From Blattamonas nauphoetae (Eukaryota > Preaxostyla > Oxymonadida): a stretch of DNA of 64,000 nt. Made by a program: the position numbers and the translations under genes. Positions 1 to 64,000 of this stretch are shown here, one piece after another; within the stretch, counting starts at the first letter, position 1; every line of letters starts with the position of its first letter. The stretch lies in NCBI GenBank assembly GCA_033064195.1, contig JARBJD010000301.1:25695-89694 (forward strand), written 5' to 3'. Under the pieces are notes generated by a model, which saw nothing but the letters and a program-made list of their open reading frames with translations, searched no databases and was not told where the DNA came from.

Positions 1-2705
1 ACAGTTCGAACCGTGTTCGGAGGTGTTGGCGACCTCGAATCCCGTCCTCGCCGATTTGCTGGTGTGACAATCGACTCCTCCTCTCTTGACACCGACCCTG
101 ATACTCTGTGCTCTCTTCCATTCGTGAAAGTTCGTTCGCTGAAAAGTGACCGTGTGTCTTCCTCGTCGACATCGTTGTTCCAATCTCCCATTTCGTCTGG
201 CGATGCGTTTCGCATTGGTTTCTTCGTGAAACGGCTTGTGAGTCTTCGCTGGGTCTCCTTCACTTTCTTCTCGCCTTCTGCCATCCGCTTCGTGCATTTT
301 TGTTGGATCGCTTGGAAGGGGAGAAGGACGACGAAGAGGTTAATGTGGAGAACAAGCACGACAAAGAACAAGCGACACATCAGCACAATCCGAGGTGGAT
401 ATGAACACGACAGGATCAGCGAGAGAAGTGTCGAAGTGTCCGATGCCATTGGAGGTGAGGTCAGACTCATTTTGTCGAGTGTGGCCGTTGGAAGAGAGAG
501 AACGACGAAAATTGTGAAAAGAAGATGTTGGATGGCGTAAGATTCAGCGATCCTGAGCGCAGTGCGGATTCCAATCTTTTCTTTCCATTCGAATGGCTGG
601 TCGGGTGTTGTTGAGTAGTGCCTGAGCATCTCTCGCATTTTCTGGGATTCTTGCTTCTTCTCCTCTGCGATTCCATGTTGTTCGTTCTTCATTTGCTCTG
701 AAAGGAAGAAGATTGGAATCAAAACGAACAGAAGCATTTGGGACGCATTCAAATTGTGGAAGCAGGACGAGAAACCGTCTTTCGTCGGATCTGTACTCAT
801 TGGGAGGAAGAGAGAGAAGAGAGGAACGTGTCGGTCGCTCACTGGGACGGTCATCGTGAAATAATCCACAACTCTGCCAACATTTTGTAGATCTGGCAAA
901 TCGGGATTTTCTGCGGCTGTTGGCAAGGACACCAGAAGGAAGCTGATGAACAGCAAAATGGAGGACGAGCTGTTAAGTGCCTTGTGGAGGACTGTGGCGC
1001 CTTCAGTCCGTCTGAACGTGATAAACAAGTCGACAACGAACAGGATGAACGCTGAGAGGGCGAAGAGCGACGGGATGTTCACAAGAATCGACTGTTGCGC
1101 CCCGAAGGAGAGTGTGAGTGGGAGAGGGAGGGAGAAGGAGGATGGTTTGGCGTCGGCGAAGAGGTGTGTGAAGAGAAGGGTGAAGCAGAGCGAGTGGATG
1201 AGGAGGATGCGGCTGTCGCGGACGGCTTTCTTCTTTTCCTGCTTCTTTCCGAGCTGGTTTCGCACGATTCTTGGGAAGGTGGATGAGAGTGGGAGTAGGA
1301 AGGCTGGGACAACGTGAAAGAACGACGGGAGGGTGATGCCACTCGTGCCCAACACAAAATAACTTGCCAGAAACAAGAAATTCGACAGCCACGCATGTGT
1401 GATTCTCAGGCCTGTTAAATTCAACGCAAATATCATCAAAACAATTGCAACAGCAATAGAGGCCCATTGGGGGAGGGTGGTCAAAAAATCGAAAAATGGG
1501 GTAAAGGGTTCGTACGACGAGAGATGCGACGGGATGGAGATTGTTACTAGCGAATTGCGGGCCAGTATGACACTGCAGATGATGTCACACATCGAAATAT
1601 GGGCGGATTTTGTCAGGTGGACGAAGATTGGGTAAAAAAGGATGACGAAGAGGCCGAGTTTTGAGGAGACAAATGGAAGGGTCAGATCGTCCAATTGAGG
1701 TGGGGATGTTGTTATGAAGGTATTTTTGATGAGGGAGAGGAGCGTTGTGAACGATTTAACGGCGAAAGGAGGGAGATGGAGGATGAACGAAAACGAGATC
1801 TCGATCATCTTCGGAATGGACGCGATAATTCCTGTAATGCTCTGCAGCGCCGCCACAAGCACTTCAACAGTGGTTTCAATGAATATATTCATGAATCCCT
1901 TCATGTTTCGAGTGTATTCCGTAAGCTGGAATGACGACGCAATGTACGGGAACAAGGAGGCAATAATCATGATAAATACCACGATAATGATGTAGCGAAG
2001 AACGATGGAGTTGATTTCGTTGAGAAGGGATGCCACAGTAGAGATGATGGTGTTGATCAGCGGCCGCGGCAGGAAGAAGACGAACAGGAGAACAGTGACA
2101 ATCGGTATATTATAAACCATCAATTCATGAATTGTCACTTTTCCTGTTGCTTCGGTTTTGCTGACAGCTCGAGCTTTGACAGTAAGGGATTGAAAGATGG
2201 GCAAAAGTTCCTTTCCACTTTGTCCAAGTTTCCTTGTTGTTTGGTAAACTGTGATGTTTGAACGAGAGTTGTAATCATCTGATTCATCCAGGAATACTGT
2301 AAAGTTGTCTTCAGAGATCTCAGATGTCTGAACTGAGAGTGTTGAGAGAGGTCGAACTTTGCAGTTCATTGCTTCCTGTGATCTGTTTGTGAATTCCATT
2401 GTACAAGTTCGAACTTCTTCCACATACGGAAGATATTCGATTTTAACGTTGAGAAAGATGACAGCGACAATAGACAGGAGAATTTTCAAGAACATCACAA
2501 AATAGTATGGGCTATATTCCTGTGCAAATAGTCGTACATACATCAGACCTTTCAGGATCATCAGAGTATCCTCAAAGTTCCCTGATTCAGACTCTTTCAG
2601 AATGTTGAAGGGTCGAAGTGCAGTATTGCCACAAAAAACACGAAAAGGAAGGGTGAATGATGGTGAAGTGAAACAGAATCGTATGAATCTTGTAAGAATC
2701 GTCAT
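1..2705 (-). CDS. large polytopic membrane protein, incomplete at left edge
   Basis: The minus strand is open without a stop from an ATG at 2705 to the window edge (about 901 codons), so the C-terminus lies outside. The product has an N-terminal hydrophobic segment near residues 66-88, then an extracytoplasmic-looking stretch of about 125 residues with N-glycosylation sequons (NRS, NIT). After that come many hydrophobic segments (for example the run IIIVVFIMIIASLF) separated by short loops, and finally a charged, Ser/Arg-rich tail at the left edge. I do not recognise the family; a transporter, channel or receptor is possible. Its ATG overlaps the stop codon of the upstream kinase as ATGA. A later start at 2561 is also possible because a hydrophobic segment follows it. 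I see no introns in this frame, unlike the neighbours. Confidence 0.7.
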   Translation of the reverse strand, partial: MTILTRFIRFCFTSPSFTLPFRVFCGNTALRPFNILKESESGNFEDTLMILKGLMYVRLFAQEYSPYYFVMFLKILLSIVAVIFLNVKIEYLPYVEEVRTCTMEFTNRSQEAMNCKVRPLSTLSVQTSEISEDNFTVFLDESDDYNSRSNITVYQTTRKLGQSGKELLPIFQSLTVKARAVSKTEATGKVTIHELMVYNIPIVTVLLFVFFLPRPLINTIISTVASLLNEINSIVLRYIIIVVFIMIIASLFPYIASSFQLTEYTRNMKGFMNIFIETTVEVLVAALQSITGIIASIPKMIEISFSFILHLPPFAVKSFTTLLSLIKNTFITTSPPQLDDLTLPFVSSKLGLFVILFYPIFVHLTKSAHISMCDIICSVILARNSLVTISIPSHLSSYEPFTPFFDFLTTLPQWASIAVAIVLMIFALNLTGLRITHAWLSNFLFLASYFVLGTSGITLPSFFHVVPAFLLPLSSTFPRIVRNQLGKKQEKKKAVRDSRILLIHSLCFTLLFTHLFADAKPSSFSLPLPLTLSFGAQQSILVNIPSLFALSAFILFVVDLFITFRRTEGATVLHKALNSSSSILLFISFLLVSLPTAAENPDLPDLQNVGRVVDYFTMTVPVSDRHVPLFSLFLPMSTDPTKDGFSSCFHNLNASQMLLFVLIPIFFLSEQMKNEQHGIAEEKKQESQKMREMLRHYSTTPDQPFEWKEKIGIRTALRIAESYAIQHLLFTIFVVLSLPTATLDKMSLTSPPMASDTSTLLSLILSCSYPPRIVLMCRLFFVVLVLHINLFVVLLPFQAIQQKCTKRMAEGEKKVKETQRRLTSRFTKKPMRNASPDEMGDWNNDVDEEDTRSLFSERTFTNGREHRVSGSVSREEESIVTPANRRGRDSRSPTPPNTVRT

Positions 2706-4619
2706 TCTTGGAGTCGTTTGAGCCACAGCACTTCAACTGAAAAATTCTTCGTTGGGAATGCAGTTGAGATTCCGAGGCAGAGAGGAGAAGGGATGTCGGT
2801 GAAGATCCCAGGCTGTTCCTCATCGTCCACAACCAGTCGAGCTTCTCTCCTCCACATGTCCACTCGAATCGCGGCTGTCTGCCCACATCTTATACACAGC
2901 TTATTTGTTCTTGCTGGTTGGAACTCTTTCCCCGATGTCCACATCCCTCCGTTCTCAAGAGAGAAATGTCCACCAATCCCATTCGTCCACACTCCACAAC
3001 TGTCCTGTGAGGCATCTTCAGGAAGTGGATGTCTGAGGAAGCCAAGTGCTGAAAAGTTGAGAAGAGAGAAGACCATACTCACATTCAAGGAAGAGTTTTG
3101 ACTTATTCTGATTTTGAGTTCCCACGTACCCTTATAAAACGGAAGAGTAAATGCTGTTCTCCACTGGTTGGGCTCGAGTTTGACAATCTGTGTGAGTGTG
3201 GTTGCAGTGAGTCTGTAAACAGTTCGGTCGAGGGTTTGGAGAGAGGCAGTTCCAGCCCAAATCGGAAGAACTGGCAGCTGGAGTCTCAGTTCTTCCATTT
3301 TCTGCATCAACTGGATGTTCTCTCTTTCAGTCTTCACTTTCTCCTTTCTCACTTCTTGCAAAGTCTTCAGAGTTGCCTCAGGATTCTGTTTCTCGGCAAG
3401 GAGCTGGATAATCATTGCTTCAGCTTCAGTTTTTTCTTTTTCCATTTTAGTTCTGTCTTCCTCAACTGCGATTCGTTTTACATGTTCCTCATCTTTCAGT
3501 TTCCATACTCCTTCAATCGTGTTCACAATGCATCTGAACGCGTTTGACTGAAGAAGCTGGCGACAGGATATTCGAGACACAGCACTCTGATCCAACATCA
3601 ACGAGGAAGAGAGAAAAAAGGGATGAATTGAGAGAGGAAGGCACACAGTGTCCATCATTCGCATCAGCAGCGCTCGTTCTTCCTCTCCACACGAATTCGG
3701 AATCTGAGTCGCTTTGAACGACGCAATTTCTTGAATCATTTGAATGACATTCGGACTTTTGAAAGGCGACACGCCAAACAGCAGCCAATACAGCACAACT
3801 CCCAGCGACCACACATCCGCCTCGCACGTCGCTCCTCCTCTCTCCGACGCCATCCGCTCCGGCGACACGTACATCAGCGTCATTATTGAACGAGAGCCGG
3901 ACACATCTTCCGATTCTGCTGCCCCAAAATCACCTTCGACGAAGAACAGAGGAGTGGAGAGGTGGGAGGAAGAGAAAAAATGAAAAAGAGAGAATGAAGA
4001 GACAAACAGAGTTTCGCATGTCCATTTGCATCGATCAGAATGTTCTCCATTTTGACGTCACCATGTGCGGTCTTCCCATCTGCGTGATTGTGCATCAATT
4101 CCAGCGCGGACGCAATATCCTCCATCACTCGATACACATCCTGAAACAATCAACACAATCACAAATGGATGGCAATAAAAAGAAAAACAAGACAATTCGG
4201 TAAAACGAAGACGAAGAAAACACAACTCACGAACACACTTCTCGAGCCATTCGAACTTTCCTTTCTGTGAATTCTTTCACAATTTCGGCAAGGGACTTTC
4301 CGCCCAGTTCCATAATCATCACTCGGTTGCCCTCCATCGTCACAGATTCCTTCAGTTTGATGATTCGAGGATGCTCGAAAGTTTTCAGCCTTCCAACCTC
4401 TCGATCGAATCGATCTTTGTGTTTCTGTGTCAAACACTGCACTATCTTGCCTGCATAGTGAATGTTGGTTGACTTTTCAATCATTTCCACAACCGTTCCA
4501 AAAGCACCAGAGTTGATGATTCGAACGAACGAATCTGAGCATGACACAGAGATTCAGAGGGATAATGAAATCGAGAAACGGAACATACATCCTTCGGGAA
4601 CTTTGATATTGTCTGTCAT
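2702..4619 (-). CDS. protein kinase with coiled coil and C-terminal SPRY-like domain
   Basis: I join four exons: 4619-4589, 4534-4239, 4140-4008 and 3933-2702. They give an uninterrupted frame of about 563 aa with GT...AG introns at every junction. The first half is a Ser/Thr kinase-type catalytic domain: glycine loop NSGAFGTV, a lysine in YAGKIV, catalytic loop HGDVKMEN (Gly replaces the usual Arg of HRD), a DFG motif restored exactly by the third splice, and a YVSPE activation-segment end. A charged coiled coil follows, and then about 180 residues resembling a SPRY/B30.2 domain (GIGG, GGMW, VDDEEQPGIF). A further in-frame intron may lie near 3590-3650, where the kinase alignment is stretched by a hydrophobic run. 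The next gene on this strand, at 4866-7523, has the same tail. Substrate and pathway cannot be read from the sequence. Confidence 0.8.
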
Positions 4620-4678
4620 ACTCCTCGATCACTCTTTATGTTACTTTTCAGTTCACCGATCAACCCAATTCAAAAATA

Positions 4679-4860
4679 TCACGGCCAATTGAGTCTGTTC
4701 CTTTGGTGAAAAAGGAGTATTGCTTCAAGATTTGTTGAACCACTCGCGAGATCTTCCCCTAACAACATCTCTTCATCCGAATGTCTGGTTAATTGTGCGC
4801 ACACATTCTCGAAAGATGGGAGTGCGGTTGAAGTGTCACAAAGAAAGAAACGAAAATGTG
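4679..4860 (-). pseudogene. exon or remnant resembling the N-terminal module of the kinase/SPRY family
   Basis: A short open stretch ending at 4679 contains the phrase SDEEMLLGEDLASG. It resembles the region at 7523-7430 (REIIDVVRGRSSL) that leads into the neighbouring repeat protein. It lies between the end of that gene and the kinase start. It is either a last exon of the repeat protein, spliced after 4866, or what remains of a further tandem unit. I cannot tell these apart by eye. Confidence 0.35.
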
Positions 4861-4865
4861 TATGA

Positions 4866-7523
4866 TTAAGAAAATAAATCGGAATATACATTGATCACTC
4901 TTTCAAACGGATTCTCCGATATCTGTTGATTATCAGAATCTCGAAGTCGCTTCAGCCACAGCACTTCGACTGAGAGATTCTCAATCAGAAATCCAGTTGT
5001 GATTCCGAGGCAAAGAGGAGACGGGATGCGGGGGAAGATCCCAGACTGTTCTTCGTCGTCCACAAACAGACGAGCTTCGCGAGTCGACATGTTCACTCGA
5101 ATCGCTGCGGTCTGCCCAGCTCGATCACACATCTTGTTTGTTCCTGCTGGCTTGAATTCTCCTCCTTTCCACATCCCTCCATCCCAGAGAGTGAAATCAC
5201 CACCAATCCCAGTTGCATATAATCCACACTGGTGTTGTGTGGCATCTTTTCGAAGCGGATGTTTGAGGAAGCCAAGCACTGAAGATATGAGAGAAAAAAG
5301 GTCAAACTCAATCTCGGAGTTTCGTGCGAGATTTTGATTTTTAGTTCCCACTCTCCCTCATCCATTGGAAATGTGAATGTTGTTCTCCAATTCTTTCCAG
5401 GTACAAATGTGATAATTTGAGTGAGAGTTGTTGGAGTGAGTCTGTGAGCATTTTTGTTGAAAGTGAGGAGAGATTTTGTCCCAAGCCAGATCGGAAGATG
5501 AGCCAGTCGCTTTGTCAATTCATCAATTTCTGACTGGTGAGCGTTTTTCCATTCGTCCATCATTTTTCGGTCTGCTTCGAGAGCTAGCCGTCCATCCTCC
5601 GAAATCCGCATCAACTGGATGTTTTCCTTCTCAGTCCTAAGTTTGGCTGATCTCACCTCTTTTAAGGCTCTGTGATTGGTTTCTTCTGCTTTCTTCTTCT
5701 CTTCTTCCATCTGAGCTCGGTCTGCCTCTGCCTTCGTCCGTTCTTCTTCTGCTTTCTTCTTCTCTTCTTCCATCTGAGCTCGGTCTGCCTCTGCCTTCGT
5801 CCGTTCTTCTTCTGCTTTCTTCTTCTCTTCTTCCATCTGAGCTCGGTCTGCCTCTGCCTTCGTCCGTTCTTCTTCTGCTTTCTTCTTCTCTTCTTCCATC
5901 TGAGCTCGGTCTGCCTCTGCCTTCGTCCGTTCTTCTTCTGCTTTCTTCTTCTCTTCTTCCATCTGAGCTCGGTCTGCCTCTGCCTTCGTCCGTTCTTCTT
6001 CTGCTTTCTTCTTCTCTTCTTCCATCTGAGCTCGGTCTGCCTCTGCCTTCGTCCGTTCTTCTTCTGCTTTCTTCTTCTCTTCTTCCATCTGAGCTCGGTC
6101 TGCCTCTGCCTTCGTCCGTTCTTCTTCTGCTTTCTTCTTCTCTTCTTCCATCTGAGCTCGGTCTGCCTCTGCCTTCGTCCGTTCTTCTTCTGCTTTCTTC
6201 TTCTCTTCTTCCATCTGAGCTCGGTCTGCCTCTGCCTTCGTCCGTTCTTCTTCTGCTTTCTTCTTCTCTTCTTCCATCTGAGCTCGGTCTGCCTCTGCCT
6301 TCGTCCGTTCTTCTTCTGCTTTCTTCTTCTCTTCTTCCATCTGAGCTCGGTCTGCCTCTGCCTTCGTCCGTTCTTCTTCTGCTTTCTTCTTCTCTTCTTC
6401 CATCTGAGCTCGGTCTGCCTCTGCCTTCGTCCGTTCTTCTTCTGCTTTCTTCTTCTCTTCTTCCATCTGAGCTCGGTCTGCCTCTGCCTTCGTCCGTTCT
6501 TCTTCTGCTTTCTTCTTCTCTTCTTCCATCTGAGCTCGGTCTGCCTCTGCCTTCGTCCGTTCTTCTTCTGCTTTCTTCTTCTCTTCTTCCATCTGAGCTC
6601 GGTCTGCCTCTGCCTTCGTCCGTTCTTCTTCTGCTTTCTTCTTCTCTTCTTCCATCTGAGCTCGGTCTGCCTCTGCCTTCGTCCGTTCTTCTTCTGCTTT
6701 CTTCTTCTCTTCTTCCATCTGAGCTCGGTCTGCCTCTGCCTTCGTCCGTTCTTCTTCTGCTTTCTTCTTCTCTTCTTCCATCTGAGCTCGATCTCTTTCT
6801 GCCTTCGTCCTGTCTTCTTCTGCTTTCTGCATTTTTTCTTGAGTTTGGATTAATATGAAAGCCTGTTTCTTGTAATGTTTCTTCAATTCTGCAGTTTTCT
6901 TTCTGAGTTCCGTAAGTGTTGATTCCATCGTTTGGAATTCTTCCCTTTCCACTGTCATAAGCGGTCCATCATGGACAGATTCCAAAATAAGGAGGCATTG
7001 TCGAACTCCAATGTGAATCTGTTTGGAGAGATCGGCTGATTGTGAGAATGTGGAGAGTGTCAAGTGAAGAAGTCTTTTATTTGGCAGAGGTATTTCTGAA
7101 TCCGAAAGAAGTTTCAGAATTCGGAACATCATATCCAAAAGTTTGATCATCAAGTTGTCATCTTTCCTGTCCCATTCGCGAATGAGGAGAGGAATCTGGT
7201 TCCAGTGTGGAGTGTTCATTATCATTAACACATTTGTCCTCCAACTTGAAACTTCGTCCAACACTGATTCAATGGAGATGGGTCTCTAAAGAGGGTATAG
7301 TGAGAGAAAAGGAGTTGTTGAAAACGAAGAATCACACAGTCGGTTCTAGCGAATTGAAAGACGAGTTAAACTGAAAAGATATGAGATTAAGGAGACAGGA
7401 GATGAAAAAGATCAGGTGAGAATAACGAAGCAAGACATTGGGAATGTGAACAATCGATGGAATCATGCTGAAGAGTGAAGATCTACCCCTAACCACATCG
7501 ATGATCTCACGTGTCTCGAACAC
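4866..7523 (-). CDS. helical N-terminus + 21-residue coiled-coil repeat array + SPRY-like tail
   Basis: The main exon is open from about 7290 to 5093. An upstream exon at 7523-7430 probably encodes the start, with a GT...AG intron ending in CTCTTTAG near 7290. The order is: about 110 residues of helical, ARM-like sequence, a coiled coil, about 18 copies of a 21-residue repeat (ERTKAEADRAQMEEEKKKAEE, read across the unit border), a second coiled coil, and the same SPRY-like domain as the kinase gene. No kinase domain is visible. The SPRY part changes frame near 5315, inside a run of six T on the coding strand. A seventh T would join LSLTFF to SLISSVLGFL, as in the paralogue, so this is either a one-base mutation or a homopolymer sequencing error. 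The end near 4866 may continue by splicing. Confidence 0.65.
5690..6825. repeat. tandem array, 63-bp unit, about 18 copies
   Basis: The unit steps by exactly 63 bases: the string catctgagct recurs at 5708, 5771, 5834 and so on to 6779. I see no difference between internal copies; only the last copy on the right diverges. It encodes the charged 21-residue coiled-coil repeat in frame. The complementary strand is also open across the array only because the unit is a multiple of three, so that antisense frame should not be read as a gene. Confidence 0.95.
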
Positions 7524-8388
7524 CCTCGTTCAAACAACCAAATCACTCAGTGTATCCGAATGTGTGCTTCATTTTCCTTCTGATTCAATCTATTCTATCC
7601 TGCAGATTCCTCAATATTCAAGAATTGGGAAGGCTCTTCTCAATTCACCAAGGGTTATGCCAAATCGCTCTTTGAACCGCTGACAAACATGATCCAGGAA
7701 AGAAGCAAACTTGGCGATACTCTACTGGACAAAGCTGTCCAACTATTGACGGAGATTACAGAGCAATATCCAATGGAATTCAGCGGTCACATCCTCTCTC
7801 AGATTATCCAATCAAAAATGACTGCAGAACAGTTTCTGGATACTCTCTGCATAATTTTGCGAAATTCTTCTCGAAAGATGACACAAGAAACATTGCGTGT
7901 GATTGAACAGAGTTACAAAATATCGAAACCAACTTTCTCGAAGAACTTAGTCGATGCTGGAATCTGCGCAGAACAATCGAGAAATGATATACACTCAAGT
8001 AATCAAACCATTACAACAATATCTCTCTCATATTTTCAACCATCATTTTTCGAAAGTCGGAACTTATTACCAAGCAATGCTTCCGAAGCGCATCCTGCCA
8101 ATCCTCAACATTGGGATACACCATCCTCTCACCTTGGAATTGGTTCTTGCATTGTCTATTCCAATGATCATCACACGAAACATCACAACCACGACCGTTG
8201 GATTTTGGATTCAGATTTCCCTCCAAAGTCTTTGTGAATCTTTCACCGCCTGGAAATCCATCAAAGGAAGCTCGAGAACTCAAGCCAAAGTGATCGAGCG
8301 TACATTGTCGTCAGAGGGATTCGAAGACGAAATTGATCCAGTCATGGACAAAAGTGGTCGGCAGGAAAAAGCTCAAAGTCTGGTGTGA
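7465..8388 (+). pseudogene. helical-repeat family, subtype B, copy B1 (frame break)
   Basis: Exon 1 begins with the ATG at 7465. A GT...AG intron ending tcctgcag at about 7604 leads into SSIFKNWEGSSQFTKGYAKS and on to about 7975. There the frame moves by one base and continues through REMIYTQVIKPLQQYLSH and GIHHPLTLELVL to the family motif LSSEGFEDEID and a TGA at 8388. The second half matches the C-terminal part of subtype B at 13956, 23309 and 25707 (for example IAVHHPPT in those copies). One frame change is needed, so the copy is either decayed or has a base error. Function is unknown; the sequence looks like alpha-helical repeats. The hAT-like element at 8495 begins about 100 bases downstream. 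Confidence 0.55.
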
Positions 8389-8486
8389 CGAATTGGGAAA
8401 GGAGTTCGATGCTGAAACTTCACATGTGTGGAGGTGACATGACATCGACACGCATCGAGGTTGGTAGACTTGTCTACAGTTTGTGG

Positions 8487-8494
8487 GTGAGAAA
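8487..8494. repeat. 8-bp target-site duplication GTGAGAAA (left)
   Basis: It is identical to 11872-11879 and directly abuts the inverted terminus at 8495. Confidence 0.9.
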
Positions 8495-8829
8495 TAGGGA
8501 TGGGCAGTGGTCGGTCCGACTGCTCGTCGACCGACCGACTGCTTTTTTCTGTGATCGTGCCCTTTTTGGTAGAAATCATCTGTCAATCCACTGATATCGT
8601 TCGTTTCACTATTTCATTGCCATTTTCTCAAAAGTTTCTGGGAAACAGTGGGAAAACGTTCTCATTTCTTCAATTGGCTTTGTTTCTGACTCCTTGATTT
8701 TGAAAAAGGGATGATCACCTTGAAAAAAATACTGGACTGAAACAGATCAATTCTGAAGGAAAGAGAGTTGAGTGAAATGTGAAAATGTCAACATTGTCTC
8801 ACTCTCTTCATCTCTTTTGGCCTCTTCAC

Positions 8830-10060
8830 CAGTTTCTGGGGCCGATCGAGGAAGTTGGGAGGAATGTGCGTTTGACTGTTCATTCTCTTCGTTCTCGTCC
8901 CCAAACCCAGAAGCCATGACATGTGCATTGAATGACAGTGTGTCAATTGCGATTTGTGTCAGACGAGCGTGTGTTTGGAGTACACCAGTGAGGAATGCTT
9001 GTGGGAAGAAGAATCCAGGCAGAAGGAACGAAGGAGGCTCACCATGCTCGATCTAATCCTTGATGAACGAGATTCTGTTGAGAAGGTCCAACACCCACGA
9101 GGAGAGGGGCTTCAGTGATGGATAGGCAACATGACTCCAGATTTCGGGGACCTGGTTGACAAGGAAGGCTTGTGACATCATTTCGAGTTCAGAACTCATC
9201 ACAACAACACTGCACACGGCCGATTCAAGGTCGCTGAGAGAGGAATGGATGCGAACGAGGAGTTTGTTGAATCTCTCCGCTTCTTGGTGGAGACACTGCC
9301 AATGAACATCTCCATGTTGGTTGAACCTGGTGTGGCTGCTGTCTTCTCTGCTGCTCGCTGGAGTCGCTCCTGGAGTTCTGATTGAAAAGAACGGATTCAT
9401 TGGCTATGTCGAATGTGATGTTGATTGGGATTCGATGTTTGAACGACTGGCACATGGTCAGGATCTGCTCGTCCTGTGTTCTTTCGAGATGTCTGTGGCG
9501 TTAGAAGTGGTTCTTTCTGTTGTTCTTCGTCTTCGGTTGGTTGGTCATCTTTGATTTCATTGTCGCCTTCTTCTCCTTCTTCCTGCTCCTCTTCTTCTTC
9601 CTCTTCCTCCTCATCATCTTTCTTCTTCTTCTGTCTCGAACTCACAGCAGACGCCTGAAGTTTAATCAGCGTGTTCAACACAAATTTCGTTTCCCTCTGT
9701 TGGTAAGTGATCGCAGCGTTCGGATGCAACCGGAACAGCGCTGGCGAGTATGTCGGCGGCAGCTTCTTCACAGCTTCCTGCATCTGTTCATGAGTACACT
9801 CCAAATCAGGCATTTGATAGTCACCGTCGGGTGTGAGTGAGAAGTCTGGTTGGAGGAATTCGGGAGTGAAGAATGTCTTGAACAGGGCGTGGAGTGTTCG
9901 CATGTCCCACAAGTCTGTCACATGACCTCCATAGCTGATCTCGCAGACGACGTAGGAAAGGTCACCTGAGTGTGAAGCGTGAAATCGGCGAGTGTCAATG
10001 GTGCTGTCCACAATCAGTTCGGCTGGGAGAGAAGAGGAGAGAGGATGAGAGAGAGACGAG
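8830..10060 (-). pseudogene. dynein heavy chain C-terminal fragment captured in the hAT-like element
   Basis: Reading leftwards, the minus strand encodes in order YVVCEISYGGHVTDLWD, LPPTYSPALFRLHPNAAIT, DEQILTMCQSFKHRIP, RFNKLLVRIHSSLSDLE, VVMSSELE, VAYPSLKPLSSWVLDLLNRI and [18 protein letters not shown]. These are the landmarks of the AAA6/C-terminal region of dynein heavy chains in the right order. An acidic run (about 30 Glu/Asp) is inserted between the second and third. The frame changes at least twice (near 9490 and 9380), and a TAG replaces the expected Trp after IKD near 9055. A splice-acceptor-like ctctcccag precedes the first block, suggesting capture of genomic DNA with introns. It is not a functional gene here; the rest of the motor is absent. 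Confidence 0.85.
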
Positions 10061-10109
10061 GTAGAGGGGTACTGTCGATTCGATTCTCTCTCCTCCACCA
10101 GCGGCAGGA

Positions 10110-10640
10110 CAGTTGCATCCTAACTTCTTCCTTCTTGTCGCTCGTCCCGTCCATACAGCATCGAAGCGAGTTCGTCGTCGTCCTTGTTGAAGCCCAGTTC
10201 GTAGCTTCGATCCAGTGCGTTCTGCTACGGCTCTTGAATCCGGTCCCGAGCCTTCTTGTCGCTCACCCGATGCAAACGATATTCTGTTGTCGACAGCACA
10301 TCTTACACGGCAGAAGTGCCGCTCGCTTGAAGTCGCGTGTGTGTCCCTTTCTGTGGCAGAAGCTGCTTTTGAGTTGCGAATGCACAGACTGCGTTCCTGC
10401 CCTCGTCAGGGAAGACGTGGAGGGAGTGTCGGGAAATCGTGCATGTCAAAGACCGTTCGCACCCCTACAAATCTTCCCCATCGGGGGTTGCATCGAGAAG
10501 ATCAGCTCGCTATTGATCAACGAAGGTTCGAGCAGATCTCTCCAAAAATGCTTAAACATCACCTCTTCGACTTCCAGCGTGAGAATAGTCTTGTAGTAAA
10601 AGCAGGTTTCATCAGTTGGATCGGTGAAGCATTAAAATGA
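10110..10640 (-). pseudogene. two unidentified coding remnants inside the hAT-like element
   Basis: One block (about 10298-10115) reads EYRLHRVSDKKARDRIQEP, then TAG, then QNALDRSYELGFNKDDDELA and a second TAG after RQEGRS. The other (about 10620-10460) reads FYYKTILTLEVEEVMFKHFW and LLEPSLINSELIFSMQPP. Composition and spacing look like real protein, but I recognise neither. They are probably parts of other captured genes, or of one gene with introns between the blocks. Confidence 0.4.
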
Positions 10641-11726
10641 TATATTGTCCTTCTCTCGATATTCCACGATAAGTGTTGGGGAGGTTGGAAGATAAATGGG
10701 TATCATGAGCAAAACGGGAGTATAATCACCTGTGTCATCACTTTTTCAGATGCGTCAAGATCAGTATCATTGAAAGCCCTACACAGCATTCAAACAGAAG
10801 TGCCCGCTTAATATATGTCCCTCCCTGGAAAGATGGCGCGGTAGCAATCCATTGGCGGAGAAATTTCTCGTTCTCGTCTGTGAAAAGTTGCGCGTGTTTC
10901 CGACGAACAGGATCTCACATGGATTGTGTGATAATGAACTCCTACCGATTCTCACATGCATGGAGTGCTTGTCGTATTCGTGTCCAGAAAGGATTCATGA
11001 TTCGTGATGCTGTCTGTGGCAACACATTGCCGCCAATCGAATGGAATCCAAATAGCGAAATCCCAGACACGGATCCGAATCTGAGGAACTTCTGAATCAT
11101 ATTGTGAGAGCAGCCTCGAGTGCTACAACAGATCAAGAATCATCAAAAGAGGAAAAGGAATGAATTGAGAAATTGATGTCAGGAAGTGAAAAGATATGGA
11201 AAAGAAGGCAGACGAAGACAGAATACAAATGAAGGTGAGAACAGACTCAAGGGGGAGAGGTACATGAGGTATGATAAAGTCGATGGAGAAGATAATTTCG
11301 TTTCTTGGTGGTAATGTGGTTCAAGAATCCTGTCGAGAGAACAAATCTCGAAAATGAGAAGAAAACAAACTTTGTTGAAGATACGTAAAGGGTTGTTGAT
11401 AATGGTGAGAATTATGTCTTGTTCTGATTCGTCAGTGGGACGACTGGTTTCACGGAGGAGATCCTGTGATAAAGTGACGGTTAAGTCATGAGAAGAAAAA
11501 GAAAACCATTGTTCTATTATCTAAATCCATTGAAGTGCAGTCAGAACAAAGTTGAAGAGTCGGTGTCGGTCGGACAGGCCGACTTTTTGTCCGATGTTGG
11601 GGAAGGACAGACCGACTCAGAGACTCTTGATCTACGACCTCTGAAACACTAATTTTGTGAAAAATGAGATGAACTAATTACAGCGATGCTGTGAATCAAA
11701 AATGAGAAAAAGAGAATAATAAAGTG

Positions 11727-11795
11727 ACTCTGGCGGGATTCGATCCTGGGTCCGGGGAGCAAAAAGCTCCCATGCTACCACTCGACTAAAGGGCA
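11727..11795 (-). other. tRNA-like remnant
   Basis: On the minus strand there is a perfect 5-bp hairpin GGGAG-CTTTTTG-CTCCC placed like an anticodon arm (TTT), preceded by AGTGGTAGC as in a D loop and followed by GGATCGAATCC as in a T arm. The acceptor ends do not pair, the T stem has two mismatches and position 37 is T. I therefore read it as a decayed tRNA or tRNA-derived fragment inside the transposon, not a working gene. Confidence 0.25.
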
Positions 11796-11871
11796 GTTGA
11801 AAAAAGTCGCCGACTCTTTTATTTTTAGGGACTGGACTCGATGTTTTCAGACCGACCACTGCCCATGCCTA

Positions 11872-11879
11872 GTGAGAAA
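11872..11879. repeat. 8-bp target-site duplication GTGAGAAA (right)
   Basis: Matches 8487-8494. Confidence 0.9.
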
Positions 11880-12550
11880 TGCGAACCTTTCCACTGTAGA
11901 AGTTTTTTTGCGAATGTTCGCTTTTTCTTGCGGAAGAGTCGGAGGATCTCGTTTATTTCGGCAAAAATGATCTAATCTCTTCACAACCTGTCACTGTGTG
12001 AAAAATGGTCGATTGTGGTTGAGCACATATTTTCGTCACTTTTTTTCAGACTCTTCGTTCTTCTGTATCTCCACTACGAAACAACCGTTCGCTCTGGTTT
12101 TCTCGCCACAATGTTCTTTTTGGATGATGAAGTGTCCGACTAAACAAAAACGAAATCTCACCACTCAGTGTTTCTGGACAGGAAAACCGAAAACTTTTGT
12201 CCATGACTGATCAATATCAACATTTTTACACGGAGTGTTGGACTGGATCGTCGATAAGGATTTACATGTCCTCTCTCTCACAGTTGTCTGGACAGAATTC
12301 GCCTGTCGAAAAGTTCACTTATTGATTTCCACGTTTTTTGGGTGACTACCATCGTTTCCACCTAAAAGTTCCATATCATTTGAATAGTGACGTCAATTAA
12401 CTTGATTTTGCATTTTTTTTCTCTGAAAGTTTGATGGGTAATCGACAGCTTCGATGATTAGATGATTTCAACGCTGATTGAAGAAAACAATGTTGATCAG
12501 AGAAAACGTGAGGTTATGGTTCGTAAAAATCTTAATCTCCGAAGACAACA
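11880..12550. other. intergenic, no gene seen
   Basis: AT-rich sequence with T runs between the hAT-like element and the flavodoxin-ferredoxin gene. I find no long frame, RNA gene or repeat in it. Confidence 0.5.
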
Positions 12551-13468
12551 ATGAAAGTAGTCCTGCTTTATTTCTCGACAACCGGAAATACTAAACACGT
12601 TGCCCTGGGCATCCAAAAAGCGCTGGAAGGAGCTGGCCACACGGTCGCTCTTCACGACGGTTTTGCGATGCTGAAGGAGTATGTGGCTCTCGGGGAATCT
12701 TCCGTGACGCCTCTGACGGAGAAGTACCAGGCAGACGTGGTGGAGGCCGAAGTGGTTGGGATCGGAGCGTATGTTTCGTAGTACACGATCCCAGACGGGT
12801 TCATGAAGATTCTGAACGAGCGGAACAGTCCCTCATCGATCTTTGCGAAGATGAAGTACTATTTCGCTTACACCACCTTTGGGAACGAGCCAGGGAACGC
12901 CCTCGAATTCGCGGCGACACAGCTGTCGTTGAGGAACAAGGACGCCAAATATATTGGTGGCGTGTTCCTCCAATATCCCGAAAATGCGGTTCCTCTGCAA
13001 TCGCCTCGAGGGACATACGATGCGGAGCGGCCGGACCAGAAGAAGAAGGAAGAAGACTTCATTGCGATGCTTGTGTCCCGACTGGAGAAAGGAGAGCCAG
13101 CTGAAATGCACGAAATTGTGACGGAGACAGTTCATCCGGAAGAAAACAAGAATTCGGTGCTGTTTGGACCGATTGTGATCGATCCTTCGAAATGCATTGG
13201 ATGCTACTCGTGTGTGTCCCACTGTGCCTACAACGCGATGACAAAGCCAGAAGCAGGCGGAGCAGTGAAGATTCCGTCGTGGAATGCAGACAGGTGCTGT
13301 ACTTGCGGTGCGTGCTTCAACTTCTGTCCCGTCCGTGCAATTGAGATTCCTGGAGGGAACTCGTCGGAACGTGAACAATATTTCTTCGGTCGGTCGAAGG
13401 CAGGCCTGAAAGAGATTCCTGTGCTTCCGCGGGGGCAGGTCGCGTCTCGTCTGACGATCCCACACTAA
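12551..13468 (+). pseudogene. flavodoxin-like + 2[4Fe-4S] ferredoxin fusion (EFR1-type), with one in-frame TAG
   Basis: The frame runs from ATG 12551 to TAA 13468 (305 codons), broken only by TAG at 12779-12781. The first domain is flavodoxin-like: LLYFSTTGNTKHVA is the FMN-phosphate loop, and GIGAYVS-stop-YTIPDGF is the second loop. The C-terminal domain has two Cys-x2-Cys-x2-Cys-x3-Cys clusters, CIGCYSCVSHC and CCTCGACFNFCP, which bind two [4Fe-4S] clusters. Such fusions are electron carriers in anaerobic bacteria and some anaerobic protists, probably acquired by lateral transfer. The G/C-rich third positions differ from its neighbours. A single substitution would restore the frame, so this is a fresh nonsense mutation, a base error, or readthrough. 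No intron explains the TAG. Confidence 0.8.
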
Positions 13469-13955
13469 AGTCACAGCATCCAAGTGTCCTCAAGATGTTT
13501 ATCCATGCATTGATCAGTTTTAACTATTTTGTTGTTGGTATTGACGCTAGCACATGTTTTGTGTGCTAGATGAGCGCCTCATGATCTTGATTCATTCGTG
13601 TCTTTTCTGAAACAGAGGACAACACGAAATGCGAAGGAAAGAGGCTAGTGACCAAGAAGAAGTAGTATCTTGGATAACAGTGTTGGAATATGATGAATGA
13701 CCACGACTATCATGAAACAGGACGCCTCCCCAAGGATAATGTGCTCTCATTCATTATATCCTCATTTTCCATTTTCAGTAGATTGCTCTCCTTTCTTCAA
13801 TTGGAACGATCAAAAAATGGAGTCTGATTCCGAAAAAAACCGTTGGTCGTTCAACACTGAGCATGAGAGAAAGGCTGGTCAGTACTCTTCAAAACGGAAG
13901 AAGATGAATGCGGACAAAGGTGTGCCCTTCTCTGTCTCCATCCATCTCGTCATTC
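13469..13955. other. intergenic, weak small ORF only
   Basis: A plus-strand frame (13697-13981) contains the hydrophilic stretch MESDSEKNRWSFNTEHERKA. It could be an exon, but nothing supports it beyond openness, and it overlaps the end of the next gene. Confidence 0.25.
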
Positions 13956-15945
13956 TCACTCTCCACTTCCACTTAATTTAGTGTACAAACGCATCGATAA
14001 CGATTTGATGCTGGCAGAAGTGCCAACTTGAGGGTGGTTCGACATTTTCTGTTCGAGAACATCTTCAATGCCATGCCTTCGCAGCACTCTTGAGAGATCT
14101 TTCGATCCGGGGTGACATTTTTGGGTATGCCCTTGTGAGAGTGATATAGATCTGTCGAGCCTGTCTAGAATCATATGTTCAAAGTGATCGAACTCCAAAT
14201 ACAAGAGAATCGAAATTAATCCTTGTGGGACGGCAGATGTGGCAAGAGATCGCATTGTGGGAGGATGATGGACAGCTATTTCGAACAGATGAATGATGAC
14301 ATCCTTTTCGATTATTCGAAATGTCAAGAACGAGATTGGGATGACATTGCGAAAGATGTGGCTCACAAATTGACTGCAGGGAACAATAACATTGCTACAA
14401 ATCGTTTCTTGAATTTTTGGGACTGATTCCGGGACACGAAGCTCGTGCAGTTTGCGTATTCCAGATTGTGTTCCACATTGAACGGCACAGTGCCATATTG
14501 ACAACAACGAGAAGAAGAGGTCAAAGCTACCTTGAATTGGCAAAATGTGGGGCATGGGTTCGGCACGTATGGCAAAGTTCGGAATGTATGTCTTTTTTGT
14601 TTTTCAAGCTGCGTAGAAGAGTCCAAAATGCCAAAATTCCACTTTAGAGTGAACAGGGCCCCGATGCATTAGATGATGGAATTTCAACATCCATTGATTT
14701 GTATTCAGAGAAAGAAAGTACAAACCAGGCTGATCCAAGTTTGTCATTTTTTTTGAATATATGATTCGATGTTGACACCCAACGTCAAGTTATCACATCT
14801 AAATGATCCATAAAAGAAGAATCTGGATGAAATGAATGGATATCGTGATGGGGAAGAAAAAATTGTGACAATTGTGCGGAGAGTGATGATCTGACTTTTC
14901 TGTCTCATTTCAGCTCCTATTCATCCAATATTTCTGAAACACCATTAAAATAGATTTTTGAGGGCGATACAATATGATAAAACGTGATGTGCAACCTACT
15001 CGAGAAAGAATCCCATTCCTTTTTTCTTTTAAGAATCTGCCATCGTTACTTCATAAATCTCAAATTTCTACCGAATTAACCACTCATTGATCTCTTATTA
15101 ATCAGATTTTCATAATTTGAACAACAAAGATGACCACAAACAAAAAGGAGGGGAATCTTCAAAGTCAATGATGTGGCCCAGATCGGGGTTTCCACTCACT
15201 TTGAACACCTTTAACATGGTCATTCTGTACCAATCCGTTCGATTAGTTCACATTCACATCACATTCATTGATTTATCTCTCCTTTTTTGAGAAAAGTGTG
15301 ATTAAATCAACGGATCAATGGGAAAAAACGAAAAAAGTCGACTTGACACTCTTCCCGACACTTGGTCAGTCGTTGGACACTCGTGCCATACATACCGAAC
15401 CTTGCCATACATACCGAACTTATGCCATACAAACCGAACTTTACCATACATACCGAACCCATGCCAAATGTGGGATTTGAGTGAAGTCATCAGTTGACCG
15501 ATGTAACCTTTTTTGAGGAAGGAGAACTGGTCAACTGAAGGAGCACTGATATACCAGTCAGTGAAGAGATGGAAGGCGGTTCTTGCGATATCCGCGGATG
15601 GACAGCCCATAAGCATCCGTAAATGGGGCACAAATAAGATGAGCTTGTTTTCGTCGTGGGGGAACAGCCGAACATGGAGATTAGATGTAATCTTGAGTTG
15701 ATAAGAGCGGAGGAATTCCAAAAATTTGACTGCTTTCTGTTGTTGTGTCTTGTTTAACACACGGCCATCCTTCATCATTGTGACAAGTGACTGCATAATC
15801 GGCGTGAATTCTTCGATTGATTTTGGTTTCTGTTCGTCCCAATCCAAGAAAGGTTTGTAAACTGTTGATTAATGAAGCAAAACTAAAATAGAATGTACTA
15901 CGGACTTTTACGAAGATGATCGGATTTCGACTGTGAAGATCCCAT
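13956..15945 (-). CDS. helical-repeat family, subtype B, copy B2, split by a transposon
   Basis: The gene starts at ATG 15945 (MGSSQSKSDHLRK), has a short GT...AG intron, and resumes at about 15870 with YKPFLDWDEQKPKS. It runs to GYIGQLMTSLKSHI at 15466, where the 915-bp element begins. The coding sequence resumes at 14550 and ends at 13956. Deleting the element and one TSD copy gives ...TSLKSHILPIQGS... in frame, matching the paralogue GQLMHLLQLHTRPVEG. The C-terminal half carries IAVHHPPTMRSLA and LRRHGIEDVLEQ, the subtype's signature. The N-terminus MGxxxS fits an N-myristoylation signal (also in B4). Function is unknown; helical repeats are likely. Confidence 0.7.
14543..14550. repeat. 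8-bp target-site duplication AAATGTGG (left)
   Basis: Repeated at 15466-15473. Confidence 0.85.
14551..15465. mobile_element. 915-bp MITE-like element with arrayed-repeat termini
   Basis: The ends are GGCATGGGTTCGGCACGTAT and, in reverse complement, GGCATGGGTTCGGTATGTAT. Each terminus is an array of about 20-bp direct units (GTTCGGTATGTATGGYAAR type): four on the right (15385-15465), about two on the left (14551-14590). The TSD is 8 bp. I see no coding sequence inside. The element at 28467 has the same GGCATGGGT start and the same design with a different unit, so they are probably related families mobilised by one kind of transposase. Confidence 0.85.
15466..15473. repeat. 8-bp target-site duplication AAATGTGG (right)
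   Basis: Matches 14543-14550. Confidence 0.85.
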
Positions 15946-16028
15946 TTAAATTCAAAGGTATTCTGTCAATCGCGGAGATCCAACCCATAACGAGTGTGTT
16001 CACATCGTTTCGTCTTTCAAGCAAAATA

Positions 16029-16782
16029 ATGAGCCAACCAGGCCAATTTATTCTTCAAGATCGCCCCTACTACAAACCCAAGAAGAATGTGGTCTTGAAA
16101 AGTCTGCTACCTGCCATTAAGCTTTCTTTCCTCACAAACGCCAACTCCTTTGCTCAATCATCCTGGCCATCGTTGGAAGTGCGATGACAATTGCAGGCAT
16201 CATCTTTATGGTCCTTGTCACGGAACCTTTCATTGTGGGAATTGTCTCTTCTCTTTCTTTGTCACCATCTTTCTCACCACAGGCGTTAATCATCTTCGGA
16301 GTATTTTTTGGACTCGCGTTTCAAGTATCTCTCTTCTGTTTTCGGTTCTTCACTCCATTCTGCAGTGTGCTGCCTGTCGTTTTGCTGTCGTTTACACGAT
16401 GGAGCTGGACTGTCAAAACGATCGATTTTTTTTGGATGTAGGTGGAAACTGTTGTGCGACGATATGCTCGAATCTCAGTCGTCATGATGAAATCCCACTT
16501 GAAGACATTTATGGTCTCTTTGTGGCTGGATGGAAGACCATGGCGACACCCAAAATCAGATCTGACGCCTTCGATGCCAACGGTGATTATCACCCCATTC
16601 CCGACCTCCCAAAGAAGCCAACATATCTTGTTCGAGTCGTCTACGGCCAACCAATCGTATTCTTCATCCGTCACATCACCATATTCATCCTTTCCATCTT
16701 TCCTTTCAGCCTCAACGACTCCAAGCTTATAGGGGGTGAACTAATTCTGTCCCCGCAGGTTTTCTCTGTATCGAAGGTGTGA
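16029..16782 (+). CDS. small membrane protein, intron-containing
   Basis: ATG 16029 opens MSQPGQFILQDRPYYKPKKN. An intron or frame junction follows. The next exon, from about 16158, encodes a transmembrane segment (IILAIVGSAMTIAGIIFMV). A GT...AG intron (about 16230-16284) then joins PFI to ALIIFGVFFGLAFQ, a second transmembrane segment. A further intron ending at about 16364 leads to a soluble domain of about 100 residues (VVYTMELDCQNDRFFLD, DIYGLFVAGWKTMATPK, ANGDYHPIPDLP). The frame closes at 16782. Two membrane helices and a C-terminal soluble domain are what can be seen; I do not recognise the family. The splice near 16090-16150 is uncertain. Confidence 0.55.
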
Positions 16783-18333
16783 CCAGCACTGATTTTTTCA
16801 TCAATGTCTTACACATAGCCAATTCATGTTTATGTCAGAATTTTCTATTTTTTGTGCTATAGATCTCTCAATTCAGACATTTCTGATTGTGATTTACGAA
16901 TATTTTCTTCTGTGTGAAACTTCGACAGAAATACATTAACTATAGGAGTTCTTTTCAACTCTTTTCTCGTGATGTGCTCTAAAAAATGCACATAAAGAGC
17001 TCCATTCACGGTGGTCGTGGAAAAAAGAAAAGTCGATCTCTTTTCGTTCGAAGGTTGGTATAGCGTGGTCGATCATAAATATCACGTAGGAGGCCTTCTT
17101 ATAATCTGAAAAAGTCCTGAAATAAGAAAATGAGACTTGAATCGAAGCCACTGTCAAGATCCACGACAATGGGGATGAAAACTCTAACCACGGTAGAAAT
17201 TTCAATCTTCCATTGAAACGTGTATTTCTTCACTATTATCCAGAAATGAAAACTGATTTTGATAAAAGAAAATCGCAATACCTTTTCCTGAGGATCGAAA
17301 GAGATAGTGAACGAGAGGACATATGATTTCATTGAAATCGATTGTCTACAAAAAAATTGTCAAATTCTATGCATTTTGAGAGCAATTATTTGAATAATGA
17401 TGAGGATAGACATCTAGGAATCTGTCCTGTCATCCATTGCATGGATCCTCCATTTGACTTTAATAGGATTGATCTTCGTTCGTTATTCACAAATTCGAGT
17501 TTTTTGAATCTCGATGAATCCGTTTGATCAACATTCTTTCCTGGAAAAGTGAGAATTGAAAGAGAATTGTCTGTCTGAGATCTCATTTTTCCTGAAAGTA
17601 TCGAATTAAGTCGTAATGATGTAAAATGAAAACAATAATCGATGTACCGACTATGTGTAAGCTTTATACTTGTATTGTTTGTTGCATCCCTTCCCTACAT
17701 ATTGAGAAAGTTGGAGGGGACATAATTAGTTCACCCCCTATATCCTCAGTCGCAATATCCTCCACAACAAGTCCATCAGCCACCAGACACACTTCCCAGT
17801 GATGGTGCTCACTCTTTCCCGGCTGAACTGCCTGCAGACCCTGGTATCAGTGATGAGAAGAGAATATCATGACGGAAATATTTTCCACTTTTTTTTCTTG
17901 GATCGCTTCAAACGATCCATCTTTATTTTTGGCAACGATGATCCTCTCCAAATATGTATTCTGAGAGATGATTGCTCTGTTTGTATCAAAGAAAGATCAA
18001 TGGCGAGAACGAGGTGAAACGAGATTCAAGAATCTTGTGCTGTGATTGAGAGTTGAGATAAGCAGCGTCGTCGGGATAAAATGGAAAAAGACTCGAACAC
18101 GATGAGAACGATACAGTCAACATTAAAAGTGAAGCAAAGACGATAATCTGGAAAATAATTGGAGAAAAATGTGAGCATCATTGAAGTCAAGGGAATAAGT
18201 GGCCCAGATAGACAATTGAGATCGATCGATACGTGAGAAGCGATTTCCATCGTCTATCTTGGATAATAAAATAGAATATAGTGCGGATCAGAAATCATCA
18301 GAAATGAACATCCCTCTGCCCCACCGCTGACCA
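16783..18333. other. 1.5 kb without a recognisable gene
   Basis: Only short, AT-rich frames on both strands. Nothing resembles a transposon end, RNA gene or family member. Confidence 0.5.
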
Positions 18334-21300
18334 ATGAAAACATCCGAATTGACACCTTTTCAACAATTGTGATCGGTTTTCACTTTTTCATCTTTCATTC
18401 ATCCCAATAGCTCCTCCATCTTCGCCACAAAACCAATCGACCGCTGGTTCTCTCTCTTCAGACATCTCGATGTTCTCCAAGTTCTTTCTACGCATCTTTC
18501 GAATTCTCACACACCGACATCGATTACTTCTCCCTCTTGATCCAAAACATGAAGATATTGTCTTCGCCCACATCATGGTTACCCTCGTCGAACATTTCGT
18601 AGCTTCTGGAGATCTCATCCTCCCAGACTCGTCTCCAACCGATCTCTTACCAGTTTTTACAGAGTTTTTTCGCACATTTTTCAAGAAAAGAAATCGTAAA
18701 TCAAATCCCTTTCTCATCCACAATCTCGCCTCGTCGTTCGCACAAGTTGTTCTTCGCCGCGATATTCGGAACATTTTTCGTTTTTCAGATCACTCATTCC
18801 TGCGCGGTGATGCTGTTGAATCTTCGGAACAGTTGTTGGATGCTGTGAAGAAGGTGAAAGAAACTCTCTCGCTGGAGAAGGTTCAAACTGCATTTTTTGA
18901 TTGGAAAGAATGGGTGAAAATGCTGGAGACAATCGAGAAAGATGCCACACAGACAGTTTGTCTTCATTTACTGTTCATTGTTTCCTTCAGACTGATCATT
19001 CCATCCTCCAATCTCGCTGTCTCCGAGCCACACTCCTCTCTCTCCAAAAAAAGCATCAACTCCGAGCCAACCCAACTCAAAATGAAAAGAACAGATTCGC
19101 AGACTCTTGTCGCCTTCCAACAACAACAACAACTGACACTCCACTCATCTCCTCAGCCATCAATCCCTTCACCAACCTCCCAATCTACCTTCCACTTTCC
19201 ATCGATCCCAGGTCATCCTCGACGGACACTTCACTTCACTCCTCCACCATCAATCCCTTCACCAACCTCCCAATCTACCTTCCACCTTCCATCGATCCCA
19301 GGCCATCCTCGACGGACAATTCACTTCACTCCTCCACCATCTCCACCCAAACAGCACTCCCATCTTCTCAGTTCTCTTCCGATCCGCAGCCATTCATTTT
19401 TGAGCAGGCCATATTCCAGACAAACCCAGTCGTTCGTCAGTCTCGACAGTTCCTCTTAGCGATCCATTATCTCCTCACTCGACCACTTCCCACTTCCTTC
19501 CCGTGGATCATCCGTCCGTCATTCAAATCGGAATCAGAACAGGATACTGATTTCCAACCGGATCATCAATCAGTCGATCTCAACGAGAAGTTTCACACAT
19601 CGCTGTTCGACGACACAGATGATGCGAAAGTGGTGGCAGCACTCCGTCGGTGTTGTGCTGTTGTCAAAGCGACGCAAACCACAAAATGCATTGCGAACGT
19701 CAACACTTTCCGAAACTTCCTCATCGCTGGTCTCCACTCGTCCAATCCCGTCATCCAGTACGAATGTCACAATCTCTTCTTTGAAATCAGTTACTTCTTT
19801 CCGAAATTCGATGACCCTCGTCAAAGTCGATTTTCCAGTCTCCGAATGGCATTCCGCGACGGAACATTTTGGGAGAAGATGACACTGTTATGGCTGTGGT
19901 TTCGATGGTTGCAGTTCCGAGCCAAGAATGGGGATCAAAGGTATGTGAACGAGTCGGATTTCGATTTCAGCGGATTTCTGGCGACTGATCTGAGCGATGT
20001 CCGTCTCTTCTACCTGGCCTGCAACTTCGTCGGGGCAATCTTGTTGGATAAAGCAGTATCGATGTCCATTGAATGGCAAATGGACTTCGTTCATCAATTT
20101 GAGAGGAGGAATCGGATGCTGTCGCGCATCTCGAGCGATCCGATGTTGTTTTCAAAACAGGACCAATCGGCTCTTTATCTGACTCCACTCGCAACCATGC
20201 TCGGCTCGTTCTTGTCTGTCTATTGTGGCTGTGATTTCCCTCCCGCTCTGACCGACATCGTCGCAACTGATTCAGACCCAACTCTACACAGAATGTTGTC
20301 AAATTTTGTGAATCCCATATTCTTCCTCAGTCATTCCTCCATCGATCCCAAACACCGACGCTCCTTCTTCCCGATGGATCTGATGTTCGAAAGGTTTCTC
20401 CGATCAGATCCAGACACGCTCGTCAAAGGATGGATTAATGTGTCTGAATGCACTTCGAGAAAATTCCTCTTCACTCCTTATGTTGGTCTGCACTCTCTCC
20501 TTCTTCGCTCTCCCAAACTCAATCTCGATCTACAGGCACTTCTAATTCTCGTCGTCATGTTCTTCATCAAACTCTCAGGTCAGGAATCCACTCAATCGGA
20601 CATTTCCCAACTCTTCTGTTTTTTTCTCCTCCTCGCCTCTTCGACACTCTCCTCTCATCGCCACTCCTCGTCAGAGCCAATAGAATCATATGGATCGAGT
20701 TTCTCTATCTCTTCAACATCTTAGGGAGTGATCTCGCTGCCTTCGGTGCGTGCTCGTCCCTCGCCAAAGTGTTTAAGATGCTGTATCCGTTCGATTCTAA
20801 TCCGGAGCAAGCCGAGCTGTCCTTCTTGTCGGATGTTGGGAATCAGGTTGTGTCTCTTCACTGGCTCAATTTTCCTTCTCACATCGACTCTCCACTCCTC
20901 TGCCATCTTCCTTCTCTGGCTGGTGCTCAGCGAGGCATCCTCCAAACTCTCTCCTCTCACTCTGGCATCCCCTCTCTCCTCCCTCTGCGCAACCAACCCG
21001 ACTGGAACAGCATCAGCACAATGATATCAAAAGGAATGTCTCCCAACGAAGCAATCCGCGTTCTGTCTCAATGTGTGCGATATTTTGCTTCTCTCGGTTT
21101 GGCCTCACAATTGTCATTCTTTCTCAGATTTCTATTCTCCCCCAACAGGACCATATCTCCTCATGAGCATCTTCAGGAATCTCCTGTTTGTTCTCCCTCA
21201 TTCCTTTCTTCCTCTTTTCAGATCTCCACTTCCCGGAGACACGTCGATTGCCATCGAGTTCTTCCTTCGACTCGTCAGTGTCACGTCTGATGATGTTCGG

Positions 21301-23069
21301 ATGAAATTGGTGATAGTTCCCCGACCAAGCCGGACTTGTTCATCAAGTCGGACAAAGGGTAGGTATGTCAAGGATACCTCCTTATTTGACTGTAAAGTTG
21401 ATTGATAATCGCTTTACGGCTTCAACAAAGAGTTTGAGAACGATCAGACCATTCATTGTATTTGTTCACTTCCCTCATCCATTTTTGCTATTCTCACACA
21501 ATAGCCAATCGAGCAAAGAGGTGAAGTGATTAAATAACATTTGGAACTATTTAGATGTATGTTCAGTTCATCCCCCCATCGAGGATGAGAATGGATCCAT
21601 CGAAGAAGAAGTTGACGACGGAGAGTTTTGTGGGTGCCAATTGATTGTTTTCAGCCTCTCGCAACCAATTGAAGCGGATTCAGACGACTTGTATCATTTT
21701 TGCTTGGAATGGAGAATGTGAATGAGATTCTGTTTGCCTCATCTCGGATCTACTGTGAAAAAAGTGAGGAAACCTTAAAATTGCAATCATAAGGCAGTTT
21801 GAGGAACACACCATCATTCCAAGATCCAAGTAGTTGGGATGAATGCCATTGGAGATCTTGTTGAGCATGCCATTCCGGAAGTGAACAGATTCCATCTTAT
21901 TGAGAGGAATGAGAGATACAAACATCCAAAGACCTTTATCCTGCAGAAAGGTCGTCGGATGCGTGATTCTTGCGGGTCGGAGAAGACCTTCGTAGAATGA
22001 AAACAAGAACATTTTCAACCTCAAAATTGGTCTGTCAAGGTGCACATTATGAATATAGCGTGGAGACACATCACTAACATCAATGCTGATGTGAGTTTAG
22101 ACCTCCGAGAACTGTGATGCATGTCCATTCAGGTTCGGATTTGAAAAAGCACCCATTGATCGTGTCTTTCTTCTCAGAAATACCAATTTTTACTCAACAC
22201 TCGCATATCGAAATGAAGAAATTATCATGCAACTAGAAAGTATTGTTGTCCTACCTGATGAACAAGTCCGGCCTAATCGGAGGACTATGAGGAAGGGTTT
22301 GTTGGACCGTGTGGTGTTTGCTGTGTCATGCTCGTCGTTCTTGGATGACTACGAGAAAGGGGTTGCTGTGATTGGGATTCTTCTCGACACAATCCGACGA
22401 GACAATTTGAAGCAGAGAACAACTTGTCACAGAATCCAGAAAGAAGGTCGAAGAGGAACGAAAGGACGAAGAGTTCCGAGGGCGAACACTGATGTCGGAA
22501 GCAAACCGACGAGCACAGGAACGCTCAGAAGCAGTGCGAAAGCGGAAGAAGACGATTCGACAGTTGGAAGACTGGAAGTGGTCGGGAAGACAGAGGAGAT
22601 GGGGCTGGTGAGCTCGTATGGAGTCGAGGCAGTCGGATCGGTGGGATCGGGGCAGCGTGTTGTGAGCTCGCACGAGGAGCGGCGGACTGGCCGATCGAGC
22701 AACGGAGAAGAGCCGTTCAGCGAGGAGCCGAAGTTGACAGTGAAGATTGCTCGGCAGATGAGAGCGGAGATGGACGAGGCAGTTGCAATTAGACAGCGGA
22801 AGTTGGAGATGATGAGGATCATGCAGTGGAAAGTGGGAGACCCGCTTCCGTTTGAGCTGATGACGGAACGGGATAAGAAGGAGTCGATTCGGAAGAAGGC
22901 GGAAGCGGAGGAGAGGGCTCGGAAGCTGGAGATGTCGGCGCTGTTGGAGAGCACTGGTCCGCTTGCGTCGCCTCCGACGGGGAGTCATGGTGAGGTTCAA
23001 AGTTCAGCGGGAGGAGAGGGACAGACAGGGGAAGGGAGTCGGGAAGAGACCGAAGAGTCATCGGCTTGA
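18334..23069 (+). CDS. helical-repeat family, subtype C, copy C1 (about 1,200 aa), interrupted by a 974-bp element
   Basis: A tentative start is ATG 18334, followed by an intron ending at 18408. A supported intron is 18956-18990 (35 nt), joining EKDATQT to TDHSILQSRCLRA. The protein has a Ser/Thr/Pro-rich section with a 31-residue repeat (INPFTNLPIYLP twice), then long helical sequence (for example FEISYFFPKFDD, LFYLACNFVGAILLDKA). Two more introns lie near 20577-20680 and 21120-21225. The exon ...EFFLRLVSVTSDDVRMKLV is broken at 21313 by the element and resumes at 22291 as RKGLLDRVVFAVS, exactly in frame. A Glu/Lys/Arg-rich C-terminal region follows, with unresolved exon borders, to TGA 23069. 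It is HEAT/ARM-like; function unknown. Confidence 0.6.
19153..19342. repeat. two tandem copies of a 93-bp coding repeat
   Basis: The block beginning gccatcaatcccttcacc recurs 93 bases later with few changes. It encodes INPFTNLPIYLPxSIDPRxS twice within the Ser/Pro-rich part of the C1 gene. Confidence 0.85.
21311..21313. repeat. 3-bp target-site duplication TGA (left)
   Basis: Repeated at 22288-22290. The coding frame across the junction supports one TGA in the original gene. Confidence 0.75.
21314..22287. mobile_element. 974-bp TIR element, copy 1 (3-bp TSD)
   Basis: It begins TAGTTCCCCGACCAAGCCGG and ends with the reverse complement of TAGTCCTCCGATTAGGCCGG; the inverted similarity continues through ACTTGTTCATCA (about 34 bp). 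It is the same length as 38659-39632, and every line I compared is identical, including a 129-codon frame on the minus strand (22069-21680) whose product I do not recognise. The 3-bp TNA-type duplication fits PIF/Harbinger- or CACTA-like elements. No transposase with recognisable motifs is present. It interrupts a coding exon of C1. Confidence 0.9.
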
Positions 23070-23308
23070 TTGGGGTGAGTGTCTTTCTGTTTTTGTTTTT
23101 GTTTGAGGGTGGGAGTGAAGGAAAGGGTGATGGTGTTGATTGTCGGTCAATCGTTTTCAATCTCATTTCTTCAGTTTTGATTCATGATGACTTGACAAAC
23201 AAAAGGGGGTGTTGATGAAGTGGAGTGATTATCGAGAAGACGAGCCATTCGATCCCAATCGATTGCACAGCCACAACGATATATCTGTTTCTCCTCCACT
23301 CCAGTCTC

Positions 23309-24237
23309 TCATCGTTCCCTTGTCCCTTGACGCATTTTCCCATCATCAGGACTCCAAAGTGTTGCGGAATCATTGAATTGTCTCAGATGCTTGGAAATAT
23401 GATACTCGAGGGAGTGGTGGACGAGAATGTCGGTGACAGATTGTGGAAGTGAAGACGAGCGAAGATATTGGATTGTGGGAGGATGATGGACAGCTATTTC
23501 GAACAGATGAATGTCGATATGGGAATGGATAAGGCATCTTGAGAACAACGGAGTTTGGTTTGTGAGATGTAAGAGATGTTCCAAATATTGGCTGGATGGA
23601 ACGATCACATTGTTCAAAATTGTTGCTCGAATGTCATCGTACGATTCCTTCACATCGCAATCGTTGAGTTTGTCCATCCAATACGGGATTCCACATTTCA
23701 TGGCTTCGTCCAAAAATGAAACCATTGAAAGATGAAATTTTGCGTTCCCTTCAACAGGACGAGTGTGCAGTTGGAGTAAATGCATCAGTTGACCGATCCG
23801 ACTTTCCTTGATGAACGAATACCTGACGTCGAATGGTGAAGCGATGAACCATTTTCGGAGAAGCGAGAATCCTGCTTTTGCTATATTCCAGCATGGACAC
23901 CCCAAAATGATAAACATACGATCCACAAAAATTTGGTTTTTGTCATCGTCGTGTGGAAATAGACACGAAGGGAGTTGTGATGTGTCAGAGCTGGAATGGC
24001 TCAGCAGACCCAACAATTTGACGACTTTAAATTGCTGCTCATCGTCAAAAACATAGCCCTCTTCAAGCATTTGGACCAGAGAATTGAAGATCTGTGGATA
24101 TTGTTCATAACTCTTGGGGTACTTTCTATTCCAATCCAAGAAAGGAGTGGAAGCTGCATATTCAAGAAGCAACATTTAATCAAAAGGTGAGACGAACCTT
24201 CAGGAGGATGATTTGTTGTGGACTGTGAAGAGTCCAT
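23309..24237 (-). CDS. helical-repeat family, subtype B, copy B3 (shortened C-terminus)
   Basis: Exon 1 is 24237-24198 (MDSSQSTTNHPPE) and the intron 24197-24155/4 (GTTCG...TGCAG). Exon 2, from 24153, reads ASTPFLDWNRKYPKS and is open to 23309. It contains VRYSFIKESRIGQLMHLLQ, VIVPSSQYLEHLLHL and IAVHHPPTIQYLRSSSLPQS, aligning along its length with B2 and B4. The usual L-SEG-ED C-terminal motif is missing; the last 20 residues are unrelated, so the 3' end has been replaced or frame-shifted. Ser/Asp replaces Gly at position 2, so unlike B2 and B4 it lacks the myristoylation signal. Confidence 0.65.
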
Positions 24238-24426
24238 CGTGTTCAAGATGTGATCAAACCACTTCATGAGATTTCTCAGGTGGAATGACGATTGAACAAA
24301 CAATATTCATTCTGTGGGATTCAATATGACGAGAAAAAGCTGAAGTGAAACAAAATTCCGTCCAGAGAGGCAGCAATCACGTGACGGAGAGGCAGAAGAG
24401 GGATAATCCCGAGCGTGGCAGATCTG

Positions 24427-25521
24427 TCAGTAATCACGTTCTGGAATGTTCGCTCCGTAAATGATGAGCAAGCCAGTTGAAAGTCCGATAGTTCTCATTC
24501 GATATTTCCCATAATCTGTGGCAATAGCTCGTTGTTCGAGTGCGTCTTCATATCCGTCACTTCTCAGTGAACGATGAAGTATTGCCCGTAATGGGCGAGT
24601 CCGGGCACCTATATCGACCCATTCATGCTCATTATAAACCATTCCGTCGAAATATAGCGAGATCGAGACATCATTTTCGATGAATGTCAGCGAACTTGAG
24701 AAAGCGAGAAAGATCGGCAGATTCAGGACAAAATCCAAGGTTGGTCGATGATCAGGACAGATCATGAGTAGACGAGTAAGAAGATACACGAATCTTTTCG
24801 AGAGCTTTCGATCAACGATCGAAAAGCGGTTCGTGAATAGCCAACGAAGATAGTTCTCTGATGGGACAAGAGCTTGATTTAACACTGTCGTACGAAGAGG
24901 TTGTTGTTCTTGACGTTCATTCAGGTTGAGACGGGTCAATTCAATCAGCATGGCTGGGCGGATAGATCCATTGATGATACCGATTAGAGCATTTTGGATG
25001 TCGTCCGTATCTATCAATGAGAAAGACAATGGACGGAGAATTGGCAGGAGTCGAGGAATAAGATTGGTCTTCACGAGCAAAAGACATTTTTGGACGGGAC
25101 AAACCAAAATGAGTTCACTCAACAGCTCCAGTGCTGAGAGACTGACAACACCGCTGGGCGATGAAATGAGGATAAGAATTGATTCGACGAAGGCGAGCAT
25201 CGTTGGGTCTGATGAGGATGGGCCGATTTGAAGAATTACGTGTTCTTCAGTTCTACTGTTGAGGTAGCTTAAATGGTGGAATAGATTCGCTGCTTTTCGC
25301 TCCATGTAAGAATCAAACACAATGCCGTTCTTTGTCATCATAACTAGTGATCGATAAATCGTTAATGTGTGATGGATTGATATAGGAAGGATTCCATTCC
25401 AATTCCGGAAGGTTGAGGCAGACTCTGAGAATAATACAGATGCATTGGAGATATGCGATGGAGACTGATCAGACAAGCGTGTAATGGTGGATTGACAATT
25501 ACGCAAGAAAGGGGAGATCAT
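24427..25521 (-). CDS. helical-repeat family, divergent copy D1, apparently intact
   Basis: A single open frame of 364 codons ends in TGA. Landmarks line up with subtype A: AFVESILILISSPSGVVSLSALELL, IPRLLPILRPLSFSL, LNQALVPSENYLRWLFTNR, HRPTLDFVLNLPIFLAFSSSL and LRSDGYEDALEQ. It is about as long as the intact subtype A copy at 50519 but diverged through most of its length. Helical repeats are likely. No enzyme motif, signal peptide or membrane segment is visible. Confidence 0.7.
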   Translation of the reverse strand: MISPFLRNCQSTITRLSDQSPSHISNASVLFSESASTFRNWNGILPISIHHTLTIYRSLVMMTKNGIVFDSYMERKAANLFHHLSYLNSRTEEHVILQIGPSSSDPTMLAFVESILILISSPSGVVSLSALELLSELILVCPVQKCLLLVKTNLIPRLLPILRPLSFSLIDTDDIQNALIGIINGSIRPAMLIELTRLNLNERQEQQPLRTTVLNQALVPSENYLRWLFTNRFSIVDRKLSKRFVYLLTRLLMICPDHRPTLDFVLNLPIFLAFSSSLTFIENDVSISLYFDGMVYNEHEWVDIGARTRPLRAILHRSLRSDGYEDALEQRAIATDYGKYRMRTIGLSTGLLIIYGANIPERDY

Positions 25522-25706
25522 AAAAAACTTTTATGGGAAGCTTTCAAATTCAGAATGGTGTCCTTATTTCACCTCCGTTTTACCCTGAAAGCGGAAACTG
25601 TTCCTGTTCAGATTGATTTTGAAAGAAGCGTAAACAGATACACAAGTCTGTTTCACAATCATCCAATTCATCACTCACCGAGATTTCTGGATTGTGGGCC
25701 CGATCT

Positions 25707-26773
25707 CTAAGATGGACAATTCAATCCAAATCGTTCTCCCAACTGCAGCGAATCCCTTCTGAAAGTGTGATGCCAAAACTTGCTTGGATCGACCATCAGT
25801 TTCTGTTCGATTCTATCCTCGAGTCCTTCACTTCGCAGCATCACCATGAGATACTTGATTCGTTCACTCACTTCTTTTCTTGTACCTCTCTTTGGTTTGA
25901 GAATGAGCGAGAATTTGATGAAGTTACTAGAAACAGCTGCATCATCCCAGAGTTCAGATAGATATTTCGTAAAACCTTGTGGGATTGACGAAGAATGAAG
26001 ATACCGCATTGTGGGGGATGATGGACAGCGATGTTGAACAGATGAAAGATTGTCTCGCACACAGATTCAATACGACTTGGTGATTGGCTTCGGATGATGT
26101 GACGCAAGATGTGGTCCATATATAGGCTGGACGGAACAAGCACATCGTCAAAAAACGTGTGTCGAATGACATCTTCCGATTCCTCCACCCCAAAGTACGT
26201 GAAGACGAACATTCCAAACTGTGTTCCAAATTTGATGGAGCAAGCTAAAAGGCGGATCAGAGAATCGTGGAAGTCTTCGTTCTCTTCAAAAGGACGAGTA
26301 TGGGGTTGGAGGAGAATCATCAGATGAGTGAACCGACTTTCTTTGATGAATTGATACGTGACATCTGACGGAGAGTTGAGAAACCATTCTGTGAGAAGTA
26401 AGAATGCTGCTTTGACAACAATCCAGGATGTACATGTCAATATTATCCATATATGATTTACAAAAGCTTTGTAATTGTCTGCACTACTTGGAAATAGACG
26501 ATCAGAGAGTTTCGTGGTAGATTCGAGTGGATTATCGCGCATGAAGTTCAACAACTTCACTGCTTTCAATTGCTGCTCCTCATCAAACATGGAGCCTTCC
26601 TCCAACATTGTAACAAGTGAGAGGAAGATTGGCGCGAATGCACGATGAGATTTGGGATGGTCACCATTCCATTTCAAGAAGGGTGGAGAAACTGGTTTAC
26701 AAAGACAAAAATGAAACAGAAGTTGAGACGTACCTTCAGTGAGACGGTTTAAGTTTGATTGGGAAGAGCCCAT
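25707..26773 (-). pseudogene. helical-repeat family, subtype B, copy B4 (one frame break)
   Basis: Exon 1 encodes MGSSQSNLNRLTE. A GT...AG intron (about 26732-26690) leads into VSPPFLKWNGDHPKSH. The frame is open to IAVHHPP near 26012, where it shifts by one base; the family phrase then continues as TMRYLHSSSIPQGFTKYL to LRSEGLEDRIEQKLM and the stop at 25707. Everything else is preserved, so this is either a very young lesion or a base-call error. The N-terminus MGSSQS fits N-myristoylation. Confidence 0.65.
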
Positions 26774-26933
26774 TCAGTGAAGCCGTAGTGTCTCAAATTT
26801 ATGTATGGGCATGATCTGACTCATATGAATGTCCATCCATCGAGAAATACACACAGAATTCGGTCCAAACGGATGAAATGACCAAAACAAGAAAAACAAT
26901 TAGAATCTGAAAAGAACACAGTGATGGAGATCC

Positions 26934-27056
26934 TCACAACACATCCACGAAGTACGGCAAGCCCTGTCCGAGCTCCCAAATGGCAGGATCGCATCCAATC
27001 GATTCAGTGCTCTCTTTTCTCTTTGTGATTGAGTGTATGGTCGGGTAGTACATCAG
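26934..27056 (-). pseudogene. possible last exon of an unidentified gene
   Basis: A splice-acceptor-like ctttccacag is followed by an open stretch encoding MYYPTIHSITKRKESTES and CDPAIWELGQGLPYFVDVL, then TGA. It reads like genuine protein, but I find no partner exon nearby. The rest of 26774-27188 shows nothing. Confidence 0.3.
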
Positions 27057-27188
27057 CTGTGGAAAGAGAAAAAAAAGGAAGAACGAGAAGAATTCATGGA
27101 GTGAAATGTCGTTTGGTTAACACAAAGGAGGGAAATGTTGAGAAAGAAAGAAGTCGTCTCTGAAGTTGGTGAGTTGCGATCTGACTGT

Positions 27189-28230
27189 TCACAGACATCT
27201 CACGTTTGATCCAAGCAATTGTGAAAGCAAATGACAATCTCGAACGTGATAGTGGTTCGGATAGCTGATCCATATTGTCTTCATCAACAGTTCGAGTGTG
27301 TCCTCGAATCCTTCCGAATGCAGAGTTTGCATTGTCCGTTTTGCAGATTGGATCACTTCTGCGCCTTCTTTCTTCCATTCAATGAGAGAATCGTAAATTC
27401 GTCTGATTGGAGACGAGACTCTTGACCAGTCTTGGATAAAAGGGAGACAACTTGAGAATGCCATCACAATTGGATATACGCGGACAAATGTAAATGTTGG
27501 GCGATGAAACGGGCCGATTTCAATGAATGCACACAAAAGATTGATGAAGGCGTGCACCAAGTCTTCATTGAGGATGTACCGATTCGAGATCAGGAATGTC
27601 ACAAATTGACTGGATGGCAGAACGACCTTCTGAAAGATTATTTCCCGATGGTTGTATTTGTCGGCTGCTGTAGTGATGCCAAGAGGCTTGAAATGAAACG
27701 GATCCGCGAGGCAGATTGATGAGAAGAGAATGATGGTCAGATTCTCGTATTGAGCTTGATTATCCGACATTGGGAGCGTATGTGGTCGAAGGATCGCAAA
27801 TATCCTGGAAATCACATCAGTTTCCACGATACTCATCATTTGCCTTGAAATCAATAACTCGATTGTGGAAGCAGAGAATGACAGAGCTGCAGAAACAATT
27901 TTTGAGTATGGAGACGCCAACAAAATGCAAATACTGTCAGCGAATCCAGAGACGGAACCGTCTGAAGATGGAACAAACTTGGTGATGATTTCATGAACAT
28001 ATTCCATATTCATGGTGATGTGTGGCTCAATCATTTTCAGAAATCCGACGGCCTTGTCTTGAAGGGTATTGTCAAATGTGTAGTCGTTCTTAACAAGGGC
28101 GACAAGAGAACGGTAACGTGGTGAGTTGTCCTCATTGGAATTTCAGAAAGTTTCGTCCAACATGGCAACAGTTCCAGATGAATCAAGTGATTCATTCAAA
28201 CTGTCATGATTGGTTTCTTTCAACGCAATG
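27189..28230 (-). pseudogene. helical-repeat family, subtype A, copy A1 (in-frame TGA, no start)
   Basis: The sequence aligns from DKTIALKETNHDS (about 28230) to the end LLSQLLGSNVRCL at 27189. It keeps all subtype A landmarks (FVPSSDGSVSGFADSI, REIIFQKVVLPSSQFVTFLISNR, IGPFHRPTF, LHSEGFEDTLE). There is an in-frame TGA at about 28143-28145 where intact copies have the FDxNxxFSFED region, and no ATG at the expected start. Sequence downstream of the TGA remains uninterrupted for 300 codons, so loss is recent. Confidence 0.65.
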
Positions 28231-28458
28231 GTTTTGTCTTCCAATGAATGAGGTAGCGAGATATCAGACGTGGTGATCGATTGAGATGATTTGTTCCCCA
28301 TTTATTTTGCATAGAAAGATCAGCCCATTGATATTTCTGCTTCACTAAACATCTCCGTTTCCACTTAATTCGAGGAGTGTACAGCTGCTCTGGTTGTAGG
28401 AGTGAACAATCACAATACAATAACCGTTTAAAGTCAATTAGGATGAACAAGACAGATC

Positions 28459-28466
28459 GGGAAAGC
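28459..28466. repeat. 8-bp target-site duplication GGGAAAGC (left)
   Basis: Repeated at 29044-29051. Confidence 0.85.
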
Positions 28467-29043
28467 GGCATGGGTCCAGTGTGTCTGGCGAAGTCCATTG
28501 TGTCTGGCGGTGGTCCAATAAGTCTGGCGGTGGTCCAGTGTGTGTGGTGGTGATATGTCCCCAATATTCGATCATCTGAGGATTGGAACATACAAAATCG
28601 ATCTATTTCCTTCTTGTCATCTCTTTTCCCTAAAATAGCGAGAGGTGAAACAGTCAATGGAGGATAAGCTATTCAAAAAAGTGAGGCTCTTATCAGAAAT
28701 CCTGGATACCTATCACTTCACAGGACATGAAGGTTCTCTATTTTTTGAAAATAGTCAGTTTTGCACAATATTTCGTCAAAAACACATAATTTTACAAAAA
28801 ATACATCCATAGAGTGAAAAAAGTGCTTTTTATTTTGATCAACCTTGATCGGATGAATGGAAACTTTTCATGCCTTTTTTTCGGTTTTGTCACTTCTACA
28901 CCTTCTCTGGGGATCTCATCATGACCACAGATGAACACGATATTGTGACACCTTCCATATTTCTTCAGAAATCCACCGCCAGACACATTGAACCCGTTGA
29001 GCCAGACACATTTCAAAACCACCAGACACAATGAACCCATGCC
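28467..29043. mobile_element. 577-bp MITE-like element with arrayed-repeat termini
   Basis: The ends are GGCATGGGTCCAGTGTGTCT and, in reverse complement, GGCATGGGTTCATTGTGTCT. The left terminus holds four direct units of about 20 bp (GTCCANTGTGTCTGGCGGTG type, 28473-28552), the right about three. It is flanked by GGGAAAGC on both sides and has no coding content. The layout matches 14551-15465 with a different unit sequence. It sits between copies A1 and A2, apparently not in an exon. Confidence 0.85.
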
Positions 29044-29051
29044 GGGAAAGC
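29044..29051. repeat. 8-bp target-site duplication GGGAAAGC (right)
   Basis: Matches 28459-28466. Confidence 0.85.
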
Positions 29052-29085
29052 TATGATCACAACAAAAGAGATTGGAGATTACATT

Positions 29086-32000
29086 TTAGTGTTTCGGGAT
29101 ATAAACATTCGATCCCAGCAATTTTGACATTGAAAATGCATCTTCAACAATCTCGCCACCATAAACTATCACACGGTTGTTCATCAGTATCTGTTCGAGA
29201 GTGTCATCGAAGCCTTCTGAAACCAGAGCTTGGATCATCCGTTTCACATATTGTTCCGCTTCGTCACCGGAATACTTCCACTCTTTCAGCAAGGAATGCA
29301 GTTCATCGAGTGTGGACCGATTTTGACAATGATCTTCGATTAGCGAGAGGCCGCTTGAGAATGCCAAAGAAATCGTAGAGGCAATGACAAGATTAAAAGT
29401 TGGGAGATGAAATGGACCTATTCGAAGGAGTGTGCACAAGAAAGTTATGAACGAGTGTAGCAAGTCTTCACTGAGGACGAGCCGTTTTGAGATCAGAAAG
29501 TTCAAAAATGGAGACGATGGCAGAACGACTTTCTGAAAGATCATTTCGCGATAGGGGAATGCGTCTGTGGCAGAAATGCCCAAACATCTGAAGAGATTTA
29601 ATCGAAATGCGATGGTGATGAGGGAGTTGATGGCGGTTAAGTATAGGCGCAGATCCGATTTTCGCTACGCGCAGATCCATTTTTTTGGATACGCGCAGAT
29701 CCAAATGGATACACGCAGATCCAAAAGGATCGTTGATTAATTATTGCTAACCAGATCCAATTCATGTTTTTTTGCTGGAATTGCTCACAATTCATTCATA
29801 CTCTTCCAAACTTTTCGTAAATCTGAATTGTATCAAGTCATAAAAAGAGAATGTTGATCAAACCATCAGACCTATTTCGATTGAGGTTTGCCCCCCTTAG
29901 TATGACTCGATATTGGGAAGTTAGGCTTTCCATTTCTCACACCGACAGTTTTCTTCCTCTTCCTGCACGTGGGTTACGTCTCAGGCCGTTCCGTGTCTCA
30001 TCCTGATTACTATCCTTTTCCTCTTCAACATCAGCTCTGCTTCTGAAAATATTCACAACGATCAACGCTCTTCTCTTCCCTTCTACCGCTTTCGCATCAT
30101 CAACACACATTTCTTCATCCAAATCGTCATCATCTCTCGAATGAAGAAACGACGATTTTTCTTGCTCTCGCTGGCATCAATTGCTGTATATTATTGTTCC
30201 TCGCATTAAATTTCACATATTTTTTCGATATCTCTCTCCATACAACAGTCAAATTCTGTATATCCATCACAACCACCACGATCTTCATGAGAATCCAATT
30301 TAGCGTTTAATGGGTGATATCCGTCTGAAATGATCAACAAGTGATCCAGCTAACCAGTATCTTAGTATCATTCTGACAGCTTCCCCGATACATCGCGATC
30401 GTGCTAGTTCTCATGACACTCGTCAAGATTTCGTTCTGATATTGGCGTTTGGTTCCTCATTTCCGTGAAAATGAAACACCAGCATCATCTGCTCCAATTA
30501 GTATCACGTTGCTCACTCATAAATCAAAAACTGCGGAAGAAATGATGATCCTCCCTCCATCATCGTTCCGTGCTCTCCATCCGGTGTATACCCGCCTATT
30601 GTCATAAATCCGACGACCATCCCAATTAGTGGAGATAACTAGCTAAATGAACAATCCCCTTCATCGTCAGAGGAACAAGAGAATTCAAACTCTCTCTTTC
30701 TCACTCCGCGAGTCTCACCGCCTCAACAACTCGCTCCAATCATCATTCCACTCACTTCAAACACCCCACATCTTGCTCCTGTCCTGGCATCGTCATCTTC
30801 GCAACCAGCCGCGCCAAAATACCTGTAGGAGCAGATGGGTCCCAAATTACCAAAACACACCAGTCCAAACCAAATGATGGAGGCGATCAGGTTCATGACC
30901 TAAAAAAAAGCTGGGGAAGACGAAGGAGGAGCCTGTGTCATCCCCATCCACGTCAGAGGAAACACGATCACTCCTGTCCATACTTCGGAGCTCGTCGACG
31001 AGCTCATCAACCCTCCGATGACCCAGACCAGTCGCGGAAGGTCGATGGAGGCAGTCGTCGCCCCCTCCGCGAAGGATCTGTCGTCTGGGCAGGTGAAGGT
31101 GCTGAAGCGGAAGGCGATGGCAAAGACCAACCTTGTTCAGCCATCGAACAGAAAGAGGTTCGCGCTCAACTCAACCCCAACGAAATCTCGCTCATCTCAA
31201 TCGGGACAATGCACAGAACTTCACCATCGCAGCTGACATCATCCCCATCTCACTCGAACTCCCTGTCAACGAAGTCTTCCTCTCCTTCTCTTCCTCCAAC
31301 ATCAGTCGCTGTGTGGGCGAAACATTCAACATCACCAATCCTGGAAACCACCCAGCCAACTTCCACTGGGAAATGGACCAGACTGCTCTCCTCGGCAACT
31401 CCTCCACAGAAGCGCGAGTGGTGCAGCTCCCGCCAGCCAGCGTCATCATGCACGGCTCGTACATCAAAGAGGGCGAGGGCATCCAGACAGACTTTCTGGT
31501 CCATGTTCCTCTCGAGACCATCCTCGCCGAGCAGACGACCATCCCACTTCAAGCCGCCTGACATTCAGTCGAGAACCTCCGCATCATCGGCGAGGTTTCT
31601 GAGGGCAGAGCGGAATTTGTAGAGAAGCAGATCGAGTCGAATGTCTGCTTCTTTGTCGAGAAGACAGATCCCTCCCTCTCTGTCGTTCCTCTCACAGGAC
31701 CCATCCCGATCGGAGGGCAGATTCTCCTCGCTGTCACCATCAACTCGTCTAGCAGAGCGTCTCCGTTGTTGCTGAAGCGCTCGAGCCAAACGTGGAGATT
31801 GGAGAGCCGCGATCAGGCCAATTCTGAAACCTCTCGAACAGTTCAATCCACCACTCCATTCTTTTGAATCTGTATGATCCAATAGAAGCCGCTATACTGT
31901 CAACTTGTTCGCCGCCAATGCCGAAGGCAAAAACACTCCGTAACACTTGTTCTTTGTCACTGTATTCGGGAATATTAGCATTATCATGGATCACAACCAG

Positions 32001-32827
32001 AAATTTCAATATTTCATCCAGAGCAGTATCTTCAAATCGCAATTTGCGACAGGCATTGTTTTGGAATCACCTTGCTCAATTTATCAACTTTTTTCAATCG
32101 ATTTGTTATTCTGAAAGATGTGAGAGAGAAAATCAGTCCATATTGAAGTTTTCTGAGACTGTAACCAACCATAAATTCGAAAAGAAACAACAAAAGTTTA
32201 GATCTGCGTGTATCCATTTGGATCTGCGTGTATCCGATTTTTTGGATCTGCGCGTAGCGAAAATCGGATCTGCGCCTATACTTAACCGTTGATGGCTCTG
32301 ATGATGCAGTCGATTATCTGTTCATGTCCAACAACAGGAAGTGTGTAAGGTTGAATAACTGCGAAGACCTGCGTGACGAGATCAGATTCCACAAGTTGAA
32401 GTCGAATGTATGGAGATGCTTTCGAGACAGATTCGCAGAGAAGTGACACCGTCGCCACAACCACGGTTGTGTGGGGAGACAACAGGAGAGTGAAAATGCT
32501 CTCAATGAAACCAGAAGACGACCTGTCTGAAGAGGGAACGAGGTCAATGAGAGGCTTGTCCGCAAGTTCTTGGTCGCCCCATTGCGGTTCGATGCTCTTC
32601 AAAAACTGTGCAGCTTTGTCTTGAAGGGCATCGTCAAAAGGATATTCATCTTTCACCAGGGAAACCAGCGAACGGTAGATCCTCGATTCATCTTCAAACG
32701 ACAAGACTGTGTTGAGATCGAAATTCAGGAATGATTCTTGCAAGTTGTTGACTGTTGAAGGTGATTCCGGATAATCATGTAATGAAGTATCGTTTGTGGA
32801 GTTCAAGGATAGAATTGTTTTTTGCAT
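29086..32827 (-). CDS. helical-repeat family, subtype A, copy A2, split by a 2.65-kb element
   Basis: The N-terminal half (32827-32288) runs from MQKTILSLNSTND to IIDCIIRAIN. The C-terminal half (29634-29086) runs from SLITIAFRLNLFRCLG through REMIFQKVVLPSSPFLNFLI to LVSEGFDDTLEQILM and SKLLGSNV. Removing the element and one 9-bp TSD joins the halves in frame with no other lesion in about 360 codons. The inserted copy is therefore either very young or still expressed in some way. Same family and unknown role as copy A5. Confidence 0.75.
29626..29634. repeat. 9-bp target-site duplication GTTGATGGC (left)
   Basis: Repeated at 32288-32296. Confidence 0.9.
29635..32287. mobile_element. Mutator-like (Pack-MULE-type) element with about 95-bp TIRs
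   Basis: Both ends read GGTTAAGTATAGGCGCAGAT inwards, and the inverted similarity continues for about 95 bp. The termini contain four copies of a CGCAGATCC motif at 20-24 bp spacing. The 9-bp TSD and long TIR are typical of Mutator-like elements. No transposase is visible in 2.65 kb. The interior carries a degraded piece of an ASH/MSP-type protein gene (31190-31870), that is, captured host DNA. Confidence 0.85.
31190..31870 (+). pseudogene. captured fragment of an ASH/MSP-domain (flagellar-type) protein
   Basis: The plus strand encodes NFTIAADIIPISLELPVNEV, FLSFSSSNISRCVGE and TFNITNPGNHPANFHWEMD. This is the beta-sandwich pattern of ASH/MSP-like domains in flagellar proteins such as the CFAP65/HYDIN group. 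After a TGA at 31560-31562 the same frame continues with VENLRIIGEVSEGRAEF and PIPIGGQILLAVTINSS, a second similar unit. A frame change near 31200 separates it from upstream coding-looking sequence. It is a non-functional piece inside the Mutator-like element; the exact parent gene cannot be named by eye. Confidence 0.6.
32288..32296. repeat. 9-bp target-site duplication GTTGATGGC (right)
   Basis: Matches 29626-29634. Confidence 0.9.
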
Positions 32828-32877
32828 TGAGGTTGATAAGGATCATCCCATTGTTCTTCGTTCATTCATCTTCGATC

Positions 32878-33476
32878 CATGAAAACGTCCAATCGAACAA
32901 TACAACCGCTTTATCCTCCCTCTTGATCCAGATCAGAAAGATATTGTCTTCACATGCATCATGGTTGCCCTTGTCAAACATTTCGTGGCTTCTGGAGATC
33001 TCATTCTCAGGAGCCTTGGTATCACCGCTGCAGTGGACATAAACAACCATCGTGAAATGATCTTTCAGAAAGTCGTTATTCCATCGTCTCAATTTCTGAG
33101 ATTTCTGATCTCAAATCGGCGCGTCCTCAATGGCGACTTGCTTGACTCTTTCATGCAACTTTTGGTTAAACTCCTTCGAATAAGCCCGTATCATCTCCCA
33201 ACATTGGAATTTATTGTCGCATCTCCAATTGTGATGGCATTCTCAAGATGTTTCTCAATCGTCGAATCCCGTCTTCAACTCTGGACGCCTCTCAACAACA
33301 TTGTCCATTTGCAGTCCCAATGGAAGAAGGAATGCCGCGAAGTGGTCCAATCTGGGAAACAGACGGTCCCAGCTCTAGATCCGGAAGGCTTCGAGAGCTC
33401 TATTGAACAGACGCTGATGTGCAACAAGGACGTGTCTTCAGGCAGAAATCTGGTCAGATGCTGTTCCTCCATCTAA
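32878..33476 (+). pseudogene. chimera: subtype C fragment joined to 3' part of subtype A (copy A3)
   Basis: The first about 130 bp (RFILPLDPDQKDIVF, IMVALVKHFVASGDLIL) closely match C1 at 18515-18630 (LLPLDPKHEDIVF, IMVTLVEHFVASGDLIL). At about 33010 the frame passes without a break into subtype A sequence (SLGITAAVDINNHREMIFQKV, FLRFLISNRRVLNGDLL) and on to a diverged C-terminus at 33476. It lacks the N-terminal half of either gene, so it is probably a recombination product and not a full gene. The in-frame junction is notable. Confidence 0.6.
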
Positions 33477-34524
33477 CTACTCCTGGGATCGAACATTACC
33501 GAACAGTGTTCGGTTTCATCCCAAAAGACGCATCGAAACAAACTCTCTCGAATCACTCCACACTCACTTCTGCGGACTCTCCTCGGATGCTGGGAATGAT
33601 GTGATTGCTGGTGCCGTCTAAAAGTTGCTGAGATCGCCTCCAACCGTCCAGATATGGTTTGCTCTTTTGGGTTCGTCATTCTCAACGCTACAGTCTTTTG
33701 CAATCGTTTTGTCGACGTAGCAATCTCCAGACAAGTTCTGGCGTTACTGAACGGTGCAAGGTGGGCAGACTATCTTTTCCAATCTCGACTTTTGGACCAA
33801 CACAGAAACACATCTCGCATTTCTCGTCAAAATGGGGTGCACCACACATTCACGTCTTGCCGCAGCCATCGACGATTTATCTGAGGCGTGATCTGATTTT
33901 GTGGGAATGTTCTCTTTGTACGAACTGGTTCATTCATGACGACGAATCGTCGATCATCAATTCCAACAGAATCAGAAGGGTTTGTCTTCCGAAATTGTCA
34001 TTCTCTGATGTTCAGCTGTTCTTTGATGGAACACGATCGAATTGGTCTGCACATGATGTGCTCTTCGGTCACGATTTCTGGGATTTCTGAACACGAATCG
34101 TATCTCGTTGATCTTGGCGGCATCACCCTTGAATAAAACACTCCCGCCCTTCAATTGTTTCCATATGTCTTTTTCTGGACATGAATGTGGTTTTTTTATC
34201 TTCGCTGTGAACGAGAATCGTCGTCTCTCATCTTCCGTCCATCCGATCCTGAGCTCTTCACTATCCACCATTCTGAATGACGGGATTCACCTGCGTTCGG
34301 ACTTGCCTTTTAACAATGGACTGTCGCATGCATGCAGATCCAGAGAGAGATAATCTCACCGAACGTGGAACATGCCAGACAGGAATATCCTCGTTGTGAA
34401 TAAGTTGCTTTGTCATTATTCTCTTCATTTTGATAACATTTCCGTGAACTGTTTATGAATTGAACCCATTTAAGGCGAGCTTGTCTGAAAGAAAGAAAGA
34501 TGGGATGATCATTCTCTCTTTTCA
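33477..34524. repeat. subtype A 3' flank plus unassigned sequence
   Basis: 33480-33660 resembles the sequence just downstream of the other subtype A genes (36120-36280 in the same orientation; 50400-50520 and 55480-55620 inverted), for example caaactctctcgaatcac and gggaatg..tgattgctggtgcc. The duplicated unit therefore extends beyond the coding region. A minus-strand frame at 34271-33972 (99 codons, hydrophilic, ATG start) could be a small gene but has no other support. Confidence 0.5.
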
Positions 34525-36127
34525 ATGAACCCGGCATGTGTTGCTTTTTCCACAAAAATTGATGCATGTTTGACTGACTCACCGGAATCACCTTCAACAG
34601 TGGACAAATTGCATGGACCTTTCCTGAATTTCGTTCCGAACTCCGAATTGTCATTCGAAGAGATATCAGCCGTGTACTGTTCGCTGGTTGTCCTTGTGAA
34701 AGGGAAGCATCCATTTGACAATGCCCTTCAAGACAGAGCAGCACAATTTTTGAAGAGCATCGAACCTGGATTCGGCGACCAAGATCAGGCCACAAGACTC
34801 ATCAACAGGCATCTGAGTAGTCCCATCAAAATAGGTAAAACTGGGATCAATTGATGTCAGTGCCTAAATTTGGACTGAGATCAAATTTCAACTCTTTTCC
34901 TTTGAGATTTTCTCATTATCACTTCATTAATCATGTTCAATTCACTTCTTGTTTTCACATAATGCTCTTCAATATTTCAGACAGCTCTTATTTCCCAAAA
35001 ACACGCACGATCACAATCACCAACACTTCTTTTTTCGATGTATTCCCTTCATTGACTTTAGTCAGTGAGAAAAAACCATCAAAGAAGACATAATAACGCA
35101 TTATCGACTTGTTTTTATAATTATTGTTGTAGAACAAACTGAAACAGCAGCACCCAAAGTTTGCATTTTCATGATCTATGAAGTGACCATTTTCCTTTTT
35201 ACTTTTTTTTCCATTCAAATATCATATATAAGAAGACTTTTTTGAAATGAAAGAAACGAAATGGTATTGTAGGTATTTAGTGGGATCAGATCCGACTGGG
35301 ATCACTGGGATCAAATCAGAAGCCTGCTCATCAATGACCTCGTTCCCTCTTCAGCTGGATCGCCTTCTGGGTTTGTTCAGAGCATTCTCACTCTGCTGTC
35401 ATCTCCCCACTCGACAGTTGTTGCAGGAGTTTTATCGTTTCTCTCGGAAATAACAAGTTGGTCAACAACGAGAATTCGTCATCGTCTGGTGGACTCTGAT
35501 CTCGTCACAAATGTCTTAGCGACTGTTCAACCTCAAACACCGCCAATTTTGGGAAATGCAACGATCATCTCCAAACTCATCGAAATCATCCGCGACTCTC
35601 TCCGCCTCGCACTTCCATCATTTATCAGCAAACTTGCGATCACGACTGCAATAGAAAAATACAACCATCGTGAAATGATCTTTCAGAAGGTCGTGCTCCC
35701 ATCGTCTCCGTTTGTGACATTTCTGATCTCAAATCGGCACCTCCTCAATGGAGACTTATTCACGTCCTTCATGGTTCTATTGCTCAGATTCATTGAAATC
35801 GGCCCGTTTCATCGCCCAACATTGGATTTTGTCCTCGCCTCTCCAATTGTGATGGCATACTCAAATTGTCTCTCGATCGTCGAAGATGATCATGTTCTCT
35901 GGGTATTGTTCAGCAACCTCGACAATTCTCTGACAGAATGGAAGAAGGAAGGCACAGAAGAGGTCCAATCAGCAAAACGGAACATCCAAGCTCTGTTTTC
36001 GGAAGGCTTCCAGGACACACTCGAACAGATGGAGCAACTCGCTAAGGATGGAACTTTTGACACCAGAATTGCTGTCGATTGTACCTCCATCTCGCGACTT
36101 CTGGGATCGAACGTGAAGAGAATGTGA
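34525..36127 (+). CDS. helical-repeat family, subtype A, copy A4, split by a 521-bp element
   Basis: ATG 34525 opens MNPACVAFSTKIDA, and the frame runs through SELSFEEISAVYCSLVVLVK and NALQDRAAQFLKSIEP to QATRLIN at 34805. After the element it continues as DLVPSSAGSPSGFVQSILTL through HREMIFQKVVLPSSPFVTFL to LFSEGFQDTLEQMEQ and RLLGSNVKRM, TGA 36127. Deleting the insert and one CTCATCAA restores the frame exactly. Apart from the insertion it is intact and full length (about 360 aa). Confidence 0.75.
34798..34805. repeat. 8-bp target-site duplication CTCATCAA (left)
   Basis: Repeated at 35327-35334. Confidence 0.85.
34806..35326. mobile_element. 521-bp hAT-type MITE
   Basis: The ends are CAGGCATCTGAGT and, in reverse complement, CAGGCTTCTGATT. 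The TSD is CTCATCAA. The CAGGC end and 8-bp TSD are hAT-like. GGGATCA-type motifs repeat near the right end (35281-35312). The interior is AT-rich and non-coding. Confidence 0.8.
35327..35334. repeat. 8-bp target-site duplication CTCATCAA (right)
   Basis: Matches 34798-34805. Confidence 0.85.
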
Positions 36128-37070
36128 TTCGATGGATCGCAAAAGACGCGTCGACGCAAACTCTCTCGAATCACTGCAACTCTTCTCAACACACTTTCCT
36201 CCGATGTTGGGAATGCTCTGATTGCTGGTGCCGACGAACAGATTCTGCGATTCCCTCTAACAATCCAGAAATGGTTTCCCATTTTGACCTCTTCATTCTA
36301 TACGCAGCAGTCTTTTACTGTCATTTTTTCGACGTTACACTCTCCAAACAATTCTTCCCGTCCCTGTACGCGACATGGTGATCAGGTTATCTCTCCCAAT
36401 CTCCACTTTTGAAACTTAGCCGAAGCACATCTGGCTTTTCTCGTCTCAATGGAATGTACCCCACATTGCTGCCATTCCACAGCCATCTGCAATTTGTCTG
36501 ATGTGTGCTCTGACCTTTTTGTTTGTTTCTCCTGGTTGTATCAGCACTTAACTCTGTTTTGATCTCTCTTCATCTTCCTCCTCTTTGATATCATCTCCTC
36601 GTATTTTTTTCGTTCTCACAACCGCAAAAACCAAATATGAAGTTTCAATCGTCCGAACGCGCTCACCAGCGAACTTTTCGAACACTTTCACCGAAGTCTT
36701 GATTTCACTGTTTTGTCTGAAAATACTCGAAATAATGCAGACTCGAGTTCCTTAACTGCTTCGCAATATAGAAGAGGATCTGTACGACAAATAATCTCGA
36801 ACCTTTGAAGGGAGGAATCACCGAATCCAAGCTGAGAGATTGGATTGTCAAATGAACAAGAATTCTGAACTCAAAACAAATATAAGACCCAGTGATAACA
36901 AATATCTGAACTGGGCACAATGATTCAAGTCAATAATTGTATTTTCGAACACACGAAAGTCTGTCTGATGTGATCGAACCAAAGGAAAAATAGTCTCGGG
37001 GAGGACTCACAACACAGCCTTCTATCGACACACAAAACATCTATTCATCTATTCCTTGCTCTGAAATACC
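36128..37070. other. subtype A 3' flank, then intergenic
   Basis: 36130-36300 is the conserved downstream flank shared with the other subtype A copies. The remaining 750 bp show no gene, RNA or repeat that I recognise. Confidence 0.5.
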
Positions 37071-40000
37071 ATGTCATTCGACAACCATTCAACTCCTCCA
37101 CAAATTGACAACGCCAAAGCCGAACAAACAGTTTGACGACTTTGTCTCGACTTCATTTTCAAATACTTCCAGCTCTTTCTTGAAATGATTATACGCCGGA
37201 TAAGTGGCGACTGCATATCACTGCGTCCTGTGATGCTGAATGCCCTCCTCGTTCTGGTGAAGGGTTTGATTCGACCTGATTTCCTTCCATCTCGTTGATT
37301 CTGTTCACAGAGGATGATTGGAACCGTTCTGCCATCCGAGGAATGAACTACTTACAAGCCGTTGAGCGATATTGTGAGATGACGTCAGGAGATGCGGTTC
37401 CAGTCTGGTTCTTGTTCTGTCACACTTTCAGAGGACTCTCCCAGAATTGTTGTGTGTGCTTGGTGTGATTTGCATTTTCACGTTCTAGTGTTATTTGTTG
37501 TGATTTCTTCAATCAGGGAGATCATCAGAAGATGAATTGGATCGCATCTGCCAATCGACGATTCCCTCCTTCCTTCTCGAATCGATGCTCGTCACAAAGA
37601 ACACCACTATGATCACTGAAGTCTGTCCTCCTCCACATTTCCATCATTTTGTCTCAGATCGGATATTGTCTTCTGTTGATGACATCCACTCTTCGCTCGT
37701 CTTCCACCTTCCTCGCCCACCACAAACCCAAATATGTCGCCTTTGTTGGTCATTGTGCGAGAACTCTGCCAATGTGTCGATATGTAACAATTGAATACAA
37801 ACTGGATTCCTTCCCACATCTCCCAATTCTCTCCCATCTCTGCTTCTCCCCACATCCCCAAATCTCCGCGCTTCCGCTCAACGTGCTCTTCCGATCCAGT
37901 GATGTGTATGAGACTCGTGAATTCCTCCAAAAACTCAATGTTCCGTCTGTCTCGACTGAATGGTGGTCCAAGTCAGTTCCATTTGCCGAACAATTGTGTG
38001 GAAAGCTGGCCGAACATGTTTCACAAATGAAGTCACATTTCACAGAATCCGCACCTGACGATCCAACCATCTCTTCTCTCTCCCCCACCCTCCCCGAAGA
38101 ATCCCCACTTCTCTTCAGAAACGCTGTGTTGGAAATGCTTTGCGAAGGATTCTCGCTCGTCTCGAGTCTGCTCGTCGGCTCGAACCACATCTTTTTTTAA
38201 GTCTGTCTTTGTCTCCTCTCACCTTCCCCAGATTCTTCTCGATAACAACCTTGCTCCTCTTCTGAAATCAACCATCATCGCCTGCCTCGATCTACTTGAT
38301 TTCACCAACACTGAACCAAATGGTGCTCCTCCTGGTCAAACGGACCTGCTGGTCAAGATCATCGATTGGTCATGGAAATCAACAACGAAATGTCTCTACA
38401 CTGTCTACAAAGAACCCCAGCAAGTTTTCGCAAACACTTTCTCCGATGTTTCGGAGCTGTGCTCTCTTTTGGTGCGGACATGCCGCCACTCGTTGCCAGC
38501 ATGTCCCGCTCATCTCGAAATGATCGACATCATCCGTTCAGAACTCCCCGACATGTTCCCTCGCTTGCTGGAGGAGGATCTGGTCCACCGAGTGATCAAT
38601 GCATCACAACCGACAACAGTTCCAACAACCCACAAACAATTTCACATCAATCTCATCATAGTTCCCCGACCAAGCCGGACTTGTTCATCAAGTCGGACAA
38701 AGGGTAGGTATGTCAAGGATACCTCCTTATTTGACTGTAAAGTTGATTGATAATCGCTTTACGGCTTCAACAAAGAGTTTGAGAACGATCAGACCATTCA
38801 TTGTATTTGTTCACTTCCCTCATCCATTTTTGCTATTCTCACACAATAGCCAATCGAGCAAAGAGGTGAAGTGATTAAATAACATTTGGAACTATTTAGA
38901 TGTATGTTCAGTTCATCCCCCCATCGAGGATGAGAATGGATCCATCGAAGAAGAAGTTGACGACGGAGAGTTTTGTGGGTGCCAATTGATTGTTTTCAGC
39001 CTCTCGCAACCAATTGAAGCGGATTCAGACGACTTGTATCATTTTTGCTTGGAATGGAGAATGTGAATGAGATTCTGTTTGCCTCATCTCGGATCTACTG
39101 TGAAAAAAGTGAGGAAACCTTAAAATTGCAATCATAAGGCAGTTTGAGGAACACACCATCATTCCAAGATCCAAGTAGTTGGGATGAATGCCATTGGAGA
39201 TCTTGTTGAGCATGCCATTCCGGAAGTGAACAGATTCCATCTTATTGAGAGGAATGAGAGATACAAACATCCAAAGACCTTTATCCTGCAGAAAGGTCGT
39301 CGGATGCGTGATTCTTGCGGGTCGGAGAAGACCTTCGTAGAATGAAAACAAGAACATTTTCAACCTCAAAATTGGTCTGTCAAGGTGCACATTATGAATA
39401 TAGCGTGGAGACACATCACTAACATCAATGCTGATGTGAGTTTAGACCTCCGAGAACTGTGATGCATGTCCATTCAGGTTCGGATTTGAAAAAGCACCCA
39501 TTGATCGTGTCTTTCTTCTCAGAAATACCAATTTTTACTCAACACTCGCATATCGAAATGAAGAAATTATCATGCAACTAGAAAGTATTGTTGTCCTACC
39601 TGATGAACAAGTCCGGCCTAATCGGAGGACTATAAGAGAGACAAATGCATCGAAAATCAGGAAGAGGAGTGGAACAGAGTCCGAAAACTTCAGTTTCATC
39701 GAGTGTTGAAGCCAGCCCAACAATATCTTCTGTTCTTTGTTCAGCGAGAAGAGTTCTGTGCCTACGTTCCTCCTTATCACAAACCGGATATCATCAGAAG
39801 TGACAATCTCATCTGGTACACAATTTGGCTCGAGAAAGATCTGTTCACATCTGGTGAGATTGTGGAGACAGGAAGAGAGGAGTGGGGGAGAGATTAGAGA
39901 GGATCGGAGAGGACGATGAGAAAATGAAGAAGGATGAGAAGTCGAGATGGAAGAAGAGAGTTGAGAGACGACGAGAAGCAGGACACGAAGATGCGATGGA

Positions 40001-40115
40001 AGGATCGCTGATGAGGAAGTTCTATGGATGGCGAACAATGATCGCGGCGTATCTTCAAAAGGTGGGAGAGGAGAGTGGGATGAACACACAATATGGGAAG
40101 GATGGAGGGAGGTGA
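37071..40115 (+). CDS. helical-repeat family, subtype C, copy C2, interrupted by a 974-bp element
   Basis: The start ATG 37071 gives MSFDNHSTPPQIDNAKAEQT. GT...AG introns then join it in frame to LFLEMIIRRISGD, to EDDWNRSAIRGMNYLQAVE, to WRSSEDELDRICQSTIP and to IGYCLLLMTSTLRS. An intron near 38160-38232 leads to ILLDNNLAPLLKSTIIACLD. The exon ends ...HKQFHINLI at 38658, where the TIR element begins, and resumes at 39635 as KRDKCIENQEEEWNRV, in frame. The 3' part ends near 40115 with RREAGHEDAMEGSLM, a variant of the family's SEG-ED motif. Splicing at 39850-39900 is unresolved. Role unknown; HEAT/ARM-like. Confidence 0.65.
38659..39632. mobile_element. 974-bp TIR element, copy 2
   Basis: Same length, same ends and, in all stretches compared, the same sequence as 21314-22287, offset by exactly 17,345 bases. 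The flanks are TCA on the left and TA(A) on the right. The host reading frame implies an original TCA, so one C was lost from the right copy. It lies in a coding exon of C2, in the same orientation relative to its host gene as copy 1 relative to C1. Confidence 0.9.
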
Positions 40116-40405
40116 CAGATAGAGTCGTAACATTCATGTTTCATGTCACATTTTGATTATTTCGACTCGATTATGCATAAATTCAATGCCTCTGTCTCTC
40201 TCTCATCTTCTTCTCAATAGAAGCAAATTTATGTGATTCTTCATTCACAATCATGATCTCACGTCACTTTCATGTGAGAATTGGAAAAAAATACAAAATA
40301 AGGAGATGAATCTAGAGACTTCTTCAGCCCACTCTCATCAGGTGATCCAGATTACAAAAGAATGGTGGATAAGGAAAATCTCTCGCATTCAATGGTTCGT
40401 GAAAT

Positions 40406-43400
40406 TCATTCAACACGGCGATGTGTGTTTGCTCCTCTCCCCTTGTTCAGAAAGTCCAATGAGAACGAGTCAAGAGCGACGTCGCTTCTGTCTTCCATCC
40501 CTTCTGAACACAGAGCGTGCACAAACTGCCTCACTTGTGTGTCGGACCGATTCTCACTCAGTCTGAACAGGTCGCAGAATCGGTTGTGAAGATCCAGCGA
40601 TGATGGGATGCTGTCCAGACGAACAAGAGCGATGGAGAGGACGGAGAGAAGAGAGGAGAGAGGAGGGGTGGAGAGAGTGGATGGAGTTCCGGTGTTGATG
40701 AGAGACAGAACGAGAGAGAGGAAGTTGTCCAAGAGTTGCGAGTCTTCGTCCTCATCGGAACGAATCTCAACTCTGTCTGGTGATGAAGGGACGACAATTG
40801 TGAGAATTCGAGTGAGGAAGGGAGCGAGTGGAAGGAGTGTGGATTCAGGAATGTCAACAGTGAAGCGTGGAATGATCATTTCGTGCAGAATGAAAAAGAG
40901 CAGTTGGGATGTGGTGTGGCTGACCTTCTGAGCGAGACTAACGTCAAATGGATCATCAGAAGTCAGAGTTCGTGCGGTGGTTGCTCTTCTCTCCTCCAAA
41001 ATCAGACAAATAGTTTGTGCTGCTGCCTTTGCAATCTCAGAAACCTGAGTCTCAGTCAGTCCCGGAAGATTTTGAGTGAGTGATCGTGAAGAGTGTTGGA
41101 AGAAGATAAAAGGAGACCAAGATTCGTGATGTCGAAAGAGGATCTGCAGATAGTCGAGTCTATCAGAGAGAAGGATGGAAGCGACGATGGACGGGAGTGG
41201 TTGGTGGGTGACGGACGATTGACAACTGTCTCGGAAAGGAGCGGTGGCTCTGGTGATCGAGAAAGGCGTTGGGGTGTGTCGGGTTCGCTCTTCGATCTCC
41301 TGAAGAACAACCAGGATCGAGCGAAGAAGAGACAGATCGGTTGTCACTGCCAGCGAGACCAGCGAGTCGATCACTGGTGTTGGGTCGAATGACTCGAACT
41401 TCATCAGAAATCGCAACACTTTCAAACACGAATCGACAATCTGCGACGTCACCTCATCCTTCCCCACAGCACATCCCTCCTCCACTCCTTCCCGACGAAG
41501 AGGAGCGATCGTTTGAAGGGTGTTGATGACGAGATCCCGCACTTCTGATTTCGGCTCGATTTGATAAAGGGAATGATTGAGAGGTGGAAGGGTGCATGTC
41601 TCGACGGTGTCGGCAATGTGGAACATGATCACTTCAACCAGCGGAAGATTGCTGAAATGTCCAGCCAACTCGACAAGGCGGTCGAAGGCAGCGAGATTCG
41701 AGTCCAGATGGAGGTTTGGACGTGGGGTGGACTGGATTGTGTGAAGTGACAGGAGGAACAGTGCCTGAGCGTCGTTCTCAACTCGCATCAGCTCGTTTGC
41801 GATGTCGGGAGGGGCATTCGAAACAACAGCCAGCTGCGTCAGAAGTCTCCATCTCTCCTCGCCCTCAGCTGTTCTCAACTTCTCGACGATTGATGTCTCG
41901 AATTGCGATGATTGTGGTTGTAGAGTTGAACTTCCGAAGATTGAGGTTTGCTGATTTCCACGAAAGACGAGCTCAGCCACATTCCTCATTTCTTTGAGGA
42001 GAGCGAAGGGAGAGTTGACGGAGTTCTCTGTCGCCATCTCCACCAAACATTCCACCTTTTCAAAGATTAATTGACTCGATGATCTATTCCGTGCGGGAAA
42101 CGACGACAGAATCTGGATTTGTGATTCTGGTCCAAGAAATGGGAAGAGATGGAGAAAGTTGATGTCTCTCCTCTCGTCGTCTGTGAGACTCATGTTCGGT
42201 TGCCAATGAGAACGACTGTAGACGACGTTGAGTGTTATGTCGGTCAGTGCTGTCAGAGCAGTGAGTGGAGATGGTCGGCTGCTGTCGTTCCACACACTTG
42301 GCTGTTGTGACAATCCGCACAGCTCGGGAGAGAAGAAGGGGAAGGAGTGAGGGAGTGTTGTGGTCGAGTGAAAGGCGTTCACAAGACAACCAGCGAAGTC
42401 AAGGGACTTAAATGGTTTTGAAATGTTAGTCCGAGACTTCAACACGATACATCGGCCTGCTTCAGCACAAATCGACTGAGAAGCGATTTGCTCGTGATCC
42501 GACTCACCCAACGTTGGAGAATCGCGAGGAGCAAATGCATCGGTCACAGGGAATGTCGTTGGAGTGGCGAAGAGGAGTGCCTCGGTTTGAGGTGTGGACA
42601 GGCCAAACTGGTTCGAGAAGACAGACACAGCAGCTGTCGACAGCTCGTCGTGAGTGCTCGCAGCGGAGAGAACGAGGAGAGTGAGAAGAGAGAACTCAAG
42701 CGAGATGTAGGCTTCACTCTTCTGTGTCAGATACATCTTCACGTTCGTCATCGCATTGAGCAGCACAACCCAATTCTGTGTCGCTCGACCAAAGTCCAGA
42801 CAGCGCGGTTCAGACGGCGAGTCAGACACCACTTGAACTGTATTCACTGCTGCTGAAATGGCGATGTCCAAAATGCGCTCGGCGTGCATCTCGACGAGGC
42901 GGCGGAATAAGGAAGGGTTTGTGCTGGCCATGCGGATGAATGAGCTGGCTGGGTCGGTGAACGAGCGAGGGGAGAGGAGGGAGTGGAGAGGGAATGTTGG
43001 GTCGAGGAGCGGTTCGCTGAGTTTGGTGAAAAGATGAGAGGAAGACTGGCTGAGTGCGGAGATCAGGTTGAGGTTTCGATTGTGTCGGGAGGGAGTGTCG
43101 GAGGGAGAAGAGGAGAGATCGACTGTTTCGAGAAACGAGTCGATGAGGTCGGGATGGGCTGATGAAGAGATGAAAGAGTGAGGATGATCAAAATGGCACA
43201 CCATTCAGAAATGTGGCAGTGTGTTGGAGGCATTGCGACAGAAGACTCATGGGATGGTTTCCATCAGAATTTCCTTCATAAATCGTCAGATCTTTCACGT
43301 GACGAATGAATGCGGCGATCCTCTTCACTGGATCCTAAAATAATCCTGCAAACAATGAAAACTCAAACAGTTTCATTTTGTGAGATTTTGACGATCTTTT

Positions 43401-44225
43401 GAAGGTCACGTAAATTGTAGTCCACCCGGGGACGTTGAATTGGAATTCGCGAGATGGATTCCGAAAACACGTGGAAATTGGAGACGATAGTCTCATACAC
43501 CACATCCCCAATTCCAAGGATGGAACACGCCATCATTTCATTGCACAGAATGTCCATAAACACCGAAAGAGATGATCGACAATTTGGGTCGTTGTTTCCG
43601 AGATATGGGAGAGGGTTGCAGAGAAAATTGCGGAAAAAGGACGAAAGATCTGTTGAGAGAGGTTCAATCGAGACCAGGGGGCATATTTCAGAGAGTTGGG
43701 ATAGTTGAATGAGACGATCATTGTTGGTCGGATTCGGCTGGATCTGTTTCAGAATCGAAAGAGAAAGTCCCGAAGCGTGGAAGAGAATGATCGCATCTTC
43801 ATTGGATGACACTGAAACAATCAAAGACGGAGAAACAGACCGATTTTAGTGAGCGATCCAACATCGATGTCCTGGAGAAGAATCAAGCATGAAGGGAAGG
43901 ATAATTAATGCAACGAATAAACTTGACAATCACGTTGAGACAAGGCAGCACCAAAGCGATGAAGGCAATCTGTTCGTTGGTCTTTTGTCAAGTGGTCCAA
44001 ACATCCTATCAAGAGGACAGATGTGAAAGAAGGCAAGGAAAACACACTCTCCAGATGATCAACGAGAGATTTTTGAGAAACACGAGGATAACGCTCATTT
44101 GGGTTCGAGTATAAGGCGAGAAGTTCATCGAATCGTTCGATCGGATTTTTCTCGGTTGCTGTGATAGTGAGATGATTCTCCCTGTTGTCTCCAGAAGACA
44201 TAGAGGTAGAGTTCATCGATGTCAT
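40406..44225 (-). CDS. helical-repeat family, subtype C, copy C3, intact (about 1,220 aa)
   Basis: Five exons fit: 44225-43923, 43871-43841 (a 31-nt micro-exon, DIDVGSLTKI), 43811-43369, 43334-43202 and 43158-40406. All have GT...AG introns, and the total of 3,663 nt is divisible by three, ending in TGA. The protein is helical throughout, with no recognised catalytic motif. Near its C-terminus VRQFVHALCSEGMEDRSDV carries the motif shared with subtypes A and B, which ties the long and short genes into one family. It could be a scaffold or adaptor of HEAT/ARM type; that is inference from sequence texture only. It is the only subtype C copy in this window without a transposon. Confidence 0.75.
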
Positions 44226-44566
44226 CGATTCAGGACGAGTTCAGAGAAGGAATCCTGAAATAAAAATAGTGGGCATCTTTGATCCAACAAGTAAAATAGT
44301 CAACCTGATCTTCCCGTCACATCTTCGAACGCACAATCTTCCTTCAGCACACGTACAAGTTAAATTCAACTGTGAACAACCTATCATCTTTTCAGCTGGC
44401 AATCAAAATATGGAAGTATGGGTGAGACCTGATCACGTCTCGAATCCTTCTTTGACTAAAAAAACGAGAAAGGCAGAGTGTTCTATGATAAATGTGAAAC
44501 CCCCAAAATGAGAGAAGTAACTCCAAAACCCTCCAACACAACAAATGATGACAAAACTCGATGAAA
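44226..44566 (+). other. gap between two minus-strand genes, weak plus-strand ORF
   Basis: A plus-strand frame to 44511 reads IKIVGIFDPTSKIVNLIFPS and similar protein-like sequence for about 80 codons. It overlaps the first exon of C3 and has no homologue that I know, so I do not call a gene. Confidence 0.25.
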
Positions 44567-47500
44567 TTACGAAAACGATTCTCGTCGTCCAATGTGCGAG
44601 TAGAACACTTCTGCCTGCGTCTGTGTGCGATCCGGTGATCCTCTCTCGCCCTCCCCAATCACCCATTCTTCGTTCAGTTCCAGTCCAGCCACTGGCGTCT
44701 GCCTTCCCAACCCTTCAATTCCCGCCATCTCCTCCTCTTGTTTCCCAAGTCCCCTCAAATCCTTCCCCAGCTGCATCGAGAACGTCTTGATCTGCGGCCC
44801 GGTGTTCTCCTCCTTTCCCTCCACAAATGGACCCTCCTTCTGTTTCACTTCCACCAAATCGCCCTCTCTGCTCACAGTCGTCGCGAACGGCAGAGGCAGG
44901 CCGATCAGTGCAGCAACCAGATTCAGCACACGATGATCAAACACGAGACCCATGTGTGTGCAGTTCCGAACTTCGAAGCGAGCAGAGGCTCGCATTCCGT
45001 CGTTCGCTGCGGACACCACTGGCACGCTGCAGTCGCCATCAACGACTGCCCACACTGCGTTCGCTTTCGCCGCTTCCTTGTTCAGATCCAGTTCAGTTGC
45101 GATTGCGTCGTTGTTGTTCTTGGAGCGTTCGTTGTCCAGTACAAGCAGATGCCACGTTGTTGCGTTCCCTGTCCCGAAAATGTTGATGAACTCGAACTCG
45201 TCCTGCGGAGGGAAGACAACTGGCAGTTCTCGAATCGCATTCACATGTGCCTCGATCTGTGCTGGTGTTGGGTTCTGCCACGGCTTGTTATCGTTCAATC
45301 TTTGGATCAATTCGTACAAATTATTCTGCTCGAACGACGGACGCAGAATGCGAGTGTCCACAATCTTGTCGACTCTGCTCGACACAACCTCTTTCGAGTC
45401 AATCATCCCAAAATAATCATCAAATGGCGTCGTCGCTCGCGGTGTGGTCAGCCACGTCACAAACGACGAGAGCGGATCTGTCTTCGGTGTTGGGTTTGTT
45501 GCGAGAGGGATGGGAGACGACGAAGGTGAGGTTGGGGCAGGCGGTGCCGACTTCGCTGCGGTGGGAGGGACGGAGAGAGGGGAGGGTGTTTGGAAAGCGG
45601 TTGGCTGAGGGAGTTTGTCAGAGAGGAGGACGAGTTGAATGGATTCTGGGTTGAGTGGTTGTTCAGAGTCTGACTCGGCTGTTGTTGGCGATGGGGTTTT
45701 GTGGACATCTTGTGCCGAGTTTGTGTTGTTCGGAACTGGCTGGTTAGACGCGACAGGAGATTGGGAGGAAAGTGAAGTGGGTGTGGCGTGTTGGGAATGC
45801 GTGCTGAGCGAGGCAGGGTGAGTGTGAGGTGTGGGAGAGGTCGAAGGAGAGAGACTTGCTCGTTTCATCTCGTTCTTGGCATCTTTCGATTTCTGCGAGT
45901 TCTCCTTTGCTTCGCCGAACTTCGCAATCAGCCCTTCCAACGTCTTGCGAAGTGTCCATCCCTTCTTCTTCAGTTTCTCTTCATCTGGACTCTCTCGCTC
46001 TTCCACCAAATTCCCTTCCTTCTCCTTCGCCTCGATCTCCCCCTCAATCCTTCCCTCCCTCTCCCCCACAACACGCGGATCCACAGCTTCTCCCAACCCT
46101 CCCTCCTCGCCTCCCTCCAAAATGTCAACCATCCTTTTGAACGCTAAATTAAGGGCTGATTTTTGGGTCTCGATTTCTGATGTGATCATTCCGTCGCCGT
46201 CTTCCAGCTCTCCCACTCCCTCCTTCAGCTGAGCGAACACTTCCTCCTCGCCCAGATAGGGAAGCACACCAACTTCTTCGAATGAGTGAAAGTGTGGCTG
46301 ACCTCCCCAGCGGAGTGTGTTCTGGAGGATCGTGTTCAGTGGATTTGCCTTCTCTCCAGTCTCTACTTCCTTCTTTCGACGATAATTCGATTGTACGTGC
46401 GTTGGAAGAGGACATCCCTTCACAAATGTCGAGTGGAGAGGCGAGGGAGTGAAGGATGCGTGGCTCAAGTATTCAAATCCAGTCAGCATGTATTTCTTAG
46501 TCGATATCGAAAATACTGCTTCGGTTGACGATGGTTGGCTCTCCATATTCACCATCTCGGGATTTGACCGTGTTGCGGCGAAGGAGGGCGAGAATCGGGT
46601 CGATTTGTGATGGTCTGCGGACGTGAAGTGGCTCTCCCCACAGGCGCACTGTTCAGCATGCTGAGGTGTTCCGCCAATGAAACGAGTGTCGTTTGGTCTG
46701 ATATCTCGAATATCCTTCGTCGTTTCTTCATTTTCGGCACTTTCTGACTTCGCCTTTTCTGCTCGCCCAGTTCCCTCTAATGGAACGCTGTCGTAATCAT
46801 AACAATGTCCATTTCGGTCTGTGTGGAAGGAGTACCACGTGAATTCTTCCTTATTCCGATATTTCACGCATAGTTTGGGCGAGGCGGGAAATGATCGCGG
46901 CGGGATGAACCAGAACGCGAGTGACATTTGGGTCTGCAATGTTTTCATAATTGTTGGCGAGAAAACAAATGTTGGAAGCCCAAAATTGTATCCAAACAGC
47001 ATCGCGCACAACGTTCGCGTCGCTCCGTTGAACGGGCAGGCCAACGCGATCCATCTCCGAACATATTTCGACAGTATGTCTGGATGGAGTTGAATCATCG
47101 TTCGCACAAGGAGTCCTCCTTGGCTGTGTGTGATAATGTCGATTTTCTTGTCTCCGCAGGCGTGGAATGCTTCCTCAATACGGTTGATCAATCCGGTCTG
47201 GAGACGCTCCAGGTCGTATGTCTGGCGCCAGTCGTATGGATACCTGGAAATTGAAAAAGATGAAATCACACCCAAATAGACTCTCACCAGGCACATAACC
47301 ATGATATTTGAAGAATCGGATGAATGAGTGGTAATATGAACGGTACCTACGGACGGGAATGAAAGGGAAAATTTTACGAACCGCGAGGAAATTGGCAAGT
47401 CTGGCACCAGGTAATCAATCGCAAATAGGCCATAATTATCGTCTGGAGCAAAGATTTCAATGTTCTACGTGGAGTGAAGAGTGGAAGGAAAGAGACTGGG

Positions 47501-47745
47501 TCCATTGGCTTGTATTCAAAAGTGACAGGGTCAACATAGCCAGATAAATTCTTCATCATGACACTGTTTGTGTTTATCAGTTTCGGCCACACAAGCTCCG
47601 TTTGATTGGTGGCCTTATTTCTTGCATAGAGAATCGAACCTGCAAACGATGCTGAAAGAGAAAGATGAAAACCTCCGAGACCTCCGATTAGTAGCACCGA
47701 ATGATGTGCCGGATTAGGTTTAAGAATCACGTCTTCAGATGACAT
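44567..47745 (-). CDS. LCAT/PDAT-type lipid acyltransferase or phospholipase with a long charged insertion
   Basis: Exons 47745-47497, 47464-47382, 47346-47272 and 47243-44567 join in frame (3,084 nt, 1,027 aa). The introns are only 28-35 nt. N-terminal SVLLIGGLGGFHLS is the lid/oxyanion region. PNIEIFAPDDNYGLFAID, then YPYDWRQ and the nucleophile elbow THSQGGLLVRT (about 47129-47115) mark an alpha/beta hydrolase of the lecithin:cholesterol acyltransferase family. A candidate Asp lies in DGDCSVPVVS (about 45035) and a candidate His in CTHMGLVFDH (about 44960). Between nucleophile and acid there are about 600 residues, rich in Glu, Ser and Pro, far longer than in known members (usually 400-650 aa in total). 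No clear signal peptide. It probably acts on phospholipids; whether it transfers or hydrolyses acyl groups cannot be told. Confidence 0.85.
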
Positions 47746-47954
47746 TTCTATGGGTCATCGATCGAGAAGTGTTGGTGGGCGAGTGGGGAGGACTCGGTGT
47801 TCGATGAACAATGCGAGAACGTCGTGTTCACACAGTAAACACTCCCAAATGTGTTGAAGTCCAGACACCCTGTTCCATCCAAATGCGATGTGCTCAACGT
47901 CACTTCGGTCCCAAACAACTTTTGGGATAGGCCACTCGGAAGGCCAAGTTGTGA

Positions 47955-48944
47955 TTAGAAGGTGGCTAATCCACGAATCAGGCGACGTTCAGAAATATAT
48001 GGTTGACGTAGCACGTGGAGCTCGATCTCGTCAGAAATCCCTTCTTCCTTCAGTTGAGCCAGAATCTGTCTTCCTCGATTCCAAACAGCTGGATCGGATT
48101 TCGGCCACTTTTTCATTGCGGGTAAAATCCAGTTAATGAACATGAGAGTGATTCTGTCCGTCTCGAAGAAAATGAGACTGTCAGTGTAAGTCAGGGCAAA
48201 CGACGAAGACAGTCCCAATTGTGTCATCGGTGCCACGAACGGGAAGTGGGTGGCAAGCACTCCGAGCAGCCAGGCGAAATCGGTGGAAGCGTCAGTGTCT
48301 TCAAATCGGTGTCGCTGTTGAAAAATAAAAGTCAGAAACGGTTGAATTGGACGCAAAAAATGGTCCGTCATTATTTGATTGAAGGCGGCCCCAGTAAGTT
48401 GATGTGGTCCGTATAAAACGATGCGTCTTCCTTTGGGCATGTTCACCAGGAAAAGGCCCACGATATTCATCAGAAAATAGTTGGGGTGAGGTGTGAGATG
48501 GATTTCATGGAAATAGAAGGCGTTTGGGAGGAATTCAAAGAACCCTGACATCATAAAAGAGATGTATTCGCAACCGGAGAGATATCTTGCAAAGTGAGTC
48601 AGAAACGAGAGTGTGGACAGTATAATTGCTTCATTGGAAGATGTCAGGAGCAGAACAAGAGATTCAACGAAACCAGTGCAGGATCCATCTGGAGTTGGAG
48701 CAAGTTCGAAGAGGATCTGGTTTGCGGGCAATGATACGAAATAGTGAGACTCGATCCACTCCAAAAGAGCACACGCCTTTTGTGTTGCAGCATCATCCAG
48801 TTCGCTTCTATTTTTAAGACAGGCAACGAGTGAGAGAAAGAAGCGCGAGGTTTGTTTGATTGGGAGTATCTTATTGGGGTTAAATTTTAGAAACAAGCGG
48901 TTTGAATCGCGATGTCGATTTTCTGAGAATGAGGAGTTTCCCAT
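47955..48944 (-). CDS. helical-repeat family, divergent copy D2, apparently intact
   Basis: One open frame of 329 codons, starting MGNSSFSENRHRDSN. Family landmarks are GFVESLVLLLTSSNEAIILSTLSFL, MTDHFLRPIQPFLTFIFQQR, LGLSSSFALTYTDSLIFFETD and LKEEGISDEIELHVL. It aligns end to end with subtype A but at low similarity. No membrane segment or enzyme motif. It lies next to the LCAT gene on the same strand, 209 bases upstream. Confidence 0.65.
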   Translation of the reverse strand: MGNSSFSENRHRDSNRLFLKFNPNKILPIKQTSRFFLSLVACLKNRSELDDAATQKACALLEWIESHYFVSLPANQILFELAPTPDGSCTGFVESLVLLLTSSNEAIILSTLSFLTHFARYLSGCEYISFMMSGFFEFLPNAFYFHEIHLTPHPNYFLMNIVGLFLVNMPKGRRIVLYGPHQLTGAAFNQIMTDHFLRPIQPFLTFIFQQRHRFEDTDASTDFAWLLGVLATHFPFVAPMTQLGLSSSFALTYTDSLIFFETDRITLMFINWILPAMKKWPKSDPAVWNRGRQILAQLKEEGISDEIELHVLRQPYISERRLIRGLATF

Positions 48945-49640
48945 GGTCGATGTTGAAAGAATCGTGCCAGATTGATCACATGACCCAATACATTTTAATT
49001 CAGATTACCTCTCAACCTATTATTCCTCTCTCAACCTCATTTTTGACTCTTTTCTCTCCTTTCACAATCTGAGCCTTGTCCTCACATCCTGTCATTTCCC
49101 CAGAACCTCCTTGACTCCTGTAGCGTGAACTCCGTTTTGGAGCAGCGGGACGATTTTGAGGATGTCACGATGTGCATCAATTACTTCAGTTCAGAGATAC
49201 AATCAACTGTGTTCAAGGAAATGGCGATGAGATTCTTAAATAGGGCACCAGGAAGACAGCGCTTCTTCGAAGGAAAACAAAACAATATCACTTGAAAATC
49301 AAGTGATATTACAACCCCATCATTTGTGGAGGATCAGTGGTCTGTTCCGTGCTTCTATGCCGGTGAGCGACAGCCTGGGGACAGTCGATTGGTTCGAAGT
49401 CGGATTGTGGTGTTCCCCACTTGGACATGGCAGTGAGAAGGTGTTTGACGGTGATCTCTCGAGTGTTCTGAGAGTGGAAGAATGAGAGAGGGGAGAATGA
49501 CGAATTGGAACAGGAGAAAGAGTGGACAACAAAACGGTTCGAAAAGTGAAACACACACCATTTATCCCAAAATTGGGTCGTTTTTGGTGTGAGGTGCTTT
49601 CTTTTGGTTCGGTAACGAGGCAATCAGCACACTGAGTCTC
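48945..49640. other. intergenic; one perfect hairpin
   Basis: No gene seen. The only structure is the 12-bp inverted repeat at 49284-49310, listed separately. Confidence 0.5.
49284..49310. repeat. perfect 12-bp stem, 3-nt loop hairpin
   Basis: AATATCACTTGA, loop AAA, TCAAGTGATATT. It is downstream of no obvious plus-strand gene, and about 340 bp from the start of D2 on the minus strand. It could be a terminator, a protein site or a decayed insertion footprint. Confidence 0.5.
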
Positions 49641-50518
49641 GTGAGATCACATCTTTCCTTGTTTCGATCTTCAACGTCACAAAAGTCATAGTCCAGTTTC
49701 AATGGGAGAAGTCCTTCCCAAAAGGGAAACCATCTTTGTGTTCATCAAGACATTCCTGGTGTTCTCAGCAATCCGACTCATTTTTCGCAAGCTGGACGAC
49801 CAAGACGGAACGATTTGAGTGATATGGTTTCGAGTTCTAATTCTCGTAACCGAACGATAATTGCATTGATTTTCATCATGGTCCGGCTGGAAATCAAATA
49901 AAGACGGTTTAGAAGGACATTCTCTTCTGTGTTCGGCTGAATGTGAGGAGCGAGTATTCTTCGTCATGGTCAACCTATCCAGACGATGAGAACCAGAATC
50001 CTCTTTGGTTGCTGGTGTGGGAGAACGAGAGAAGATGAGGTTGAGGAGATAAAAGATTAATGGAAGATTGTGGAGAATGAAGAGAGCAAGAAGAAACTGT
50101 CGATGGGAGAACTAGAACAACATCAGAAATGCTCGAGCACACCTCAAACAAATCGTGGATGGCTGTAGAATGGCGGGAGCGAGGGGCCCATCCCAGTTTG
50201 ACGAGATAAACGTGATGCGGTTGTGATTGAGTTCAAATGTCGAGAATGGGAGAGATATTCTTGTCAAAAAGCACCATTCAGGGACGAGACGAATTGGTTG
50301 GAGGGATGTCTGTTGACGAAATGACGATAAAAGACTGTTGCGTTGAGAACGACGACGGCAAAGAAGTCATCATTTTCAGTCGGTTAGAGGCGATCGCAGA
50401 TGGTCTGTTCGTCTGCGCAAGCAATCAGAGCATTCCCAACATCGGTAGAGCCTGCACAGAAACGAGTTGCAGTGATTCGAGAGAATTTGTTTCGACGCGA
50501 CATTTGAGACGGAACGAG
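49641..50518. repeat. segmental duplication, copy 1 (3' flank of A5)
   Basis: It matches 53678-53906 plus 55008-55629 with moderate divergence (for example acctatccagacgatgagaa and cctctttggttgctggtgtg in both). It lacks the two transposons that interrupt the other copy and so serves as the empty-site reference for both. Confidence 0.8.
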
Positions 50519-51598
50519 TCACATTCTCATCACATTTGTTCCGAGAAATCGTGAGATATAGCAAGAATAATGGACAATGTCCACGCCTCGATTGGTTTCC
50601 TTCACGTGTAGTATCATGTGTTCTAGCGTGTCTTCGAAGCCTTCCGAAATCAGAGCTTGCATTATCCGTTTTCCAGATTGGACCACTTCTGCACTTTCTT
50701 TCTTCCATTCATACATCACATGGCTGAAGCCCACGAGGATATTCCAGGGACATTTATCATCTTCGACGGATGAAAAATATCTCGACAAAACGGTCGCAAT
50801 CGGAGAAGCAAGAACTACCTCCGATGTTGGGAGATGAAATGGACCTATTTTAATGAGTGTGCTCAAAAGATCCACGAGGGAATCGAGCAGGTCTCGATTG
50901 AGGATATTCCGATTTGAGATCAGAAATGTCACAAATTGAGACGATGGAAGAACGACCTTCTGAAAGATCATTTCATGATGGTTGCATTGGTCGATTGTAG
51001 TAGTGATGCCAATGATTTGGAGAGATGATGGAAGTGCGAGGTTGGTGAGATTTAAGAAAATACTGGTCAGAATGCGGATAATCGTTTCATTTTCCAAAAT
51101 TGGCAGGGTGTGAGGTTGAACAATCGTCAAGACTTTTGTGACGAGATCTGATTCCACAAGACGACATTGAACTTTTGGAAAGGAAAAAAAGATTGTTTTG
51201 CGTAGTAACGACAATGCGGTAGTCACCACAGTCGAGTGGGGAGACGACAGCAGAGTGACAATGCTCTCAATAAAGCCAGAAGGCGATCCGTCTGAAGAGG
51301 GAACGAGGTCTGTCACGAGTTTCGCTGCTGTTTTTCTAGTGAACCATTCCGGTTCAAGTTTTTTCAAAAACTGAACAGCTTTGTCTTGAAGGGCACAGTC
51401 AAAGGGATAGTCCTCCTTCACAAGGGTAACAAGGGAACAGTAAATCGATGAATTGTCCTCGAACGAAAACTGTGAGTTCGAATCGAAGTTCATGAAAGAT
51501 TCACGTTCTGGGACGATTATTCGATCGGAATCGGACGAATGAGATTTACTAGTTGTTTCAGGATGATTTTGAAATAAAAAGCTGACGTCCATTGACAT
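50519..51598 (-). CDS. helical-repeat family, subtype A, copy A5, intact reference copy
   Basis: An uninterrupted frame of 359 codons, no introns, ending in TGA. It reads MSMDVSFLFQNHPETTS, FMNFDSNSQFSFEDNSSIY, CALQDKAVQFLKKLEPEW, DLVPSSDGSPSGFIESIVTL, VESDLVTKVLTIVQPHTLPI, HHEMIFQKVVLPSSQFVTFL, IGPFHLPTSEVVLASPI, EWKKESAEVVQSGKRIMQAL, ISEGFEDTLEHM and ISRFLGTNVMRM. Amphipathic helix pairs suggest an all-alpha repeat fold. No secretion signal, membrane segment or catalytic motif. As the only undamaged subtype A gene here, it is the best reference for the family. Confidence 0.75.
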   Translation of the reverse strand: MSMDVSFLFQNHPETTSKSHSSDSDRIIVPERESFMNFDSNSQFSFEDNSSIYCSLVTLVKEDYPFDCALQDKAVQFLKKLEPEWFTRKTAAKLVTDLVPSSDGSPSGFIESIVTLLSSPHSTVVTTALSLLRKTIFFSFPKVQCRLVESDLVTKVLTIVQPHTLPILENETIIRILTSIFLNLTNLALPSSLQIIGITTTIDQCNHHEMIFQKVVLPSSQFVTFLISNRNILNRDLLDSLVDLLSTLIKIGPFHLPTSEVVLASPIATVLSRYFSSVEDDKCPWNILVGFSHVMYEWKKESAEVVQSGKRIMQALISEGFEDTLEHMILHVKETNRGVDIVHYSCYISRFLGTNVMRM

Positions 51599-51694
51599 CC
51601 ATATGAGATCTTACCCAACATAGAGATGATGAGAGTCAAACTTGAAAAGAATCTTCATTATGTAGCAGCCACCATTCAATCGTCTCTTTCCAGT

Positions 51695-51702
51695 GGATTC
51701 GA
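51695..51702. repeat. 8-bp target-site duplication GGATTCGA (left)
   Basis: Repeated at 53670-53677. Confidence 0.9.
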
Positions 51703-53669
51703 TAGGCATGGCTGACCGGCCAAAAGTGTCGGTCAGTGTCACTCACGAATTCTTCAAAGGGTCAGATCTCATTAGAGATGGAAATGGCTTGCTATGAACG
51801 ACATATCGACAAGGTAGCTGATATTCATGTCGAGATTTACGTTTTGACACATGAAACAAGATAATGAAGTGTTGCTGAATTCACTCAAAACAATCATGAA
51901 CATTCAACACTGTACGACGACAAAAACGCAATCGTCATTCATCTCTCGCAGGGGAAACCGGTTCTGAAGACTAAATAAGCTGAGCGAACTCATCTCTCCG
52001 CATCCGAGCATGGTCTCTTCCATTCTATCCCCTCTGCCCACCATCGGCAGCAATATCATCAGCCCCCTTCAGAGCTGTTCGAAACATGCTCTGCGGTTGT
52101 GCGAGGTGGAGTTGAGTCGCGATCTTGGCCAGCGCTGCGAGCACGACAAGACTGCTTTCGTTGCTCATGAACTGGGTGAACTGTGTGGAACAGGAAGCAA
52201 GAAGAGTTAGAAATGATGATAAAGCTGAATGTTGTGACGGGAGAGAGGCTGATGTCGTGAGCAGCGGGCATACAACGGTGGAGGAGATGTGGTGTGTCAT
52301 TAGTGATGACATATGCGGGACGAACAATATCACAAAAGATGTACGCTGAGATTGACTATATGGAAAACGAGAGACAATATTTGATGAGAATACAACACAA
52401 TAAAGAGTAAAAGAAGGATGGGGTGTTGACTCAACAAGAATGCAGACTTCAACCCTGTCCAATCCACTGTAATCAGCTCCTTCACAAAAGACTTGGCGTG
52501 TGGATGCTTGGAAAGAACAGAGAGCTGCAGTATCGAATGTTAGACATGGATGGGAGGCTCGCCACCACGGCATCCTCGCACTATCCGCTGTAGCATCGGA
52601 TAGATCGAAAAACCATGTTCGTTCAATCCAATGACAAGACTCATAGAGATCAATTGCTCTGCAACAGGCAGAGTGGCTTGAAATTGGTACGATGAGAGAA
52701 GAGAATGGAGCACATGAATTCCCTCAGTATTCGAGATACCACCAGTATAACAAGGGAGAGCCAGCCCCAGAATGTGCTGGTGAAGACTGGGGGAATCTGT
52801 AGAGATATTCACGACTCGTTGGATGAATCGGGGTCCGTGCTTCACACTGCACCGTCGATTTAACGACAGTGGGTTCAATGCGCTCAGCATTATCCCCCGC
52901 TGCTCGACAGTTGCGGTTGGAATAGACGTTGCGTGGGGTAATTCTCAAATTAATCTGTGTTGAGATCGTCGATACATGGAGACAATTCGATCACACACTG
53001 CCCAACATCGTCGACGCATTGGCAGGCGTGAAAGAGATGATTTTTGGGATTGTGGGCTGATAGTTTTGAGAGGGAGACACAATTGGGTGGAACGTTAAGT
53101 GAGTGAATTGTTGTGCAGATGAGTGAATGGTGGCTGTGGGAGAATTTGAGTGAGCCTGAGCAGGCAATGCAAAGCGAAGCGAAGCTGATATTGAGGAAGG
53201 GGAGAAGTGTTCTAAAGGATGGAAGAGGAGATGAGTCAGAGAAAAGATGGAACAGATGAGGGAAGATCGTGGAAACACATTTGCTGAATCAACTGGCGGT
53301 GTTGTGGGGTGGAAGGTTCTTCGTGATGCAAGGTTCATTCAGCGAATGTTTGATTTGCCGTGAAAACGTCATCAGAAAGAGAGGATGATCGAGTCTGATC
53401 AGCTGCCCATAACTGTTTTTTTCTTCGATCTGGTCCAATATGTCAAAAGGGAAGAGTGAATAGGCTTGAGTGAAGTGATAATAATTCATTTTTTGCACCT
53501 TTGAAGAAATTACATGGATATTCACGTCATTGATTCACTTTTCAGATTCTATCGAAATCACTTCGGAGAAATGGTAACTCTGGATTATGGGTTCCCGAAT
53601 TTCTCCGGTCAGTGACCGTTAGTACTTTTCGATGAAAACTGACCGGTCAGTGCCGGTCAGCCATGCCTA
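51703..53669. mobile_element. hAT-like non-autonomous element carrying coding fragments
   Basis: Both ends read TAGGCATGGCTGACCGGC inwards (18 bp, perfect) and are bounded by GGATTCGA. GGTCAGT motifs repeat subterminally. There is no transposase. The interior holds a minus-strand coding fragment. The empty paralogous site at about 49655-49665 (ttgtttcgatcttc against ggattcgatcttc here) confirms the boundaries. It is related by its terminus to 8495-11871. Confidence 0.9.
52025..52890 (-). pseudogene. unidentified host gene fragment inside the hAT-like element
   Basis: Two coding-looking blocks in different frames: 52890-52540 (FIQRVVNISTDSPSLHQHIL, GISNTEGIHVLHSLLSSYQF, VAEQLISMSLVIGLNEHGF) and 52180-52030 (QFTQFMSNESSLVVLAALAK, IATQLHLAQPQSMFRTAL). 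They are helical, HEAT-like in texture, and separated by T-rich sequence that could be introns. I cannot name the parent gene. Confidence 0.4.
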
Positions 53670-53906
53670 GGATTCGATCTTCTGTGTCACCAAAGTGATC
53701 GTCCAGTTTCAGCGGGAGACTGTCCTTCCAAAAATAGAATCATGTTTGTTCTCATCACGATATTCCTGCTTTTCTCAATAATCTAACTCATTTGTCGAAA
53801 GCTGGACGATGAAAACGGATCGATTCGGGTGATTGGAGTTCTAATGCCAATTCTCGCATCTGAATGACGATTTCATTGTTTCCCATCACAATCCGGTCGG
53901 GACTTA
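53670..53906. repeat. segmental duplication, copy 2, first part (with right TSD GGATTCGA)
   Basis: The TSD is 53670-53677. The rest aligns with 49670-49905 (for example gtccagtttcanygggaga, aagctggacga). It ends at the TTA target of the next element. Confidence 0.75.
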
Positions 53907-55004
53907 TAGTCCCGTGTTAAAACCGGACTTGGTGATGAAACCGAACGAAGGGCAGCAATGATTCATCGAGCATTTCTTCAACCGTTTTTGTTATTCTTTT
54001 TCTTCGTTTTGTCTGAATGAGTTAATGACGAGGAATATGGGATTCAATTCAAAATAAATTGTGAACTATGATTCATTGATCATTTTCTGAACAACACCCA
54101 CTCATACCTGCCAATATTTATGTAACCAAGCCTCGATCTCCTCACTTTTCACTTTTTGAAAGGTTTAACACGGTCAGTGTAAACTGTTTGTTTTCAGCTT
54201 CTGATTCCATTTTTCTCATCCCAATGAATACAGGACTGATGTAAACAATCTTTCAGGATGACCATCATCGATCGATTTCCAATTTCAAGATAGTACTCAT
54301 TCTTTTACGGACTCATCGATCCGCAACGAGAAGGATGTACGCATGAATAGTTTGTCGAGGAAATGCTGAATGAAAGAACGTTTTACCACGTTCTCTAAAT
54401 CACATCACGTATCATTTTGGTGGTGAAAGATTCGCAAGATCGGATTTCCAGCAACAGTTCTCACGATCGATTGTTTCGACTGAAGGAGACCACAAAACGA
54501 GAACAAACATTGATCCAGAGCGATGTAAAGAGTGGAATTTCAAGGGTCATATCAACAAAATCAATTAACTGCTCTTGGAAGAGAACATGGTCCACACGAA
54601 ATCAAAAGAAGCCACAAGACGAAAATAAGAACGATTGCGAACTCTTCAGAATGATCAAGGAGGCAAATGCCCACCAAAACAAAGTTGCTGCACTTTTCGA
54701 CAGATGTCAACAACTTTACAGCCTCGGAAAGGATCGGAAGAACATTCACGAACTCTCATTGATCTCAACTCTAAAATTATTGAAATTTATTCACTTCACA
54801 TCTCTTTGAATTCATTCCTAGTATTTCATGCAAATCAAGGTGTAAATTGAACAAAAGCACGAGTCAATGGTCTGATCAAAGAAATGTCGTCGAATAAGGG
54901 GAATTTAGATGTCCCAATCAACTTGAACGTTGAAGGACGTCCTTTCTGATGGATCATGGTCTTCGTTCGGTTTAATCAACAAGTCCGGCTTTTACACGCG
55001 ACTA
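53907..55004. mobile_element. 1,098-bp TIR element related to the 974-bp family (TTA target duplication)
   Basis: It begins TAGTCCCGTGTTAAAACCGG and ends with the reverse complement of TAGTCGCGTGTAAAAGCCGG. The inverted similarity extends about 47 bp through ACTTGKTGATKAAACCGAAC. It is flanked by TTA (53904-53906 and 55005-55007). The paralogous site near 49895 has a single equivalent trinucleotide, proving the insertion. It shares CCGGACTTG and the TAGT end with 21314-22287 but is a different subfamily. A 130-codon plus-strand frame (54417-54809) has no recognisable domain. Confidence 0.9.
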
Positions 55005-55007
55005 TTA

Positions 55008-55629
55008 AATTAAGATGGTTTGGGAGGACATGTTTTTCTGTGTTTGGCTGAAAGTGAGGAGCGGTTCTTCTTCGTCATGGTGAACCTATCCAGACGATGA
55101 GAACCAGAATCCTCTTTGGTTGCTGGTGTGGGAGAACGAGAGAAGATGAGGTTGAGGAGATAAAAGATTAATGGAAGAGTGAGGAGAATGGAGAGAGCGA
55201 GAAGAAACTGTCGATGGGAGAACTAGAACTGTATAAAACATGTTCGGGCACACCTCAAACATATCGTGGATGGCTGTAGAATGGCGGGAGCGAGGGGCCC
55301 ATCCGAATTTGACGAGATAATCGAGATGTGTGTTGGAGATGTATCAAAAGTCGAGAATGGGAGAGATATTCTGGTTACAACATATCGTGCAGGGACAGGC
55401 AGAATTGTTCGGAGAGTTTTACGTCAAAAAAATGACTGTAAAAGACTGCTACATTTAGAATGACGATGTCAAGATGGGAAACCATCTCTGGACGGTTGGA
55501 GGGGATCGTTGATGGTCTGTTCGTCTGCACCAGCAATCAGTGCATTCCCAACATCCGAGTAGAGTCCGCAGAAATGAGTTGGAGTCATTCGAGAGAGGGG
55601 TTTCGACGCGTCTTTTTTGATCCAACGAG
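55008..55629. repeat. segmental duplication, copy 2, second part
   Basis: Aligns with 49906-50518, including gaacctatccagacgatgag and the sequence just downstream of the subtype A stop codon. Confidence 0.8.
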
Positions 55630-56094
55630 TCACATTCTCATCACATTCGATCCCAGAAGTCGCGAGATTGAGGTACAGTCGACAACAATCCGGATATGAA
55701 AATATCCATCATTGGCATGTTTCATCATCTGTTCGAGTGTGTCTTCGAAGCCTTCAGAAATCAGGGCTTGGATCATTCGTTTCCCAGATTGTCGAACTTC
55801 AGTGCATTGTGCCTGCCATTCTAACAGTGATGAATGGATGTGGCCCAGATTCCTATACAGGTTAAACCCTTCCGTGTAAGTGAGGTAACTTGAGATTGCC
55901 ATCACAATCGGAGATGCGAGGACAAACTCCAATGTTGGGAGATGAAATGGACCAATGAGGATGAGTGTGCTCAAAAGATTCATGAAGAAATTGAACGGGT
56001 CTTCATTGAGGACGAGCCGATTTGAGATCAGAAATGTCAGAAATTGAGACGATAGAATCACGACCTTCTGAAAGATCATTTCACGATGGTTGTT
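55630..56094 (-). pseudogene. helical-repeat family, subtype A, copy A6, truncated by the Polinton-like element
   Basis: Only the C-terminal 150-odd residues remain, from REMIFQKVVILSSQFLTFLI through IGPFHLPTLEFVLASPIVMA to LISEGFEDTLEQMMK and SRLLGSNVMRM. At about 56094 the gene, still open, meets the left end of the Polinton-like element. The N-terminal half is absent from the window and may lie beyond the element. Confidence 0.7.
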
Positions 56095-56391
56095 AGTAGT
56101 ATAGATAACGAATATCGATACCTACCTAGATCGCAATTAGTCCGGGAATTATAATACTGGGAACTGAATAGTGATTCTCAATTCCGATTGAACAGAGTAT
56201 TATTTTTAAAGTACAATCAGCTATGATACCGAAATGCCGGATAATACTTGTTTTCTTGCATTTTGGTGGATACCTTTTTTGGGTTCAAATTCCATTATTT
56301 AGTCAAAAAAGTGACCCCATTTAGTGAGCTTAAATCTAAAGGGTTTTTTTCATTCGATGACAAAACAAACGTTAATTGTTTTATTATCTGA

Positions 56392-56407
56392 TTTTTTATT
56401 TTGTATT
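56392..56407 (+). promoter_or_regulatory. element promoter-like motif before the 56410 gene
   Basis: TTTTTTATTTTGTATTAA lies directly before the ATG. The same pattern precedes the minus-strand starts at 58171, 59894, 61809, 62450 and 63448. Confidence 0.5.
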
Positions 56408-56409
56408 AA

Positions 56410-57027
56410 ATGACGAATCAGCTTACACCAAACAAACTTAACGAGACTCTAAAGAATGAAAAATTAATACTAATCACCGAACCAGTTCTGAATCGTTCTG
56501 GAACCTCATATTTGGCACATGGTACTTTCGATTATGCGAGTGAAGATAAACCTGATGAGATTTATCGAGTTTACATTCCTGCTTTCATTAAAGGAGCAAG
56601 ACCACATCTGAATCCAAACATGTATCACAGATTCGATAACTGTTGCAATAAAGAAAAATTCATTGAGTCACTACACAGTGAGAATTGTGAACTCGTTGGT
56701 GAATACAAAACATCAGAGTCAGTAGTGAAATATCTTCATGAAGGAGTTGAATGGAGAATCAAACCATCACAATGGATGAAAGGAGTCAGAACACACAAGA
56801 TGAAGCGTAAACATTACACTCAATCTTTTGTTGAAAACGAACTGAGAAAGCATAATTGTGAACTCATTGATGAGTACAAGAAAGTACACATTCCTTTTCA
56901 CTATCGAGTGATTGGTGATGATAAAGTATACAAAGCGAGACTTGACGAATGGTTCAGAGCAAAGAGAAAACCTCACTTGAGAGGAAAGACAGAGAAGAAC
57001 TCCATCGATGATTCTCCAAATCAATAA
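56410..57027 (+). CDS. two-repeat putative DNA-binding protein of the Polinton-like element
   Basis: 205 codons, ATG to TAA. The protein contains two similar units: FIESLHSENCELVGEYKTSE...VEWRIKPSQWMKGVRTH and FVENELRKHNCELIDEYKKV...KVYKARLDEWFRAKRKPHL. The pattern F-x-x-x-L-x-x-x-xCEL-x-x-EYK followed by a W-x-G/K-RPH end resembles repeats found beside homing-endonuclease and GIY-YIG domains in large DNA viruses, where they bind DNA. No nuclease domain is present. It stands alone at the element's left end, on the opposite strand to the capsid-type genes. Confidence 0.6.
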   Translation: MTNQLTPNKLNETLKNEKLILITEPVLNRSGTSYLAHGTFDYASEDKPDEIYRVYIPAFIKGARPHLNPNMYHRFDNCCNKEKFIESLHSENCELVGEYKTSESVVKYLHEGVEWRIKPSQWMKGVRTHKMKRKHYTQSFVENELRKHNCELIDEYKKVHIPFHYRVIGDDKVYKARLDEWFRAKRKPHLRGKTEKNSIDDSPNQ

Positions 57028-57757
57028 TGACGAATAGATTATTTTTCTCCTCATTGTTTATTCCGGACTAATGACTATGCTCGTGTCACTGTGTCAACGG
57101 GTGTCAATGGGTCAAAATTTGATTTTCATTTTTGAAAAGTCCACCACTTGATGAAGTAACTCCATAGAGAATAAAAAAAAGGATTTTTTAAAAATTGACC
57201 TTTATTTTTGTGACCACCCAAGATTGTACCAACAAGGTCAATATCGACACGGCAAATTCATTTATCATGTTTCTAGAGTGATCTGACAACATTATCTGGA
57301 CTTATGGGAATTTTCAAAATTAAGGCCGATTTATTTTTTTTCGGATTTTTTATTTCGCATATGAAGAGTAGGTCCAAAATGTTCAAGTGTGAGACCTCGA
57401 CGTAATTTCCCTTGATGCTCAGGCAAAATGGTGCCCTTGTGATTAATGCGTAGAACTACTTGGAGGTTGTGTTGGAGACGGTCGAACTTTCGAGTTTGGC
57501 TCCGGGGTTCATGTTGGCTTCACTTAGATGTGACCGTAAATCATGCCCACCCAATGCTTATTCCTTCAAGGACTTCGCCAGTGTTAGTCGTTAAGTAGGA
57601 TCACGATAGAATGATCCCCAAAGGAGTATCGGGTTGTCTCGAAGAGACTTCGAACCTCACAAGGTGAGAGTCTTATGGAAACTGACACTAACGTAAAATG
57701 GAACTAACCTTCACGTATTTTTGGTTTTCATTAAGGTTCGGACAAAAATATATGTCA
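57028..57757. other. non-coding segment of the element with a GC-richer, hairpin-rich island
   Basis: 57360-57710 is less AT-rich than its surroundings and packed with short perfect hairpins: GTCTC-GAA-GAGAC (57638), CTCAC-AAG-GTGAG (57656), TCCTT-C-AAGGA (57565) and GATC...GATC (57600-57618). It has no open frame. It might be a structured RNA or a terminator between convergent genes. Confidence 0.4.
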
Positions 57758-57760
57758 TCA

Positions 57761-58171
57761 TTAGTATTCCAACATGAGATCAACCAGAAATTCATAATAC
57801 TCTTTGGTTATTTTTCCATTAATTGTCTCCGTTGTCTCCATCTCGATTGATTCACCTGAACTGTCTTTGAACCAGATCTTCACTATTGACTGTCGAGTGC
57901 TTAATTCCCACTTCTTTCGTTTCGCAATCTGTTCATTACAGAAAGCAACGTAAGAATCATTGTGAGCATCTGTCTGAATCCAATCAGCATGGATTGTGAA
58001 ATTCTGAGGAATATCTTTGGAGATGACTGTTGACGAATCACCAATTTCTTCCTTCACATGAATGAGTTTACAGTCGAGATAGTGAACATATTTTTGTTTT
58101 CTGGAATTGGTAAAATCAGGAGGGAATTGAGCAGTGTTTGAATTCTGAATAGAGAAATAACGTTTGACCAT
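57761..58171 (-). CDS. small element protein of unknown role
   Basis: I take the ATG at 58171 (MVKRYFSIQNSN) as the start, because the promoter-like AT motif (58183-58197) lies just before it and the upstream extension would need a TTG start. About 136 aa, TAA stop, beta-rich texture (KLIHVKEEIGDSSTVISKD, IVKIWFKDSSGESIEME). It lies immediately downstream of the two capsid-type genes on the same strand, so a virion role is possible. No family recognised. Confidence 0.55.
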   Translation of the reverse strand: MVKRYFSIQNSNTAQFPPDFTNSRKQKYVHYLDCKLIHVKEEIGDSSTVISKDIPQNFTIHADWIQTDAHNDSYVAFCNEQIAKRKKWELSTRQSIVKIWFKDSSGESIEMETTETINGKITKEYYEFLVDLMLEY

Positions 58172-58211
58172 TGCTGTTTTAAACAAAAATAAAATTTCAT
58201 ATTTGTTTGAT

Positions 58212-59894
58212 TTAATATCCTCTCTTCACTTCTTCATATGCTTCTTGGAGTCGACGATCAATGACATATCGAACTCGTGGTTGTCCATTTTCAATCCAGA
58301 ACAACCAGTATGTAGCTTGATGCAATGCCAAAATTGGTGGAGGAGGACCTTCTGGAGTTGATGTGAAATATGGATCAAGTTCACCTTGTTTGATTGGTGT
58401 TCCTCTATAGACAATACTGACTGATTCTGCTGTCGATATACCTTCTTCACCACCAGCAATTTCGCTTCGATCTGTTGGAACCATAAATGTGAAACAAGTT
58501 GCATCTGTTACTGGTCTTGTTCTCTTGTAATCTTTTCCTCTGTCGTGAAATACTCGAGTGGAACAAATTGAATTTTCAAACTCTTCTGTCGCTGAACATC
58601 CAAAGAAATCACCATTCACCATCATCATTTGATAGAACTCTGGTGAGATCGTTGACATTGGGAAATTAGGGAAGTTGGATCCAAGCATTTCGAATTGACC
58701 AACATATTGAGGATTTCTGAAGACTGTACACTCGTTTGGTCTTTCAGGGAATAAGCACATGAGATTCATGAGATTGTTGAGTTTGATACTGATGTTTGAT
58801 CTCACTCCCATTGCATTTGCTTTTGATTGAAATGACTGTGTGTCAATTCTTTCAGCTTTCAGAACATAAAGAGTCTTTGTGTAAGTGTTTATCAGTGATT
58901 GCTTTGTTGCATCAGTGATTTGATATCCATAACAAATCGAAGTGACTTTATCAACTGATGAAGAAAGAACGGTGGAAATTGTTGTCGATGTAGCGATATA
59001 TTTCACAGTACCTGATGATGCTGGTTGAAAATACTGAATTCGTTGAACTGGATTCCCGATCTGTGTAAACTCTTGTGTCAATGTCGAGAAGTCTCCATCG
59101 TACATTAATTCTGTTTCGGATTGACTTGACAGAGTTGATATCGATTTACTTGGATTTTGATCGATACTGTTTTCAAGTGTTTTCCTTACGATTGTAGAAA
59201 CTCGAATAGGACAATACACAAGTGAATCAGTTGTTAAATGAAATCTCAATCGGAGATTGCCAAAGATGGAATTTGGATACTGATCGAAAGTACATAATGG
59301 CAGGAGATTCACAAATGGAATAACCAGTGGTATCGTAAATGTGATGTTTGAAGAAAAAGCATCAACTGGACAATGATAGTATCCACATACGCTTGGATCC
59401 ATTCTCTGGACATTTTCCCAAAGGCTGTAGCAATGCTTCATGTTGTTTTTCTCTTCATGCGACTTGAAAGTGTGATAAAGAAATGATTCGTGAACATGAT
59501 TATTCTGAAGTGTATTGTCAATAATATTTCCTTGACTATCAATGAGTCTCATGTCTCGAATTGCATCTGATGATGATTTAAATCCGTAGAACATTCCATA
59601 CATTCCAACATATTGCCCAGATGCACTCGTTGGTTTCGAATAAGGAACGGTAACTGTGAGATCGATACGTAAATGACACTTCGAAAACTCAGTCACATCA
59701 TGACCGTCATAGCACAATGGAACTTCAATTTCATCTGTGATTCGGCATGGCATTGGAGGATTTGTTGGATGTACTTCTTGAATAGAATAGACATGAGGTT
59801 CTGAATCCCACTGTTTTGGCATATACGATTGCACTTCAATTTGTTCAATTAGAGTCGATGTTGGTTTGGATTGATTAGATCTGATACTTCTCAT
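58212..59894 (-). CDS. candidate major capsid-type protein 1 of the Polinton-like element
   Basis: 560 codons, ATG 59894 to TAA, with the AT motif at 59901-59917. The sequence is beta-rich (VPLCYDGHDVTEFSKCHLRI, FGNLRLRFHLTTDSLVYCPI) with no enzyme motif. Its ending (PPPPILALHQATYWLFWIEN) and middle match the neighbouring 622-aa protein, so the two are paralogues. Length and position beside the packaging ATPase fit a double jelly-roll capsid protein, but the fold is inferred, not seen. Structure prediction would decide. Confidence 0.55.
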   Translation of the reverse strand: MRSIRSNQSKPTSTLIEQIEVQSYMPKQWDSEPHVYSIQEVHPTNPPMPCRITDEIEVPLCYDGHDVTEFSKCHLRIDLTVTVPYSKPTSASGQYVGMYGMFYGFKSSSDAIRDMRLIDSQGNIIDNTLQNNHVHESFLYHTFKSHEEKNNMKHCYSLWENVQRMDPSVCGYYHCPVDAFSSNITFTIPLVIPFVNLLPLCTFDQYPNSIFGNLRLRFHLTTDSLVYCPIRVSTIVRKTLENSIDQNPSKSISTLSSQSETELMYDGDFSTLTQEFTQIGNPVQRIQYFQPASSGTVKYIATSTTISTVLSSSVDKVTSICYGYQITDATKQSLINTYTKTLYVLKAERIDTQSFQSKANAMGVRSNISIKLNNLMNLMCLFPERPNECTVFRNPQYVGQFEMLGSNFPNFPMSTISPEFYQMMMVNGDFFGCSATEEFENSICSTRVFHDRGKDYKRTRPVTDATCFTFMVPTDRSEIAGGEEGISTAESVSIVYRGTPIKQGELDPYFTSTPEGPPPPILALHQATYWLFWIENGQPRVRYVIDRRLQEAYEEVKRGY

Positions 59895-59940
59895 TTATAG
59901 AAAAATAAAAAATACAATTTCATTATTTTCTTTGACTGTT

Positions 59941-61809
59941 TTAGGATTTCATTATTCCAAGTTCCTTGTGGAGTGCTTTCAATGTGTGATTAGGATAGTA
60001 TTCTACAATAGGTATATCATTGCTGAATCGTAATACCCACCACGTTGTTGCAGTTGTCGCTAGAATCGGTGCTGGAGGATGCGTAAATGTTGTCATGTCA
60101 CCACCCTTTTGACTTGGATCGAGAACATTATAGTATGTGTCAATTACTCCTTGGTAAATCGGATTTGATCTTAAAGTGACTGGAATATTCTGACCTCTGG
60201 AACTAATGGAATCATTGCAGTTTGTTGGACATCCACTTCGTTGAGTTGAGAAGCATAAAAGGAAGTCAGTATTGTCATGAATTGGTCGCACTCTTGTCAT
60301 TTTTTCTCCAGTATATGTTCCATCACCTTCGAGCTGTTCTTCAACGAGAGAATCCGTCAGTGATCGCTCCAAATCATCTGGAACAGTAAGGTATGAATCA
60401 AGATTGAGAGTTGACAAAGCAAACTGATAGAAGCGAGCTCCAATCGTTGATGTCCAGTTATCTGGATAGTATTTGTCAAGGAGATGCACACGAAGATCTT
60501 TCTGCATTGGATTGTGGAAACAAGTGACTTCATTATCGTAGTGTCGGAAGAGGAGCATAATATCCTTGGCATTAACGAGAACCATTTGCTGAGTACAATC
60601 AATTCCTGTTGCTGTTGGTGTCTTCTGAAATGGATAGAACGAGATCTTTTCTGCTGGAATTGTTCCTGGACGATCCTGATACATTTTCTTCAGATTCTCT
60701 TTCGCAATTTCTTTCATTTGGTATCCAGCACTCATGCAATACACATCATCAACGCGGTAATCAATAATGTTCAATGATATATACTGATCGACAAATTCTG
60801 GTTCTTTAGCAACTGTTCCTGCTGAGTTGTAATAAATGTCTTGAGTCACTGCTGATATCCTAAATGATTGGCCAATCTGAACGAAATTCTTGGTGCAGTT
60901 CGCTAGTAGAGAATGGAAAAACCATGGACGATGTTGGTGACAATCAGCGATCGCATGATGAATTGGTGGTCTTGTTAAGCCAACATTAAAGAAGGATGAA
61001 AGTGTATTTTTCAAAGTAAGCTCAGGATTTACAGGACAACACACGAACGCATCCTCATTAATGTAAACACTCAATTTCAAATCACCAAAGAGACATCTTG
61101 GATAGTCAGTCATCCCTGAGAAAATCAGAAGATCTTCAAGATTGATTGATATACGAATTGGTACGTCAATTGTGTCCATGAAAGCACCAGCTTGTGACAC
61201 TGTAGTGAAAGATGATAATGGAATATAGACACCAGCAACAGATTCATCATGCTTCCAAGCATTTTCCCAAGGCGTGTGAGAGTGTTTTCGATTCTCCAAT
61301 TGACTCTTTGGTTTAATCATATTGTAGATGTGTGATTCCATTGAGACATCATTGTTTGAAGTGCTTATGATTCTCTGATTGTTGTGAAGAACAGTGAATC
61401 TACTAAAGATTGATGCTGAATGTTTAAGTCCTACGAACATAAATATTCTTTCATGAGAGTATGATCCAACTTTGTCTGCGATAATGTTCCAATTGTTGAC
61501 TTTCAAAGTGGTTGTGACTGTGAACGTAATAAAGGAATCATCAATTTGGCAAATATCTTGATTACCAGTCAATGGAATGATTATCTCTTGTCCTCTGTAG
61601 AATCGTGAATTCTCAGATGGTTTCAATTCTTGAATAGAAGTACTGTGAGCTCCATCATTCAAGAGGAAATTTACATGATGTTCAGACATGAGTTGCTGTT
61701 GTATTTGGCCAATGTCATCTCGTGTGTATTCTATCCTTCCAGTGGTATTTCCAGTCAATGATGATGCTCCAGTTCTTTTGTTTGTCAGATGTGTTATATG
61801 CGAGTTCAT
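59941..61809 (-). CDS. candidate major capsid-type protein 2 of the Polinton-like element
   Basis: 622 codons, ATG 61809 to TAA, with the AT motif at 61815-61834. It resembles the 560-aa neighbour at several points: FGDLKLSVYINEDAFVCCPV against FGNLRLRFHLTTDSLVYCPI, RVRPIHDNTDFLLCF against RTRPVTDATCFTFMV, and a shared P-x-PIL...WWVLRFSNDIP ending. The pair probably arose by duplication within the element. It is somewhat longer at the N-terminus. The capsid role is inferred from size, beta-rich texture and neighbourhood. Confidence 0.55.
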   Translation of the reverse strand: MNSHITHLTNKRTGASSLTGNTTGRIEYTRDDIGQIQQQLMSEHHVNFLLNDGAHSTSIQELKPSENSRFYRGQEIIIPLTGNQDICQIDDSFITFTVTTTLKVNNWNIIADKVGSYSHERIFMFVGLKHSASIFSRFTVLHNNQRIISTSNNDVSMESHIYNMIKPKSQLENRKHSHTPWENAWKHDESVAGVYIPLSSFTTVSQAGAFMDTIDVPIRISINLEDLLIFSGMTDYPRCLFGDLKLSVYINEDAFVCCPVNPELTLKNTLSSFFNVGLTRPPIHHAIADCHQHRPWFFHSLLANCTKNFVQIGQSFRISAVTQDIYYNSAGTVAKEPEFVDQYISLNIIDYRVDDVYCMSAGYQMKEIAKENLKKMYQDRPGTIPAEKISFYPFQKTPTATGIDCTQQMVLVNAKDIMLLFRHYDNEVTCFHNPMQKDLRVHLLDKYYPDNWTSTIGARFYQFALSTLNLDSYLTVPDDLERSLTDSLVEEQLEGDGTYTGEKMTRVRPIHDNTDFLLCFSTQRSGCPTNCNDSISSRGQNIPVTLRSNPIYQGVIDTYYNVLDPSQKGGDMTTFTHPPAPILATTATTWWVLRFSNDIPIVEYYPNHTLKALHKELGIMKS

Positions 61810-61879
61810 TTAAGTAAAAATAAAAAATACAATTCATTTATAATTTATCTCGGGAACAATCTCATGAGAGACTTCTGCC

Positions 61880-62450
61880 CTAACGGGGTATCGCTTTCGT
61901 CAATGAAATTCCATAATTGAGAATAGTGTTGTATGCTTCATTGAAGGCAATGCTCATATCTTTTCCACAAACAAGGATCTTGAAAATGGTTCTAAACACT
62001 GGGAGAGCATTAATGCATGAACATTTTGTTGATAAATCATCCAATTCGATCACCACATCGTTGATCCCAGTGAGTGTAGCAATCAGTGCACATAAATCAC
62101 TTTGGTTTGTGATCAGTTTCTTTGATGGTTCAATTAGGTTATTCAATAGTTTCTTTTCACAAGCGAATGCATTCTTGTACACTAGCAACAGTTGATCTTT
62201 GAATGCTGTAATATTAGATGTATATTCTCGGTGGGATAGAACGACTTTGGATTGGTGCTGATGGATATGTCTCGAGTGGTGGATCATAAACACCTGGAAC
62301 ATTCTCTAGTTCAACATTAGCGCATTGCTCACTATTCAACCTTCCAGAATTCGAACCTTTATTATCGATGATGACATTGTTGGTGATTGATGTTGGTACT
62401 GAAGAAGAACTTGTGTGTTTCGTAAATTGACAACTTAGAATTGGTTGCAT
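61880..62450 (-). pseudogene. element protein of unknown role, one frame change
   Basis: The 5' frame runs from ATG 62450 (MQPILSCQFTKHTSSSS) to 62214. The other frame continues to 61880 (ITAFKDQLLLVYKNAFACEK, LIEPSKKLITNQSDLCALIA). They overlap around 62214-62300 and read as one protein with a one-base slip. The N-terminal part is Ser/Pro-rich and the C-terminal part helical. The AT motif at 62461-62472 precedes the start. Two overlapping genes are the less likely alternative. Confidence 0.5.
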
Positions 62451-62486
62451 CACTTTATATAAAAATAAAAATATATATTTCTGTTT

Positions 62487-62690
62487 TTAATCATCAACTT
62501 TCATTTCCACTGTCATTCTCTCCATGTCTTTCTGCAATTGAGCAAATCTAGTATAGTTTGGCATTTGTGATTGGTATGTGGTGAGATCTCTTGTTCTGTA
62601 GGCTTGACGTTGAATATCATTAGCAATTGTAGATATCTGTGATGAATATGTATTGAAGAATTGTTCCAAATATGTTTTATCACTCGATCA
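62487..62690 (-). CDS. short helical element ORF without a clear start
   Basis: About 60 codons, DKTYLEQFFNTYSSQ to MERMTVEMKVDD, TAA. No ATG is available at its beginning; it may start on a non-ATG codon or continue, by a slip, from the preceding gene, whose alternative frame ends within the same 30 bases. Confidence 0.35.
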
Positions 62691-62699
62691 ATTGATAAA

Positions 62700-63448
62700 A
62701 TCGTGGATAAACCCGTTCCTTAAAAGTCTTTTCTTTGTTTGATTTTCTTCCATTCCTCTGACGTACTATCGTAGCCTTGAACATTATCTGTAAGCCATTG
62801 ATCCCACAACATTGAACCAACTTTGGATTGAATCGAATTGAACACAATATTGTCAATCACACCTTTGCTAATATCAACTGGATTTGTTTTGTTGGCACGA
62901 TATCTCTTTAATACATTGTTCATCCATTCACCAGCAAGTTTCTTCATAATCGCAAATGGTTGATTCAAGCGTTTCTTCTTTGCTTCTTCATAGCTAATTT
63001 CTTTGTAATTCGATGGTAGTTCATATTGACCATGTTTGACAAAATTCCGATGCACAGCTTTGATTCTCCTTCCATTATCTTGATAGAATGTTTTGTACTT
63101 GTTTTGTCTTCGCATTTCTGGTGTTGGATTCATTGAGTAGTAAGTCTCTTTGACTGGTCTATTTGTGTATGGAGCTAGCATGAAACCATTAACGGCAACC
63201 AGATCTTTAGTCTCTTTATCGTAGACCATAACATCTGAACTTTACCATATTGTTCCACTATAACTTCCCAATTGAGTTCATTTCTTTCAATGTATTCTAA
63301 CGCTGATGGAACACTAATTAACGCACGATTGATAGTGGTTCTAATGTCATCTTCTGCAAAGATTTTTTCAATGCTGCTTGAGTATCCACTCCGAATCTTT
63401 TGGTTGTCTTAACGTTGCTGTTTGTTGGTACACTATCTTTTCAGTCAT
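62700..63448 (-). pseudogene. element protein of unknown role with several frame slips
   Basis: The longest frame is 63229-62720 (MVYDKETKDLVAVNGFM to WKKIKQRKDF). Upstream, in other frames, EDDIRTTINRALISVPSALE and ERNELNWEVIVEQYGKV clearly continue the protein. An ATG at 63448 (MTEKIVYQQTATL), preceded by the AT motif (63460-63473), looks like the real start. Three or more one-base shifts are needed. It is a basic, helical protein of about 240 aa, not recognised. It could be a minor virion or DNA-packaging protein, judged only from its place. Confidence 0.45.
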
Positions 63449-63506
63449 GTGTATTTCATACAAAATAAAAATCCAAAAGTAATTTTTAATTAGAGTTAAA
63501 TCAGAA

Positions 63507-64000
63507 ATGAACAAATCGAATATGTCTCTAACAGCGTATGTGAATGCAAAACTGAGTGAAGCATCTAGTAGGAATGTTTCTCATGAAGTGCAATCTCAGA
63601 TTCATCCAGACCTCAATTTCAATCGTAATAGTGTTAATGTCCCTCGTTGGAAACAGAGGAAGTGGAAAGACATTCAATGCTCTTCGAGAGGTTGCCAAGC
63701 TCCAGAATGTTCAAGTTAGGAATGAACTGTTTCACCTCTTTGTCTTCGTCACTGACAAGAACATTGATCCAACCTTCGATAAATTCAAACCAATACTGAA
63801 CGTTCCTTATACAGTTAAATACGACGATGCACTTCCATTTCTGTTGGGATTGTCTCAAATCTAAAGCTGCTTATGAAGAGATTATTGACAATCAGTGGCA
63901 AAACAAGATTACAGATGAATGCCGAGATGAACTCGATGCTCTGTACATCGATGATTTCAGTGAAGAATCTCCAAACGACTATCCTCTAGATGACTGTCAG
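63507..64000 (+). pseudogene. FtsK/HerA (A32)-type packaging ATPase, 5' part, frame-shifted, runs off edge
   Basis: The start MNKSNMSLTAYVNAKLSEAS is followed, after one frame slip near 63645, by LVGNRGSGKTFNALREVAKL. GNRGSGKT is a Walker A motif of the kind found in virus-type genome-packaging ATPases. It continues to LFVFVTDKNIDPTFDKF, slips again near 63855, and goes on with KAAYEEIIDNQWQNKITDE and LYIDDFSEESPNDYP to the edge. Divergent orientation from the capsid-type genes shares one intergenic region (63449-63506). Either decay or indel errors explain the slips. Confidence 0.6.

What the first reader, a model, noticed from the sequence alone, without database searches (positions are those of the whole stretch)
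14551..39632. Five transposons sit inside coding exons of one gene family, and removing element + one TSD restores each reading frame
Elements at 14551, 21314, 29635, 34806 and 38659 belong to at least three superfamilies (8-, 9- and 3-bp TSDs). Each interrupts an exon of a helical-repeat gene, and the host sequence on both sides rejoins in frame with no other lesion. Either all insertions are very recent in a redundant family, or the organism removes them (precise somatic excision or splicing-like removal from RNA). I checked for simple GT...AG removal at the 21314 element and it would shift the frame, so ordinary splicing at the edges does not explain it. Since most of the window is coding, target preference is not shown.
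Basis: partly seen in the sequence, partly recalled or inferred. Interest (0 to 1): 0.85.

Follow-up and report, generated by a model that had tools for sequence, protein, structure and literature searches.

The report
Young transposons inside redundant protist genes
Five recently moved DNA transposons sit inside genes of a gut protist, four of them cleanly, and this looks like a fresh wave of insertions into gene families with many spare copies rather than a hidden system that cuts them out.

Summary
The window is from the oxymonad Blattamonas nauphoetae. E1-E4 are bounded DNA transposons with perfect 8-, 3-, 9- and 8-bp target duplications; removing element plus one duplication rejoins the host frame, checked against uninterrupted paralogues. 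E5 fails: flanking triplets differ (TCA/TAA), about 20 bp present in both paralogues examined is missing, and the homologous frame is not restored. The hosts are three families, not one. Exact GT/GC-AG splicing is impossible for E1-E4. Nothing supports somatic excision. A small lead remains: the E2/E5 element has an internal splice-like pair that would leave 54 in-frame codons in one of six insertion configurations.

The parts
14551..15465 (.). E1: 915-bp non-autonomous TIR element (TIR GGCATGGGTTCGG, sub-terminal repeats), inside a minus-strand family gene; TSD AAATGTGG at 14543-14550 and 15466-15473
   Evidence: four further copies 99-100% identical and diverged subfamilies
13959..15868 (-). 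host gene of E1 (ORF halves 15305-15868 and 13959-14550), member of the helical-repeat-like family
   Evidence: 329-aa joined frame; aligns through the junction to the ORF at 23312-24175
21314..22287 (+). E2: 974-bp element TAGTTCCCC...GGACTA, TSD TGA (21311-21313, 22288-22290); internal splice-like sites AG|GTATGT 49 nt from the left end and TTCTCAG| 110 nt from the right end
18353..23069 (+). approximate extent of the host gene of E2 (exon boundaries not determined), a different multi-copy family from that of E1/E3/E4
   Evidence: paralogues continuous across the junction
29635..32287 (.). E3: 2,653-bp MULE-like element, TIRs of about 92 bp made of repeated GGATCTGCG(C/T)GTA units, TSD GTTGATGGC (29626-29634, 32288-32296), carrying a captured-looking coding fragment (about 31106-31558 +)
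29089..32842 (-). host gene of E3 (halves 32297-32842 and 29089-29634)
   Evidence: 364-aa joined frame, 124 of 128 homologue rows span the junction
34806..35326 (.). E4: 521-bp hAT-like MITE (TIR CAGGCWTCTGA), TSD CTCATCAA (34798-34805, 35327-35334)
34489..36127 (+). host gene of E4, same family; GenBank model BLNAU_20695 treats E4 as an intron
   Evidence: (369-aa joined frame, 125 of 129 rows span)
38659..39632 (+). E5: 974 bp; its 970-bp core is identical to that of E2; flanks TCA / TAA do not match
38031..39895 (+). host gene of E5, a third large family; about 20 bp lost at the junction relative to paralogues, frames do not meet
50522..51610 (-). uninterrupted paralogue of the E1/E3/E4 host family, used as reference

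Best explanation
These are ordinary cut-and-paste-type, non-autonomous DNA transposons of several superfamilies (a MULE-like element, a hAT-like MITE, a TNA-target element in two identical copies, and an 8-bp-TSD TIR element) that inserted very recently in Blattamonas nauphoetae. Transposases encoded elsewhere in the genome are presumed to move them (inferred; such genes are present). They land in coding and non-coding sequence alike. The interrupted genes belong to large paralogous families, so breaking one copy costs little, and too little time has passed for further lesions to build up; that is why removing the element plus one duplication still gives an open frame. Shown: element borders, TSDs, recency, open empty-site frames for E1-E4, paralogues, near-identical empty sites, lack of bias. 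Inferred: loss of function of the hit copies, movement in trans, absence of removal.
For: E2/E5 family: 31 full-length matches; the 30 examined are 967-970 of 970 identical apart from single-base indels, and 29 of 30 have matching TNA TSDs. E4 family: 41 full-length matches at 99-100% from the 40 scored of 421 first-look candidates; 20 of the 40 other copies fetched, all with perfect 8-bp TSDs. E1 family: 18 of 20 full copies with 8/8 TSDs, mostly in tight subfamilies. Coding fraction of insertions 36 of 70 against 0.513 for random flank sites (p=1.0) and 0.446-0.542 for window sites. Orientation 20 of 34 sense (p=0.39), all six strand/phase configurations seen (2 of the 36 coding sites, L006 and L063, left out). 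Uninterrupted relatives span the junction for 14 of 24 distinct sites, in 3 of them at 96-100%; two such loci overlap the occupied flanks by exactly 8 bp and 3 bp, the TSDs. hAT, MULE and DDE_Tnp_4 transposase matches in the genome: 61, 100, 62.
Against: No RNA, reads or population data. For 10 of 24 sites no uninterrupted relative was seen, though only 40 candidates per query were scored, so those hosts may be single-copy. No depletion from coding sequence is odd unless insertions are extremely young or harmless. Older, isolated E1-family copies are in coding frames in 2 of 7 cases against 6 of 13 for young ones, too few to show purging. The E2 element does have a splice-like pair that would spare its window host. 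No autonomous partner was tied to E2, E4 or E1 by shared termini.
Confidence: 0.87

Rival explanations
1. Splicing rescue: some of these elements act as proto-introns (Introner-like). In the E2/E5 family the internal pair AG|GTATGT and TTCTTCTCAG| would remove most of the element and leave 162 nt (54 codons), a multiple of three, open when the element lies sense in one phase, as E2 does in the window.
For: The pair exists and rescues the frame in E2, L007, L018 and L026. Pairs with these properties occur in 3 of 500 shuffles of E2 and 1 of 500 of E1 on the gene strand. Introners that carry both splice sites and leave extra codons are described (PMC9860276, passages seen). GenBank model BLNAU_20695 splices across E4.
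Against: Criteria were set after seeing E2. Only 4 of 16 coding E2-family hosts are in the rescued configuration (p=0.27); others meet stops or are antisense. The E1 pair leaves a stop in its window host. E3 and E4 have no qualifying pair. The E4 model's splice leaves an out-of-frame remainder patched by further introns, which looks like a predictor artefact. E5 is not rescued.
Confidence: 0.08
2. Programmed precise DNA excision, as with ciliate internal eliminated sequences.
For: Removal of element plus one TSD would restore E1-E4; near-identical empty loci exist for a few sites.
Against: The empty loci lie on other contigs and differ by substitutions, so they are other copies, not excision products. 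E5 would not be restored. Several unrelated superfamilies with different ends would need precise excision. About half of the insertions are outside coding-like frames. No nuclear dimorphism is known to me in oxymonads (recalled).
Confidence: 0.02
3. The hosts are already dead or dying family members, so the insertions fell in neutral sequence.
For: E5's host has a further lesion; partial or frame-broken family copies lie nearby (33476-34087, 55226-56121).
Against: E1, E3 and E4 hosts are otherwise open over 329-369 aa, so they were intact until recently.
Confidence: 0.03

Closest known systems
hAT MITEs (E4)
   Same: 8-bp TSDs in 20 of 20 copies, short CAGG TIRs, T at position 2 in 16 of 21 and A at position 7 in 15 of 21 target sites (the hAT motif nTnnnnAn is recalled); hAT dimerisation-domain matches in the genome
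   Different: no autonomous copy with the same termini identified; central S-AT-S motif in the target (AT in 21 of 21) is stricter than recalled for hAT
Pack-MULEs (E3)
   Same: 9-bp TSD, long TIRs of repeated units, captured-looking coding fragment, MULE transposase loci present, one (L091) with related repeats
   Different: capture source not traced; similarity of the fragment to CFAP47 chains is weak (E 0.046)
PIF/Harbinger-type MITEs (E2/E5)
   Same: 3-bp target ending and starting in T-N-A, TIRs, DDE_Tnp_4 matches in the genome
   Different: TNA rather than the recalled TWA; no transposase linked by termini
Introners (PMC9860276, passages seen)
   Same: many near-identical non-autonomous TIR/TSD elements inside genes
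   Different: no exact splice borders, no orientation or phase bias
Ciliate internal eliminated sequences (recalled)
   Same: transposon-like inserts in exons with short direct repeats
   Different: no sign of a processed genome; E5 not restorable

Membership tests
Introner | removal as a spliceosomal intron at or near the element borders | tested here: not met
   no GT/GC-AG at any TSD offset for E1-E4; frame-sparing internal pair only in E2 (its E1 counterpart leaves a stop in the window host). Actual splicing not testable here
Introner | orientation bias towards the coding strand (expected from one-strand splice sites; inference) | tested here: not met
   20 of 34 sense, p=0.39
Internal eliminated sequence | element absent from the expressed genome | not testable with these tools
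   no reads or second nuclear genome held
Internal eliminated sequence | precise excision restores every interrupted frame | tested here: not met
   E5
hAT MITE (E4) | 8-bp TSD | tested here: met
   20 of 20 copies plus the window copy
hAT MITE (E4) | termini shared with a hAT transposase-bearing element | tested here: inconclusive
   4 of 61 hAT loci checked in 3-kb stretches, no convincing TIR match
MULE (E3) | 9-bp TSD and long TIRs | tested here: met
MULE (E3) | termini shared with a MULE transposase-bearing element | tested here: inconclusive
   1 of the 2 MULE loci fetched has related repeats, 70-79% identity
PIF/Harbinger (E2/E5) | 3-bp TSD | tested here: met
   29 of 30 TNA pairs match
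PIF/Harbinger (E2/E5) | termini shared with a DDE_Tnp_4-bearing element | not tested
   62 DDE_Tnp_4 matches, but loci could not be cut out

The most novel reading that the evidence does not exclude
B. nauphoetae is at the start of an intron-gain episode: one of its bursting transposon families (E2/E5) already carries a usable splice pair that leaves an in-frame, stop-free remainder in one insertion configuration, so some coding insertions are tolerated by splicing rather than by redundancy.
Probability: 0.08. Interest if true: 0.6.

Novelty: new member of a known kind. Interest (0 to 1): 0.27.

Why it matters
It shows a multi-superfamily burst of non-autonomous DNA transposons so recent that coding insertions are not yet depleted, in an amitochondriate protist whose transposons are little described in the papers I could search. 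It warns that gene models there can turn insertions into false introns (BLNAU_20695), and it offers a natural set of identical insertions in all orientations and phases in which splicing tolerance could be measured.

Tried and rejected
Exact splicing by co-opting the TSD: rejected for E1-E4. A fixed internal splice pair as the general explanation: rejected by phase and orientation spread and by the E1 host phase. Tc1/mariner (TA) reading of E2: dropped because flanks are TNA on both sides. Autonomous partner of E2 at C335: 6 kb fetched, no convincing one found. Old versus young E1 copies in coding sequence: too few. Pfam on 62 of the 66 flank pieces of 33 interrupted genes gave five families, none a housekeeping enzyme: PK_Tyr_Ser-Thr and Pkinase (3 members each), TMEM154 (2), TM_ErbB1 (1), DUF6377 (1). 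My E3 join was off by one and was redone.
Full report
Source. The window lies on a contig of an 88.3-Mb, 837-contig genome. Homologues of a long ORF are named Blattamonas nauphoetae in all 120 rows listed of 203, and the model BLNAU_20695 lies on a contig of the window contig's length, 89,694 bases. The published assembly is 88.5 Mb in 879 contigs with 25,221 predicted genes (PMC10703272; listing and passages seen).

The elements. E1 (915 bp), E2 (974 bp), E3 (2,653 bp) and E4 (521 bp) have inverted termini and perfect TSDs of 8, 3, 9 and 8 bp. The 970-bp cores of E2 and E5 are identical. E2/E5 has 31 full-length matches in the genome; the 30 fetched differ from E2 by 0-3 positions. The flanking pattern is TNA|TAGTTCC...GGACTA|TNA, and 29 of 30 pairs match; E5 is the exception. 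E4 gave 41 full-length matches at 99-100% with 40 of 421 candidates scored; 20 fetched copies are 519-521 of 521 identical with 20 of 20 TSDs. E1 has four other copies at 99-100% and diverged subfamilies at 71-89%, many with close sisters. E3 has one near-full-length relative at 96%, several at 97-99% in two or more pieces, and relatives sharing the ends but not the middle, as expected of MULE-like elements that carry foreign segments. Its inner ORF has weak similarity to CFAP47 chains (E 0.046).

The empty sites. E1, E3 and E4 interrupt members of one family: each half aligns to neighbouring parts of uninterrupted members, and the joined frames are open over 329, 364 and 369 aa, with homologues running through the junction. 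E2 interrupts another family in frame. E5 interrupts a third: paralogues L082 and L083 match its left flank at 75% and 65% and its right flank at 74% and 64%, but carry 7 more codons between them. The E5 gene has lost about 20 bp there and its two sides are out of frame. A deletion at insertion or recombination between two nearby copies would explain this; I did not separate the two.

Recency and redundancy. Two searches with joined 140-base host flanks covered 24 distinct sites (15, 12, three shared). Uninterrupted relatives span the junction at 14: E2, E4, L007, L024, L026, L078, L079 and L015, L019, L020, L021, L047, L055, L070. At L021, L047 and L070 they are 96-100% identical. The empty locus on C242 matches the L047 flanks at 531 of 533 and 391 of 391 bases, overlapping by exactly the 8-bp TSD; the one on C369 matches L021 at 354 of 356 and 60 of 60, overlapping by exactly 3 bp, though it also differs by a further indel of some 66 bp. 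For the other 10 sites nothing was seen, with only 40 of 553 and 40 of 181 candidates scored.

No bias. With a codon-periodic score trained on 56 long ORFs, 36 of 70 insertions lie in an open, coding-like frame once the element is removed (E2 17 of 30, E4 11 of 20, E1 8 of 20), against 51% of random flank sites, 54% of random window sites and 45% of TNA window sites. Leaving out L006 (E5) and L063, 20 of 34 are sense (p=0.39) and all six strand/phase configurations occur. This is what recent, unselected insertion predicts.

Removal hypotheses. Looking inside the elements, E2 has AG|GTATGT 49 nt from its left end and TTTCTTCTCAG| 110 nt from its right end; joining them leaves 162 nt including a TSD, open only in sense phase 1. 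That spares E2's own host and three others, 4 of 16 coding hosts, as expected by chance (p=0.27). Such pairs are rare in shuffles (3 of 500 for E2; 1 of 500 for E1 on the gene strand), but I set the criteria after seeing E2, and the E1 pair leaves a stop in its host's phase. E3 and E4 have none. The GenBank model of the E4 host does splice E4 out, from AATAG|GTAAAA to TTTAG|TGGG, but the remainder is out of frame and is followed by further introns that return to the family frame. The paper says Augustus was used with RNA-seq intron hints, so RNA support cannot be ruled out, but patching by the predictor is the simpler reading.

Verdict. A partly confirmed observation with an ordinary best explanation. 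The interest lies in how fresh and broad the burst is, and in the E2 splice pair as a testable lead.

Noticed in passing
window 16730-17740: A sixth TIR element (TATAGGGGGTGAACTAATT...) with coding-like host sequence on both sides; removal with a TA duplication leaves two open frames.
   Followed up: partly
window 53907-55004: A seventh TIR element with E2-like termini (CCGGACTTG) and matching TTA/TTA flanks, not in an open frame.
   Followed up: partly
window 34489-36127: GenBank model BLNAU_20695 treats transposon E4 as an intron and adds further introns to regain frame: a likely annotation artefact.
   Followed up: yes
window 31106-31558: Coding-like fragment inside E3 with weak similarity to cilia protein CFAP47: possible gene capture.
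   Followed up: partly
window 44570-47464: 965-aa minus-strand ORF with an LCAT domain (E 6.5e-15), which contains overlapping plus-strand ORFs of up to 296 aa.
   Followed up: no
L008 and L018 (contig C66, 58801-61494): Two E2-family copies in inverted orientation less than 2 kb apart, each with its own matching TSD.
   Followed up: no
L038 and L040 (contig C237): Two E1-family copies with the same TSD on one contig, 97.7% identical: a segmental duplication after insertion is likely; the L040 host frame has a stop.
   Followed up: no
E4 target sites (L061-L080): Strong target motif: AT at positions 4-5 in 21 of 21 sites and C or G at position 6 in 21 of 21, stricter than expected for hAT (recalled).
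   Followed up: partly
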